Of a stretch of DNA of 48,193 nucleotides, positions 1-48,193 are shown in pieces. Location: assembly GCF_028274965.1 (NCBI RefSeq), contig NZ_JAQCNO010000017.1:1-48193 (forward strand), in the 5' to 3' direction. Numbering within the stretch: the first letter of the stretch is position 1; every line of letters begins with the position of its first letter. The position numbers and the translations under genes were made by a program. The notes below the pieces were generated by a model that was not told where the DNA came from, made no database searches, and saw nothing but the letters and a program-made list of their open reading frames with translations. This DNA comes from Natronomonas sp. Its GTDB lineage: Archaea > Halobacteriota > Halobacteria > Halobacteriales > Haloarculaceae.

Positions 1-1532
1 TCGGTCGCGGACTCGACGGCCTCGCGTTTGACCGCCGCGGGGTCGAGGATGCCGTGCTCGACGGGATCGCCGACCTCGCCGGAGCGACCGCCGCTTATCA
101 GACCGGCCCGCCCCTCGGCGTCGTGCGTCGACCGGAGATCCACGAGGGCGTCGATCGGGTCCATGCCGGTGTTCTCCGCGAGCGTGCGCGGGAGCACGTC
201 GACGGCGTCGGCGAAGGCCTCGATCGCGAGCTGCTTGCGGCCCTCGACGCTCGCGACGCTCGTTCGGATGTGATCGGCGATCGCGACCTCGGTCCCGCCG
301 GCTCCGGGGACGACGCCGCCGGCGTCGAGGGCGGCCGTCACGACGTCGAGGGCGTCCTCTAAGGCGCGTTCGAGCTCGTCGGTGACGTGTTCCGTCCCGC
401 CGCGGGCGAAGACGGTGACCGTCTCGGCGGCGGCGCCGCCCTCGATGAACGCGAGGTCGTCCTCGCCGTAGCTCTCGACGCGAACGGTGTCGGCCTCGCC
501 GAGGTCGCCGTCCTCAAGATCCTCAAGCGTCCCGACCGTCCGCGCACCTGTCGCGCGCGCGATCGAGCGCGCCTCGTCGTCGTCGACGGAATCGAAGGCC
601 AACACGCCGTGTTTCGCGAGATACGAGGCGACGAGATCGTCGACGTCCCCGGTCACGAAGGCGACGTCGACGCCGGCGTCGGCGACCGAGTCGGCGTAAT
701 CGCGGAGTTCGGCCTCCTCGGCCTCGATGGCGCTGTTGAGCTGATCGACGTTCGAGATGTCGTACTCGGCGTCGATCTCGGCCTCGCGGACCTCGAGATC
801 GAGATCGAGCACGCCGATCGCGACCTCGGCGACGCTCGTGGGCATGTCCTCGTGGAGCGGCTCCTCCTCGCTGATGACGCCCTGGACGAGTTCGGTCGCG
901 GACGCCCCGGCGCCCGTCTGCGTCCGGATCGAGATCGCGTCGCGGTCGACGCCGGACTCGGATCGGACCTGCCGGATCGCGGCGACGATGGTCTCGGCGA
1001 GCGCCTCGGCGTCGATGTCGCCGGTCCCCTTGCCGGTCATCGACGACTCGGCGACCGACGCGAGCACGTCGTCGTCAAGCTCGTCGGTCAGTGTCTGCGA
1101 TTCGATCGCCTCCACGGCGAGCCGGGAGGCCTCCTGGTAGCCCTCGACGATGGTCGTCGGATGGATGTCGTCGTCGATGAGGTCCTCGGCCTGCGCGAGC
1201 AGCTGCCCCGCCAGAACGGAGGCCGTCGTCGTCCCGTCGCCGACCTCCTCCTCTTGGGTCTCGGCGACCTCGACGATCATCTGTGCCGCGGGGTGCTCGA
1301 TGTCCATCTCCTGGAGGATCGTCGCGCCGTCGTTCGTGATGACGACGTCGCCGGAGTCCGAGACGAGCATCTTGTCCATCCCGCGGGGTCCGAGGGTGGT
1401 GCGTACCGACTCGCTCACGGCCTTGCCGGCCGTGATGTTCGACGACTGAGCGTCCTTGCCGCGCGTACGCTCGCTGTCCTCGCTGAGAATGAAAAGCGGC
1501 TGTCCGCGCCGCTGGCGCATCTGCTGTGACAT
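1..1532 (-). CDS. Thermosome (group II chaperonin) subunit, C-terminus outside the window
   Basis: ATP-dependent cytosolic chaperonin subunit that assembles into double-ring folding complexes. About 510 codons are visible. The N-terminus reads [20 protein letters not shown], followed by the family blocks [11 protein letters not shown] (about residues 46-56), [12 protein letters not shown] (67-78) and the nucleotide-binding GDGTTT (98-103). The visible end, [15 protein letters not shown], matches the region that lies some 40 residues before the usual C-terminus, so only the tail is missing. The ATG at 1532 sits about 30 nt after a TATA box, which fits a nearly leaderless mRNA; an internal ATG at 1520 is the only close alternative. 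It differs clearly from the complete thermosome subunit at 33038-34723, so the two are paralogues that may form hetero-oligomers (known for the family, not shown here). Confidence 0.95.
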
Positions 1533-1547
1533 GTTCACTGATATGTC

Positions 1548-1575
1548 GTCAGCGGTTCTATATAAAGTCTTCGCA
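1548..1575 (-). promoter_or_regulatory. Chaperone promoter box of the left thermosome gene
   Basis: Reading the minus strand from 1575 down: a BRE-like CGAAGAC, then TTTATATAGAACCGCTGAC (1566-1548). The TATA element TTTATATA is centred about 30 nt from the ATG at 1532. The block TTTATWTAGAACCGCNGAC recurs upstream of hsp20 (24602) and of the second thermosome gene (33003), so the conservation goes beyond a generic TATA box. I infer a shared heat-shock-type promoter. Confidence 0.8.
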
Positions 1576-1623
1576 ACAGCCGGAGGACGGGGGGCGTTCA
1601 CACGGCCGAATTCGGCCGGCTTT

Positions 1624-2523
1624 TTATCGCCTGTCGTGGACCGTGACCGCCCGGTCGGTGCGGGCCGAGACGCCGCGTGGGTTCCGCCGCGGACTCCGGT
1701 CGCTGTAGCGGGCCCGGAGCCCGTCGACGTACCCCTTCGTGCCGCCGATGACGACGTCGCGGCCGTTCCCGAACCAGCTCGAGGGCCTGAGATCACCGCT
1801 CACGACGCCTCTGAGGGCCGCGCTCGCGTCCATCGCGGCGTGTCGGACCGTCCTGAGCGGCACCGTCGGGTTGACGCCGTAGTTCTTCGCCAACCGATAC
1901 GAGAGCGACCGGTAGCGCCTCCGCCAGTCGCGCTCGGTCGACCCGCCGTCGGCGGCGGCCTCCCGCGAGACGCACATCTCCGTCTCCCAGGCGACCTCGT
2001 ACCCGAGCCCGGCGATCCGGTGGGCGGCGTCGCGGGAGCCCCCGATCTCGAGGTACTCGTCGAACCCGTCGATGGCGTCCACGAGATCGCGGCTCAACGC
2101 CACGTTCCCGCCGTCGAAGTACGTAACCTCCCGCCCGCCGATCGTCCTCGTTTCTACGGTGTCCGTCGCAACGCCCGCCCCGAGGCGCTCGTGTGTCGGT
2201 CCGGTGGCGGCGTCGGCCTCCGAGAGCGCCCCGGTCACCGCGTCGAGCCACCCGGGCTCGACGGTCATCGTCGGGTCGACGAACGCGACGGCGTCGCCCT
2301 CGACGCGCTCGAGCCCGGCGTTGCGGGCGACGTTGACGTTGCGGTCGTCGATCCCCACGAGCACGTCGACGTCCTCGCGCTCTCTGACCATCCCGCTCGT
2401 TCCGTCGGTAGAGGGCCCGTTGACGACGACGAGCTCCGAGGGCGCTTCGGCGGCGACCGCGTCGAGACAGCGCCGGAGCTCGTCGCGGTCGTTCAGGGTC
2501 GGGACCACTACCGAGATATCCAT
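1624..2523 (-). CDS. Family 2 glycosyltransferase
   Basis: 299-residue GT-A fold glycosyltransferase. The N-terminus MDISVVVPTLNDRDELRRCL is the nucleotide-sugar-binding strand and helix of the GT2 family. NVARNAGLERVEGDAVAFVDP (about residues 63-83) covers the region where the DxD metal motif normally lies; here it reads VDPT, so the metal motif is degenerate. FDGGNVALSRDLVDAIDGFDE follows, as expected for GT2. No signal peptide or membrane segment is visible, so the enzyme is probably cytosolic. It lies 47 bp downstream of a methyltransferase on the same strand and may be cotranscribed with it. Donor and acceptor cannot be read from sequence. The last 40 residues are Arg-rich, which is unusual for this proteome. 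Confidence 0.85.
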   Translation of the reverse strand: MDISVVVPTLNDRDELRRCLDAVAAEAPSELVVVNGPSTDGTSGMVREREDVDVLVGIDDRNVNVARNAGLERVEGDAVAFVDPTMTVEPGWLDAVTGALSEADAATGPTHERLGAGVATDTVETRTIGGREVTYFDGGNVALSRDLVDAIDGFDEYLEIGGSRDAAHRIAGLGYEVAWETEMCVSREAAADGGSTERDWRRRYRSLSYRLAKNYGVNPTVPLRTVRHAAMDASAALRGVVSGDLRPSSWFGNGRDVVIGGTKGYVDGLRARYSDRSPRRNPRGVSARTDRAVTVHDRR

Positions 2524-2570
2524 ACCGCTACGTAGCGGGGCCGACGATCAAAAACCCCGTGGCTGCGCGT

Positions 2571-3293
2571 TCACCCCGGGACCCTGGCGTCCCAGTAGGA
2601 GACCGACGCGATCCGATCGCCGACCGCCGTCTCTCCCAGCGACGTGTCGAGCGCCCGAAACGGGCTCGCGACGCGCCTCGAGATCGCCCGATAGAACCCG
2701 TAGGGGAGGACGAAATCGTGATCGACGCCCGCGACCTCAAGGCCCGAGCCGACGACGAGCTCCCTCGCCTCCCGGCCCGAGTAGAGCCGCGACCCCATCG
2801 GCAGCGCCCAGTTGTACACCGAGCGGGCCGAATACCGGTTGAACGTGTCGAAAAACACCTGCCGCTTCGTCACCCGGCGCATCTCCCGGATGAACCCCTC
2901 GGGGTCCGGCGCGAGGTGGAAAAACCGCATCGCGAAGACGGCGTCGAAGTGGTCGTCGGGGAACGGGAGCCGACCGGCGTCGCCCTGCATGAACTCGAGG
3001 TCGCCGCCGACGCCGGTCGCGGCGGCCTTCCGTCGGCCCTGTTCGAGCATCGCCTCGGAGATGTCCATCCCGACGATGTCCGCCCCCCGGCCGGCGAGCA
3101 TCACGGTAAAGCGCCCGGTCCCGCAGGCGACCTCGAGTATCCGCTTGCCCTCAAGCGGTGCCAGCGCGTCGAGTACGGCCTCCTTCTCGCGGCGGTCGAT
3201 GAACTGCCCGCCGCCGGTGAAGCGCTTGTCGTCGTACGCCTCCGCGACGTCGTTCTCCTGGTACCACTCCTGTCCCTTCACGCTGTCCGACAC
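2571..3293 (-). CDS. Class I SAM-dependent methyltransferase (UbiE-like)
   Basis: 240-residue Rossmann methyltransferase. SAM-binding motif I is ILEVACGTGRF, followed by DIVGMDISEAMLEQ and the acidic DDHFDAVFAMRFFHL motif typical of the UbiE/type-11 group. The substrate is unknown. I chose the GTG at 3293 because a GGAG-like sequence precedes it and homology-like sequence begins with GQEWYQENDVAEAYDD; upstream in-frame codons give unlikely basic sequence. A TATA-like TGTATAAG (minus strand, about 3372-3365) could serve a leader of some 45 nt. It is divergent from the small regulator at 3445 and probably cotranscribed with the downstream glycosyltransferase. Confidence 0.85.
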   Translation of the reverse strand: MSDSVKGQEWYQENDVAEAYDDKRFTGGGQFIDRREKEAVLDALAPLEGKRILEVACGTGRFTVMLAGRGADIVGMDISEAMLEQGRRKAAATGVGGDLEFMQGDAGRLPFPDDHFDAVFAMRFFHLAPDPEGFIREMRRVTKRQVFFDTFNRYSARSVYNWALPMGSRLYSGREARELVVGSGLEVAGVDHDFVLPYGFYRAISRRVASPFRALDTSLGETAVGDRIASVSYWDARVPG

Positions 3294-3444
3294 CACCCTC
3301 CGGGGAACCAAAAGGATGCTGGATGCGCCCGACCGCCTGCCGACGCCCCGACCGCTCGGGTCCCCCTTATACACTCCAATGTGTTCGTATTGTTTGATCA
3401 CACATGTAGCGAAGCTTTACCAACGGGTTCCGAGCACACGCGGT

Positions 3445-3723
3445 ATGAGCACGACGACGGAGGACGGCTCACGCCGGACCGACTCGCCGCTGGCCGACCC
3501 GGAGTTCCGCGACACGCTTCGGGAACTCCCGCCGAGCGCGAAACTGGTAGCGCGGGTGCTCGGGGACGCCTCACCGCTCTCGCAGGGGCAACTCGCCGAG
3601 GAGTCGCTGCTCCCCGACCGGACGGTTCGGTACGCGCTGAACCGCCTCGAGGAACACGACCTCGTCGACTCGCGGCACTCGTTTCGGGACGCCCGACGGC
3701 GCGTCTACTTCCTCGCGCGGTGA
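3445..3723 (+). CDS. Small winged-helix (MarR-like) transcriptional regulator
   Basis: 92-residue protein made almost entirely of one winged helix-turn-helix: LPPSAKLVARVL, then SQGQLAEESLLPDRTVRYALNRLEEHDLVDSR, then the wing DARRRVYFLA. This pattern (helix, recognition helix TVRYALNRL, basic wing) is common in haloarchaeal MarR/ArsR-like proteins. The ATG at 3445 lies about 27 nt after a weak TATA-like CTTTAC (3415-3420), which suggests a leaderless mRNA. It is divergent from the methyltransferase/glycosyltransferase pair and could regulate it; that is inference from position only. The N-terminal 25 residues are a Ser/Thr/Asp-rich tail. Confidence 0.8.
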   Translation: MSTTTEDGSRRTDSPLADPEFRDTLRELPPSAKLVARVLGDASPLSQGQLAEESLLPDRTVRYALNRLEEHDLVDSRHSFRDARRRVYFLAR

Positions 3724-3775
3724 CCGTTTCCACCGACTCCCGCCGCCCGCCGTCGGGGCCGATCGCCCGGGGCGG

Positions 3776-4918
3776 TTAGGACCCCGTCTCCCCGAACCCG
3801 ACGGCCTCGGCGTCGGCACTGGCCCGCTTGGCGGCCGCATCGACATCGAACTCCGCGACGACCTCCCCGTCGCGCACCAGCGGTTCGAGCAGCGCCTCGC
3901 CCGCTTTTTGCCCCTCGTCGTCGGCCAACGCGACGTGGTGGCCCCCGTCGGGCGTCCGGTACACCTCCTTTTTGCCGGACAGCTTCCCCCGCTTTGCCGT
4001 CGGGGTCCCGTCGACCTCGACGATGTCGAGCGCGAAGTCGACCGGATCGGCGTTCGTGACGTGGCTCCCGACGCCGAAGCCGTCGACGACGTCCGCGAGA
4101 CGCCGGATCTCCGCCGGCGTGATCCCGCCGCTGACGAGGACATCCACGTCCCCGTGGCCGCGCTCGTTCAGCTTCCACCGCGTCTCGCGGACGATGTGCC
4201 GGAGATCCCCCCGGCGCGACCCCGTCGTGTCGAGCCGGACGCTGTCGAAGCCGAGCTCGGCGGCCCGGACGGCCTCGTCGACCTCGTCGTCGTACGTGTC
4301 ACACAGCGCGATGCGGGGCACGTCCGGTCCGACGGCGTCGTCGAACGCGCGCCAGGCCTCCTCTTGGTTTCCCGCCCCGAAACAGAGCATCAGCGCGTGC
4401 GGCATCGTCCCCGACGGCGCCCGGTCCATCAGCTCGCCGGCGGCGACGTGTGAGAACCCGTCGAACCCGCCGATGAGGGCGCTGCGGTCGACCGTCCCCG
4501 CGACGGCGGGGTGGACGTGTCGCGCGCCGAAACTCAGAAGCGACGCCTCCGGCGCCGCCCGCCGCGCTCCCAACGCGGCGGTCGCCATCGCCGTCGGGTG
4601 TGAGAGGAACCCGAGGAGGGCGGTCTCGAGCCGGCAGAACTCCAGGTACGGCCCTTCGATCCGGAGGACCGGGCCGCCGTCGAAGAGCGTCCCTTCGGGG
4701 AGCGCGTCGGCGTCCACGTCGCGGCCCGCAAGCAGCCGGGCGGCGTCCGCCACGCCCGCGAGGAGCTCGAACTCGCCGGTCGGAAACTGGTCGGCGGTCA
4801 CCTCCGCGACGACCTCCGGGTCCCGCCCGGCGTGCTCTAAGGCCTCCTCCGTCCGGAGAAAGTACGCGTCGGTCGCCCGCCCCTGTTCGATCGCTGCGTC
4901 GGGGACGATGTCGAACAT
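3776..4918 (-). CDS. pncB: Nicotinate phosphoribosyltransferase
   Basis: 380 residues. It joins nicotinate and PRPP to make nicotinate mononucleotide in the Preiss-Handler NAD salvage route in the cytosol. The call rests on ATDAYFLRTEEAL at the N-terminus, the phosphate-binding barrel segments LCDTYDDEVDEA and SVRLDTTGSRRGDLRHIVRE, and VLVSGGITPAEI followed by GFGVGSHVTN, which is the family's C-terminal PRPP/phosphate loop. Length and order match the archaeal NAPRTase family. It starts 36 bp after the end of the rio1 gene on the same strand, so citrate synthase, rio1 and this gene may form a run. Confidence 0.93.
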   Translation of the reverse strand: MFDIVPDAAIEQGRATDAYFLRTEEALEHAGRDPEVVAEVTADQFPTGEFELLAGVADAARLLAGRDVDADALPEGTLFDGGPVLRIEGPYLEFCRLETALLGFLSHPTAMATAALGARRAAPEASLLSFGARHVHPAVAGTVDRSALIGGFDGFSHVAAGELMDRAPSGTMPHALMLCFGAGNQEEAWRAFDDAVGPDVPRIALCDTYDDEVDEAVRAAELGFDSVRLDTTGSRRGDLRHIVRETRWKLNERGHGDVDVLVSGGITPAEIRRLADVVDGFGVGSHVTNADPVDFALDIVEVDGTPTAKRGKLSGKKEVYRTPDGGHHVALADDEGQKAGEALLEPLVRDGEVVAEFDVDAAAKRASADAEAVGFGETGS

Positions 4919-4954
4919 ACCGGTCCGTATCGCGGCGCGGATAAAAGACTGCGC

Positions 4955-5812
4955 TTACTCCGCCGTCGGATCGGCCTCGGTGACGGCCTCGAGCAGCGCG
5001 TCGGCGTCGGCGTCGACCCCCTGTCGGGCGAAGAACGCGGCGACGTTGTGACAGTCCCGCTCGAGGAGGCTCCGGCTGTTCGGGTGATGGACCGTGACCG
5101 CCTGTCCGAGGTCCAGAAAACAGAGCTCCCCGTCGTGGACGACGACGTTGTACTCCGAGAGGTCGCCGTGGACGAGTCCCGACCGGTAGAGCCGACGCAT
5201 GTACTCTCGGACGACCTCGTAGGTCGTCTCGGGGTTCTCGACGCGGACCTCGTTGAGCCGCTTCGCGCGGTCGTTCTCGGCGCCGAGGTACTCCATCACG
5301 AGGACGTTCCGCTCGATCGCGATCGGGTTCGGAACCCGGACGCCGCCCTCGCGTGCGCGCTTGAGGTTCGCGAACTCCTTTTTCGTCCACGCGACGACGA
5401 CCTTCTTTTTGTCCGATCCGATCCCCTCGAAGCGGGGGTCGCCGTCGAGGTACTCCCGCATGTGCCGGAAGTCGGAGGCGTTGATACGGTAGACCTTCAC
5501 GGCGACCTCGCCGTCGGGCGCTAACGCGGTGTAGACGTTCGCCTCCTTGCCGGTCGAGATCGCCCCGCCGAAGGCGTCGACGTACCCGTCCTGTACCAGC
5601 TTGTACAGCGCGCCAAGGGTGGCGTCGTCGAACACCGACGCCTCGACTTTAAACTGCTCTGTGTTCTTGATCCGCTTTCTGAACTCGAGGAACTCCCGGT
5701 CCTGTCTGCGGGCGATCCGGTCGGCCTCCGTGTCCGCGACGTCGATCTCCTCGAACTCGTCGCCGACCGGTTCGCCCTCCTCGATCTCGAGCAGACCGTG
5801 TTCCTCGCTCAT
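4955..5812 (-). CDS. rio1: RIO1-type atypical serine/threonine protein kinase
   Basis: 285 residues. RIO1 ATPase/kinases act in late maturation of the small ribosomal subunit. Visible features are the ATP-binding loop STGKEANVY (86-94), the lysine of VAVKVYR (K106), the catalytic loop HGDLSEYN (215-222) and the metal-binding DLGQA (234-238). STGKEANVY separates RIO1 from RIO2, and there is no N-terminal winged helix as in RIO2. The first 45 residues are acidic and probably flexible. The 3' end is 36 bp from pncB. Confident as RIO1; archaeal substrates are not known from sequence. Confidence 0.95.
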   Translation of the reverse strand: MSEEHGLLEIEEGEPVGDEFEEIDVADTEADRIARRQDREFLEFRKRIKNTEQFKVEASVFDDATLGALYKLVQDGYVDAFGGAISTGKEANVYTALAPDGEVAVKVYRINASDFRHMREYLDGDPRFEGIGSDKKKVVVAWTKKEFANLKRAREGGVRVPNPIAIERNVLVMEYLGAENDRAKRLNEVRVENPETTYEVVREYMRRLYRSGLVHGDLSEYNVVVHDGELCFLDLGQAVTVHHPNSRSLLERDCHNVAAFFARQGVDADADALLEAVTEADPTAE

Positions 5813-5905
5813 TCCCTAACGGTAGGCGCCGCCGCCTGAAATCCCCACCGGTCGAGCCACCGCGACGCCCCGGGCGGGGACGCCGACCGCCTGCGGCGTT
5901 TCGAT

Positions 5906-7039
5906 CTACCGCTCTTCGATCGGCGTGACGGTCCGATCGGCCGGCCCGGCGTACCGCGAGCGCGGGCGGATGAGGCGGTTGTCGTCGTACTGTTCGAGGA
6001 CGTGGGCGATCCACCCGCCGACGCGGCTCATCGCGAAGATCGGCGTGTAGATGTCGACCGGGATCCCCATCTGGTAGTACGTCGACGCGGAGTAGAAATC
6101 GACGTTCGGCGCGAGCCCCTTCTCGTCGGTGAGGTGCTCCTCGAGGGTCGTCGAGTACTCGTACCACTTCATGTCCCCGGCCTCGCCAAGCGCCTTCGAT
6201 TGCTCGCTCAGGATCGTCGCCCGCGGGTCCTTGACGCTGTAGACGCGGTGGCCGAACCCGGGCACGCGGCGGCCCTCGTCGATCGCGTCGACGGCCCACT
6301 GGAGGGGGTCCTTATCAGAGTCGTCGACCTCCTTGAGCATCTCCATGACGTCCTGGTTGGCCCCGCCGTGGAGGCTCCCCGAGAGCGTCCCGATCGCCGA
6401 GGTGACCGCGGCGTGGAGGTCGGCGAGCGTCGAGGACGTGACCCGAGCGGAGAACGTCGAGGCGTTCACCCCGTGGTCGGCGTGCAACACGAGCGCCATG
6501 TCGAACGTCTCGGCGAGGACCTCGTCGGGCACCTCGCCGTTGAGCATGTACAGGAAGTTGCTCGCGTGTCCGAGGTCGGTTCGGGGCTCGACCGGGTCCT
6601 CGCCGTCCCGAAGCCGGGCGAACGCCGCGAGCGCGGTCGGGATCTTCGCCGTGATCCGGCGTCCCTTCCGGACGTTCGCGTCGACGTCGGTCGGATCGGC
6701 GTCCGCGTCCGGATCGTACGCCGAAAGCGTCGAGACGATCGTCCGGAGCGCCGCCATCGGGTTCTCGTCGGCCGCCGCGAGGTCCTCGATGAGGCGGTAG
6801 ACCCCCTCATCGAGCTGTCGCTCCTCGGCCATGGCCTCCTCGAACGCCGACAGCTCCTCGGCGGTCGGCAACTCGCCGTGCCACAGCAGGTACACGACCT
6901 CCTCGAAACTCGCGTTCCGCGCCAGGTCGTCTATGCTGTACCCGCAATAGACGAGTCGTCCATCGTCGCCGCCGATGTAACTCAGCGACGATTCGGCGAC
7001 GAGAACGCCCTCCAACCCTTTTTTGAGTTCCTCGGACAT
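5906..7039 (-). CDS. citZ: Citrate synthase
   Basis: 377 residues. It condenses acetyl-CoA and oxaloacetate to citrate at the entry of the TCA cycle. The catalytic triad is visible: H224 in SLHGGANQD, H264 in VPGFGHRVY and D314 in NVDFYSAS. LHADHGVNASTF (185-196) is also a family signature. Length fits the short archaeal/type I form. The ATG at 7039 is preceded on the minus strand by a TATA-like AAATAATAACC some 36 nt upstream. Aconitase, the next enzyme, lies at 45061-47046 in the same window but far from this gene. Confidence 0.96.
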   Translation of the reverse strand: MSEELKKGLEGVLVAESSLSYIGGDDGRLVYCGYSIDDLARNASFEEVVYLLWHGELPTAEELSAFEEAMAEERQLDEGVYRLIEDLAAADENPMAALRTIVSTLSAYDPDADADPTDVDANVRKGRRITAKIPTALAAFARLRDGEDPVEPRTDLGHASNFLYMLNGEVPDEVLAETFDMALVLHADHGVNASTFSARVTSSTLADLHAAVTSAIGTLSGSLHGGANQDVMEMLKEVDDSDKDPLQWAVDAIDEGRRVPGFGHRVYSVKDPRATILSEQSKALGEAGDMKWYEYSTTLEEHLTDEKGLAPNVDFYSASTYYQMGIPVDIYTPIFAMSRVGGWIAHVLEQYDDNRLIRPRSRYAGPADRTVTPIEER

Positions 7040-7185
7040 GTACGGAGGATTCCTATGCCCGGGAGAAAAGGGTTATTATTTGTGAAAAACGCCGCGTCCG
7101 AACCGCGAACGCCCGGGTTCGTCCGCTGCGGAAAACGCAGCGGGTATCAGTAGGCATAATAGCGCAGACCGATGGAGTACCGGTA
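7040..7185. promoter_or_regulatory. Divergent promoter region between citrate synthase and the deacylase gene
   Basis: 146-bp spacer between two divergently read genes. Towards citrate synthase (minus) an AAATAATAA element lies at about 7080-7071. Towards the deacylase (plus) CATAATAG lies at about 7154-7161, some 28 nt before its ATG at 7186, which fits a leaderless mRNA. No strong palindrome is visible. Confidence 0.5.
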
Positions 7186-8142
7186 ATGACCACTCTCGGC
7201 ACCGCGAGCGCGTCCCCCGGCGAGATGGACACGGGGCGGCTCCGGGTCGGCGAAGCGAGAGACGGCTCGGAGGTCGGGCTCCCGGTCGCGGTCGTCAACG
7301 GCCGACGCGACGGCAAGACGCTGTACGTCCAGGCCGTCTCCGACGGGGACGAACTCAACGGGCTCGGCGTCGTCCAGCGGCTCGTCCCCCAACTCGACCC
7401 CGAGGAACTTTCCGGTGAGATCCTCGTCGTCGGTGTCGTGAACCTCTATGGCTTCCGAAGCGCCGAACACCGCAACCCGATCGACGACACGAAGCTCAAC
7501 CGGACCTACCCGGGCAACGATTCGGGGACGGCCTCGGAGCGCATCGCCGCGGCGACGTTCGAGGCGGTGGGTCGGTCGGACCTCGTGTTGGACCTCCATC
7601 AGGGCTCGACGTCGTGTATGATAAACGAGACCCGCGTTCGGTGCGGGTCGCGCCACCGGCTCCACCGCGACTGTCTCGAACTCGCGAAGGTGTTCGGCTG
7701 CGGGTACATCCTCGACCGGAAGGGTCCCGACGGGCAACTCGCCCGCGCCGCCCCGGACGAGGGGATCCCGGCGATCGACCCCGAACTCGGGGGCTCCGTC
7801 GGCTGGGACGAGGCGTCGATCCGGAAGGGCCTCAAGGGCGTGTTCAACGTCCTCTACCGGTACGGCTTCCTCGATGGGGGCATCACCACCGAACCCCAGA
7901 CCCGCGCGACCGGGTTCAGACAGTACGGCTCGCCGACCGGCGGCCTCGTGAAATTCGACGTCGAACTCGGCGAGGACGTCAGCCGCGGCGAGACGCTGTT
8001 CGAGATCACGGACCCGTTCGGAACCGTCAAACAGCAGGTGACGGCCGACTCGAGCGGGATCCTCTGGCGACACCGCCGGCTCCCACAGGTCGCCACCGGC
8101 GAGTACGTCTGTTCGGTCGGCACCGACCTCGACGAGTACTGA
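7186..8142 (+). CDS. Succinylglutamate desuccinylase/aspartoacylase-family protein with an altered metal ligand
   Basis: 318 residues of the M14-like AspA/AstE zinc-hydrolase fold. The LYVQAVSDGDELNG segment (around residues 46-59) corresponds to the canonical first zinc motif HGxE, but the histidine position is Asp and only the glutamate is kept. The arginine and substrate-binding KLNRTYPG motif and the third ligand in LVLDLHQGS are present. The C-terminal 80 residues (PTGGLVKFDVELGEDVSRGETLFEI) form the barrel-sandwich domain seen in this family. The substrate is unknown; deacylation of an N-acyl amino acid or similar amide is the family activity. My recollection is that haloarchaeal homologues often share this change, so it may be a lineage variant rather than a dead enzyme. 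Confidence 0.82.
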   Translation: MTTLGTASASPGEMDTGRLRVGEARDGSEVGLPVAVVNGRRDGKTLYVQAVSDGDELNGLGVVQRLVPQLDPEELSGEILVVGVVNLYGFRSAEHRNPIDDTKLNRTYPGNDSGTASERIAAATFEAVGRSDLVLDLHQGSTSCMINETRVRCGSRHRLHRDCLELAKVFGCGYILDRKGPDGQLARAAPDEGIPAIDPELGGSVGWDEASIRKGLKGVFNVLYRYGFLDGGITTEPQTRATGFRQYGSPTGGLVKFDVELGEDVSRGETLFEITDPFGTVKQQVTADSSGILWRHRRLPQVATGEYVCSVGTDLDEY

Positions 8143-8301
8143 GCCCCGTTATTTATGTCCGATACCGCGCCCAGACCCGGCGTGTCCTGACCCTCTGTCG
8201 GCGACGACCGAGGCGGTTGTGCGGACCGTCGTCGCCGATCGCCGCGGCCCGCCTGTTCGCCCGCCCGAACTGACAAGACCGACCGCCGGTAACGCACACG
8301 C

Positions 8302-9378
8302 ATGTCACTGCGCTGCCCGGCGTGTGCGGACACGTACGAAGACCGGTGGCGGTGTCGCTGCGGCGAGCCGCTCCGCTTTGCCGACCGCCCGCGCCCGTCG
8401 GCGACCGCGCCGGCCGCCGCCGACATCGACCCCGCCGAGGGGCTGTGGGCGTTCTCCGAGTTCCTCCCGATCGAGCGCCGCGTCTCGCTCGGCGAGGGCT
8501 ACACGCCGCTCGTCGACGCGTCGGCGTGGGACGCGTCGTTCAAACTCGAGTACGTCTTTCCGACGGGATCGTTCAAAGACCGGGGCGCTACGACCACGCT
8601 CTCTCGGGCGGTCTCTCTCGGCGTCGATCGCGTCATAGAGGACTCCTCCGGCAACGCCGGCGTCGCCATCGCGACGTACGCCGCCCGCGCCGGGATCCCG
8701 GCCGAGATCTACGTCCCGAGGGACGCGAAGGAGTCCAAACTCTGTGCGATCCGCCGTGCCGGCGCGGATACGGTCCGAATCGACGGACCCAGGGAGACCG
8801 TGACCGAGGCCTGTCTCGACAGCGTCCGACGCGGCGAGGGGTGGTACGCGAGCCACGCCTGGAACCCGGCGTTCGTCTGCGGCACGGCGACGATGGCCTA
8901 CGAGATCGCCGCACAGCGGGGCTGGTCAGCCCCCGACGCCCTCGTCGTCCCGCTCGGACACGGGACGATGTTCCTCGGGGCCTATCGGGGGTTCGAGCGG
9001 CTCCTCGAGATCGGCTGGATCGATCGGCTACCGAGGCTACTCGGCGCGCAGGCGGCCGGATACGCGCCCATCGCCGACGCGCTCGACCGCGACGCGGCGG
9101 CGTCGGCACACAACGCCGCGGCCGACGGGATCCGGATCCGCGAACCGGTGCAGCGCTCGGCGATACTGGCGGCCATCGAGGCGTCGAACGGGGACGCCAT
9201 CGCGGTCACCGAGTCCGAGACGCTCTCGGAGCTGGATCGGCTCCACGACGCGGGGTTTTACACGGAGCCGACGTGCGCCGTTGCCCCCGCCGCGCTCCGG
9301 ACGTACCGGGAGCGCGGCGTCATCGATCCCGACGACGACGTCGTCGTGGCTCTCTCGGGAAGCGGCCTGAAGCAGTAA
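8302..9378 (+). CDS. Threonine-synthase-like PLP-dependent enzyme with N-terminal zinc ribbon
   Basis: 358 residues, fold-type II PLP enzyme. The N-terminus CPACADTYEDRWRCRCGEPL has four cysteines (5, 8, 18, 20) spaced like a small zinc ribbon, as in archaeal threonine synthases. PLP lysine K92 lies in PTGSFKDRGA; SSGNAGVA (115-122) holds the cofactor phosphate-contact asparagine; LGHGTMFLGAYRGF is the glycine loop; ALSGSGLKQ ends the protein. The family converts O-phosphohomoserine to threonine. Haloarchaea often carry several ThrC paralogues, so the exact substrate is unproven. The spacer from 8143 to 8301 holds a TATA-like TTATTTA near 8148 but is otherwise featureless. Confidence 0.85.
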   Translation: MSLRCPACADTYEDRWRCRCGEPLRFADRPRPSATAPAAADIDPAEGLWAFSEFLPIERRVSLGEGYTPLVDASAWDASFKLEYVFPTGSFKDRGATTTLSRAVSLGVDRVIEDSSGNAGVAIATYAARAGIPAEIYVPRDAKESKLCAIRRAGADTVRIDGPRETVTEACLDSVRRGEGWYASHAWNPAFVCGTATMAYEIAAQRGWSAPDALVVPLGHGTMFLGAYRGFERLLEIGWIDRLPRLLGAQAAGYAPIADALDRDAAASAHNAAADGIRIREPVQRSAILAAIEASNGDAIAVTESETLSELDRLHDAGFYTEPTCAVAPAALRTYRERGVIDPDDDVVVALSGSGLKQ

Positions 9379-9398
9379 CCCGCCGCACCGGGGCCGTC

Positions 9399-10667
9399 TC
9401 AGCGCTCGCAGTGCGTCTCCGCGTCGAACCCGCCCCTGACGAGCGGTTTCGCGATGTGTCGTCGCGCCCGCGGGGGCACCTCATACCACCCCGCCTCGAG
9501 GTCCCGTTCGATCCGCCGTTCGCGTCTCCCGTCGGCGGCGGTCCCGCAGTCGCGACACCGGTACCCCTGGTCCCGCCCGGCCGACTCCATCGTTCGCTTG
9601 CAGTCCGGGCAGACCGGCGTCAGCCGCTCTACCCGGACGAGATCGCGGACGGCGAGCTTTTCGAGCTTCAGCGTCCCGTCGGTGACCTCGCCGCAGACCA
9701 CGAGCTCGTCCCCGACGCGGAGCCGCCGGACCACGTCCCGGAACCGCTTTGTCGGCTCGAACGCGACGCACTCGATCGCCGCTCCGTCGTCGCTGAGCCC
9801 GAAGAACACGTGGCCGCCGCGTCGCGTCTCCGGGGCCGAGGCGACCGTCCCGCCGACCCGGTAGGCGTACCCATCGCGAGCGCCGGCCGCCGTTCCGCGC
9901 CGGAGATGCCCGTCCGTCCCCTGGTTCGTGACGAACGTCCGCGATCGATCGATCGGCTCGCTCTCGATCCGATCCGCGACGCCCTCGCAGGCCTCCGCCT
10001 CGTCGCCCCGGATCCCGTAGAGCACCGGTCCCGGCGTCCGCGGCACGCAGACGACCTCGCCGGCACCGCGATCGACGGTGTCCCAGACCTCCGGATAGAA
10101 CGCCTCCGCGGCCTCGAACACGCTCTCGGCGTCCACGGCTCGGTCCGTTCCCCAGCGCCGCCGCTCGCGGTAGGCGATGCGCTCGTACGTCCACTCCTCG
10201 AGCGCCCGCCACGCGCCGACCGCCGCGAGCGCACCGATCACGCCCCGACCGTTCTTCCACCCGCGGGCGCGGTAGCCGCTTCGCTCGACGAGTTCGGTCG
10301 CCCGCCGTCGGCGGTGGCGGTCCCGAACGGCCCCGCGGGCGAACGACGCGACCGCGTCCGTCACGGATTCGGGCCGACCGGGCGCGACAACGAGGCCGGG
10401 GTTGGTCCGGTCGTCGCCCGTCTCGGCCAACGCGTCGATCACCGATTCCGCGGTGCTAAACGCGGGCTCCGCCGCGGCGTCGGTGTGGATACCGACCGCG
10501 GCGTTCCCCCGGGTCTTGTGCTCGATGGCCGGGTTACACCGGACGAGCAGCACCCGCTCGACCGTCCGCCCGCGCGCCTCAAGCCGCCGGGCCACGGCGT
10601 CGCCGACGTACGTCGTGCACATACCTCGCTCGCGCGAGTCCGTGTCGTCGATCCCGATGACGGTCAC
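9399..10667 (-). CDS. tiaS: tRNA(Ile2) 2-agmatinylcytidine synthetase
   Basis: 422 residues. TiaS attaches agmatine to C34 of tRNA-Ile(CAU), so that this tRNA reads AUA. The N-terminal block VTVIGIDDTDSRERGMCTTY is the ATP/kinase-like signature of TiaS; HKTRGNAAVGIHTD follows. An OB-fold-like stretch VGDELVVCGEVTDGTLKLEK and a C-terminal zinc ribbon CPDCKRTMES...YRCRDCG match the family domain order. I chose the GTG at 10667 because it opens directly at the conserved VIGIDDTDS strand; the longer reading adds 38 Arg-rich residues and runs into the divergent promoter of the next gene. Confidence 0.93.
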   Translation of the reverse strand: MTVIGIDDTDSRERGMCTTYVGDAVARRLEARGRTVERVLLVRCNPAIEHKTRGNAAVGIHTDAAAEPAFSTAESVIDALAETGDDRTNPGLVVAPGRPESVTDAVASFARGAVRDRHRRRRATELVERSGYRARGWKNGRGVIGALAAVGAWRALEEWTYERIAYRERRRWGTDRAVDAESVFEAAEAFYPEVWDTVDRGAGEVVCVPRTPGPVLYGIRGDEAEACEGVADRIESEPIDRSRTFVTNQGTDGHLRRGTAAGARDGYAYRVGGTVASAPETRRGGHVFFGLSDDGAAIECVAFEPTKRFRDVVRRLRVGDELVVCGEVTDGTLKLEKLAVRDLVRVERLTPVCPDCKRTMESAGRDQGYRCRDCGTAADGRRERRIERDLEAGWYEVPPRARRHIAKPLVRGGFDAETHCER

Positions 10668-10762
10668 TTCTGCGGCTACGACGCGCCCGAGTAACGGCGT
10701 TTCGGTCCGTCCCCGCCGGGCGCGGCCGTTTTCGATCCGAACCGACCGACAGCGGGGAAACG

Positions 10763-10770
10763 TATTTAAA
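10763..10770 (+). promoter_or_regulatory. TATA box for the Cro/CI-type regulator gene
   Basis: TATTTAAA is centred about 27 nt before the ATG at 10794, the distance expected from TATA box to transcription start in archaea, so the mRNA should begin at or next to the start codon. This also argues against the in-frame ATG at 10770, which would lie within the promoter. Confidence 0.75.
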
Positions 10771-10793
10771 TGGGAAAACATCTATATACCACT

Positions 10794-11753
10794 ATGTCAC
10801 GATCCGCACTGGTCGGCAATATCACCGCGATGCTCGAAGACGCCGGGTTCACGGTGAGCGATCGGTGTGCGATCCGGCCGAAGAGCTTCGACATCGCGGC
10901 GCGCCGGGGGTCGGACGTGCTGCTGTTGAAGGTGCTCGCGAACATCGACGCGTTCGACGGCCACACCGGACGGGAGATGCGCCGTCTCGGCGAGTACCTC
11001 GATGCGACCCCGCTCGTCATCGGCCTCCGGACCCGCGACGAGGAACTCGACCCCGGCGTCATCTACTTCCGACACGGCGTTCCGGTGTTCTCGCCGGACA
11101 CGGCGATGGACCTGTTCATCGAGGAGGTGCCGCCGCTCATCTACGCCGCCCCGGGCGGGCTGTACGTCAACATCGACGGCGATCTGCTCTCGGACGTCCG
11201 CTCGGAGAAGGACATGTCCCTCGGGAAACTGGCGAACGAGCTGGGCGTCTCGCGCCGGACCGTCTCGAAGTACGAGGACGGGATGAACGCCAGCGTCGAG
11301 GTCGCCGCCGAACTCGAGGACATCTTCGACAGGCCGCTCGCCAGTCCCGTCGAGGTCCTCGACGGTGCCGAGGCGGTCCGCGACGGGGTCGACGACCCCG
11401 AGGAGATACAGGCCGACCCCGACGACGCCCGGATCGTCACGGTGCTGACGCGGGTCGGGTTCGAGGTGCACCCGACGCTCCGCGCGCCGTTTACGGCCGT
11501 CAGCGAGGACGAGTCCCGCGAGCGCAGGATGCTCACCGGGCACTCGGAGTTCACCCGGACGGCCGAAAAGCGCGCCCGGATCATGTCCTCGGTCGGGCGC
11601 GTCACGCGGACCCGTTCCGTGTACGTCGTCGACCGGGCGGGGCGCGAATCCGTCGACGGGACGGCTCTCATCGAGCGCGAGGAGTTCGACCGGATCGACG
11701 ACCCCGAGGAGCTCGAGAACATCATCCGGGACCGCGGCGAAGTCGAGGCCTGA
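10794..11753 (+). CDS. Putative HTH-type (Cro/CI) transcriptional regulator, COG1395-like
   Basis: 319 residues. The central helix-turn-helix is [23 protein letters not shown] (141-163), a Cro/CI-type DNA-binding unit. The N-terminal 110 residues ([24 protein letters not shown]) resemble the alpha/beta core of a restriction-endonuclease-like domain, but the acidic catalytic position before K46 is leucine, so nuclease activity is unlikely. The C-terminal third is a conserved extension of unknown function. This architecture matches a universally archaeal putative regulator family. It is divergent from tiaS and monocistronic as far as can be seen. Confidence 0.82.
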
Positions 11754-12065
11754 CCCGACGTCCGCTTCCGAAAGCGCCCGATGGCGTCCGTTTTGTGCCA
11801 TTCTACCATCCGACAGCCGCGCCCGCGCCCCGAGTGTTGTCGCCCGTCGCGGCTCTCGTTTATCGGACACGACACCGAGACCGACGTCGACCGTCGGCTC
11901 GCCCGACGGGGTGGATTTGGTATCGCGGTATGGAGTTTATAGATGCCGCAAGCGGCGCTCGGTGCGCTCCGCCCGCCGACGACAACCGCGTCACTCGAGT
12001 AATCAAAAAGACGCTCGGCGTGAATTTAGGGGGGATACACAACCGGCGACGCCGTACGCGCACAC
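11754..12065. other. 312-bp intergenic region before the histidine kinase
   Basis: No credible coding sequence. It contains AT-rich promoter-like patches in an otherwise GC-rich background: GTTTATAGA at about 11935-11943 and AATTTAGG at about 12023-12030. The second lies some 38 nt before the kinase ATG and could give a leader of about 12 nt. No clear hairpin-plus-T-run terminator is seen after the upstream gene. Confidence 0.5.
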
Positions 12066-13022
12066 ATGAGCGAGGGAGACGGACCCCACGACGTCCTCCT
12101 GGCCGTCGACGAGCGCGGCACGCTCACCGGACGAAACCGGGAGACGGCCGACTCCCTCCGGGGCGACGGGGAGGGCGAGACGGACCGATCCGACGGAACG
12201 ACGCTCATCGCGCCGGAGGATCGCGAAACCTTCGCCTCGGCCGTCGACCAGGCGCGCGAGACAGGGGTCGCCGGCCCGTTCGAAATCACGCTCACGACGG
12301 CCGAATCCCCCGTCGTCCGCGAGGTGATCGCGCGCCGTCTGGACACGCCTGAGGGGGACGTCGTCCGGGTCACCCTCGCCGACGGCGACTGTGAGCACTC
12401 GCCGCCGAACCGCGACGCCGAGCCCGCCCCGTTCGTGAGCGCGCTCGTCCACGATTTGCGAAGCCCGCTGAGCACGATCGAGGGGCGACTCGAGTTGGCG
12501 CGGGAGACGGGCGACATGACGCATCTCGATCCGATCGGCGGGGAACTCGATCGGATCCGCCGCCTCATCGACGACGTGCTCGCGCTCGCCCGCGGCGGCG
12601 AACGGTCCGACGGAACGCACGAGGTGTCGCTCGCCGGTCTCGTCCGCGACGACGCCTGGACGGAGTTCAACGGCGGGAGCGCGTCGCTGGAGACGGGCGA
12701 CCTCCCGACCGTCACGGGCGATTACGACAGCCTCCGTCGCCTCTTCGAGAACCTCTTTCGGAACGCCGTGGAGTACGGCGGCGAGGGCGTCCGGATCACG
12801 GTCGGCCCTCTCGAGGACGGCGCGGGCTTTTTCGTCGCCGACGACGGCCCCGGCATCCCGCGATCGGAGCGCGAGCGCGTCTTCGAGCGGGGTTACTCCG
12901 GCGGGAGCGGCACCGGTCTCGGCCTCGCGATCGTCCAGCAGGCCGCGCGCGAACACGGCTGGGGCGTCGCGGTCACCGACGGCGAGGATGGCGGCGCTCG
13001 CTTCGAGTTTCGCTTCGGGTGA
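12066..13022 (+). CDS. Soluble sensor histidine kinase with degenerate PAS-like N-terminus
   Basis: 318 residues. The phospho-acceptor H129 lies in ALVHDLRSPLSTIEGRLEL. The ATP-binding domain shows the N box around N233 (ENLFRNAVEYGG), G1 DDGPGIP (259-265) and G2 GTGLGLAIV (282-290). Residues 1-105 look like a small PAS-type sensor (DVLLAVDERGTLTGRNR...). There is no transmembrane helix, so the kinase is cytosolic. No response regulator lies next to it; the neighbour upstream is a DNA-binding regulator without a receiver domain. The signal is unknown. Confidence 0.9.
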   Translation: MSEGDGPHDVLLAVDERGTLTGRNRETADSLRGDGEGETDRSDGTTLIAPEDRETFASAVDQARETGVAGPFEITLTTAESPVVREVIARRLDTPEGDVVRVTLADGDCEHSPPNRDAEPAPFVSALVHDLRSPLSTIEGRLELARETGDMTHLDPIGGELDRIRRLIDDVLALARGGERSDGTHEVSLAGLVRDDAWTEFNGGSASLETGDLPTVTGDYDSLRRLFENLFRNAVEYGGEGVRITVGPLEDGAGFFVADDGPGIPRSERERVFERGYSGGSGTGLGLAIVQQAAREHGWGVAVTDGEDGGARFEFRFG

Positions 13023-13073
13023 CCGCGCCGGTTTCGCCGCCCGCCGCTTTTCAGAACCCCCGGCACGCGAGAG

Positions 13074-13880
13074 TCACTCCGTCCGCGGGTCGTGGCTCCG
13101 AACGAGCCCCTGTGAGAGGAGCCGGCGCGCGATCACGATGAGTCCGTTCCGGAACCCCCCGCCGAAGACGGCCTGTTCTTCCCGCGTGCCGGGGACGATC
13201 GTGCTGACGAGGATCGCCGACCGATCGACGAGGAGCAGTCGCCCAATGACGAGGTCCTCGTCGGCGTTCTCCGCCGCGCGCAGCCAACCGAGCCCCGACA
13301 GGAACGTCGTCGCAACCGGCACGGCGTCGTGGATCCGCTCCTCGAGTTCCTCCGTGACCGCACCGATGAGCAGGTCGACGCCCTCGTCGAGCCCGTTGAG
13401 GCGCTCGATCAGCTCCTCGGTCAACAGCGTCTCGTCGCCGAGGACCAACACCACCTCCTCGGCGGCGTCCCCGACGAGCGTGTTCGAGCGGCTCGCAATG
13501 GCCTCCGTCCCCGACATGCTCCACACCTCCTGGCTGATCTCCTCCGCGTCGGGATCGATCGTCTCGGCGTTCGAAAGCGCCGTTTCGAGGCGTTCGACGC
13601 GGGTCTCGTAGCGCTCCCGGAGCGTTTCCGCCGCCTCCTCGAGGGGCACGGCCCGAAACCGCTGTGGGCTCGAGTGTTGGATCTCGACGAGCCCCTGGGC
13701 CTCGAGGACGCGGATCGCGTCGTACACCCGCGTCCGGGGCACGTCGGCGGTCTCGCTGAGCTGTTTGGCCGTGCCCGTAGAGAGCTGCGAGAGCCCGACG
13801 AAGCACCTGGCTTCGTACTCCTTGAGACCGAGCTGCTGGAGCACCTCGACCGCTTCGTTCGATGCGTTGTCCGTACTCAT
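13074..13880 (-). CDS. TrmB-family transcriptional regulator (1)
   Basis: 268 residues. The N-terminal winged helix reads LQQLGLKEYEARCFVGLSQL, then TAKQLSETADVPRTRVYDAIRVLEAQGLVEIQ, the typical TrmB recognition region. A coiled-coil-like helix (ETRVERLETALSNAE) and a phospholipase-D-like effector domain follow (EEVVLVLGDETLLTEELIERL). The ATG at 13880 is preferred over one three codons earlier because conserved sequence begins soon after. A TATA-like CAATATTT lies at 13927-13920. It is divergent from a close paralogue at 14263, with which it shares the motif PRTRVYDA. The effector is not predictable. Confidence 0.88.
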   Translation of the reverse strand: MSTDNASNEAVEVLQQLGLKEYEARCFVGLSQLSTGTAKQLSETADVPRTRVYDAIRVLEAQGLVEIQHSSPQRFRAVPLEEAAETLRERYETRVERLETALSNAETIDPDAEEISQEVWSMSGTEAIASRSNTLVGDAAEEVVLVLGDETLLTEELIERLNGLDEGVDLLIGAVTEELEERIHDAVPVATTFLSGLGWLRAAENADEDLVIGRLLLVDRSAILVSTIVPGTREEQAVFGGGFRNGLIVIARRLLSQGLVRSHDPRTE

Positions 13881-13947
13881 GTGTCCCAACTCACGACCCG
13901 GGCGGACCCGGGAATCCCCGAAATATTGTTCCGCCGCTCAGATAGGT

Positions 13948-13969
13948 GTTTTCACTGTGAAATGAAAAC
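13948..13969. promoter_or_regulatory. Overlapping palindromes, candidate TrmB operator
   Basis: The AT-rich block has outer arms GTTTTCA and TGAAAAC and a perfect inner palindrome TTTCAC-T-GTGAAA at 13950-13962. It lies 20-40 nt upstream of the TATA element of the minus-strand regulator, a position suited to an operator. Binding is inferred, not shown. Confidence 0.5.
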
Positions 13970-14111
13970 CGGCGGGACGGCGCCCCCGTTTCGGTCTGGG
14001 GGCCGTGCGTCCGGCGGTGCCGACGTACCGGCGGTACGAGCGGTATGAAGCGAACGTAGCTGCCAGCGCGGATCCCGTCGGTCGGTTCGGGACCGATCAC
14101 CCGGTCCGGAT

Positions 14112-14132
14112 GTAATTCACTCGGTTAATCAC
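14112..14132. promoter_or_regulatory. Imperfect inverted repeat upstream of TrmB-like regulator 2
   Basis: GTAATTCAC-tcg-GTTAATCAC; seven of nine positions pair as an inverted repeat. It lies just upstream of the TATA-like ACTATTTG at about 14139-14146. Candidate operator only. Confidence 0.35.
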
Positions 14133-14262
14133 AAAAAGACTATTTGCGCCGTCGTCGTACACGTCAATCCGGCGCGCCCCGGAGCGTGTGTCCCAACCGC
14201 GACCCGACGCGCGCCGGCCCCGGCCCTCTGCGGCCGGGTTCTCTGCGACGAGCACGGCGATC

Positions 14263-15075
14263 ATGGACTCCGATCCGATCCCCACCGACGATCCGCACGC
14301 GGCGGCCATAGAGCAACTCGAACAGTTCGGGCTGAGCGCCTACGCCGCCCGGACGCTCGTGGCGCTTGCGGGCCTCGGCACCGCCACCGCCAAGGACGTA
14401 AGCCGGGCCTCCGAGGTGCCGCGAACCCGCGTGTACGACGCGGTGGACGAGCTCCGCGGGCGCGGGCTCGTCGACGTCCAGCAGTCCTCGCCGAAGCGGT
14501 TCTGTGCGATCTCGGCCGACACCACGGCCCGGACGTTCGAACGGGAGATGTCCCGCCGGACGTCGGCGCTGCGGACCGCGCTGAACGAACTCGAACCGGT
14601 CCGGCGGGACGAAGAACAGCGCGGCGTCTGGACCGTCGACGGGCGGGGTGCGATCACCGACCGCGTGCTGGGCTTTCTCGAGGCGGCCGACGACGAGATC
14701 GTCTACATGACCGTCGAGGGCCTGCTCACCGAGGCCATCGTCGACGCGCTCCGCGCCGCCGCCGAACGGGGCGTGACGATCAGCCTCGGCGGCGTCTCCG
14801 CGGACGTCCGGGATCGGATCCAACGGGAGGTCCCGGGCGCGACCCTCTTCGATTCGCTTTGGGTCTGGTCGGACACGCCCGCCGGTCGGCTCATGATGGC
14901 CGACGGGACGCGGACGCTCGTGAGCGTCCTGACGGACGGCGCGACCGCCGAGTCCGCCGACCCGCGGGCCGAAACGGCGATCTGGGGCGCGGGCGAGACA
15001 AACAGCCTCGTCGTCGTACTGCGGGCGATCTTCGCGTGGCGAGCGCGACGCGACGGGGACGGATCAGGGGCGTAG
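14263..15075 (+). CDS. TrmB-family transcriptional regulator (2)
   Basis: 270 residues. The same domain order as its divergent neighbour: winged helix (IEQLEQFGLSAYAARTLVAL, then AKDVSRASEVPRTRVYDAVDELRGRGLVDVQ), a helical linker and a PLD-like sensor domain (DEIVYMTVEGLLTEAIVDAL). I chose the ATG at 14263, which leaves a sensible 15-residue lead-in to the first helix; an in-frame GTG at 14188 would add 25 Arg/Pro-rich residues but fits a transcript starting near the TATA-like element at 14139, so the start is uncertain. hemC begins 121 bp downstream; control of the tetrapyrrole operon is possible but unproven. Confidence 0.85.
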   Translation: MDSDPIPTDDPHAAAIEQLEQFGLSAYAARTLVALAGLGTATAKDVSRASEVPRTRVYDAVDELRGRGLVDVQQSSPKRFCAISADTTARTFEREMSRRTSALRTALNELEPVRRDEEQRGVWTVDGRGAITDRVLGFLEAADDEIVYMTVEGLLTEAIVDALRAAAERGVTISLGGVSADVRDRIQREVPGATLFDSLWVWSDTPAGRLMMADGTRTLVSVLTDGATAESADPRAETAIWGAGETNSLVVVLRAIFAWRARRDGDGSGA

Positions 15076-15196
15076 ACGCGGCCCGCGAGTTCACCGCGGC
15101 GAGACGCGACCTCCGAGCTTCGGGCGCGGACGCGCAGTCGCCCTGCCGTCCCGCGAAGCCGAAGGGCGTTTCAACCGCCGCCACCGAAGCCACCAC

Positions 15197-16285
15197 ATGA
15201 CAGAGACGATCCGGCTCGCGACTCGGGGGTCGCAACTGGCTCTGCGGCAGGCCCGACACGTGGCCGAGATCCTCGAGACCCGCCGCCGGAGCACCGAACT
15301 CGTCGAGGTCGAGACGACGGGCGACGCCGTCCGCGACGAGTTGATCCACCGACTCGGGAAGACCGGGGCCTTCGTCAGGAGCCTCGACGAGAAGGTGCTC
15401 GACGGCGACGTCGACGCCGCCGTCCACTCGATGAAGGACATGCCGACCGACTTCCCCGACGGACTCGTCGTCGCCGGCGTCCCCGAGCGGGCCACCTCGA
15501 TCGACGTTCTCGTCACGCCCGAGGGGGCCGCGCTCGGTGACCTCCCGGAGGGCGCGACCGTCGGGACCTCGAGTCTCCGCCGGAAGGCACAGCTGCTCGC
15601 CTCGCGCCCCGATCTCGCGGTCGAACCGCTCCGCGGGAACGTCGACACCCGGGTCCAGAAGCTCCTCGCGCCCGCGCTGCGGGCCGAACGCGAACGCCGG
15701 ATCGAGGCCGCCACGGAGGACGACGAGGACGGAGACGAGGACGAGGAGGACGCCGACGCGACCTACGACCGCACGCCCGAGGAGTGGCTCGAGGACCTCT
15801 CCGAGCTCGAACGGGGCGCGCTCGAGCGGGAGCCGGGGACGGAGTTCGACGCCATCGCGCTCGCGGAGGCAGGGCTCGTCCGGATCGGGCTGGCCGACAC
15901 CGTCCCCTACCGGGAGCTCCCGCGGCCGTTTCTCTCCGCGCCGGGACAGGGGGCGCTCGCGGTGACGGCGCGCGACGGCGGCCTCGCGGAGTCGCTGTCC
16001 GACGCCCTCGATCACCCCCGCTCCCGGGTCGAAACCACCGTCGAGCGGACGATCCTGGGCGCCCTCGGCGGCGGCTGTGTCGCTCCGATCGGCATCTACG
16101 CGGTCGTACAGGGCGAACACGTCCAGACGCGGGTTCGGGTCCTCTCGCAGGACGGGACCGAGGAGATCGAGGCGACTCGGGATCTCCCGATCGAGACCCA
16201 CCCCGAGGCGGCCCGCGAGTTCGCCGCGGACCTCGACGCGCGCGGCGCCGGCGAGCTCATACGGCGCGCCCGGAGGGAAGCGTGA
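15197..16285 (+). CDS. hemC: Hydroxymethylbilane synthase (porphobilinogen deaminase)
   Basis: 362 residues. It polymerises four porphobilinogens to hydroxymethylbilane. The N-terminus IRLATRGSQLALRQARHVAE and the block AAVHSMKDMPTDFPDGL are diagnostic, as are GTSSLRRKAQ and APGQGALAV. The cysteine that binds the dipyrromethane cofactor is C294 in LGGGCVAPIG. The protein is about 50 residues longer than usual because of an Asp/Glu-rich insertion at roughly residues 173-214 between the two N-terminal domains. The stop overlaps the GTG of the next gene (GTGA), so hemC and the methyltransferase are translationally coupled. Confidence 0.96.
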   Translation: MTETIRLATRGSQLALRQARHVAEILETRRRSTELVEVETTGDAVRDELIHRLGKTGAFVRSLDEKVLDGDVDAAVHSMKDMPTDFPDGLVVAGVPERATSIDVLVTPEGAALGDLPEGATVGTSSLRRKAQLLASRPDLAVEPLRGNVDTRVQKLLAPALRAERERRIEAATEDDEDGDEDEEDADATYDRTPEEWLEDLSELERGALEREPGTEFDAIALAEAGLVRIGLADTVPYRELPRPFLSAPGQGALAVTARDGGLAESLSDALDHPRSRVETTVERTILGALGGGCVAPIGIYAVVQGEHVQTRVRVLSQDGTEEIEATRDLPIETHPEAAREFAADLDARGAGELIRRARREA

Positions 16286-17055
16286 GCGGTACCGTCTATC
16301 TCGTCGGGAGCGGCCCCGGCGACCCGGAACTGCTGACGGTCAAGGCCCAACGGCTGCTCGAGGAGGCCGACGTGGTCCTCCACGACAAACTCCCCGGCCC
16401 GGAGCTGCTCGGCTCGATCCCGGCGGACAAACGCGAGGACGTCGGCAAGCGCGCCGGCGGCGAGTGGACGCCACAGGAGTACACGAACCGGCGGCTGGTC
16501 GAGCTCGCCGAAGCCGGACACACCGTCGTCAGGCTCAAAGGCGGCGATCCGTTCGTCTTCGGGCGGGGCGGCGAGGAGGCCGAACACCTCGCCGAACACG
16601 GGATCGACTTCGAGTACGTGCCCGGCGTGACGAGCGCGATCGCGGGCCCCGGCGTCGCCGGGATCCCGGTCACGCACCGCGATCACACCTCCTCGGTCTC
16701 CTTTGTCACCGGCCACGAGGACCCGACGAAAGACGAGTCGGCGATCGACTGGGCGGCGCTGGCCGACACCGGCGGCACCATCGTCGTCCTGATGGGCGTC
16801 GGGAAGCTCCCGATGTACACCGCGGAGCTGCTGTCGGCCGGCATGGACCCCGAAACCCCGGTCGCGCTGGTGGAGCGGGCGACGTGGCCCGACCAGCGGA
16901 TCGGGCTCGGGACGCTCGAGACGATCGTCGAGGTCCGCGACGACGCGGGGATCGAACCGCCCGCGATCACGGTGATCGGCGGCGTTGCGGCGACGCGGTC
17001 CCGCGTTCGTGCGTTCCTGAAAAACGGCCCCGATCCGGGGGACGACGCGGAATAA
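16282..17055 (+). CDS. cobA: Uroporphyrinogen-III C-methyltransferase (SUMT)
   Basis: 257 residues. It methylates uroporphyrinogen III at C2 and C7 to precorrin-2, the branch point to siroheme, cobalamin and, in archaea, heme through the siroheme-dependent route. Motifs are VYLVGSGPGDPELLTVKA (N-terminal SAM loop), DVVLHDKL, VVRLKGGDPFVFGRGGEE and PGVTSAIAGPGVAGIPVTHR. The GTG at 16282 overlaps the hemC stop and opens directly into the conserved first strand, which settles the start. It is a single-domain enzyme without a fused HemD. Confidence 0.95.
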   Translation: MSGTVYLVGSGPGDPELLTVKAQRLLEEADVVLHDKLPGPELLGSIPADKREDVGKRAGGEWTPQEYTNRRLVELAEAGHTVVRLKGGDPFVFGRGGEEAEHLAEHGIDFEYVPGVTSAIAGPGVAGIPVTHRDHTSSVSFVTGHEDPTKDESAIDWAALADTGGTIVVLMGVGKLPMYTAELLSAGMDPETPVALVERATWPDQRIGLGTLETIVEVRDDAGIEPPAITVIGGVAATRSRVRAFLKNGPDPGDDAE

Positions 17056-17060
17056 ACCAC

Positions 17061-17102
17061 ATGTCACTACATCAAACCGACCCGAACGGGGGGACGGCGT
17101 GA
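17061..17102 (+). CDS. Possible 13-codon leader ORF coupled to hemD
   Basis: ATG at 17061 encodes MSLHQTDPNGGTA and ends in a TGA that overlaps the GTG start of hemD (GTGA at 17099-17102). It lies five bases after the SUMT stop. Its last codons supply the G-rich sequence just before the hemD start, so the overlap could simply reflect a ribosome-binding region. I list it because its stop/start overlap copies the coupling used elsewhere in this operon. There is no homology evidence. Confidence 0.25.
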   Translation: MSLHQTDPNGGTA

Positions 17103-17818
17103 CCCCGACGGTCGCCTTTTTTCGTCCGGACGACGAGCGGGCGGCCGAGGCCGAGCGCGCGCTCGGAGGCCTCGGCGTCGAACCGCTGTCGGACCCGATG
17201 TTGGCCATCGAGCCGACGGGCGCCAGCGCCCGATCCGACGCCGAGTTCACCGTGCTGACGAGCAAGACCGGCGCGGAACTCGTCTCGGAGACGGCGTTCT
17301 CGCCGGCGGGCGAGCTCGTCGCGATCGGCGCCTCGACCGCCGAGGCGATCGAGGCCGCCGGGTACGACGTCGATCGCGTCCCCGCGGAGTTCTCCTCGGC
17401 GGGCCTTCTGGCCGAACTGTCCGACGAGGCGGCGGGCGCACGCGTCGAGATCGCCCGCTCGGATCACGGCTCCGACGTGCTCCTCGAGGGGCTGAACGAC
17501 GCCGGCGCGTACGTCCACGAAACGGTCCTCTACCGGCTCGTGCGGCCCGACGACGCGGGGCGATCGACCGTCGTCGCCGCCGAGGGCGGCCTCGACGGCG
17601 CGTGTTTCACCTCCTCGCTGACCGTCGAGCACTTCCTCGAGGCGGCGGCTGATCGGGGGGTCCGCTCGGAGGCGATCGCCGGGCTGAACGACGCCGTCGT
17701 CGGCGCGATCGGCCCTCCGACCGAACGCGCCGCCCTCGAGCGCGGGATCGACGTGGACGTCGTCCCCGACACGGCGGGCTTCGAGGCGCTCGCGAGGGCG
17801 GTCGTCGAGCGCCTCTGA
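17099..17818 (+). CDS. hemD: Uroporphyrinogen-III synthase
   Basis: 239 residues. It cyclises hydroxymethylbilane with inversion of ring D. HemD sequences diverge strongly; support comes from two Rossmann-like halves, with segments such as VAFFRPDDERAAEAERALGGLG, EFTVLTSKTGAELV, VAIGASTAEAIEAAGYDVD, VLYRLVRPD and CFTSSLTVEHFLEAA followed by VGAIGPPTERAALERGI, which is the characteristic 'aiGptTa' position. It is the third gene after hemC and SUMT, the expected pathway order. The start is a GTG preceded by a G-rich stretch. Identification rests on both motifs and context. Confidence 0.92.
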   Translation: MTPTVAFFRPDDERAAEAERALGGLGVEPLSDPMLAIEPTGASARSDAEFTVLTSKTGAELVSETAFSPAGELVAIGASTAEAIEAAGYDVDRVPAEFSSAGLLAELSDEAAGARVEIARSDHGSDVLLEGLNDAGAYVHETVLYRLVRPDDAGRSTVVAAEGGLDGACFTSSLTVEHFLEAAADRGVRSEAIAGLNDAVVGAIGPPTERAALERGIDVDVVPDTAGFEALARAVVERL

Positions 17819-17900
17819 AGCGCGGTCTTTCCGCCGCCGCGACCGTTCGGCCGCCGCGACCGAAACGAGAGCTTTTGACCGCGGAGACGAAAGGCGGCGC

Positions 17901-18899
17901 ATGGACGCGCCGCTTTGGACGGACAAGCACGCGCCGGGGCTCTCGGAACTCCCGCAGACGGAGGTCAGAGATCACGTCGCGCGCGCGGTCGAGGAGCCGA
18001 TGAACCTCGTCGTCTTCGGCTCCCGCGGCGTCGGAAAAACGGCTGCGGTCGGCGCGCTCGCGGCCGAGACCCACGCCGACCCGGACAACGACTTCGTGAC
18101 GATCAACGTCGCCGACTTCTTCGGCCGAACGAAAAAGGAGATCAGAAACGACGAGCGCTTCGGGGGCTTTCTGGAGGGCCGTTCGAAACTCTCGAAGCGC
18201 GACATGATCAGCCACGTCCTGACCGAGCAGGCCGCCTACCAGCCGGTCTCGGGGGATTTCAGGACGATCCTGCTCGACAACGCCGAGTCGATCCGCGAGG
18301 ACTTCCAGCAGGCGCTGCGACGGGTGATGGAGCGACACTACGAGACGACGCAGTTCGTCATCGCGACGCGGCAGCCCTCGAAGCTCATCGCCCCCATCGA
18401 ATCGCGGTGTTTCCCCGTCCCGGTGCGGGCCCCGACCCACGAGGAGACGGTCGCCGTCCTCGAGCGGATCGTCGAACGCGAGGGCGTCGCCTACGACGCC
18501 GAGGGCCTCGAGTACGTCGCGGGGTACGGCGACGGGAACCTGCGGCGGGCGATCCTCGGCGCACAGACCGCCGCCGAGGAGGAGGACGCGGTGACGATGC
18601 AGGCCGCCTACGACGCCCTCGGCGACATCGGGATCCGCGACGACGCCGAGTCGATCCTCGCCGACGCCGACGAGGGGAACTTCGAGGACGCGAGAGGCGG
18701 GCTCGACGACCTCCTCTACGACGAGGGCTACGACGGCGGGGAGGTCCTCGAGGAGCTGCTCGCGGCCGCCCGGAGCCGGTACGCCGGCGACGAACTCGCC
18801 CGCGTCCACGCCGTCGCCGGCGACGTCGACTTCGAGATGGCGAGCGGGACCACGGATCGGGTCCACCTCGGCCGCCTCCTCGCGGAGCTCGGCCGATGA
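17901..18899 (+). CDS. rfcC: Replication factor C small-subunit-like AAA+ ATPase (RfcC type)
   Basis: 332 residues. It belongs to the clamp-loader family that opens PCNA. Walker A is GSRGVGKT (40-47). Walker B reads ILLDNAES (123-130), so the usual catalytic glutamate of DE is asparagine (N127). The arginine-finger SRC motif is kept (168-170), and the C-terminal half is the helical collar. A P-loop with impaired Walker B but intact SRC suggests a subunit that binds ATP and supplies an arginine finger to a neighbour rather than hydrolysing efficiently; this is inference. Haloarchaea are known to have more than one small RFC subunit. Its stop overlaps the next ATG (ATGA). Confidence 0.88.
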   Translation: MDAPLWTDKHAPGLSELPQTEVRDHVARAVEEPMNLVVFGSRGVGKTAAVGALAAETHADPDNDFVTINVADFFGRTKKEIRNDERFGGFLEGRSKLSKRDMISHVLTEQAAYQPVSGDFRTILLDNAESIREDFQQALRRVMERHYETTQFVIATRQPSKLIAPIESRCFPVPVRAPTHEETVAVLERIVEREGVAYDAEGLEYVAGYGDGNLRRAILGAQTAAEEEDAVTMQAAYDALGDIGIRDDAESILADADEGNFEDARGGLDDLLYDEGYDGGEVLEELLAAARSRYAGDELARVHAVAGDVDFEMASGTTDRVHLGRLLAELGR

Positions 18900-19372
18900 C
18901 GAACCTCGGCCGGATCGCGCCCTCGGAACCGGTCTTCGGCGTCTGCCGCCCCGGCCACCTCGGGGCCGACCTCGGGGAGTGGAGCGACGCCCTCGAGGCC
19001 GCGGGGATCGGGACCGTCGTCTGTCTGCTCTCGGAGTCCGAGGCGGCGCGGTACGACCTCCCCGGGGCGTACGCCGAGCGGTTCTCGACGGCGCACGCCC
19101 CGATCCGCGACCGACACCTCCCCGCCCCCGAAACGCTCGCGGCGGCGCTTTCGGCGATCCGGCGGGCCGAGGCGGCTGGCGAGCGGTGTGCGCTGCACTG
19201 CAACGCCGGCCTCGGCCGGACGGGGATCGTCTCGGCGGCGTGGCTCTGCCGGGAGCGCGGCTACGATCCCCGCGATGCGGTCTCGACGGTCGAAGCCGCA
19301 CACAGGACGCCGAGGGAGGCCGTCCGGTGGGGCAACGCGACGACCGAGGAGTTACTCGCGCTCATCGGCTGA
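18896..19372 (+). CDS. Dual-specificity/tyrosine protein phosphatase family protein
   Basis: 158 residues. The CX5R signature is HCNAGLGRTG, with nucleophile C102 and R108, and a candidate general-acid aspartate in IRDRHLPAP about 30 residues earlier. The fold is that of compact archaeal DSP/KAP-like phosphatases. The ATG at 18896 overlaps the stop of the RFC-like gene, so the two are translationally coupled, an unusual pairing of a clamp-loader subunit with a phosphatase. Substrate unknown; phosphoprotein, phosphoinositide-like and RNA 5'-phosphate targets are all known for the superfamily. Confidence 0.88.
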   Translation: MTNLGRIAPSEPVFGVCRPGHLGADLGEWSDALEAAGIGTVVCLLSESEAARYDLPGAYAERFSTAHAPIRDRHLPAPETLAAALSAIRRAEAAGERCALHCNAGLGRTGIVSAAWLCRERGYDPRDAVSTVEAAHRTPREAVRWGNATTEELLALIG

Positions 19373-19386
19373 CCGACGCGCCGCGC

Positions 19387-20343
19387 TCACGCGAGGACGT
19401 GGACGTGTCTGACCAGCGAGGCGTGTACCGGCCGCTCGAAGCGGTCGGTGACGCGCCACCCGGCCGACTCCGCCGCCGCCGCCCACGACCGGTCGCCGAC
19501 GAGGACCGCCCGCGTCCCGACGCGGCGCGCCTCTGTGAGGGCCCCGCCGACGAGCCCCTCGAGGGACCCGGCCTCGACCTTCGATTGGCGACCGTAGGGC
19601 GCGTCGAACACGACGCCGTCGAAGCCGCCGTCGGCGAACGGCAGGCTCGTCGCGTCCCCACACACGACGGACCCACGCTCGAGGTACCGCCGGAGGTTCC
19701 GTTCGCTCCCGGCGACCATCCGCCGCTGTGCGTCGACGCCGACGACGTCGGCCCCGGCGAGTCCGGCCTCAACGAGGACACCGCCGGTGCCGCACATCGG
19801 ATCGAGGATCCGCCGTCCCGGGCCGGCGCCGGCGATGTTCGCAAGCGCGCGGGCGTCCATCGGGGCCATGCTCCCCGGCTGGAAGAACGGCTTTTTCGTC
19901 GGCTTCCGGGCCGCAAATCCGCGAATCGCCCCGGTTTCGAGCCACCCGAGGGCCGCCAGCCCATCCGAAAAGAGCGCGACGAGCGTGTGCGTCGGGTCCT
20001 CGAGATCGACGCCGAACCCCCGATCGACGAGGACGCTCCCGAGTCGTCGCTCGACCGCCTGCGTGTCGACCCCCGAGAGGCCACGCACGTCCCGACACCG
20101 GACGGCGACGGTCCCGCTCCTGTCGGTTCCGGTCGTCTCCGCGAGCGCGGCCGCGGCGTCGATCCCCGGGTCGCACGTGCCCACCAGCCGACAGACGCGG
20201 CGGGTGTACGCGAGCGTCTCCGCCCGCTCGACGCCGCGGGCGGTCCCGAGTCCCGGCGCGAGGAGTCCGACGCCGGAGCCGCGACTCGCCGCCTCGCGGA
20301 GCGCGAAGCCGTCGTCCTCGCCGACGAACTCAAGGAGGTACAC
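19387..20343 (-). CDS. trmG10: tRNA (guanine(10)-N2)-dimethyltransferase Trm-G10
   Basis: 318 residues. It methylates N2 of G10 in tRNA. The N-terminal half is a THUMP-type RNA-binding region. The methyltransferase half has motif I ILDPMCGTGGVLVEAG (179-194), DVVGVDAQRRMV and the catalytic motif FDAPYGRQSKVE (D247-G251), a DPPY variant seen in Trm11/TrmG10 proteins. I chose the GTG at 20343 (VYLLEFVGEDDGFALREAAS) because homologues start at this point and longer readings would enter the region next to the TBP promoter. It is convergent with the phosphatase gene, only 14 bp apart. Confidence 0.9.
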   Translation of the reverse strand: MYLLEFVGEDDGFALREAASRGSGVGLLAPGLGTARGVERAETLAYTRRVCRLVGTCDPGIDAAAALAETTGTDRSGTVAVRCRDVRGLSGVDTQAVERRLGSVLVDRGFGVDLEDPTHTLVALFSDGLAALGWLETGAIRGFAARKPTKKPFFQPGSMAPMDARALANIAGAGPGRRILDPMCGTGGVLVEAGLAGADVVGVDAQRRMVAGSERNLRRYLERGSVVCGDATSLPFADGGFDGVVFDAPYGRQSKVEAGSLEGLVGGALTEARRVGTRAVLVGDRSWAAAAESAGWRVTDRFERPVHASLVRHVHVLA

Positions 20344-20431
20344 GCCTGCTGTTCGCCGCCGGCCGAAAATAAGCGGCGCGATCTGCGGCTCGCGGAGCCG
20401 GTGTGCATCCCGACTGCCGGGACCACCCACA

Positions 20432-20458
20432 TTTATAAATCTTAAATACGTGTTTTAA
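20432..20458 (+). promoter_or_regulatory. TBP gene promoter with TATA box and AT-rich inverted arms
   Basis: TTTATAAA at 20432-20439 is centred about 31 nt before the ATG at 20467, giving a leader of a few nucleotides. It is followed at 20442-20458 by TTAAA-N7-TTTAA, which overlaps the expected start site and includes a second TATA-like TTAAATA. An autoregulatory role is speculative. Confidence 0.65.
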
Positions 20459-20466
20459 GTCGAGTC

Positions 20467-21030
20467 ATGCAGGACCCAAAAGAGACTATCAATATCGAGA
20501 ACGTCGTCGCCTCGACGGGTATCGGTCAGGAGCTCGATCTGCAAAGCGTCGCCATGGACCTGGAGGGCGCCGACTACGACCCCGAGCAGTTCCCCGGTCT
20601 CGTCTACCGAACGCAGGAGCCGAAGTCGGCCGCGCTCATCTTCCGATCGGGCAAGATCGTCTGCACCGGCGCGAAGTCCACCGACGACGTCCACGAGTCG
20701 CTGCGGATCGTCTTCGGTAAGCTCCGGGACCTCGAGATTCAGGTCGACGAGGACCCCGAGATCGTCGTCCAAAACATCGTCACGAGCGCCGATCTGGGCC
20801 GGAACCTCAACCTCAACGCGATCGCCATCGGCCTCGGCCTGGAGAACATCGAGTACGAACCCGAACAGTTCCCCGGCCTCGTCTACCGGCTTGACGACCC
20901 CGACGTGGTCGCGCTGCTTTTCGGCTCCGGCAAGCTCGTCATCACCGGCGGCAAGGAGCCCGACGACGCGAAGGAGGCCGTCGACAAGATCGTCTCCCGG
21001 CTCGAGGAACTCGGCCTTCTCGACGGGTGA
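20467..21030 (+). CDS. tbp: TATA-box-binding protein
   Basis: 187 residues. General transcription factor that recognises archaeal TATA boxes. The protein is the classic two-fold repeat: NIENVVASTGIGQELDLQSV...YDPEQFPGLVYR...SGKIVCTGAKS, repeated as VQNIVTSADLGRNLNLNAI...YEPEQFPGLVYR...SGKLVITGGKE. Both copies of the PEQFPGLVYR strand are intact and the length is standard. A short C-terminal acidic end (ELGLLDG) follows. Many haloarchaea have several TBPs; this one looks like the main chromosomal type. Confidence 0.97.
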   Translation: MQDPKETINIENVVASTGIGQELDLQSVAMDLEGADYDPEQFPGLVYRTQEPKSAALIFRSGKIVCTGAKSTDDVHESLRIVFGKLRDLEIQVDEDPEIVVQNIVTSADLGRNLNLNAIAIGLGLENIEYEPEQFPGLVYRLDDPDVVALLFGSGKLVITGGKEPDDAKEAVDKIVSRLEELGLLDG

Positions 21031-21219
21031 GTCCGAGCCCCGAGCGCCCGCCGATACCGTCGCCCCGCTCCCGTCGCTGTCCCCGTTTCCGCCCCCGACC
21101 GACGCCCGATCGTCACGGGCGATCGACGCTCGATAATAGGCCCTGTCCGCGACTCGCCGGCTGAAACCGCCGCCAAACCGGGTCCGGCGTTGATACGACC
21201 TCGTTCTGACATCGCCGCT

Positions 21220-21772
21220 ATGTCCGACGGAACGTCCGACGACGGGGGGTCTCCGATCCGTCGTCTGTACGCCGCGGTGGGGAATCGGTACGCGTTCAAG
21301 ATCGGGGGCGTCGTCCTCGTCGCCCGAGAGCGAAAACGAGGCGATGGCGGAGATCGGCCGGGCGCTCAACGGGATGCTCGAGGACATCGAGACGGTCGTC
21401 TCGGAGATACAGGCGGTCGCCGAACAGGCCGACTCGACACAGGAGGTCGTCGCCGCGGTCGAAGACGTCGCGGGCGTCAGCGAGCGGACCGCCGAGGAGG
21501 CACAGACGGTCTCGGCGGCGGCCGAAGAGCAGACGAGCGCGATCGAGCAGGTCTCCGACAGCGCCGACTCCCTCTCGGGGCGGGCCGACGACCTCCGGTC
21601 GCTCGTCGATCGCTTCGAGACCGACGCCCGGGAACGGGCGCGCGAGCGCCACGAGCGGGCCCCGAAACGCCGCGGCCGCCGCCGACTGAACGCATCGGTG
21701 CCGGATCTCACCCCGTTCGGTCCGGCGTGGTCCGCACCCGGTGCCGTTGCTGCTCACTTCGTTCGCAGATAA
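21220..21772 (+). pseudogene. Degenerate methyl-accepting transducer (Htr) gene
   Basis: The ATG at 21220 begins MSDGTSDDGGSPIRRLYAAV and YAFKIGGVVLV, which resembles the cytoplasmic lead and first membrane helix of haloarchaeal transducers. The reading frame is then lost near 21325. In another frame from about 21320 (ATG 21344) comes ADSTQEVVAAVEDVAGVSER and TAEEAQTVSAAAEEQTSAIEQV, ending RSLVDRFE, which is the last part of a transducer signalling domain. HAMP domains, the periplasmic or sensor part and the CheA/CheW-binding hairpin tip are all missing. The remnant of about 180 codons compares with some 500-800 for intact Htrs. The tail after the RFE motif is non-homologous sequence reaching an att-like repeat, so this looks like a deletion-frameshift relic at an integration hot spot. 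Confidence 0.75.
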
Positions 21773-21899
21773 CGGGCACGGTGGGATTCTCACTCGATGC
21801 CGGACCTCGCTTCGCTCGGTCTGCCGTAGTTCGAATCCCCTGCGTGCTCGTTCAGCACGCCTCACATTGCTCGGCGGCTTCACGGGCACGGTGGGATTC
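21772..21899. repeat. 18-bp direct repeat of the tRNA-Arg 3' end (att-like)
   Basis: ACGGGCACGGTGGGATTC occurs at 21772-21789 and again at 21882-21899, where it is the 3' end of the tRNA-Arg gene read on the complementary strand (acceptor and T stem). The copies are 110 bp apart. Another T-loop-like piece, GTTCGAATCCCC, lies between them at about 21829-21840. Partial duplication of a tRNA 3' end is the usual scar of integrase-mediated insertion. No integrase gene is present in the window. Confidence 0.6.
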
Positions 21900-21987
21900 G
21901 AACCCACGGCCATCGGATAACTCCCCGCGCCGGCGTCGCCGACGCGGTTAGAAGTCCGACGCTCTGTCCTGACTGAGCTACGTGCCC
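21883..21987 (-). tRNA. tRNA-Arg(UCU) with a 30-nt intron
   Basis: On the minus strand: acceptor GGGCACG, D stem GCTC/GAGC, anticodon stem TCGGA/TCCGA, T arm GTGGG-TTCGAAT-CCCAC, acceptor CGTGCCC and discriminator G. The anticodon loop CTTCTAA gives anticodon UCU (codon AGA). A 30-nt insertion interrupts the loop between positions 37 and 38; without it the gene is a regular 75-nt tRNA. CCA is not encoded. The insertion folds as a canonical archaeal bulge-helix-bulge intron (separate entry). The 3' end is duplicated 110 bp away beside a transducer pseudogene. Confidence 0.95.
21919..21948 (-). other. Archaeal tRNA intron (bulge-helix-bulge) in tRNA-Arg(UCU)
   Basis: Read 5'-3' on the minus strand: after the anticodon stem TCGGA comes the central-helix strand CTTC, the bulge TA^A with cleavage after its second base, an intron hairpin CCGCGTCGGC-GAC-GCCGGCGCGG (ten pairs including one G-T), the central-helix strand GGAG, the bulge TT^A, then stem TCCGA. 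Two 3-nt bulges separated by a 4-bp helix is the exact structure recognised by the archaeal splicing endonuclease. Confidence 0.9.
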
Positions 21988-22085
21988 TCGACAGCGCGTA
22001 CTCGGGGCCGATTCAAAAACGGCACGGGTTCGGCCGCTCGCCACAACGAAGCGTTGAAAAGACGCCTCGGCGTACCGGCGTCCGA

Positions 22086-22619
22086 ATGCGAGTCATCGGA
22101 ACCGTCGGACTGGCGGGCAGCGGTAAAGGCGAGTTCGCGGCCGTCGCCGAGACGACCGACGTTCCCGTCGTGACGATGGGCGACGTGATCCGCGCGGAGT
22201 GTCGCGATCGGGGGCTCGATCCGGCCGAACACCACGGCGAGGTCGCCGCCTCGCTCCGGGAGGAACGCGGCCCGACGGCCATCGCCGAGGCGTCGCTTCC
22301 CCACATCGAGGCGGCGCTCGAACGGAGCGAGACGGTCGTCGTCGACGGCATCCGCTCGGGGACCGAGGTCGACGTCTTCGAGGACCGCTTCGGCGCGGCG
22401 TTCGTTCTCGTCGGCATCGAAGCGCCGTTCGAACTCCGCAAGGAACGCCTCGACGAACGGGGGCGCGACGACGTAGAGAGCGGCGAGGCGCTGGCCGCCC
22501 GCGACGAGCGCGAACTCGGCTTCGGGCTCAGAGACGCCCTACAGCGCGCCGACGTGACGATCGAAAACACCGGCTCCCTGGATCGGTTCCGGCGGCGCGT
22601 CCGCGGGGTGCTCGAGTGA
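22086..22619 (+). CDS. UPF0200-family nucleotide kinase-like protein
   Basis: 177 residues. It has a P-loop at the N-terminus, VIGTVGLAGSGKGEFA (Walker A GLAGSGKG), then VVTMGDVIRAE, the NMP-binding part, and VVVDGIRSGTEVDVFE, the Walker-B-like strand. The LID-type segment ELRKERLDERGRDD follows. This is the archaeal UPF0200 family, related to dephospho-CoA and adenylate kinases; the real substrate is unknown. It overlaps the next gene by a GTGA stop/start, the conserved UPF0200-UPF0201 arrangement. Confidence 0.88.
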   Translation: MRVIGTVGLAGSGKGEFAAVAETTDVPVVTMGDVIRAECRDRGLDPAEHHGEVAASLREERGPTAIAEASLPHIEAALERSETVVVDGIRSGTEVDVFEDRFGAAFVLVGIEAPFELRKERLDERGRDDVESGEALAARDERELGFGLRDALQRADVTIENTGSLDRFRRRVRGVLE

Positions 22620-23020
22620 TCTACAGCGTCGACGTCCGGATCACCGCCCCGGTCAACGGGACCGAGGTGACAGACCGGGTCGCCGACGCCGTCGAGAACC
22701 TCTTTCCCGAGGCGGACGTCTCCTCTGCGTCCGGCGAACTCCGGGGGCGGTCGCGCTCGATGGAGCACTTCTCGGAGCTGCTTCACGAACAGGCGATCCT
22801 CGATTCGGCCCGCGGCGCGTTCTTTGCGAACCGCAGCGGCGACACCATCGAGTTCGGGCTGAAAAAGCAGGCGGCGTTCCGCGGCGTGGTCAACTTCGCG
22901 GTCGGAAACGGCAGCGCGCTCGGCGACATCCGCGTCCGGGCGACCGTCGAGGAGCCGGACGTCGAGTCGTTCGTCGATCACATCGCGCCGCCGACCGAGG
23001 ACGGCCGGCCGATCGAGTGA
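22616..23020 (+). CDS. UPF0201 (COG1325) predicted RNA-binding protein
   Basis: 134 residues starting at a GTG that overlaps the UPF0200 stop. IYSVDVRITAPVNGTEVTDRV and AVENLFPEADV begin a small alpha/beta domain; LHEQAILDSARGAFFANRSG and FGLKKQAAFRGVVNFA are family blocks. COG1325 has been predicted as an RNA-binding or exosome-associated archaeal protein from context; no biochemical role is readable here. Translational coupling to the kinase-like neighbour suggests related functions. Confidence 0.85.
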   Translation: MIYSVDVRITAPVNGTEVTDRVADAVENLFPEADVSSASGELRGRSRSMEHFSELLHEQAILDSARGAFFANRSGDTIEFGLKKQAAFRGVVNFAVGNGSALGDIRVRATVEEPDVESFVDHIAPPTEDGRPIE

Positions 23021-23080
23021 GAATCAGAGTCGGTCTTCGTTTCCGTTCCTACCCTCGTTCCCGCCCTGTTCCCCGGCGTC

Positions 23081-23287
23081 TCACCCGTCGCAGTAGGCGT
23101 TTTCGCCGTCCGTGAGGTTCCGGAGCCGCTGGCGGTGGGTCGGCTCGAACTGCCGTTGGACCCGGGCCGTGGGCGCTTCGGCGCGCTCGTCCGGCGCCGC
23201 CCACGGGTCGGCTCCCCCGCGGGCCGCGATCTCCGTCGTCCGGGTGGTCGTGTTCGGTTCGGGCGTCGTCTGTGGGTTCGTGCTCAT
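23081..23287 (-). CDS. Hypothetical 68-residue protein
   Basis: Small ORF beginning MSTNPQTTPEPNTTTRTTEI with a Thr/Pro-rich low-complexity head, and ending QRLRNLTDGENAYCDG with a single cysteine. The middle (PDERAEAPTARVQRQFEPTH) is hydrophilic and helical-looking. It has no membrane segment or recognised domain. The ATG at 23287 follows an unusually AT-rich patch (TTTATGAACAATTATGTAG on the minus strand, around 23423-23405) that may be its promoter with a leader of about 90 nt. I do not recognise the family; existence is moderately supported by the ordered ending and the absence of a competing gene. Confidence 0.4.
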   Translation of the reverse strand: MSTNPQTTPEPNTTTRTTEIAARGGADPWAAPDERAEAPTARVQRQFEPTHRQRLRNLTDGENAYCDG

Positions 23288-23450
23288 GTTGTGTTGGGAT
23301 TCGGCGGTTGTCGGTCGTACGATCAACGGGGCTCACGCTGTGCGTACGCTGAGTGCGAGCGACGACCCACGGCCGCAGGCGGTGTCTCGCATACGTGCCG
23401 CTATACTACATAATTGTTCATAAAGGTACCGAAGCGCGGCGCGGGACCTC

Positions 23451-24533
23451 TCAGTACTCCCGGACGACGATCGTCGCCTCGAGGCGGCCGTAGGGGATCT
23501 CGTAGCGCTCCGTCGGCTCGACGTCCAACAGCTCCGGGGCGGTCGTGAGACCGACGAACCGGCCGACGTCGCCCTCGGCGAGCCGATCCGAGACGTCGGC
23601 GTACAGCGCCCGGACGTCCTCGGTCGTCCGGATGCCGAACGGGAGGTTCGTCACGACGCAGTCGGCGTCGATCGCGGCCGACCGCGCGTCGGCGTCGACG
23701 ATGTCGATCGCGCCCGATAGCCCGGCGGCGTCGCGGTTGACACGCCCGCAGCGCCGCCACCGTCGCCTGCGGTCTCTCGCCTCGATGTCGTGCGCCGCCG
23801 AGCCCTCCGGAGGCGTCTCGCGGAGCCGCCGGAACCGATCGACATCGTAGCCCGGAAGCGCCCCGAAGGCCGGCTCGAACTCCGGCCGGGGCACCCGGTT
23901 TTCGGCCGTCAGCGCGGCCTCGATCGGGATCGTTGCCGACCCGGCCATCGGGTCGATCAGCCGGTCGTCGGCGTCGTACCCGGCGATCCGCAGCATCGCG
24001 TACGCGAGCGTCCCCCGGATCGGCGCGTCGTGCTCACAGACCCGGTAGGGGCGCTTGTGCAGCGAGTCGCCGGTCAGATCGATCCCGAGCGTGAAGCGGT
24101 CGTCGTGGAGGTACGCCTCCAGCCGAACGGTCGGGTCGTCGAGGTCGACCGGAAGCCGGGTTCCGGTCGCGTCCCGGTAGGCGTCTATCACCGCCTGACC
24201 GACCCGCTCGGCGACGTCGACGCTCGTGAACTCGTGGGACCCGTGGCGGGTTCCGACGACGCCGAACGTCGCCTCCGGCAGTTCCGCGGCGACCTCGGCG
24301 GTCCGCGTCGAGCGGTACACGTCCGCGAGCGTCCCGACGCGGTCGTCGACCAGGACGGCCATCACCCGATGGAGGCTCCGCGCCCGGTAGTGGAGTTCGT
24401 ACACGTCCTCGACCTCACCGCGGAACTCGATGACCCCCCTGTGGTGGACCGACGCGTCGCTCCCGAGGAGTTCCTCGACCTCCGCGGCCGCGATCGACTC
24501 GAGTCCGCCGTTGGTCGTCGCCAGCAGTCGCAC
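23451..24533 (-). CDS. THUMP-domain SAM-dependent RNA methyltransferase (Trm14/TrmN-like)
   Basis: 360 residues. The N-terminal 160 residues are a ferredoxin-like plus THUMP RNA-binding region (LLATTNGGLESIAAAEVEEL). The catalytic domain has DDRLIDPMAGSATIPIEAAL (motif I) and the target-base motif TNLPFGIR, the N-x-P-[FY] form found in N2-guanine methyltransferases. LHKRPYRVCEHDAPIRGTLA is the conserved linker preceding motif I. The family includes Trm14, which methylates G6 of tRNA, and RlmKL-like rRNA enzymes; length and lack of a second domain favour a tRNA enzyme. The start is GTG at 24533. It is distinct from the Trm-G10 gene at 19387. Confidence 0.85.
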   Translation of the reverse strand: MRLLATTNGGLESIAAAEVEELLGSDASVHHRGVIEFRGEVEDVYELHYRARSLHRVMAVLVDDRVGTLADVYRSTRTAEVAAELPEATFGVVGTRHGSHEFTSVDVAERVGQAVIDAYRDATGTRLPVDLDDPTVRLEAYLHDDRFTLGIDLTGDSLHKRPYRVCEHDAPIRGTLAYAMLRIAGYDADDRLIDPMAGSATIPIEAALTAENRVPRPEFEPAFGALPGYDVDRFRRLRETPPEGSAAHDIEARDRRRRWRRCGRVNRDAAGLSGAIDIVDADARSAAIDADCVVTNLPFGIRTTEDVRALYADVSDRLAEGDVGRFVGLTTAPELLDVEPTERYEIPYGRLEATIVVREY

Positions 24534-24594
24534 GCCTCCGGTAGTCGGCGGTCGGCAAAAAGCGCCTCGACAGCGTGACCGGCCGAGCCTGTTT

Positions 24595-24620
24595 CGAAAG
24601 ATTTATTTAGAACCGCCGAC
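24595..24620 (+). promoter_or_regulatory. Chaperone promoter box of hsp20
   Basis: CGAAAGA followed by TTTATTTAGAACCGCCGAC (24602-24620). The same 19-nt block with the same CGAA-N3 lead precedes the left thermosome gene, and the block also precedes the right one. The TATA element TTTATTTA is 45 nt from the ATG, so this mRNA has a leader of roughly 19 nt that contains a GAGGTGA ribosome-binding site at 24638-24644, unlike most genes in the window. Confidence 0.8.
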
Positions 24621-24650
24621 AATTATCTACTGCAACCGAGGTGAACAGCA

Positions 24651-25022
24651 ATGGCACTGCCCACGAGCCCGACGAACTCATGGATGCAGAGCCTCGATTT
24701 CCCGAGTCGGCTGTTCGGGACCGAACGCAGCGACTACGAACTGTACGAGGACGGCGACGACTTCGTGTTGAGCGTCGAGTTGCCGGGGTTCGACCCCGAC
24801 GAGATCTCGGTGACCTGGCAGGACGGCGTCCTCAACGTCGCCGCCGAGCACGACGACGAGGCGCGCGGTAGGCGACAGACGTACCACCGGCGCTTCCGGT
24901 TCCCGAAGGACGTCGACGACGACGCGATCTCCGCCGAGTACACGAACGGCATCCTCGAGGTGCGGCTCCCGATCGTCTCGGGGGCGACGGTCACCGGCAC
25001 CGAGATCGAGATCGAAGCGTAA
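24651..25022 (+). CDS. hsp20: Hsp20/alpha-crystallin small heat-shock protein
   Basis: 123 residues. ATP-independent holdase that keeps unfolding proteins soluble. The alpha-crystallin domain spans about residues 25-123: DYELYEDGDDFVLSVELPGFDPDEISV, then GVLNVAAEHDDE, then FRFPKDVDDDAISAEYTNGILEVRLP, where the A-x-x-x-N-G-x-L motif ends in the LP dipeptide. The N-terminal arm is short (SWMQSLDFPSRLFG). The gene has both a strong TATA box and a ribosome-binding site. Shared promoter sequence with the thermosome genes points to common heat-shock control. Confidence 0.95.
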   Translation: MALPTSPTNSWMQSLDFPSRLFGTERSDYELYEDGDDFVLSVELPGFDPDEISVTWQDGVLNVAAEHDDEARGRRQTYHRRFRFPKDVDDDAISAEYTNGILEVRLPIVSGATVTGTEIEIEA

Positions 25023-25168
25023 GGCGGCTGAAACGGCCGTTTAAGCCCGTTTTTCGACGCCCGACCCCGACCGCCGAGCCGCCGGCGCGACGCGGGGTAG
25101 GCGACGTTTTATTTCCCGGCGCGCCGGTGGATGCGTATGCACCGACCGACCGTCCGGGGGCGACCCGC

Positions 25169-26428
25169 GTGAGCGACACCGAGATCGAAGCCCTCAGCGC
25201 GCGCGAGATACTCGATAACCGACTGGAGCCGACGCTCCGCGTGACGGTGCGGACCGCGGGCGGCACGACCGGCCGGGCCGACGTTCCCCGCGGCCGTTCG
25301 CGGGGCGGCCACGAGGCGACGGACAAACGCGACGGCGGGGACCGCTACCGGGGGTTGGGCGTCCGAGACGCCGTCGAGACGGTCAAAACCCGGATCGCCC
25401 CGGAACTGCGGGGCCGCGACGTCACCGACCAGGCCGGGATCGACGCGTCGATGGGGACGCTCGACGGCACCGCCGACCGCTCCGACCTCGGCGGCAACGC
25501 GATGACTGGCGTCTCGCTTGCGGTCCTGAAGGCGGGGGCGAACGCGCACGATCTCCCGCTGTACCGGTACCTCGGCGGCCCGGCGGCGACGGCCATCCCG
25601 GTTCCGGTGGTCGATCTCATCGAGGGCGGCGAACTCGGTGCGAGCGGGCTCCCGTTCCAGGAGCACCAGATCGTCCCGAGGGGGGCCGAGGACTTCGCGG
25701 AGGCCATCCGGCTGTGCGCCGAGGTCTACTACGAACTGGGCGACGTACTCGCCGAGCGCTACGGTCCGGGCGCCCGAAGCGTCGGCGACGAGGGCGGGTA
25801 CACCCCCTCGGGACTGACCGACCCCCGCGAGGCGCTCGATCGGCTCCTCGAGGCGATCGAGGCCTGCGGCTACGGGGGCGTGTTCGGGCTGTCGATCGAC
25901 GCCGCCGCCACGCAGTTGTACGATCCGGACGCGGAGCGCTACCGGCTGGCCGACGGGACGTACACCCGCGGCGAACTGATCGAGTACTACGCCGATCTCG
26001 CCTCGGCGTACCCGCTGGTCTCGATCGAGGACCCCCTCGTTGAGGACGACTTCGAGGGCTTTGCGGCGCTCTCGGAGCGCCTCGACGCGCAGATCGTGGG
26101 CGACGACCTCTTCGCGACGAACGCCGGCCGGATCGAACGCGGGATCGACGCCGGTGCCGGCGACGCGCTGCTGTGTAAGGTCAATCAGGTCGGCACGGTG
26201 ACCGAGACTATCGCGGCGGTCGAGACGGCCCGCCGCGGCGGGTACGCCCTCCAGGTCTCCGAGCGCTCCGGACAGACGGCCGACACCTGGCTCGCCGACG
26301 TCGCCGTCGGACTCGGGGCCGACCAGATCAAGACCGGAACCACGCGCAGCGAGCGGACCGAACAGTACAACCGTCTGCTGGAGATCGCCGACGGCTCCAG
26401 CGGCGAGTACGCGGAGTGGCCCCGATGA
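25169..26428 (+). CDS. Divergent enolase-superfamily protein (enolase-like)
   Basis: 419 residues, collinear with enolase. Metal and catalytic positions are kept: E208 in SVGDEGGYTP, D244 in LSIDAAATQLY, E287 in SIEDPLVEDD, D312 in VGDDLFATN, K337 in LLCKVNQVGT and K388 in IKTGTTRSER. Both conserved active-site histidines are changed: yeast H159 aligns without gaps to L156 (GGELGA before the conserved QE), and H373 in SHRSG is E365 in SERSG. The S39 loop reads PRGRSRGG instead of PSGASTG. The GTG at 25169 follows a TATA-like TTTTATTT (25106-25113), which rules out the GTG at 25127. It overlaps the glycerate kinase gene by ATGA. Enolase activity is plausible from context (2-phosphoglycerate to PEP) but the changed residues suggest another or altered substrate. 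Confidence 0.85.
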   Translation: MSDTEIEALSAREILDNRLEPTLRVTVRTAGGTTGRADVPRGRSRGGHEATDKRDGGDRYRGLGVRDAVETVKTRIAPELRGRDVTDQAGIDASMGTLDGTADRSDLGGNAMTGVSLAVLKAGANAHDLPLYRYLGGPAATAIPVPVVDLIEGGELGASGLPFQEHQIVPRGAEDFAEAIRLCAEVYYELGDVLAERYGPGARSVGDEGGYTPSGLTDPREALDRLLEAIEACGYGGVFGLSIDAAATQLYDPDAERYRLADGTYTRGELIEYYADLASAYPLVSIEDPLVEDDFEGFAALSERLDAQIVGDDLFATNAGRIERGIDAGAGDALLCKVNQVGTVTETIAAVETARRGGYALQVSERSGQTADTWLADVAVGLGADQIKTGTTRSERTEQYNRLLEIADGSSGEYAEWPR

Positions 26429-27801
26429 GCGCCGAACACGGAGCCGACGGGTTCGTCCGGAACCGGGCGCAGTTGCTCGAAGGCGGTGATCGCGCGGGTC
26501 GTCGCGTCGTCCTCGACGTCTTGGAGGACGCCCTCGCCGCGTTGGCCCCCGAAACGCTGCTCGGGGATGTCCTCTCGCTTGAGGACGATCGGCTGACCGT
26601 CGACGGCGTCGCGTACGACCTCGCCGGATTCGAGGAGCGGTACCTGCTCGCCGTCGGGAAGGGGTCAGCGTCCTTCGCCGCCGCCGCCGAGGAACTCCTC
26701 GGCGATCGGCTGACCGGCGGCCTCGTCGTCGACGAGCGCGTCACGGTCGAGATCGACGGCATCGAGACCCGCGAAGCCGACCACCCGATCCCGACGGCGG
26801 CGAGCGAACGCGCCGGCGACGCCGCGCTCTCTCTCGCCGACCGGGCCGGCCCGGAGGACCTGGTGATCGCCGTCGTTACGGGCGGCGCGTCGGCGCTGCT
26901 TTCGGCCCCGCCCGAGGGCGTGACCGTCGCCGAGCAGGCGGCGATCACCGACGCGCTGTTGCGCGCCGGCGCGCCGATCGAGGACCTCAACGCCGTCCGG
27001 AAGCACCTGAGCCGGATCAAGGGCGGTCGGCTGACCGAACGGCTCCGCCCGGCGACGGTCACCGATCTCGTCGTGATCGACGAGGCCGCGGGCGTCCCCT
27101 GGGGCCCGACGGTCCCCGACGCGACGACGGCCGCCGACGCGGTTTCGGCGCTGCGGCGCCACGGCTGTTGGGCGGACGCGCCGGAGGCGATCAGAGAGCA
27201 CCTCCGCCGGGCGGGCGAGGGCACGCCGAGTTCCTTCGCGGACCCGCCGCACACGGTCGTTCTCGCCGACGGGCCGGACGCCTGCCGCGCGGCCGCCGAG
27301 AGCGCCCGTTCGCGCGGGATCGACGCGGCGGTGCTCTCGACGTCGATCGAGGGCGAAAGCCGGACCGTCGCCGCGACGCTTTCGAGCGTCGCCGCCGAGA
27401 TCGCCGAGACCGGCCGCCCGTTCGAACCGCCCTGTGTGTTGGTCTCCGGCGGCGAAACGACCGTCACCGTCGGCTCCGAGTCCGACCCCGGGACGGGCGG
27501 GCCGAACCAGGAGTTCGCCTTGGGCTGTGCCGCCCGGATCGCGGGCACCGACAGCACCGTCCTCGCCGTCGACACCGACGGGACCGACGGGCCGACCGAC
27601 CGAGCCGGCGGGATCGTCGACGGCCACACGTTACGGCGGGCGGCCGACTCGGGGGTCGACGTCGACGCCGCCCTCCGGGCGCACGACGCGACGGGGGCGC
27701 TCGCCGACCTCGGCGACGACGTCCTCGCCCGCCCCGGAACGAACGTCAACGACCTCCGGCTGATCTACGTCGCCGAACGGTCCGATCCGGCCGACGGCTG
27801 A
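26425..27801 (+). CDS. gckA: Glycerate 2-kinase (MOFRL family)
   Basis: 458 residues. It phosphorylates D-glycerate to 2-phosphoglycerate with ATP. The N-terminal domain carries YLLAVGKGSASFAAAAEELL, ADHPIPTAASERAGDAAL and VVTGGASALLSAPPEGV, with NAVRKHLSRIKGGRL; the C-terminal MOFRL domain has VLVSGGETTVTV, GPNQEFALGCA, DTDGTDGPTDRAGGIVDG and the closing PGTNVNDLRLIYV. The ATG at 26425 overlaps the stop of the enolase-like gene, so the two are translationally coupled and should act in sequence on 2-phosphoglycerate. Confidence 0.93.
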   Translation: MSAEHGADGFVRNRAQLLEGGDRAGRRVVLDVLEDALAALAPETLLGDVLSLEDDRLTVDGVAYDLAGFEERYLLAVGKGSASFAAAAEELLGDRLTGGLVVDERVTVEIDGIETREADHPIPTAASERAGDAALSLADRAGPEDLVIAVVTGGASALLSAPPEGVTVAEQAAITDALLRAGAPIEDLNAVRKHLSRIKGGRLTERLRPATVTDLVVIDEAAGVPWGPTVPDATTAADAVSALRRHGCWADAPEAIREHLRRAGEGTPSSFADPPHTVVLADGPDACRAAAESARSRGIDAAVLSTSIEGESRTVAATLSSVAAEIAETGRPFEPPCVLVSGGETTVTVGSESDPGTGGPNQEFALGCAARIAGTDSTVLAVDTDGTDGPTDRAGGIVDGHTLRRAADSGVDVDAALRAHDATGALADLGDDVLARPGTNVNDLRLIYVAERSDPADG

Positions 27802-27865
27802 GCCCGTCGCTTCGGGTCGAACCGTCGCCCGCCGGCCGGCGGTTGGGGTGGCCGCGCCCGCCGGA

Positions 27866-28849
27866 TCACAGCAGCAACAGCCCGGCGATCGCGATCGCGA
27901 TCCAGACCACCTTCAGCGCCGTGTTCACGATGATCACCTTCGTCCCGAACTCCGCCCCCCAGATCCCGTACTGAAACGGGATCGACCGCTTGAACGTCGA
28001 GACGGTAAAGGAGACGATGCCGCCGATGAGCATCGTCACGACGGCCGCCCGGGCGCCGAACGTCCCGTCCTCGACGAGCGGGGCGATCGTCAACGCGCCG
28101 CTCGTGGTGTCGAAGGCGTACACGACGATGACGGGCACGGCCGCGCTCGGCAGCCCGGTCAGCGCCGCGAGGGGATCGGCCGCCCCGCCCGTCAGCGACT
28201 CGAGGTCGTAGTACGTCGTCCCGACGACGACGAGCGTGTACACGACGGCGAGCCGCGGGAGGATCTCCCGGGTCTTCTCGAGGCCGCCGCGGCCGGACTC
28301 GATCAGCTTCTCCCGGACCGCCCTGTCGTCGCCGCCGTCGGCTCTCGTTTCGCCTTCGACGTCGGCCCCCGCACCCGGCGTCACGTTCCGCTCCGAGAGC
28401 AACAGCGCGCCGGCGACGACGCCGGTTGCGGTGATCGCAAGCGAGATCCCGGCCCGCGTCCCGACGTACAACAGCCCGACCCGGAGCCCGAGTATCGGGA
28501 TCAACACCGGCGCGTAGAAGGTGAAGATGTGCTGGACGAACCCGAAGAACGTGTTGATCGTCACGGCGACGAGCGTCGCCCGATCATCGAGCAGCCCCGA
28601 ATCGCGGTACTCGGCGAGCATCCCGTACCCCGCGGTCGTGGAGGCGGCCGTCGTCAGGATCGCACCGCCGACCTCGCTCGGCAGGTTCGCCGGCTCGGTC
28701 AGCGGCTTCGACAGCGCCGCGACGTACCGTATCGCCCCGAAGGCGACGAGGACGTTCGCGAACGCGACGCCGGCGGCGATCGCGACCGCGATCGTCAGCA
28801 CTCGCGGGAGCACCTCCCCGACGAGCAGCGAGCCGATCGCGGGGTCCAT
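27866..28849 (-). CDS. Gate/nucleoside-recognition domain membrane protein
   Basis: 327 residues with about eight hydrophobic segments, for example VLTIAVAIAAGVAFANVLVAF, TLVAVTINTFFGFVQHIFTF, SLAITATGVVAGALLL, LAVVYTLVVVGTTYY, AAVPVIVVYAF and VVWIAIAIAGLLLL. The pattern of two similar halves with LSKPLTEPANLP and a helix pair around GGAILTTAASTTAGYGML fits the gate-domain (SpoIIM/NupC-like nucleoside recognition) family. A charged cytosolic loop of about 45 residues, very Asp/Glu-rich, separates the halves. Transported solute unknown. It is convergent with gckA and divergent from proC. Confidence 0.8.
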   Translation of the reverse strand: MDPAIGSLLVGEVLPRVLTIAVAIAAGVAFANVLVAFGAIRYVAALSKPLTEPANLPSEVGGAILTTAASTTAGYGMLAEYRDSGLLDDRATLVAVTINTFFGFVQHIFTFYAPVLIPILGLRVGLLYVGTRAGISLAITATGVVAGALLLSERNVTPGAGADVEGETRADGGDDRAVREKLIESGRGGLEKTREILPRLAVVYTLVVVGTTYYDLESLTGGAADPLAALTGLPSAAVPVIVVYAFDTTSGALTIAPLVEDGTFGARAAVVTMLIGGIVSFTVSTFKRSIPFQYGIWGAEFGTKVIIVNTALKVVWIAIAIAGLLLL

Positions 28850-28960
28850 TCGGCCCGACCTTGGGACCGTCGGACCGAAACCGTTGTGCTTCGCGGGCGG
28901 TCACCCCCGGCGACGGAAACCGCAGTTGGTATGTTTTCGCACGCACTCGGTACAGCCACG

Positions 28961-29737
28961 ATGACACGAGTGAGCGTTATCGGCTGCGGGAACATGGGCG
29001 GTGCCTTCCTGAAGGGTCTTGCCCGGGACGGATCGTACCACCTGACCGCGATCGACCTCGATCCCGAGGCGCTCGCGGCGATCGAGGAGCACGCCTCGGA
29101 GACGACAGACGACGTCGCGGCGGCCCGGGACGCCGACGTCGTCGTCCTCGCCGTGAAGCCGGACATCGCCGAGGCGGTGCTCGAAGGTCTCGATCTCACC
29201 GCCCACCAGACGCTCGTGACGCTCGCAGCCGGCGTCTCGCGGGGGTTCGTCGCCGCGCGCACCGACGCGTCGGTCGTCCGGATCATGCCCAACCTCGCCG
29301 CCGAGACGGGGAACATGGCCGCGGCCGCGACCGCCGAGGGGCTCACCGACGAGGTGCGGGGGATCCTCGACGCCCTCGGGGAGTTCGTCGAGATCGACGA
29401 GGGGCTGATGGACGTCTCGACGGCGCTCAACGGGAGCGGCCCGGCGTTCGGCTTTTATCTCATCGACGCGATGAAACGGGCCGGCGTCGAGGGCGGCCTT
29501 GACCCCGATCAGGCCGAGACGCTCGCCGCCCAGACGTTCAAGGGCGCTGCCGAGACGGTCCTCCGGGACGAACGGAGCGTCGACGAGCTCATCGACGCCG
29601 TCTGTTCGCCGAACGGGACGACGATCGAGGGGATGGAGGTTCTGTGGGACAGCGACGCCGACGAGGCGGTGATCGACGCCGTCGCCGCGGCCGAACGGCG
29701 CTCCGGGGAGATCGCCGAGGCCTTCGAGAATGAGTGA
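28961..29737 (+). CDS. proC: Pyrroline-5-carboxylate reductase
   Basis: 258 residues. Last step of proline synthesis, reducing 1-pyrroline-5-carboxylate with NAD(P)H. The Rossmann motif is [15 protein letters not shown] at residues 5-19, followed by [24 protein letters not shown], and the C-terminal signature [19 protein letters not shown] and [13 protein letters not shown]. The ATG at 28961 gives the canonical short lead into the Rossmann strand; an in-frame ATG at 28931 would add ten residues. It overlaps proB by eight bases. It is the first gene of a proC-proB-proA operon. Confidence 0.95.
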
Positions 29738-30578
29738 GACGGCGCGCGTCGAAGCGGTCGACCCCGAGATCACCGATCGGGCCCGGGCGCTCGCCGCCGA
29801 GGCCGATCGCGTCCTCGTCAAGGTCGGCACGAACTCGCTGACCGACGCGGACTCCCGGCTCGACCGGGTGAAGCTCGACAAGCTGGTCGCCGACATCATG
29901 GACCTCCGCGACCGCGACAAGGAGGTCGTGTTGGTCTCCTCGGGGGCCGTCGGCGCGGGGATGGGCCGGCTCGACCAGGAGACCGGCGCTCTCGCCGAGA
30001 GCCAGGCGCTCTCGACGGTCGGCCAGAGCCACCTGATGCGGCACTACACGCAGAGCTTCGACCGGTACGACCAGACCGTCGCGCAGATCCTCCTGAGCGG
30101 CAACGACTTGGACGCCCCCGAGCGGCTCAACAACTTCCGGAACACGATCGAGACGCTGCTCGAGTGGGGCGTCGTTCCGATCATCAACGAGAACGACGCC
30201 GTTGCGACCGACGAGCTCCGGATCGGCGACAACGACATGCTCTCGGCGTCGGTCGCGCTGGGGATCGGCGTCGACCTGTTGGTGACGCTGACGGACGTCG
30301 ACGGCGTCTACACCGGCAACCCCAAGCGGGATCCCAACGCCGAGCGCATCGAGGCCGTCGGCGCAAACTACGACGCCGTCCGGGGGCTCGTCGACGACAG
30401 CACGACCGCGAGCTTCGGCGGCATCCGGACGAAAGTCGAGGGCGCACACGACGTCAGCGAACACGGCGTGCCGGCCGTCATCGCCGGCTCGGCCGAGCCA
30501 GACGTGCTCGAGCGGATCGCCGCGGGCGAACCGACCGGAACCCTGTTCGTACCCACATCGGAGGACGCCAATGAGTGA
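29730..30578 (+). CDS. proB: Glutamate 5-kinase
   Basis: 282 residues. It makes gamma-glutamyl phosphate from glutamate and ATP, the first step of proline synthesis. Amino-acid-kinase-fold motifs are [50 protein letters not shown] and [13 protein letters not shown], with [11 protein letters not shown] near the end. There is no C-terminal PUA domain, which many bacterial ProB proteins carry, so this is the short form. The ATG lies inside the end of proC (ATGAGTGA), and the same eight-base overlap is used again at the proA junction. Confidence 0.95.
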
Positions 30579-31926
30579 ACACGACACCGACACTGACGCC
30601 GACGCAGACACCGATAGACTGGTCGCCGAGGCACAGCGCGCCGCGTTGCGGCTCGCCAACGTCGACGAGGCGACGCGGAACGCGGCGCTCGAATCGATCG
30701 CCGACGCGCTCCGCGAGCGCGAGGCGGAGATCCTCTCGGCCAACGCCGCCGACGTCGAGGAGGCCGAGGCGATGCTCGAGCGCGGCGAGTACACCCAAGC
30801 GCTCGTCGACCGGCTGAAACTGGATTCGGGGAAGATCGACGACATCGCCGGGATGGTCGAGTCCGTCGCCGCACAGGACGACCCCCTCGGGGAGACCCTC
30901 GAGGCGCGCGAACTCGACGCGGACCTCGAACTCTACCGCGTCTCCGTTCCGATCGGCGTCGTCGCGACGGTCTTCGAGTCCCGGCCCGACGCCTTGGTCC
31001 AGATCGCCGCCCTCGCGCTGAAGTCCGGCAACGCCGTGATCCTCAAGGGTGGCAGCGAGGCCCGCGAGTCCAACCGGGCTCTCTACGAGATCATCCGGGA
31101 GGCGACGGCGGACCTCCCGGACGGGTGGGCCGGGCTGATCGAGGCCCACGAGGAGGTCGATCGCCTCCTGGAGTTGGACGACGCGGTCGATCTCGTGATG
31201 CCCCGCGGCTCCTCGGAGTTCGTCTCGTACATCCAGAACAACACCCAGATCCCCGTGTTGGGCCACACCGAGGGCGTCTGTCACGTCTACGTCGACGACG
31301 AGGCCGACCTCTCGATGGCCGAGGACATCGCCGTCGACGCGAAAGTCCAGTACCCGGCCGTGTGTAACGCCGTCGAGACGCTGTTGGTGCACGAAGCCGT
31401 CGCCGCCGACCTCCTGCCGCGGCTCGTCGATCGGTACGCCGAGGCGGGCGTCGAACTGCGCGGCGACGCCGCGACCCGCGAGATCGTCGACGTCGGCGCG
31501 GCCACCGACGCCGACTGGGAGACGGAGTACGGCGACCTCGAGTTGTCGATCAGACTGGTCGGCGACGTCTTCGAGGCGGTCGAACACGTCAACGCCCACG
31601 GCTCGAAACACACCGAGTCGATCGTCACGGAGAGCGCCGAGGCGGCCGAGACGTTCATGACGGGGATCGACGCGGCGAGCGTCTTTCACAACGCGTCGAC
31701 GCGCTTTGCGGACGGCTACCGCTACGGGCTCGGCGCCGAGGTCGGCATCTCGACCGGCAAGACGCACGCCCGCGGCCCCGTCGGTCTCGAGGGCCTGACG
31801 ACGTACAAGTACTACCTCGAGGGCGACGGACACCTCGTTGCGAGCTACTCGGGGCCGGACGCGCTCCCGTTTACCCACCGCGATCTCGACGCCGGGTGGA
31901 CACCTGGGGAGCGATCGACCCGTTGA
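30571..31926 (+). CDS. proA: Glutamate-5-semialdehyde dehydrogenase (gamma-glutamyl phosphate reductase)
   Basis: 451 residues of the aldehyde dehydrogenase superfamily. It reduces gamma-glutamyl phosphate to glutamate semialdehyde. Diagnostic pieces are [50 protein letters not shown] and the active-site cysteine in [27 protein letters not shown] and [19 protein letters not shown] follow. The first 15 residues are an acidic Asp/Thr repeat, a typical haloarchaeal tail. Last gene of the proline operon; transcription ends near the convergent rlmE gene. Confidence 0.95.
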
Positions 31927-31931
31927 AAAAA
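31926..31931 (-). terminator. Short T-tract after rlmE
   Basis: A6 on the plus strand, read as T6 on the minus strand, lies about 14 nt beyond the rlmE stop codon and next to the convergent proA stop. Archaeal terminators are typically T-rich tracts, so this is a plausible but minimal terminator for rlmE. Confidence 0.4.
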
Positions 31932-31944
31932 GCCCGACTCGCCG

Positions 31945-32703
31945 TCACCCGACGCGGTCGGCGAACCCGAACCGCGGTTTGATGTCGGTGACCTCGATCT
32001 CGACGCTGTCGCCGGGCTCGGTCCCGGAGACGAAAAGCGTGTAGCCCTCGACCTTCGCGACCCCGTCGCCCTCGCCGCCGGTGTCCTCGATTTCGACCTC
32101 GAGGCGGTCGCCGGGCCGCACCGGCGCGGTCAGCCGCCCCTTCGCGACCATGTACAGCTCCGAGGAGGCGTCCCGCGAGGCGTCCGGGTGGATCGTCCGG
32201 ACGTACTCGAACTCCTCGCCGATGTCCGCCCGGAGGCCGTCCGTGTCGGGCCCCTCGAAGATCTTGGCGACGAAATCGCCGCCCGGCGCGAGCAACTCCA
32301 GCGCCGTCTCGAAGGCGATCCGGGCGAGATGCGCCGACCGCGCGTGATCGAGCGAGTACTCGCCGGTCATGTTCGGGGCCATATCGGAGACGACCGCCTC
32401 GGCCTCCCCGACCAGGTCGACGACCTCCTCGCGCGTTTCGGTCTCAGTCATGTCGCCGCGGACGGTCTCGACGCCGTCGATCGGATCGATCCGCTGTCGG
32501 TCGACGCCGACGACGGTCCCGCCCTCACCCGCGAGCTCCGTTGCGACCTGTAGCCACCCGCCGGGGGCGGCGCCGAGGTCGACGACGGTGTCGCCCTCGC
32601 CGATCAACTCCGCCTCGGCGTCGAGCTGTTCGAGCTTGTACGCGGCCCGGCTCCGGTAGCCCTCCTGTTTGGCCCGATTATAATACTCGTCGCGGTTCGT
32701 CAT
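31945..32703 (-). CDS. rlmE: 23S rRNA (uridine-2'-O-)methyltransferase RlmE/FtsJ with C-terminal TRAM domain
   Basis: 252 residues. It methylates the ribose of a conserved uridine in the ribosomal A loop. RSRAAYKLEQLD supplies K23, VVDLGAAPGGWLQ is motif I, VVSDMAPNMTG holds D107, FVAKIFEG holds K147 and SSELYMVAKG holds E182, giving the full K-D-K-E tetrad. Residues 191-252 (RPGDRLEVEIEDTGGEGDGVAKVEGYTLFV...) are a TRAM RNA-binding domain, a fusion typical of haloarchaea. The ATG at 32703 is chosen because the family begins with NRDEYYNRAKQEGYRSRAAY; upstream in-frame sequence is Arg-rich and not homologous. Confidence 0.93.
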   Translation of the reverse strand: MTNRDEYYNRAKQEGYRSRAAYKLEQLDAEAELIGEGDTVVDLGAAPGGWLQVATELAGEGGTVVGVDRQRIDPIDGVETVRGDMTETETREEVVDLVGEAEAVVSDMAPNMTGEYSLDHARSAHLARIAFETALELLAPGGDFVAKIFEGPDTDGLRADIGEEFEYVRTIHPDASRDASSELYMVAKGRLTAPVRPGDRLEVEIEDTGGEGDGVAKVEGYTLFVSGTEPGDSVEIEVTDIKPRFGFADRVG

Positions 32704-33037
32704 GCGTCTCTCACCGAACCCCTCGAGGCGTCCCGCGGGGGAAACGCCGGCGAATTCGCGTTCATACACGGACGGACGCCGTCGGCCCGGAAAACCGCGT
32801 CGGACGAGCGCGCCCGGACCGTTCGGGGTGACGATGCGGCCCGCGGCCCGCGCGGTACCCCTACAAAAAGGCCCCGGCAGCAGAGACCCGCCGCGGCGCG
32901 GCCGGCTCCGGGACAACGGTTCTCAAAGCGCCGCTTTCGGTCGGTTTTATCGGACCCGATCGCGGCGACGACCGCGGCCGCTCGTCGCGCGTTACAGTTA
33001 CATTTATATAGAACCGCGGACAATCATCCGGACGACT
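32704..33037. other. 334-bp divergent spacer between rlmE and the thermosome gene
   Basis: No coding sequence that I can support. The left two thirds are GC-rich with short CG-rich inverted repeats. The right end carries the thermosome promoter. A separate TATA-like GGTTTTATCGG lies near 32943-32953, pointing to the plus strand, about 60 bp before the thermosome TATA box. No clear TATA box for rlmE was found. Confidence 0.5.
32991..33021 (+). promoter_or_regulatory. Chaperone promoter box of the right thermosome gene
   Basis: TTTATATAGAACCGCGGAC at 33003-33021, the third copy of the 19-nt block. The TATA element is about 31 nt from the ATG at 33038, giving a leader of about 4 nt. It is directly preceded by a tandem hexamer GTTACAGTTACA (32991-33002) in place of the CGAA-type BRE seen at the other two chaperone promoters. 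Confidence 0.8.
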
Positions 33038-34723
33038 ATGAGCCAACAGCAACAGATGGGTGGCCAGCCGATGATCGTCCTCGGCGAGGACTCCCAGCGC
33101 ATGAAAGACCGCGACGCGCAGTCGCACAACATCTCGGCGGCGAAGGCCGTCGCCGAGTCGGTACGCTCGACGCTCGGGCCCAAGGGGATGGACAAGATGC
33201 TCGTCTCCTCGACGGGCAGCATCACCGTCACGAACGACGGCGTCACGATCCTCCAGGAGATGGACATCGACAACCCGACGGCGTCGATGATCGTCGAGGT
33301 CGCCGAGACCCAGGAGGACGAGGCGGGCGACGGCACGACGACGGCCGTCTCCGTCGCCGGCGAACTGCTGGCGAACGCGGAGGACCTCATCGAACAGGAC
33401 ATCCACGCCACGGCGATAATCAAGGGCTTCCAACTCGCAAGCGAGCGCGCCCGCGAGGAGATCGACAACGTCGCCCACGACGTCGACCCCGAGGACACCG
33501 AACTCCTCAAACAGGTCGCGGAGACGTCGATGACCGGCAAGGGCGCCGAACTCGAAAAGGAGGCCCTCGCCGAACTCGTCGTCAGCGCCGTCCAGGCGGT
33601 GACCGTCGAGGCCGACGACGGCGAGACGGTCGTCGACCTCGAGTACGTCAACACGGAGACCCAGACGGGCCGCTCGGCCGGCGAGTCCGAACTCCTCAAC
33701 GGCGCCGTCGTCGACAAGAGCCTCGCGCACGCCGACATGCCGACGAGCGCCGACGACGCCGACGTCCTGCTTCTCGACACCGCGATCGAGATCGACGACA
33801 CCGACGCCGACGCGAGCCTCCAACTCGACAGCCCCGACCAGCTCCAGGACTTTCTGGACAAAGAAGAAGAGCAGCTCCGCCAGAAGGTCGACGCCATCGC
33901 CGAGGCCGGCGCGGACGTCGTCTTCTGTCAGAAGGGCATCGACGACCTCGCCGAGCACTTCCTCGCGAAGGAGGGCATCGTCGCCGCCTCCCGCGTTAAA
34001 AAGAGCGACCTCTCGTTCCTGCGCGAGGTCACCGAGGGCGACATCGTCTCCGACATCGACGCGCTCGGAGCCGAGTCCCTCGGCTCGGCGGACGTCGAGT
34101 ACGACGAAAGCGAGGAGCTGTTCTACGTCGAGGGCACCGGCGAGGACAGCCACGGCGTGACGCTTCTGCTCCGCGGGTCGACGGACCACGTCGTCGACGA
34201 ACTCGAGCGGGGCATCGGTGACGCCCTCGAGGTCGTCGCACAGACCGTCTCCGACGGCCGCGTGCTGGCCGGCGGCGGCGCGGTCGAGGTCGAAGTCGCC
34301 CGACGCGTCCGCGATTACGCCGACAGCGTCTCCGGGCGCGAACAGCTGGCTGTCGAGGCCTTCGCCGACGCCCTCGAACTCGTTCCGCGCGTCCTCGCGG
34401 GCAACGCCGGCCTCGACTCGATCGACACCCTCGTCGATCTCCGCTCGGCGCACGACGACGGCGACGAGACGGCCGGGCTCAACGTCTTCACCGGCGAGGT
34501 GGTCGACACCTTCGAAGCCGGCGTCGTCGAGCCCGCACACGCCAAGCGACAGGGCATCTCCTCGGCCACCGAGGCCGCGAACCTCGTGCTCAAGATCGAC
34601 GACATCATCGCGGCCGGCGACCTCTCGACGGAGGGCGAGGAGCCCGAAGGCGGCGCCGGCGGTCCCGGCGGTATGGGCGGCGGCATGGGCGGTATGGGCG
34701 GCGGCATGGGCGGCATGATGTAG
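33038..34723 (+). CDS. Thermosome (group II chaperonin) subunit, complete
   Basis: 561 residues. ATP-driven protein folding machine. The N-terminus is MSQQQQMGGQPMIVLGEDSQ; STLGPKGMDKML, TNDGVTILQEMD and GDGTTT (97-102) form the nucleotide site; SMTGKGAELEKEALAEL, SFLREVTEGDIVSDIDALG and the C-terminal VLAGGGAVEVEVARRVRDYA follow the expected order. It ends in a Gly-Met-rich tail (GGPGGMGGGMGGMGGGMGG) typical of chaperonin termini that project into the cavity; the left thermosome gene is cut before this region. The ATG at 33038 follows its TATA box closely, so longer in-frame readings are excluded. Confidence 0.97.
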   Translation: MSQQQQMGGQPMIVLGEDSQRMKDRDAQSHNISAAKAVAESVRSTLGPKGMDKMLVSSTGSITVTNDGVTILQEMDIDNPTASMIVEVAETQEDEAGDGTTTAVSVAGELLANAEDLIEQDIHATAIIKGFQLASERAREEIDNVAHDVDPEDTELLKQVAETSMTGKGAELEKEALAELVVSAVQAVTVEADDGETVVDLEYVNTETQTGRSAGESELLNGAVVDKSLAHADMPTSADDADVLLLDTAIEIDDTDADASLQLDSPDQLQDFLDKEEEQLRQKVDAIAEAGADVVFCQKGIDDLAEHFLAKEGIVAASRVKKSDLSFLREVTEGDIVSDIDALGAESLGSADVEYDESEELFYVEGTGEDSHGVTLLLRGSTDHVVDELERGIGDALEVVAQTVSDGRVLAGGGAVEVEVARRVRDYADSVSGREQLAVEAFADALELVPRVLAGNAGLDSIDTLVDLRSAHDDGDETAGLNVFTGEVVDTFEAGVVEPAHAKRQGISSATEAANLVLKIDDIIAAGDLSTEGEEPEGGAGGPGGMGGGMGGMGGGMGGMM

Positions 34724-34831
34724 GCCCGACTCCGGAGCGACCCGTCCGCGCACTGCCCGCGTACCGTCCGCGACCCGACCGCGCCGCGGAGACGACCTTT
34801 TTTGTACCGAACCGCGCGTACACCTCCGGCA

Positions 34832-35320
34832 ATGACGCTCTCCGAGGAAGCGACCGAACGGCTCGCCGATCTCGTCTCGCTGCAGCCGACGAAGAACGGC
34901 GAGCTACAGCGGCGGTGGGGACTCGACAGCGGGAGCGAGGTTCATCAGTACCTCGAGTCCGAACTCCAGGAGTACTACTACCGCGACGAGGACAGCCTGA
35001 TCCGGGCGACCCCCGAGGCCGCGGAACTCGTCGGCGTCGAGACGGACGACGACACCGTCCGCGTCCCGCCGCTGCAGGCGCGGATCGTCGGCGTCCTCGC
35101 CGGCCCCGACGAGGAACCCCAAAGCGTCGTCGCCGTCCTGCACGCCCTCGAGGACGCCGGCGAGGCGACCGACGTCGAGGCGGTCAGGTCGGGACTCCGG
35201 AGCCTGAAGGACAAGGGGATCGTCTCCGTCGTCCGAAAGACCGTCCCGACGTTCCGACTCGCCGTCGACCGCGACGCGATCGGGATCGAGGTTCTCGAGG
35301 ACCCGGCCCGAACGGACTAG
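34832..35320 (+). CDS. DUF5797-family haloarchaeal protein
   Basis: 162 residues. MTLSEEATERLADLVSLQPT, then KNGELQRRWGLDSGSEVHQYLESELQEYYYRDEDSLIRAT, looks like a winged-helix unit followed by an acidic linker and a second helical-beta unit (VVAVLHALEDAGEATDVEAV...GLRSLKDKGIVSVVRKTVPTFRL), also winged-helix-like. I recognise the family as haloarchaeal DUF5797; no function is established. A DNA-binding regulator made of two winged helices is a reasonable inference. Upstream CTTTTTTGTACC (34796-34807) is a weak promoter. The stop overlaps head-to-head with the DUF5787 stop in the palindrome CTAG. Confidence 0.85.
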   Translation: MTLSEEATERLADLVSLQPTKNGELQRRWGLDSGSEVHQYLESELQEYYYRDEDSLIRATPEAAELVGVETDDDTVRVPPLQARIVGVLAGPDEEPQSVVAVLHALEDAGEATDVEAVRSGLRSLKDKGIVSVVRKTVPTFRLAVDRDAIGIEVLEDPARTD

Positions 35321-36336
35321 CGACGCCGCTCCCGTTTCGCCTCGAGGAGCCGCTTCGAGGCCTTCCCCGGCCCGCCCTCGATCGGCCACCCGCGGGCCCG
35401 CCACGCGGGCGGCTCGGGCTCGAAGGCGGGACAGTCCGCCGAGCACTCCGCGGCCGTCTGCTCGCGGCCCTTCGAGACGCACCACGGGAACGGTCCGGCG
35501 GGATCGCGGAGCTCGAAGTGTCGGCAGTCGGGCCGCATCGTGTCGGCGTACGACCGCCACCCGCGCTCGTAGGCCCGCTCTGCGATCTCGGTGCGCTTCT
35601 CCCCTTTCCACCCCGGATCGGCGTACTCGAAGCGGGCGGCCGAGCGGTCCTCCGAACCGCCCGAGGGCCGCTCGAGGATGCGCGTTCCGGCGTTCTCGAC
35701 GGCGAGCGAACGGGGGTACCAGACCGGCTCGACGGTCGTCCTCTCGCCGTCCTCCGAGACGGACAACACCCCCGCCTCGACCGGCATCGCCTCGAGCAAG
35801 GCCGGTTCGATCCCGCCGCCGGACGCCCTCGTTGCCAGCCACACCTCGTCGGCCAACCCGACGGCGACGTCATGTTCCAGTTGCTCGGCGAGGACGCGGG
35901 CCGCGGCGGCGTCGAGGTCCGGCTTGTTCTCGATGGCGACGATCCGATCGACCCAGGCGGGGTACCGGTAGCGACGCCTGAGTTCGATCCGGTTGGACCG
36001 CCGTCTCGTCTCGACGAAGCCGCGCTCGGCGGCCCGGTGGACGGCCTCGCGGACGTACCGCCAGGGGTACCCGGGGTCGGGGAGGGCGTCGCGGTAGTAC
36101 GCCCACGACGCCGGCGCGTTCCGGGCGACGTGCAACAGGTCCGAACCGAGCCGCTGAGCGCCGAAGGGAGCGCGCTCCGCGAGGGCGCGCTCCGTCGTCT
36201 CGACGACGACCGTGTCCCACCGCCGGCGTTCGGTGCCGAGTTGCCGCCCGACGACGACGGCCTCCCGGTCGCCCTCCGGGGGCCAGTTCCGCTCGGCCCA
36301 CGCACAGACCCGCAGTTCGAAACCGAACTCCTTCAC
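35317..36336 (-). CDS. DUF5787-family protein, PD-(D/E)XK nuclease-like with four cysteines
   Basis: 339 residues starting from GTG. VKEFGFELRVCAWAE begins the protein. The middle segment PAWVDRIVAIENKPDLDAAAARVL has D130, E136, K138 in a D-x5-E-x-K arrangement followed by a helix with QL and GLADEVWLAT, which resembles the core of PD-(D/E)XK nucleases. The C-terminal region has four cysteines, in PDCRHFEL, FPWCVSK and AAECSADCPAF (about residues 273-305), which resembles the Fe-S cluster of Cas4/AddB-type nucleases. The family name is recalled; the nuclease assignment is inference. The start codon overlaps the stop of a 65-codon upstream ORF (GTGA). Confidence 0.8.
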   Translation of the reverse strand: MKEFGFELRVCAWAERNWPPEGDREAVVVGRQLGTERRRWDTVVVETTERALAERAPFGAQRLGSDLLHVARNAPASWAYYRDALPDPGYPWRYVREAVHRAAERGFVETRRRSNRIELRRRYRYPAWVDRIVAIENKPDLDAAAARVLAEQLEHDVAVGLADEVWLATRASGGGIEPALLEAMPVEAGVLSVSEDGERTTVEPVWYPRSLAVENAGTRILERPSGGSEDRSAARFEYADPGWKGEKRTEIAERAYERGWRSYADTMRPDCRHFELRDPAGPFPWCVSKGREQTAAECSADCPAFEPEPPAWRARGWPIEGGPGKASKRLLEAKRERRR

Positions 36337-36530
36337 GTCGACCCATCGGAGGTACGGTACCGTAAGCGATTCGACTGTGGGGTCGCGGCCTCATCGGGAA
36401 ACGAAACGGGACGAGATGGGATAGGACAGGACGGGATGAAGCGCCGGGTTCCGGGCGGACCCGGCGTGGGCGAGCGCGGCGGGCGTTCGGGTCTTGCGCC
36501 GTCACGACGAGAAAAGCGTCGTTCGGGCAT
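36333..36530 (-). CDS. Possible 65-codon leaderless ORF upstream of the DUF5787 gene
   Basis: The ATG at 36530 lies about 26 nt from a clean TATA element (TTTATA, minus strand 36558-36553) and the ORF ends in a TGA overlapping the GTG of the next gene. The product (MPERRFSRRDGARPERPPRS...) is Arg/Pro/Ser-rich and basic, unlike the acidic proteome, and I do not recognise it. It covers a purine-rich patch of GGGAC/GGGAT-like units. It may be a real regulatory leader, a small basic protein, or a transcribed but untranslated leader that only looks open. Confidence 0.35.
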   Translation of the reverse strand: MPERRFSRRDGARPERPPRSPTPGPPGTRRFIPSCPIPSRPVSFPDEAATPQSNRLRYRTSDGST

Positions 36531-36552
36531 GTAGCTATCGTCCCTCTCGAAA

Positions 36553-36558
36553 TATAAA
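36553..36558 (-). promoter_or_regulatory. TATA box for the leader-ORF/DUF5787 transcript
   Basis: TTTATATTTCG on the minus strand (from 36558 down) in a GC-rich background, about 26 nt before the ATG at 36530 and some 220 nt before the DUF5787 start. The nearest gene it could drive on the minus strand is the coupled pair described above. Confidence 0.6.
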
Positions 36559-36601
36559 CCCTTCCGTCGCGGCGTCGGTTAGCGGCGGACGGTCCGCCCC
36601 C

Positions 36602-37408
36602 TCAGCGCCGGTCTCTCAGCGCCGGGAACTCCGATCGGACGCGCTCGACGCGCTCGACCGGACACTCGGCCTCGACGACGGTCGGCTCCTCGTCCGAGGC
36701 CGCGACCGGCGTGCCCCAGGGGTCGTACACCGTCGAACGGCCGACGAACCTCGAGTCGTCGATCGTTCCGGAGCCGTTGACCGCCCCGACGTACATGAGG
36801 TCCTCGACGGCCCTGGCCCGCGGCAGGAGCTTCCAGTGTTCGACCCGGGGGTAGGGCCACGCGCTCGGCACCAGCACCATCGTCGCTCCGGCGTCGAGCA
36901 GCCGGCGGTACGTCTCCGGAAACCGGATGTCATAACAGGTCGTGACGCCGACCGTGTGCCCGCACAACTCGGCGGTCGGGAGCCTCTCGCCGGGCACGAG
37001 CAGCTCGCTTTCGGCCGATTCGTACCCGAAGAGGTGGTGTTTCCGGTAGACGAGCCGCCTCTCGCCGTCGGCGTCGAAGAGCACGGCCGTGTTCGCGAGG
37101 CCGTCCTCGCTCGGGACCGCCTCGCCGGCCTCGGCTGATGCCTTGAGGTCCTCGACGACCGTTCCGGCGAGCACCGCGACGCCGTGTTCGATCGCCGCCG
37201 CCCGGAGCCGACGATGGGTCTCGCCGCCGAGCGGCTGTGCGTGCCGCGAGTACGACTCGAACGCGAAGTAGCCGACGTCGAATATCTCCGGTAACGCGAC
37301 GCAGTCGACGCCGCGGCCGGCCGCCGTTTCGATGGCCTCGATCGCCCTGTCGACGTTCTCGTCGACCGCCGACCCCTCGATCGAGATCTGCGCGAGCGCG
37401 AGCCTCAT
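36602..37408 (-). CDS. Carbon-nitrogen hydrolase (nitrilase superfamily)
   Basis: 268 residues. The Glu-Lys-Cys triad is complete: E41 in VALPEIFDVGYF, K123 in VYRKHHLFGYE and C158 in GVTTCYDIRFPETYR. These enzymes hydrolyse or transfer amides through a thioester on the cysteine; the YRKHHLF and TTCYDIRFPE forms are typical of amidases such as omega-amidase, so deamination of a short amide is a reasonable guess. The ATG overlaps the stop of the upstream SRPBCC gene (ATGA), so the two are coupled. No signal peptide, hence cytosolic. Confidence 0.92.
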   Translation of the reverse strand: MRLALAQISIEGSAVDENVDRAIEAIETAAGRGVDCVALPEIFDVGYFAFESYSRHAQPLGGETHRRLRAAAIEHGVAVLAGTVVEDLKASAEAGEAVPSEDGLANTAVLFDADGERRLVYRKHHLFGYESAESELLVPGERLPTAELCGHTVGVTTCYDIRFPETYRRLLDAGATMVLVPSAWPYPRVEHWKLLPRARAVEDLMYVGAVNGSGTIDDSRFVGRSTVYDPWGTPVAASDEEPTVVEAECPVERVERVRSEFPALRDRR

Positions 37409-37827
37409 AACTCGAGCTCCTCGTTGATCGACGCCTCGAGGTTCGCCAACTCGCCGTCGAGCTTCCGTTTGAAGTACCGTTCGACCCCCGGAAACCGCCC
37501 GTCGACGGTGAAGCGGTTCGTCACCCGCGTTCCGGACCCCGACGCCTCGAGGGTGTGCTCGCCGCGGACGTCCATCGCCTTCGAGCGCCCGACGAACCGC
37601 ACGTACTCCGGTTCGTCGATCTCGATGTCCTCGGTCTCGACGCGCACGGTCCTGTTGAGACGCGGGATCGGCAGCGAAACGTGCCAGACGGCGGTCCGGT
37701 CACCGGTCGTCTCGAAGCCCTCGACGACGCTTATCGGGCGCGCGCGCTTTTCGGGATCGGCGATGACGGCCCACACCGCGTCCGGCGGCGCGGCGATCTC
37801 GAACACGCGTTCGACGCTGACGGTCAT
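37405..37827 (-). CDS. SRPBCC-family (START/polyketide-cyclase-like) protein
   Basis: 140 residues. SVERVFEIAAPPDAVWAVIADPEK is the classic first strand and helix of SRPBCC proteins; EFVRF-like strand EPEYVRFVGRSKAMDVRGEHTLE, GSGTRVTNRFTVDG and a final long helix VERYFKRKLDGELANLEASI complete the ligand-binding barrel. The fold binds hydrophobic ligands; the ligand is not readable. The ATG at 37827 leaves the fold complete. It is coupled to the nitrilase gene by a four-base overlap, and is preceded by DUF7123 and a small membrane gene on the same strand. Confidence 0.85.
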   Translation of the reverse strand: MTVSVERVFEIAAPPDAVWAVIADPEKRARPISVVEGFETTGDRTAVWHVSLPIPRLNRTVRVETEDIEIDEPEYVRFVGRSKAMDVRGEHTLEASGSGTRVTNRFTVDGRFPGVERYFKRKLDGELANLEASINEELEL

Positions 37828-37877
37828 ACGACACCGTTCGGGAGCGCACCTAAAAGAACGATCGCTCGAAACGGGGG

Positions 37878-38102
37878 CTACTCGGGCGTGACCCGCCAGG
37901 TCGTCGAGCGGGCCCGCGACCACTTCTCTATGTCGACGTCCTCGGATCGCTCGGCCAACTGCGGGAGCCGCGCGCCGACCTGTTTCGCCGTCAGGTCGAT
38001 CGCCTCGGCGATGTGTTTCGAACGGAAGTACCGCTCACCCCCCTTGGCTCGTTCCCGGAGGTACGTGAGGATTCGCTCGTCCTCGTCGCTCAGTTCGTCC
38101 AT
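37878..38102 (-). CDS. DUF7123-family small winged-helix protein
   Basis: 74 residues. DERILTYLRERAKGGERYFRSKHIAEAIDLTAKQVGARLPQLAE is a helix-turn-helix with a conserved aromatic-basic YFRSKHIAE start, and DVDIEKWSRARSTTWRVT is the wing. I recognise this as the haloarchaeal DUF7123 pattern from memory. Likely DNA-binding; target unknown. It lies 50 bp upstream of the SRPBCC gene. Confidence 0.8.
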   Translation of the reverse strand: MDELSDEDERILTYLRERAKGGERYFRSKHIAEAIDLTAKQVGARLPQLAERSEDVDIEKWSRARSTTWRVTPE

Positions 38103-38140
38103 ACCCTCTGTGGGGCCGCGAGGGAGTTAAGACCGTCCCT

Positions 38141-38329
38141 TCAGCCGTACTGGTGGTACGCGGCGATCGAGAGTCCACCGGCGATCATCGCCACGGCGAA
38201 GGACCACCCGGCGGCCGTCTGATCGCCGGTGAACCCGAACACCGTGAGTCCGACGGCGCCGAGCACGGCGATCACGACGAACAGCACGGGGAAGCCGATC
38301 GCCTTGTCTGTCGAGTCTGCGGTTTCCAT
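38141..38329 (-). CDS. Small two-helix membrane protein
   Basis: 62 residues. A short polar N-terminus (METADSTDK) is followed by two hydrophobic segments, FPVLFVVIAVLGAVGLTVFGF and WSFAVAMIAGGLSIAAY, joined by TGDQTAAG. Such small two-helix proteins are common and conserved in haloarchaea (possibly DUF7525, from memory). Function unknown. The ATG at 38329 avoids a longer in-frame GTG start whose extra residues add nothing to the topology. First gene of a minus-strand run ending with the nitrilase. Confidence 0.7.
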   Translation of the reverse strand: METADSTDKAIGFPVLFVVIAVLGAVGLTVFGFTGDQTAAGWSFAVAMIAGGLSIAAYHQYG

Positions 38330-38414
38330 GCCCGGTTGTACGGCACGACACACATAAAGACCGCGCTGTTCGGCGCGCCTGAAGCTTTTTTACTCCCCGA
38401 ACGAAACGACAGCC

Positions 38415-39542
38415 GTGAGTACGCTGGTCGTGTACGTGGATCGGGCCGGCGTGATCGGCCACGACGACCCCGTCGTCGGGTGGGAAGCCGTACAGGCGCT
38501 CGTCACCGACATCGGACTCGAGGACCCCGAGGACAGCCGCGTCAACTGCCTCTTGGAGGCGCTACACGTCGCCCGGGACCTGCGGGACGACGGCGAGGAG
38601 TCGGTCGTTGCGGTCGTCTCCGGCGGTGGCGACGGCGTCAACAGCGACCGCGCCGTCGCCGGCCAGATGGACCGCCTGGTCGCCGAGTACGACCTCGACG
38701 CCGCCATCGTCGTGACCGACTCGGCCGGCGACGAGCGCCTCGTTCCGATCATCGAGAGCCGGGTCGCGGTCGACGCCGTCGACCGGGTCGTCGTCCGGCA
38801 GTCCCACGACATCCAATCGACGTACTACCTGCTGAAACAGTTCCTCGGCGACGAGGAACTCCGGGGGACCGTCCTCGTCCCGATCGGCGCGGCGCTGTTG
38901 GCGTTTCCGATGCTCCTGTTGCTCGCCGACAACGTCGCCGTCGCCCTCTCGGCCATCGCCGGCGTCATCGGTCTGTTCCTCTTGTACAAGGGCCTCGGGA
39001 TCGACGATCTGGTCTCGGCGCTCCCGACCCGGATCCGCACCGCGTTTTACTCCGGCCAGGTGTCGCTTGTCACCTACGTCGTCGGCGCCGGACTGGCTCT
39101 CATCGGCGCGTTCGCCGGCGGGATCGGCGCCGTCGGAACCGACGGCGGCGGGGAGTTACTGCCCGTGCTCCGGTTTCTCTTCGACAGCGTCCCGTGGTTC
39201 GCGGCGGCCGCACTGGCCGCCGCGACGGGTCGGCTGACGGACGAACTGCTCGCCGAGAAGGACATCTCCGGGGCGCTCATGAACCTGCCGTTCGGCGTCG
39301 TCGCGATCGGCCTCGTCGTCCGCGGCTTCTCGGGGTACTTCCTCCAGCGCGCCGGGGCGTTCGGGCCGATCACCGTCCCGTCCGTCTCCTTCGGCCCGGC
39401 CACTGTCGAGGGCTTCGCCCTCTCGATTTGGGGCCGGCTCGCGCTGTACGTGATCGGCGGCGTCGTCGTCAGCCTCGTCGGCGTCGTCGTCACCTCGCGC
39501 GTGGTCGGGTCCGACCGGGCCATCGAGGAGTTCCCCGAGTGA
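38415..39542 (+). CDS. DUF373-family membrane protein
   Basis: 375 residues starting at GTG. The N-terminal 150 residues form a soluble alpha/beta domain (TLVVYVDRAGVIGHDDPVVGWEAV, ESVVAVVSGGGDGVNSDRAV, AAIVVTDSAGDERLVPIIESRV). The C-terminal half has about six membrane helices, for example TVLVPIGAALLAFPMLLLLA, VALSAIAGVIGLFLLY, VTYVVGAGLALIGAFAGGI and ALYVIGGVVVSLVGVVV. This is the archaeal DUF373 architecture; the function is unknown. A T-rich GAAGCTTTTTTACTCC lies near 38382-38397 and probably contains the promoter. Confidence 0.88.
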   Translation: MSTLVVYVDRAGVIGHDDPVVGWEAVQALVTDIGLEDPEDSRVNCLLEALHVARDLRDDGEESVVAVVSGGGDGVNSDRAVAGQMDRLVAEYDLDAAIVVTDSAGDERLVPIIESRVAVDAVDRVVVRQSHDIQSTYYLLKQFLGDEELRGTVLVPIGAALLAFPMLLLLADNVAVALSAIAGVIGLFLLYKGLGIDDLVSALPTRIRTAFYSGQVSLVTYVVGAGLALIGAFAGGIGAVGTDGGGELLPVLRFLFDSVPWFAAAALAAATGRLTDELLAEKDISGALMNLPFGVVAIGLVVRGFSGYFLQRAGAFGPITVPSVSFGPATVEGFALSIWGRLALYVIGGVVVSLVGVVVTSRVVGSDRAIEEFPE

Positions 39543-39600
39543 TAGAACGCGTGGCCGGCGGAACCGACGTTCATATGCCCGCGCCGGCGGTACGAGTGGT

Positions 39601-40320
39601 ATGAGTTGGGTAAGCCTCTTTTCGGGCGGCAAGGACTCCTCGTGGGCGCTGTACCGCGCGCTCGAACGGGGCGCGCCCGTTGAGCGACTGGTGACCGTCC
39701 ACCCGAGTGGCGAGTCGTTCATGTACCACGTGCCGGCGACCGAGCTGGCCGAGTTGGCCGCCGAGAGCATCGGGATCCCTCTCGTCGACGTCCGACCGGG
39801 GGAGTTCGGACCGGCGGCCGGAGACGACGAGACGACGGGCGAACGCGGCGACCGGGAACTCGAGCCCCTCGAGGACGCCCTCGTCGACCTCGCCGACGAG
39901 ACGGGTCCGATCGACGGTCTCACCGCCGGAGCCGTCGAGAGCAGCTACCAGACCGACCGCATCCGCGGGATGTGCGATCGGATCGGGGCCGAGCTGTTCG
40001 CGCCGCTTTGGCAGGCCGATCCCCGCGGGCTGATCGACGCGATGCTCGATGCGGGCTTCGAGATCACCGTCGTCCGGGTCGCCGCCCGCGGCCTCGACGA
40101 GTCGTGGCTGGGCCGGACGCTGGACGCGGCGGCCGTCCGGGAGCTCGAAGCGCTCAACGACGACCACGGGGTCCACATCCTCGGCGAGGGCGGCGAGTTC
40201 GAAACGATCGTCACCGACGGCCCACACATGGACCGGCCGATCGGACTCGAAGGCTCCCCGGAGTTCGACGGCGTCCGGGGAACGTTCCGCGTCACCGACG
40301 CGTGGTTGGGGACGCGCTGA
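39601..40320 (+). CDS. dph6: Diphthine--ammonia ligase-like ATP pyrophosphatase
   Basis: 239 residues. The PP-loop SLFSGGKDSSWALYRAL at the N-terminus marks the adenine-nucleotide alpha-hydrolase fold. GLTAGAVESSYQTDRIRGMCDRIG and LFAPLWQADPRGLIDAMLDAGFEITVVRV, ending HILGEGGEFETIVTDGP, are characteristic of the Dph6/MJ0570 group, which amidates diphthine on elongation factor 2. Start is ATG at 39601, preceded by a 21-nt block that recurs once at 14028 with one change. Good family call; enzyme activity in archaea is inferred. Confidence 0.9.
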   Translation: MSWVSLFSGGKDSSWALYRALERGAPVERLVTVHPSGESFMYHVPATELAELAAESIGIPLVDVRPGEFGPAAGDDETTGERGDRELEPLEDALVDLADETGPIDGLTAGAVESSYQTDRIRGMCDRIGAELFAPLWQADPRGLIDAMLDAGFEITVVRVAARGLDESWLGRTLDAAAVRELEALNDDHGVHILGEGGEFETIVTDGPHMDRPIGLEGSPEFDGVRGTFRVTDAWLGTR

Positions 40321-40445
40321 GACGCGCCGTCCGAGCGAACGACGAGCCGGCTCCCGCCGTGCTCGGCCGCTACGCCCCGCCTCGGTGTTGCCCCCGCGGT
40401 CGTAGATAAGAAGACACTTAATCCGCCCGGCGGTCGGTACGTACA

Positions 40446-41414
40446 ATGAAGGTTGTCGTCCTCGCCGGGGGGTACGCGACGCGTCTGTGGCCCGTCACGA
40501 AACACCGCCCGAAGATGCTGTTGCCGATCGGCGAGACGACGGTCATCGATCGGATCTTCCGGGCGCTGGAGGCCGACGAGCGGGTCGACACCGTCTACGT
40601 TTCGACGAACGAACGCTTCGCCCCGGAGTTCGAGGCCCACCTCGAGGCGAGCGACTTCGAGAAACCGACGCTCTCGGTGGAGGACACCGAAGCGGAGTCC
40701 GAGAAGTTCGGCGTCGTCGGCGCGCTCGGACAGCTCGTCGAGCGCGAGGGGATCGACGACGACCTGCTCGTCGTCGCCGGCGACAACCTCATCGGGTTCG
40801 ATCTCTCGGCGTTTCTCGACTACTTCGAAGCGAAACGGACGACCGCGCTGGCCGCGTACGACGTCGGCGACAGGGAGAAGGCCAGCTCCTACGGGCTCGT
40901 CGAACTCGACGGCGACCGCGTCGTCGACTTCCAGGAGAAACCCGAGGAACCGAACAGCACCCTCGTCTCGATCGCCTGTTACGCCTTCCCGCGGGAGTCG
41001 CTCCGCTTCGAGGAGTACCTCACCGAGGGGAACAACCCCGACGAACCGGGGTGGTTCATCCAGTGGCTCCAGAGCCGCGAACCGGTCAACGCGTTCGTCT
41101 TCGACGAGGCGTGGTTCGACATCGGCACCCCCGAGTCCTACCTCGAAGCCATCGAGTGGCACCTCGACGGCGACAGCGTGATCGCCGAGTCCGCGACCGT
41201 CGAACGGTCCACGATCGGCGAGAACGTCCACGTCATGCCCGGCGCCGAGATCACCGACGCGACGATCGATCGCTCCGTCGTGTTCAGAGACGCCGTCGTC
41301 GACGGCTGTGAGATCCACGACACGATCATCGACGAGGAGACCAGGATCAAGAACGTCAACCTCGCGGGCGCGCTGATCGGCGCTCACACCCGGCTGACAA
41401 ACGGGACCGAGTAG
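40446..41414 (+). CDS. Sugar-1-phosphate nucleotidyltransferase with left-handed beta-helix tail
   Basis: 322 residues. The nucleotide loop VVVLAGGYATRLWPVT followed by KHRPKMLLPIGETTVID is a variant of GGxGTR; VVAGDNLIGFDLSAF supplies the metal-binding Asp; VDFQEKPEEPN is the sugar-binding motif. The last 80 residues (VIAESATVERSTIGENVHVMPGAEITDATIDRSVVF) are hexapeptide repeats of a left-handed beta helix. The reaction is sugar-1-P + NTP to NDP-sugar, but the sugar and base (often dTTP or UTP with glucose) are not decided. TATA-like ACTTAAT (40415-40421) is about 28 nt from the ATG. No glycan gene neighbours. Confidence 0.9.
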   Translation: MKVVVLAGGYATRLWPVTKHRPKMLLPIGETTVIDRIFRALEADERVDTVYVSTNERFAPEFEAHLEASDFEKPTLSVEDTEAESEKFGVVGALGQLVEREGIDDDLLVVAGDNLIGFDLSAFLDYFEAKRTTALAAYDVGDREKASSYGLVELDGDRVVDFQEKPEEPNSTLVSIACYAFPRESLRFEEYLTEGNNPDEPGWFIQWLQSREPVNAFVFDEAWFDIGTPESYLEAIEWHLDGDSVIAESATVERSTIGENVHVMPGAEITDATIDRSVVFRDAVVDGCEIHDTIIDEETRIKNVNLAGALIGAHTRLTNGTE

Positions 41415-41499
41415 CCGCCCGAGCCGCCTCGTAGCGCCGAACGCGCCCGGGCCCCGGTCTGATCGGTACGGTTTTGCGTCCGTCGGTCCGACGTCGCGT

Positions 41500-41790
41500 A
41501 TGGACGGCCCGGAACGGACCACCAGACAGCGCATCGCCGCGTTCCTCCGCGAGACGCCGGCCGAGGCGAGCCGGATCGCGGCCGAGTTCGACGTGACGAC
41601 GGCGACGGCGCTGTCGCACGTCGATCACATCGCCGAGTCGCTGCGGGAGGCCGACGAGCGGCTGCTCGTCTCGCCGCCGGAGTGTCGCGACTGCGGGTTC
41701 ACGGGGTTCGACGACCTGACCAACCGCCCGTCGCGCTGCCCGGCGTGCAAGAGCGAGGCCGTCTCCGATCCGGCCTTTAGGATCCGGTAG
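41500..41790 (+). CDS. HTH plus zinc-ribbon predicted transcriptional regulator (COG3357-like)
   Basis: 96 residues. TRQRIAAFLRETPAEASRIAAEFDVTTATALSHVDHIAESL is a winged helix; CRDCGFTGFDDLTNRPSRCPACKSEAV is a four-cysteine zinc ribbon. This fusion is a recognised archaeal predicted regulator. Target unknown. Monocistronic, starting at ATG 41500; no obvious TATA box beyond the modest AT content of GGTTTTGCG at about 41469. Confidence 0.85.
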   Translation: MDGPERTTRQRIAAFLRETPAEASRIAAEFDVTTATALSHVDHIAESLREADERLLVSPPECRDCGFTGFDDLTNRPSRCPACKSEAVSDPAFRIR

Positions 41791-41864
41791 GCCGGCCGCG
41801 AGCCCGACGCGGCGGCCTCGAGGCCGCAGTCGGCCCGAAACCGTAACAGAGGGTCCCGATAGTG

Positions 41865-41872
41865 TTTAATAT
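41865..41872 (+). promoter_or_regulatory. TATA box of the aIF1 gene
   Basis: TTTAATAT centred about 28-29 nt before the ATG at 41897, implying an essentially leaderless mRNA. It stands out against the surrounding GC-rich sequence. Confidence 0.7.
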
Positions 41873-41896
41873 GGCCGTCGTGTAGGCCGAGTTGTA

Positions 41897-42190
41897 ATGT
41901 CGGAAGTCTGCTCGACGTGTGGACTCCCCGAGGAACTCTGCGTCTGCGAGGACGTCGCCAAAGAGTCCCAGGAGATCAACATCCACATCGACGAGCGCCG
42001 ATACGGTAAGGAGGTAACGGTCGTCGAAGGGTTCGATCCGCGGGACGTCGACCTCGATTCGCTTTCCTCGGACCTGAAATCGAAATTCGCCTGCGGTGGC
42101 ACCGTCGAGGACGGCGCCATCGAACTCCAGGGGAACCACCTCGGTCGGATCGAGGACTTCCTCCAGGAGAAGGGATTCAACGTCGCCTGA
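41897..42190 (+). CDS. Translation initiation factor aIF1 (SUI1)
   Basis: 97 residues. It monitors start-codon selection on the small ribosomal subunit. [22 protein letters not shown] is the Cys-rich archaeal N-terminus; [46 protein letters not shown] is the SUI1 domain with its characteristic [10 protein letters not shown]. The C-terminal [15 protein letters not shown] completes it. Full length and well conserved. Confidence 0.95.
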
Positions 42191-42289
42191 CCGCCGACGC
42201 CCCGGCCCCGATCGGGTCGGTTCGCGGCCTCGCCTCCGTTCTCGGTTCTGTAGACGCGCCGCCGAACGCTCTCGGACGCGACGGCGCGC

Positions 42290-42637
42290 TCAAAACGGCG
42301 CGTCCGGACCCTCCGAGCCGCCTTCGTCCGCTTTGAGCTCGTACGACCAGCCCTCGATCCCGGACGCGAGCGACTCGACCCGCCCGTCGAACCCCTCGAA
42401 GGAGCCGATGAGCCGCGCGGCCTGGCGGCTCGCCTTGCCGTGCGGACAGACGGTGACGACGTGCTCCTCGCCCGCAAAGCGCTCGACCCGCCCGGTCAGC
42501 TCCGCAAACGGCACGTTCTCGCTGCCGGGGATGTGCCCGCGGCCGAACCGCTCGGGCGATCGGATGTCGACGATCCGAACCGCGTCGTCGCCCCGGATCC
42601 GCTCCCACAGCCCCTCCGCGGAGATCTCGCCGTCCAT
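42290..42637 (-). CDS. Rhodanese-like sulfurtransferase domain protein
   Basis: 115 residues, single rhodanese domain: RIVDIRSPERFGRGHIPGSENVPF, then VVTVCPHGKASRQAARLI. The active-site loop is C64-PHGKAS, with the persulfide cysteine present. It probably moves sulfur or acts in sulfur-related signalling; substrate unknown. It is convergent with the aIF1 gene, with a 99-bp spacer that shows no terminator. Confidence 0.9.
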   Translation of the reverse strand: MDGEISAEGLWERIRGDDAVRIVDIRSPERFGRGHIPGSENVPFAELTGRVERFAGEEHVVTVCPHGKASRQAARLIGSFEGFDGRVESLASGIEGWSYELKADEGGSEGPDAPF

Positions 42638-42733
42638 ACGCCCCGATACGGAAGCGCGGACTTAAATGAACGGATCGCCCCTCGGACCGCCGGCCGCCGG
42701 ATCGTCGGACGGCCGGACCCGCCTCGGGGCGGC

Positions 42734-43345
42734 CTACAGCGTCCCCGCCTCCGCGGCCAACAGCAGCCCCTCGATCGTGGCGTCGTTCGCGGGCTCCTCG
42801 CGGGCGGTTTCGAGCGCCTCGTCGACGGGGACGGTCACGACGTCGATGAACTCGCTGCCGTCGAGTTTCCGCTCGCCGCGGCTGAACCCGCTCGCGCGGA
42901 CGATCCCCCGCCGGTGCCGCAACACGCCGGTCGAACACCAAAAGTCCTCGACGAGTTCGACGGCCTCGGGGACGAGCCCGACCTCCTCTTCGAGTTCGCG
43001 CGCGCCCGCTTCCGCGTAGCTCTCCTTGCTCTCGACGATGCCGGCCGGCAGCTCGTAACACAGCTCGCGGATCGCCGGCCTGAACTGCTCGACCATGACG
43101 ACCGAGCGCTCCGTCGGGCGGGCCCCGTCCGGTCCGGGCTCGCCGACCCCGAGCGCCGCGGGGTCCTCGACGACCGCGACGACGACGACGGCGGCCGGTA
43201 GCTCGGCCCAGTAGTAGCGCTTGGTCCCGCCGTCGGGGAGTTCGACGAGGTCGTAGCCTCCCGAGTACCAGCCGGTCTCGTACTCGGTGACGGACTCGAG
43301 GACGGCCCAGTCGTGCTCGGCCGGGCTCGGATCGGTCCCGCTCAC
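42734..43345 (-). CDS. Nudix hydrolase (ADP-ribose pyrophosphatase-like)
   Basis: 203 residues. The Nudix box is complete at residues 102-124 (GIVESKESYAEAGARELEEE, then VGL), matching G-x5-E-x7-R-E-x2-E-E-x-G. The preceding strand RSVVMVEQFRPAIRELCYELPAG is the ADP-ribose/nucleotide-sugar pyrophosphatase pattern. A GTG at 43345 overlaps the stop of the upstream DUF5809 gene (GTGA), which decides the start. The first 45 residues form a short N-terminal extension with two Trp (HDWAVLESVTEYETGWY). Substrate probably ADP-ribose or another NDP-sugar. Confidence 0.92.
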   Translation of the reverse strand: MSGTDPSPAEHDWAVLESVTEYETGWYSGGYDLVELPDGGTKRYYWAELPAAVVVVAVVEDPAALGVGEPGPDGARPTERSVVMVEQFRPAIRELCYELPAGIVESKESYAEAGARELEEEVGLVPEAVELVEDFWCSTGVLRHRRGIVRASGFSRGERKLDGSEFIDVVTVPVDEALETAREEPANDATIEGLLLAAEAGTL

Positions 43346-43791
43346 ACCCGATCCCCCGCCAGACGCTCGCGGTAGAGGCGGTTGAACGCCATCCGGCGGA
43401 CCGTATCGGCCGCGGCCTCGGGTTCGTTCTCGAAGGTCGCCGCGACGGCGGCCTCTGCGGGCGGCGAGGCGTGCCACGCGACGCGTCCGACCGCGTCGCT
43501 CCCGGCAACGTGGACCTCGTGTGCGTACTCCTCGCGCCACCCGTCGAACGCCGACCGATCGGCGGTCCGGACGGCGAGCGCGTCGGCGAAAAGCGCCCGC
43601 CGTGCCGTCGCCACCACCTCGCTCGTCACGCGTCGGTCGTACTCCTCGCGGCCGAACGACATCGCCTTGGCCGTCTCCCGGACGACGGTCTGTGCGGTCG
43701 GTCCGAGGCGCTCGTACCGCGCTTCGGCCTCCGCCCACGTCTCGGGGACGAACCGGCCCTCCGCCTCCCGGGGTCGATCCGTCGCGGTCAC
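43342..43791 (-). CDS. DUF5809-family haloarchaeal protein
   Basis: 149 residues beginning at GTG (VTATDRPREAEGRFVPETWA). It is mostly helical: WAEAEARYERLGPTAQTVVRETAKAMSFGREEYDRRVTSEVV, then ARRALFADALAV, then FDGWREEYAHEVHVAGSDAVGRVAWHASP, and a closing RRMAFNRLYRERLAG. Recognised from memory as DUF5809; no known function. It sits between DUF5810 and the Nudix gene, linked to both by GTGA overlaps, so the three are translated as one coupled unit. Confidence 0.85.
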   Translation of the reverse strand: MTATDRPREAEGRFVPETWAEAEARYERLGPTAQTVVRETAKAMSFGREEYDRRVTSEVVATARRALFADALAVRTADRSAFDGWREEYAHEVHVAGSDAVGRVAWHASPPAEAAVAATFENEPEAAADTVRRMAFNRLYRERLAGDRV

Positions 43792-44243
43792 TCCGAACCG
43801 CCCTCCTCGTCCTCGAGCATCTCCTCTGTCATCCGTCTCGCCTCCTCGAGCACCTCCGCGGTCGCGTCGTCGATCGCGGCGTCGCCCGGCCCGTCGGGCG
43901 CGAGGTCGTGATCGTGGCCGCGGCCGTGATCGTGGCTGTGATCGTGACCCCCGGCCCCCTCGTCGTCGAACAGCGCCCCCGATCGCTCCGAGCGCGGCCC
44001 TCCCTCGCCGGCGTCGAGGCCGCCGACGGTGTCCTCGAACACCTGCTGGAACTCGGTCTCCTCGACGCGTTCGGAAACGACCTCGGCGAGGTCGTCCTCG
44101 CTCATCCCGCCCCAGCCGGCGGCGTGCTCCTCGAGCCACGCTTCGTGGTCGTCGTCCCCGAGCAACGCGGTGAACGCGAGGTGGTTCGCGAGGTGTCCCG
44201 CATCGGCCTGTGGGTCCGAACAGACGGGGCAGGCGTATCCCAT
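43788..44243 (-). CDS. DUF5810-family protein with C2H2 finger and His-rich linker
   Basis: 151 residues. The N-terminus MGYACPVCSDPQADAGHLANHLAF has C5, C8, H17 and H21, the spacing of a C2H2 zinc finger. A middle acidic helical region follows (DLAEVVSERVEETEFQQVFEDTV), then a metal-binding-like His/Asp run GGHDHSHDHGRGHDHD, and a final helix DATAEVLEEARRMTEEMLEDEE. I recognise the family as DUF5810. The stop overlaps the GTG of DUF5809. Function unknown; possible metal sensing or binding is inference from composition. Confidence 0.85.
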   Translation of the reverse strand: MGYACPVCSDPQADAGHLANHLAFTALLGDDDHEAWLEEHAAGWGGMSEDDLAEVVSERVEETEFQQVFEDTVGGLDAGEGGPRSERSGALFDDEGAGGHDHSHDHGRGHDHDLAPDGPGDAAIDDATAEVLEEARRMTEEMLEDEEGGSE

Positions 44244-44305
44244 ACCGGACGTTCCCGACCCAGGTGCAAAACGCCTCCGCTCGGGCGGCCGCCGCCGTCG
44301 GGCCC

Positions 44306-44770
44306 TCAGGACATCGGCTTTTTCATCACGTGGGCGTCCTCCCCGTCCGCGTAGTACCCGCGGCGGACGCGGTCGGTCTCGAAGCCGAACGCCTCGTACA
44401 GCGCCCGCGCCGCGTCGTTGCTCGGGCGCACCTCGAGTCTGACGCGACCGACGCCCCTCGTTGCCAGCACCGTCAGCCCCTCTGCGAGAAGCGTCCGACC
44501 GAGCCCGTCGCGTCTGTGACTCGGCGCGACGGCGAGGTCCTTTATGTGTCCGATCCGCGCGCCGTCCTCGCTGAGGACGTCGGCGACGACGAACCCGACC
44601 GGCGACCCGTCGTCGGCGAGTAAAAACCCCGGCGCATCGAGGAACCGCTCGAACGCCGCGTAGGGCCACGGCTGGTCGAACGATCGCCTTTCGATGCGGA
44701 AGACGTCCAACAGGTCGGCCCGAACCACCGGCCGAACGTCGACGTCGCTGCGCTGTCCGGCTGCTGTCAC
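44306..44770 (-). CDS. rimI: RimI-type GNAT N-acetyltransferase
   Basis: 154 residues. It transfers acetyl from acetyl-CoA, in RimI proteins to the N-terminal alanine of ribosomal protein S18 or, in archaea, to N-termini generally. VRPVVRADLLDVFRIERRSFDQPWPYAAFERFL is the N-terminal signature; IGHIKDLAVAPSHRRDGLGRTLL is motif A with the R-x-x-G-x-G CoA loop; VRLEVRPSNDAARALYEAFGFETDRVRRGYY ends it. I chose the GTG at 44770; an ATG at 44797 would add nine residues and is possible. Likely upstream partner of the DUF5810-DUF5809-Nudix run (62-bp gap). Confidence 0.88.
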   Translation of the reverse strand: MTAAGQRSDVDVRPVVRADLLDVFRIERRSFDQPWPYAAFERFLDAPGFLLADDGSPVGFVVADVLSEDGARIGHIKDLAVAPSHRRDGLGRTLLAEGLTVLATRGVGRVRLEVRPSNDAARALYEAFGFETDRVRRGYYADGEDAHVMKKPMS

Positions 44771-44911
44771 GCCCCAACGTTGCGGCGAGACGCACATAGC
44801 GTTGTCGACGGCCCCCTTCCGTTCGCGGCAGCTCGGTTCGGGGCTTCGTCGTTCCCGTCCCTCGGGGCCGGCCTCGGCCAGAAGATTGATTATCGCGCGC
44901 GCATTACAGTC

Positions 44912-44935
44912 GGATGCACCCGATTGGGTGCATCC
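44912..44935. repeat. Perfect 10-bp inverted repeat with 4-nt loop
   Basis: GGATGCACCC-GATT-GGGTGCATCC. All ten pairs match. It lies about 20 nt upstream of the candidate rimI promoter and some 125 nt beyond the aconitase stop. It lacks an adjoining T run on either strand, so it is not an obvious terminator; an operator or RNA hairpin is possible. Confidence 0.7.
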
Positions 44936-45025
44936 CCACCCCCCACCCCGTTTTCACGCCCCGATAGCCACCGGAACGCCGTTTCGACCGCGGACGCGCG
45001 GCGGTCTCGGGTCTCGAACACCGAT

Positions 45026-45053
45026 AAAAACAAAAACACGACCGCCGAGGCGG
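45026..45053 (-). terminator. Aconitase transcription terminator
   Basis: On the minus strand after the aconitase stop: CCGC-CTCG-GCGG (45053-45042) followed within six bases by TTTTTGTTTTT (45036-45026). A GC hairpin and T-rich run directly behind a long gene fit a terminator. Archaeal termination depends mainly on the T tract, which is strong here. Confidence 0.65.
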
Positions 45054-45060
45054 CGCTCGA

Positions 45061-47046
45061 TCAGTCGTCGGCGGGGGCCGCGCCGCTGCCCTCTTCGGCC
45101 TGCTTTTTCGTGTGCGAGAGCTTTCCGCCGTCGGCGAGGATCCGCCGTTCGCGCTCCGACGCGTCGAGCGCGGCGGTGAGTTCCCACTCGTCGTTGACGC
45201 GGACGGTGAACTCCTCTTGGCCGGAGCGGACGGCCTCGGCGACGTTGTCGACGATCTCGATGTCGTCGCCCTGCTCGATCCGCTCGTAGTCCTCGGCGTC
45301 GATCTCGAGGGGGACGAGCCCGAAGTTGAACAGGTTCGCCTTGTGGATGCGCGCGAAGCTCTGTGCGAGGACGCCCTCGATACCGAGGTACATCGGACAC
45401 AGCGCCGCGTGCTCCCGCGAGGAGCCCTGCCCGTAGTTCTCGCCGGCGACGAGGAACCCGCCGTCGCTGTCGAGTGCGCGCTGTGCGAACTCCTCGTCGA
45501 CGCGCGAGAGGGTGAACTCCGAGAGCTTCGGGATGTTCGAGCGGTACATCAGGATGTCCTGCGTCGCCGGGATGATGTGGTCGGTCGTGATGTTGTCGCC
45601 CATCTTCAGGAGGTTCGGCCCCGAGATGTCGGCGTCGAGTTCGTCCTTCAGGGGCACGTCGCCGATGTTCGGCCCCTTGATGAGCTCGTCGTCGACGGCC
45701 TCCTCGGGCGCGATGATGTCGGGGTCCTCTTTGCCCATGCCCTCGCTGTACTTCGAGCCCATCTCGAACTCGGGCGCCTCGAGGTCACCGAGCTCCGCGG
45801 CGAGATCGCGCGGATCGACGATCTCGCCTTTGATCGCCGCCGCGGTGGCGACCTCGGGCGAGCAGAGATAGACGTTGTCGTCCTCGATCCCCGAGCGGCC
45901 CTCGAAGTTGCGGTTGAACGTCCGCAGCGAGACCGAATCCGATCCGGGGACGTGGCCGATGCCGATACAGGCGCCGCAGGTCGCCTCGGAGAAGTTGACG
46001 CCGGCGGCCATCATCTCCGCGGTCCAGCCCTCGCGGGCGAGCATCTCGGAGGCCTGCTTCGAGGCGGGCGCGACGATCATCTCGGTCTTCATCTCGACCG
46101 TCCGCCCCTCGAGCATCTTCGCGCCGGGGAGGATGTCCTCGTAGGCGCCGTTCGTACAGGAGCCGATGATGACCTGCTCGACGTCCGTGCCGGCGACCTC
46201 CTCGACCGGAACGACCTTGTCGGGCATCGACGGACAGGCGATGAGCGGCTCGATCTCCGAGAGATCGACCTCGATCCTGTCGGCGTACTCGGCGTCCGCG
46301 TCCGGCGAGAGCTCGACGTAGTCGTCCTCGCGGCCGATCCGGGAGAGCCAGTTTTTCGTCCGCTCGTCGGTCGGGAAGATCGAGGAGGTCGCGCCCAACT
46401 CGGTGCCGAGGTTCGTGATCGTCGTCCGTTCGGGGACACTCAGCGACTCGACGCCCGGCCCGGTGTACTCGAAGATCTTGCCGACGCCGCCCTTGACGGT
46501 CAACTCGCCGAGCAGGTGCAGCGCGACGTCCTTGGCGGTCGCCCACTCGGGGAGTTCGCCCTCGAGGTGGACGTTGACGACCTCCGGCATCTCGATGTAG
46601 TACGCGCCCCCGCCCATCGCGACGGAGACGTCGAGGCCGCCGGATCCGATCGCGAGCTGTCCGAGACCGCCCGGCGTCGGCGTGTGGCTGTCCGACCCGA
46701 GCAGCGTCTTCCCGGGCGCGGCGAAGTTCTCCTTGTGGACGTTGTGACAGATCCCGTTGCCGGGGCGGCTGTAGTAGGCCCCGAACGTCCCCGCGGCGCT
46801 GCGAAGAAAGCGGTGATCGTCGGTGTTTTTGAAGTCGAACTGGTACGTCTGGTGATCGCAGTACTGCGCGGCGAGTTCCGTCTGTACCTCGTCGAGGCCG
46901 AGCGCCTCGAACTGCAGCCACACGAGCGTGCCGGTCGTGTCCTGCGTGAGCACCTGATCGATCTCGATGCCGATCTCTTCGCCCGTCTGTAGTTCCCCTT
47001 CGACGAGGTGGTCCTCGAGGATTTGTTCGGTGAGTGTCTGTCCCAT
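45061..47046 (-). CDS. acnA: Aconitate hydratase
   Basis: 661 residues. It isomerises citrate to isocitrate in the TCA cycle using a [4Fe-4S] cluster. The cluster ligands are C297 in VIIGSCTNGAYED and C357 and C360 in EATCGACIG. Other signatures are LLGSDSHTPTPGGLGQLAIG (116-134), TTDHIIPATQDI and GENYGQGSSREHAALCP, which carries the catalytic serine. Length is that of the short archaeal/mitochondrial-like form. The ATG at 47046 follows a TATA box at 47074-47080. An acidic or polar tail (KQAEEGSGAAPADD) ends the protein. Confidence 0.96.
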   Translation of the reverse strand: MGQTLTEQILEDHLVEGELQTGEEIGIEIDQVLTQDTTGTLVWLQFEALGLDEVQTELAAQYCDHQTYQFDFKNTDDHRFLRSAAGTFGAYYSRPGNGICHNVHKENFAAPGKTLLGSDSHTPTPGGLGQLAIGSGGLDVSVAMGGGAYYIEMPEVVNVHLEGELPEWATAKDVALHLLGELTVKGGVGKIFEYTGPGVESLSVPERTTITNLGTELGATSSIFPTDERTKNWLSRIGREDDYVELSPDADAEYADRIEVDLSEIEPLIACPSMPDKVVPVEEVAGTDVEQVIIGSCTNGAYEDILPGAKMLEGRTVEMKTEMIVAPASKQASEMLAREGWTAEMMAAGVNFSEATCGACIGIGHVPGSDSVSLRTFNRNFEGRSGIEDDNVYLCSPEVATAAAIKGEIVDPRDLAAELGDLEAPEFEMGSKYSEGMGKEDPDIIAPEEAVDDELIKGPNIGDVPLKDELDADISGPNLLKMGDNITTDHIIPATQDILMYRSNIPKLSEFTLSRVDEEFAQRALDSDGGFLVAGENYGQGSSREHAALCPMYLGIEGVLAQSFARIHKANLFNFGLVPLEIDAEDYERIEQGDDIEIVDNVAEAVRSGQEEFTVRVNDEWELTAALDASERERRILADGGKLSHTKKQAEEGSGAAPADD

Positions 47047-47073
47047 ATCGTCCCTACGTCGACTGTCCACGGA

Positions 47074-47080
47074 TATAAAT
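47074..47080 (-). promoter_or_regulatory. TATA box of the aconitase gene
   Basis: TTTATATCC on the minus strand (from 47079 down), centred about 30 nt before the ATG at 47046, implying a leader of about 3 nt. The strong T-tract terminator at the far end completes a well-defined single-gene unit. Confidence 0.75.
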
Positions 47081-47196
47081 CCGGCGTGTTCTGACACACG
47101 TACGGCAGTTTGAGCGCCGTCGTACCAAACGAGTATTGTTTTCTATGCCCATTTGCCGCACAGAACCGGGTGATCGTGTAAAACCGATCGGCGCGC

Positions 47197-47808
47197 TCAG
47201 TCGATGCGGGCGAACGCGAGGTTCCCGCTGGTGTTTTTGATGTAGATGTCGACCACGTCGCCCTCCTCGGCCCCGGGGACGAAGATGGTGTAGTCGCCGC
47301 GGTGGGCGACGCCGTCGCCCTTCCGGCCGGTGTCGGTCACCTTGACCGTGTAGGTCTCGCCGGTCTCGACGTCCTCCTGGGTCGATTGGGTCTCCTTGGA
47401 TCGGCTGTTTTTCGTGACGGGACGGAACGCGCCGCAGGCGTCACACCGGAGCATCAGCGTCCGGTCCTCCTGGACGAGGCGGGTGTCCGGCAGCCCGCAC
47501 TCGCTACAGCGGACGTACTCCTCTGTGTAGTCGTCGATGACGCCCTCGAAGTCCCGGTCGTCGAAGTCGCCGTTGTACCGACCGACGCCGTCGTCGAGTT
47601 TCCCCGAGGTCGCAAGCGTCTGTTGGACGAACCGATGGAGGTGCTCCGTCTCGCGGTTCAGCGCGTCCGCGACCCCGTCGAGGTTCGTAAACCGCGTGAA
47701 GGCTCCGTCGGTCTGTGCGACGGCGTCGGGGACCGAGAGCCGATCGCCGGCCGATCCGATGTCGGGAACCGAGTCCAACGCCCGGTCGAGGCTGTCTCCG
47801 TATTCCAT
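47197..47808 (-). CDS. Translation initiation factor aIF2-beta fused to a TRAM domain
   Basis: 203 residues. The beta subunit of aIF2 helps deliver initiator tRNA. MEYGDSLDRALDSVPDIG is the N-terminal gamma-subunit-binding helix region; GAFTRFTNLDGVADALNRETEHLHRFVQQTLATSGKLD is the central domain; CSEC (101-104) and CDAC (122-125) form the zinc ribbon. Residues 147-203 (GETYTVKVTDTGRKGDGVAHRGDYTIFVPGAEEGD) are a TRAM domain, similar to the one on RlmE in this window. The ATG at 47808 follows a TATA-like GCATATAC on the minus strand near 47836. The fusion is known in haloarchaea. Confidence 0.93.
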   Translation of the reverse strand: MEYGDSLDRALDSVPDIGSAGDRLSVPDAVAQTDGAFTRFTNLDGVADALNRETEHLHRFVQQTLATSGKLDDGVGRYNGDFDDRDFEGVIDDYTEEYVRCSECGLPDTRLVQEDRTLMLRCDACGAFRPVTKNSRSKETQSTQEDVETGETYTVKVTDTGRKGDGVAHRGDYTIFVPGAEEGDVVDIYIKNTSGNLAFARID

Positions 47809-47902
47809 GCTCAATCGTAGGGACGAGCGCCGTATATGCGTTCCGAGACCGGCGGGGGCTTCGGGTCGAACCGGTTTTGTCCCCGCCGCCCGAGGGGTCC
47901 GC

Positions 47903-48193
47903 ATGGAGCCGACGACCCCACAGGCGGCCTGCTTCGAGGCCGGAATCAAGTTCGGAAGCCTCTATCACCAGTTCGCGGGCACGCCGGTCTCGCCGGACAG
48001 CAGCGCCTCGCTCTCGCGGGCGATGGAGGAGGCGATCGAAAACCAGCCGTTCTGCTCGTCGGTGAGCGTCGAGATCCTCGAGGACGCGCTCCGGGCCGAA
48101 CTCGCCGAGCAGTCCGCCGCGTACACCGAACTCACCGGCCGGTTCATGGAGGTCGAGATCACCATCGACCACGAGGGGGCGACGGTCGTCGCC
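47903..48193 (+). CDS. mptD: Archaeal dihydroneopterin aldolase (MptD family), 3' end outside the window
   Basis: 97 codons are visible from ATG 47903. QAACFEAGIKFGSLYHQFAGTPVSPDSSASLSRAMEEAIENQPFC is the archaeal MptD (former DUF372) signature, with VSVEILEDALRAEL and FMEVEITIDHEGATVVA following. MptD cleaves the side chain of 7,8-dihydroneopterin in archaeal folate/methanopterin-type pterin synthesis. Roughly the last quarter is missing. It is divergent from the aIF2-beta gene; AACCGGTTTTGTCC at about 47868-47881 is a weak promoter candidate. Confidence 0.88.
   Translation, partial: MEPTTPQAACFEAGIKFGSLYHQFAGTPVSPDSSASLSRAMEEAIENQPFCSSVSVEILEDALRAELAEQSAAYTELTGRFMEVEITIDHEGATVVA

Follow-up and report, generated by a model that had tools for sequence, protein, structure and literature searches.

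The 19-nt block TTTATWTAGAACCGCNGAC that lies upstream of all three chaperone genes in the window (the whole stretch of 48,193 nt analysed) is a genuine chaperone-specific promoter signal that forms one unit with the TATA box and recurs in similar form in the sampled haloarchaea and their relatives. Given this specificity and conservation, the block probably switches the chaperone genes together, so that protein-rescue genes respond jointly. Since the block lacks symmetry and keeps a fixed position at the TATA box, the reading we favour, at a probability of about one half, is that of a regulon-specific extended core promoter of the chaperone genes.

A pattern search of the window returned three mismatch-free copies of the block, at 1548-1566 (minus strand), 24602-24620 (plus) and 33003-33021 (plus), with 17 of the 19 positions identical among them, exactly as the earlier note had described; there was no further site in the window at up to 3 mismatches, and 100 shuffles of the window gave a mean of 0.01 copies. 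The first copy, made up of the TATA box TTTATATA (1566-1559) and the downstream element GAACCGCTGAC, is followed by the left thermosome (Cpn60/TCP1) gene (1-1532, minus, start codon at 1532-1530), which is truncated by the contig end (PF00118, E 1.1e-142 for ORF 3-1532). The second (TTTATTTA plus GAACCGCCGAC) precedes hsp20 (24651-25022, plus; PF00011, E 3.6e-16), whose 123-aa product looks Hsp5-like, of the same short type as Haloferax and Halobacterium hsp5, and the third (TTTATATA plus GAACCGCGGAC) precedes the right thermosome gene (33038-34723, plus; 561 aa; PF00118, E 1.2e-167). The gene identities first proposed, two thermosomes and one Hsp20, were thereby borne out, and every copy places a TATA-like box before a chaperonin or Hsp20 gene, as in known haloarchaeal cct and hsp core promoters. 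In its extended form the block runs into CAATTA (24620-24625, plus) at hsp20 and CAATCA (33021-33026, plus) at the right thermosome gene, both predicted to form part of the -10 region; CAAT is kept at the same offset in the promoter profile and, for the thermosome gene, in the alignment as well. The CGAA-N3 noticed upstream of two copies is indeed there (CGAA at 1570-1573, minus, and 24595-24598, plus). It is not specific to the block: it matches the general haloarchaeal BRE, given as CGAAA in PMC4983044, which is also the consensus at the BRE position in our profile of 84 thermosome promoters, and CGAA was therefore rejected as a component of the special element.

The source genome (Natronomonas group; 2.28 Mb in 73 contigs, 94% complete) contained the pattern at up to 3 mismatches in only five places, the reversed-pattern control giving none: the three window copies, a third thermosome gene (contig C44, 1 mismatch) and a gene that is valS-like by its translation (3 mismatches), the last being taken for chance. 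A fourth thermosome gene (contig C9) carried a diverged copy, TTTATATAGAATCACAATC. We also scored the genome with R1, a promoter model that was trained on sites picked for an AT-rich stretch with GAA behind it and whose E-values are rough (0.0055, 1.1e-4 and 4.6e-5 for the three window copies in order). At E ≤1 the four thermosome genes and hsp20 accounted for all five sites among the matches listed, in agreement with the initial observation that the block was not seen at the non-chaperone promoters examined, and no regulator gene bearing it appeared among those matches.

Chaperone specificity extended to other haloarchaea. Across 145 genomes, 80 of the 91 places found at up to 2 mismatches lie in front of thermosome or Hsp20 genes, while the reversed pattern gave 5 matches in all. 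Of the remaining 11, four (L174-L177) represent one orthologous spot, a reverse-oriented copy that four genomes of a single genus have about 120 nt ahead of dnaK, and the other seven look like chance. With R1 at E ≤1, 31 of 32 matches in 10 haloarchaeal genomes were coordinate-checked chaperone promoters among the matches listed, the sole match outside thermosome and hsp20 genes having an E of 0.41 (L349); for the five genomes that had provided no training sequence the figure was 15 of 16 among the matches listed, two other Natronomonas-group genomes having contributed to the training. The model had been trained on sites selected for GAA, so neither its matches nor the 100% GAA of the profile are independent evidence for that triplet, which comes instead from TATA-only anchoring, from the untrained genomes and from a direct count: a TATA 8-mer followed directly by GAA was found upstream of 47 of 47 thermosome genes vs 1 of 48 control ORFs (p 1.5e-26). 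The sequence downstream of the TATA box is thus not neutral with respect to gene class, as it would be in a general BRE/TATA promoter. Because many genomes were scored for 150 of a larger number of first-look candidates, weaker members may have been missed. Set aside were L318 (a sulfatase gene, not TATA-phased), L319 (within an ORF), L005, L349, L406, L408 and L451-L453. When a 37-base stretch was compared with plasmids, two short rhizobial matches were all that appeared.

Not every chaperone gene carries the block. A scripted rule detected it at 101 of 111 thermosome upstream regions, and at 104 after the 10 misses had been read by eye, leaving 7 without it (40 of 118 prepared entries were left out of the thermosome set, and the underlying listings comprised at least 150); an initial regular-expression count of 84 of 111 had overlooked boxes such as CTTATATA. 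Most Hsp20 genes examined lack it, since the same rule found it at 9 of 37 short ones and at none of the 30 top-scoring ones, three genes being common to both sets. Of 30 other hsp20 genes, 5 have a bare GAACCGC in the upstream region with no TATA box, and the heptamer alone is therefore meaningless. None of eight haloarchaeal grpE genes had the block.

Comparison of the copies showed that the downstream half of the block is conserved, as the earlier note had supposed, in a looser form than it had given: AGAACCGC in its exact form belongs to the source clade and some other clades, and the wider consensus is TATATA-GAA-N3-C-AA-N-CAA, in which bases 4-6 past the TATA box vary. The downstream element, 14-15 bp long, starts where the TATA box ends, extends to the predicted -10 region and reads GAA-N3-CAA-N-CAAT (GAACCGCNGACAATC in the source clade). 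Among 84 promoters chosen for GAA, the profile beyond that triplet gave, in order, C in 93%, A in 80%, C in 96%, A in 81% and A in 85%, and positions 19-40 upstream of it reached at most 0.33 bits. Anchoring on the TATA box only also places GAA directly behind it. Box and element were adjacent in all but one of the copies aligned from 77 promoters (the selection required AT-rich bases before GAA), the exception being a short-hsp20 sequence (L302) misaligned by that same selection; the element thus keeps a fixed distance from the TATA box, as BREd- and PPE-type elements do. One helical turn separates GAA from CAAT, and likewise the two most conserved triplets from each other. Self-complementarity (0.345 vs 0.362 when shuffled) stood at the shuffle level, and a palindromic operator of the Phr/HSR1 type was rejected.

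The block is not confined to haloarchaea: the arrangement is present in most sampled families of the phylum Halobacteriota (24 of 26) and at grpE as well. In non-haloarchaeal thermosome loci R1 found one site, at the promoter, in each of 24 of 30 loci and none elsewhere in the 128 kb that they cover. Over 20 whole non-haloarchaeal genomes, 34 of the 41 matches listed belonged to thermosome (22) or grpE (12) promoters and the remaining 7 to other genes. Twelve of the 17 non-haloarchaeal genomes with grpE have the block at that gene (11 by R1). TATA followed by GAA occurred in 43 of 91 cases near thermosome or grpE genes vs 12 of 516 elsewhere, in loci partly picked by R1. Eleven block-bearing genomes of the phylum showed a single TFB gene, some of these assemblies being incomplete, so that a second gene could be missing. 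One weak site (E 0.046) precedes a PRK04140-family HTH gene.

The suggestion of a chaperone-regulon element therefore stands for the downstream part, which is specific genome-wide and across haloarchaea and common to the unrelated thermosome and Hsp20 families. Of the two roles offered for it, operator or start-proximal signal, the former has no dyad symmetry to prove it, and this, together with the TATA adjacency, points to the pre-initiation complex or a co-acting factor. As an extended core promoter, the element, which adjoins the downstream side of the TATA box at a constant register, would be read within the stretch that the pre-initiation complex covers, in the manner of a BREd or proximal promoter element, with TFB/TFE and RNA polymerase putatively contacting it beside TBP; in the 11 block-bearing genomes in which a single TFB gene was seen, that TFB would act at these promoters. 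It would mark the promoters of thermosome genes, one Hsp20 class and, in other Halobacteriota, grpE-dnaK for coordinated and presumably heat-responsive initiation. Nevertheless, an element that only set promoter strength would not need such a restriction to chaperones, and a heat-specific response is not explained by a general single-TFB pre-initiation complex on its own.

Nearly as likely is that the block is the site of a dedicated heat-shock regulator, an operator beside the TATA box at which the regulator would either block TFB and RNA polymerase until released by heat, a Phr-like function, or help to recruit them. Such a regulator would account directly for the strict chaperone restriction, shared by three unrelated families and present where a single TFB was seen, and the one-turn spacing of GAA and CAAT could also be read by a separate DNA-binding protein; the reverse-oriented copy ahead of dnaK that four genomes of a single genus share and the weak site before the PRK04140-family gene point the same way. 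Against it stand the absence of dyad symmetry, the near-invariable TATA adjacency and the lack of a block-bearing regulator gene among the source-genome matches listed at E ≤1. HSR1, known at such genes, recognises a palindrome. So does Phr (PMC10746257).

That the block is instead the recognition code of an alternative heat-induced TFB of the TFB2/TfbB type, as proposed for Halobacterium and Haloferax hsp5, we consider improbable. Haloarchaea have several TFBs; in the source genome, six contigs together hold 11 TFIIB-repeat matches, which we take to represent about five to six genes. A review has TFB2/TfbB acting at the hsp5 promoter (PMC9133787), and tfb2 is given as heat-induced in H. volcanii (PMC2121645), but the single TFB gene in the 11 block-bearing genomes, incomplete as some assemblies are, makes such a code unlikely as the ancestral meaning and we rejected it as such; it could be a haloarchaeal refinement. 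Chance, or functionless leftover homology of duplicated promoters, deserves very little credence: thermosome genes are paralogues that could have inherited part of the likeness, but the unrelated hsp20 and grpE genes carry the block too, there is hardly any conservation farther upstream than the TATA box, the block recurs in 24 of 26 families, and the shuffles (0.01) and the reversed-pattern controls of three scans (0, 5 and 4) reject chance.

Related heat-responsive core promoters, of cct1 and hsp5, are already published. In work of Kuo in 1997 and of Thompson and Daniels in 1998, TATA-adjacent elements reportedly govern the heat inducibility of the Haloferax volcanii cct1 core promoter; that case shares with ours a chaperonin gene and a TATA-like box with adjacent elements, whereas the present element is assigned a consensus, a wide reach in the phylum and a regulon that comprises thermosome, Hsp20 and grpE genes. 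Animals have regulon-specific core-promoter elements such as TCT, likewise restricted to genes of a single functional class, a likeness in working only, with no kinship of sequence or factor claimed. For the short Hsp20 gene hsp5 of Haloferax and Halobacterium, the BRE and TATA core is sufficient for the heat response (Lu 2008, via PMC9133787); the account there names only BRE and TATA, unlike the present element, which lies downstream of the TATA box and also occurs in single-TFB genomes. The Pyrococcus furiosus Phr operator, a 29-bp stretch overlapping the start site (PMC9133787), similarly serves heat-shock genes from between TATA and the start region, but it is palindromic, whereas our element lacks symmetry and directly adjoins the TATA box. 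In Sulfolobus acidocaldarius, strongly heat-induced genes have a more conserved BRE and proximal promoter element, and a separate operator was not found there (PMC10653856); positions conserved in the interval that separates TATA from the melted region are tied to strong heat induction, in that case through strengthening of a general element, unlike the chaperone-specific sequence directly behind the TATA box here. PMC9133787 states that no Phr- or HSR1-like heat-shock mechanism has been identified in halophilic archaea, and in the passages retrieved from the literature searched, which covered few subscription journals, we found no mention of the downstream element. Heat shock of Halobacterium raises cctA 8.7-fold and hsp5 3.0-fold and also induces cdc48 genes (PMC1971269); apart from the one at E 0.41, the R1 matches listed for the 10 haloarchaeal genomes all lay at thermosome and hsp20 genes, so other heat routes are likely.

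Short, exactly placed and marking chaperone genes and little else over most sampled families of the phylum, the block makes haloarchaeal heat-shock regulation directly testable and suggests that regulon identity can reside in the core promoters of archaea. We tentatively entertain, as somewhat short of an even bet, that it may be a single ancestral TATA-fused heat-shock cis-element, serving the main chaperone families (thermosome, Hsp20 and GrpE-DnaK) since early Halobacteriota and read by an undescribed factor or mode of the basal factors; if so, it would define a general heat-shock regulon on the scale of those of sigma-32 or HSF.

From the start of the TATA box to the ATG the distance is mostly 34-35 nt at thermosome genes, the commonest value, 35 nt, being that of the right thermosome gene, which is predicted to be leaderless or to have a leader of a few nt, and it is 49 nt at the window hsp20, whose leader contains the Shine-Dalgarno-like GAGGTGA (24638-24644, plus). 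Such a motif was present in all 14 long thermosome leaders vs 5 of 89 short ones.

The promoter block that an earlier note had described upstream of three chaperone genes was recovered as three copies of TTTATWTAGAACCGCNGAC, each with 0 mismatches, at 1548-1566 (minus strand), 24602-24620 (plus) and 33003-33021 (plus), and the genes behind them are indeed a thermosome gene (minus strand, truncated by the contig end), hsp20 (plus) and a second thermosome gene (plus). No further place was found in the window at up to 3 mismatches, the chance expectation being 0.01 (dinucleotide shuffles), and the sequences on either side differ from copy to copy, except for bases resembling the BRE, the ordinary element upstream of the TATA box. 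The window is a complete contig (C38) of a 2.28 Mb genome in 73 contigs, which we call a member of the Natronomonas group. At up to 3 mismatches this home genome holds five places, namely the three window copies, one ahead of a third thermosome gene and one, with 3 mismatches, which we regard as a chance match, while the reversed pattern, used as a control, gave 0 places. Only 2 of 22 listed TTTATWTA boxes in the genome (a partial set, as the pattern ends barred T and left out some boxes) are followed by GAA, both before thermosome genes. A fourth thermosome gene lies on a 3.7 kb contig (G000:C9; loci L056 and L203), possibly owing to a strain mixture in the assembly. Among same-genus relatives, two carry three PF00118 genes each and four carry three block sites each.

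The scan of haloarchaeal genomes that the note had proposed bore out the association with chaperones. At up to 2 mismatches, the pattern was present in 66 of 145 genomes, at 91 places versus 5 for the reversed pattern, and 80 of these precede a thermosome (75) or Hsp20 (5) gene, 26 being assigned by coordinates and 54 of the other 65 by a tblastn comparison of the 900 bases behind the match; no such gene lay behind the remaining 11. A relaxed pattern, keeping only the last two TATA-box bases, gave 59 places in 60 genus representatives versus 4 reversed: 55 before thermosome genes, 1 before hsp20 and 3 others, one of which (L320, 2001-2017) is just upstream of an apparent broken short hsp20 frame. 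A sequence model, R1, was trained on 77 chaperone promoters, none from the home genome and some from two same-genus genomes. At E ≤1 it found five sites in the home genome, corresponding to four thermosome genes and hsp20; thermosome or hsp20 promoters accounted for 31 of 32 matches in ten haloarchaeal genomes (coordinates checked) and for 15 of 16 in five genomes that gave no training sequence. When one pattern variant was sought in named bacterial and archaeal genomes, 41 of 69 loci had a thermosome gene directly downstream; the other 28 were all bacterial records, many sharing one kind of coding sequence. In four genomes of genus g27 (L174-L177, 2001-2019), a reverse-oriented block-like sequence, conserved together with the bases around it, sits some 120 nt ahead of a likely dnaK start and is directed away from dnaK. 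It may represent a divergent promoter or a binding site that works in either orientation, or be a coincidence.

The anatomy of the element was derived from 111 thermosome upstream regions, taken from the 150 matches listed, with 40 of 118 prepared rows absent. An AT-rich box followed by GAA occurred in 101 of 111 under a fixed rule, and in 104 with 3 added by reading. The seven without the block (L048, L255, L257, L259, L263, L267 and L281) each belong to a genome with at least four thermosome-family genes, and most show a TTTTTGG/TTTGTGG-like sequence instead. GAA stood directly behind all 47 TATA 8-mers upstream of thermosome genes, compared with 1 of 48 in a control set of 420 predicted ORFs (p = 1.5e-26). 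The profile of 84 promoters reads CGAAA-N2-TTTATATA-GAA-N3-C-A-A-N-C-A-A-T-C, with at most 0.33 bits at 19-40 positions upstream of GAA; positions 4-6 behind the TATA box are variable, with CCG in the window's clade and TCA, GGA, AGT and others elsewhere. Inspection of the element for self-complementarity revealed none. The distance between the first base of the TATA box and the ATG is most often 34-35 nt, indicating leaderless transcripts or very short leaders, and a Shine-Dalgarno-like motif was seen in 14 of 14 longer versus 5 of 89 short leaders. With the usual archaeal geometry, the element would lie at about -23 to -9. Some short hsp20 genes bear versions of TTTATTAC-GAACCGCNGACAATCATC. 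Since the box-plus-GAA rule held for 9 of 37 short hsp20 upstreams but for 0 of 30 hsp20 genes with the highest scores (three genes being common to both sets), the regulon covers a single class of Hsp20 rather than the whole family.

A search of 60 genomes in the phylum recovered 30 non-haloarchaeal thermosome loci. R1 matched 24 of them, once each and always at the thermosome promoter (e.g. TTTATATAGAACCACAAACCAATTTTAG), with no further match in the 128,501 bases covered. Across 20 whole non-haloarchaeal genomes, which we guess to include methanogens and Archaeoglobus relatives, 41 matches (E ≤0.1) were spread over 17 genomes, 22 before thermosome genes, 12 before grpE and 7 elsewhere; 30 loci were assigned by reading, 5 thermosome and 1 grpE by coordinates, and the last 5 by reading. 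Pfam confirmed the GrpE identity of ten proteins behind the block. Among non-haloarchaeal genomes with GrpE, the block preceded grpE in 12 of 17 by pattern and 11 of 17 by R1, versus 0 of 8 in haloarchaea. One grpE gene (L422, genome G162) has tandem block promoters at 1260-1285 and 1356-1385, 96 nt apart. With loci partly chosen by R1, GAA followed 43 of 91 TATA boxes within 180 nt upstream of thermosome or grpE versus 12 of 516 elsewhere (p = 1.6e-29). All searches pooled, the block occurs at thermosome or grpE in 24 of 26 sampled families, counting f23 with a weak match (E 0.023); it was absent from the sequence read in f19, and no chaperone gene of f16 had a match, with the thermosome promoter of that family outside the sequence read.

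Published work already reports heat inducibility of the cct1 and hsp5 promoters, with determinants adjacent to the TATA box; added here are the downstream-element consensus, its regulon, its reach to grpE and most sampled families, and an argument from single TFB genes. The element abuts the TATA box in fixed register and shows no symmetry, which fits its being read within the pre-initiation complex, an explanation to which we give a probability of about one half. In Sulfolobus, strongly heat-induced genes are likewise described as having a stronger BRE and proximal promoter elements and no operator (PMC10653856). That a dedicated regulator reads the block is a somewhat less probable alternative, with which the strict chaperone specificity agrees. 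Recognition by an alternative TFB, the model reported in the case of hsp5 (PMC9133787), is unlikely to be ancestral, because 11 of the 14 non-haloarchaeal genomes with exactly one TFB gene (14 of 20, by two TFIIB repeats, some assemblies being only 90-98% complete) bear block promoters. Haloarchaea with several TFBs may have added such recognition. The induction of the same gene classes by heat in Halobacterium (cctA 8.7-fold, hsp5 3.0-fold; PMC1971269) suggests that the block is heat-responsive.

The seven other non-haloarchaeal R1 matches (L406, L408 and L449-L453) include two weak ones in the same genome: a block-like promoter with GAT for GAA (E 0.046) at a PRK04140-family HTH regulator gene (L449, 1500-2507), a possible candidate reader of the block, and a match (E 0.065) at the htpX heat-shock protease gene (L450, 1500-2455).
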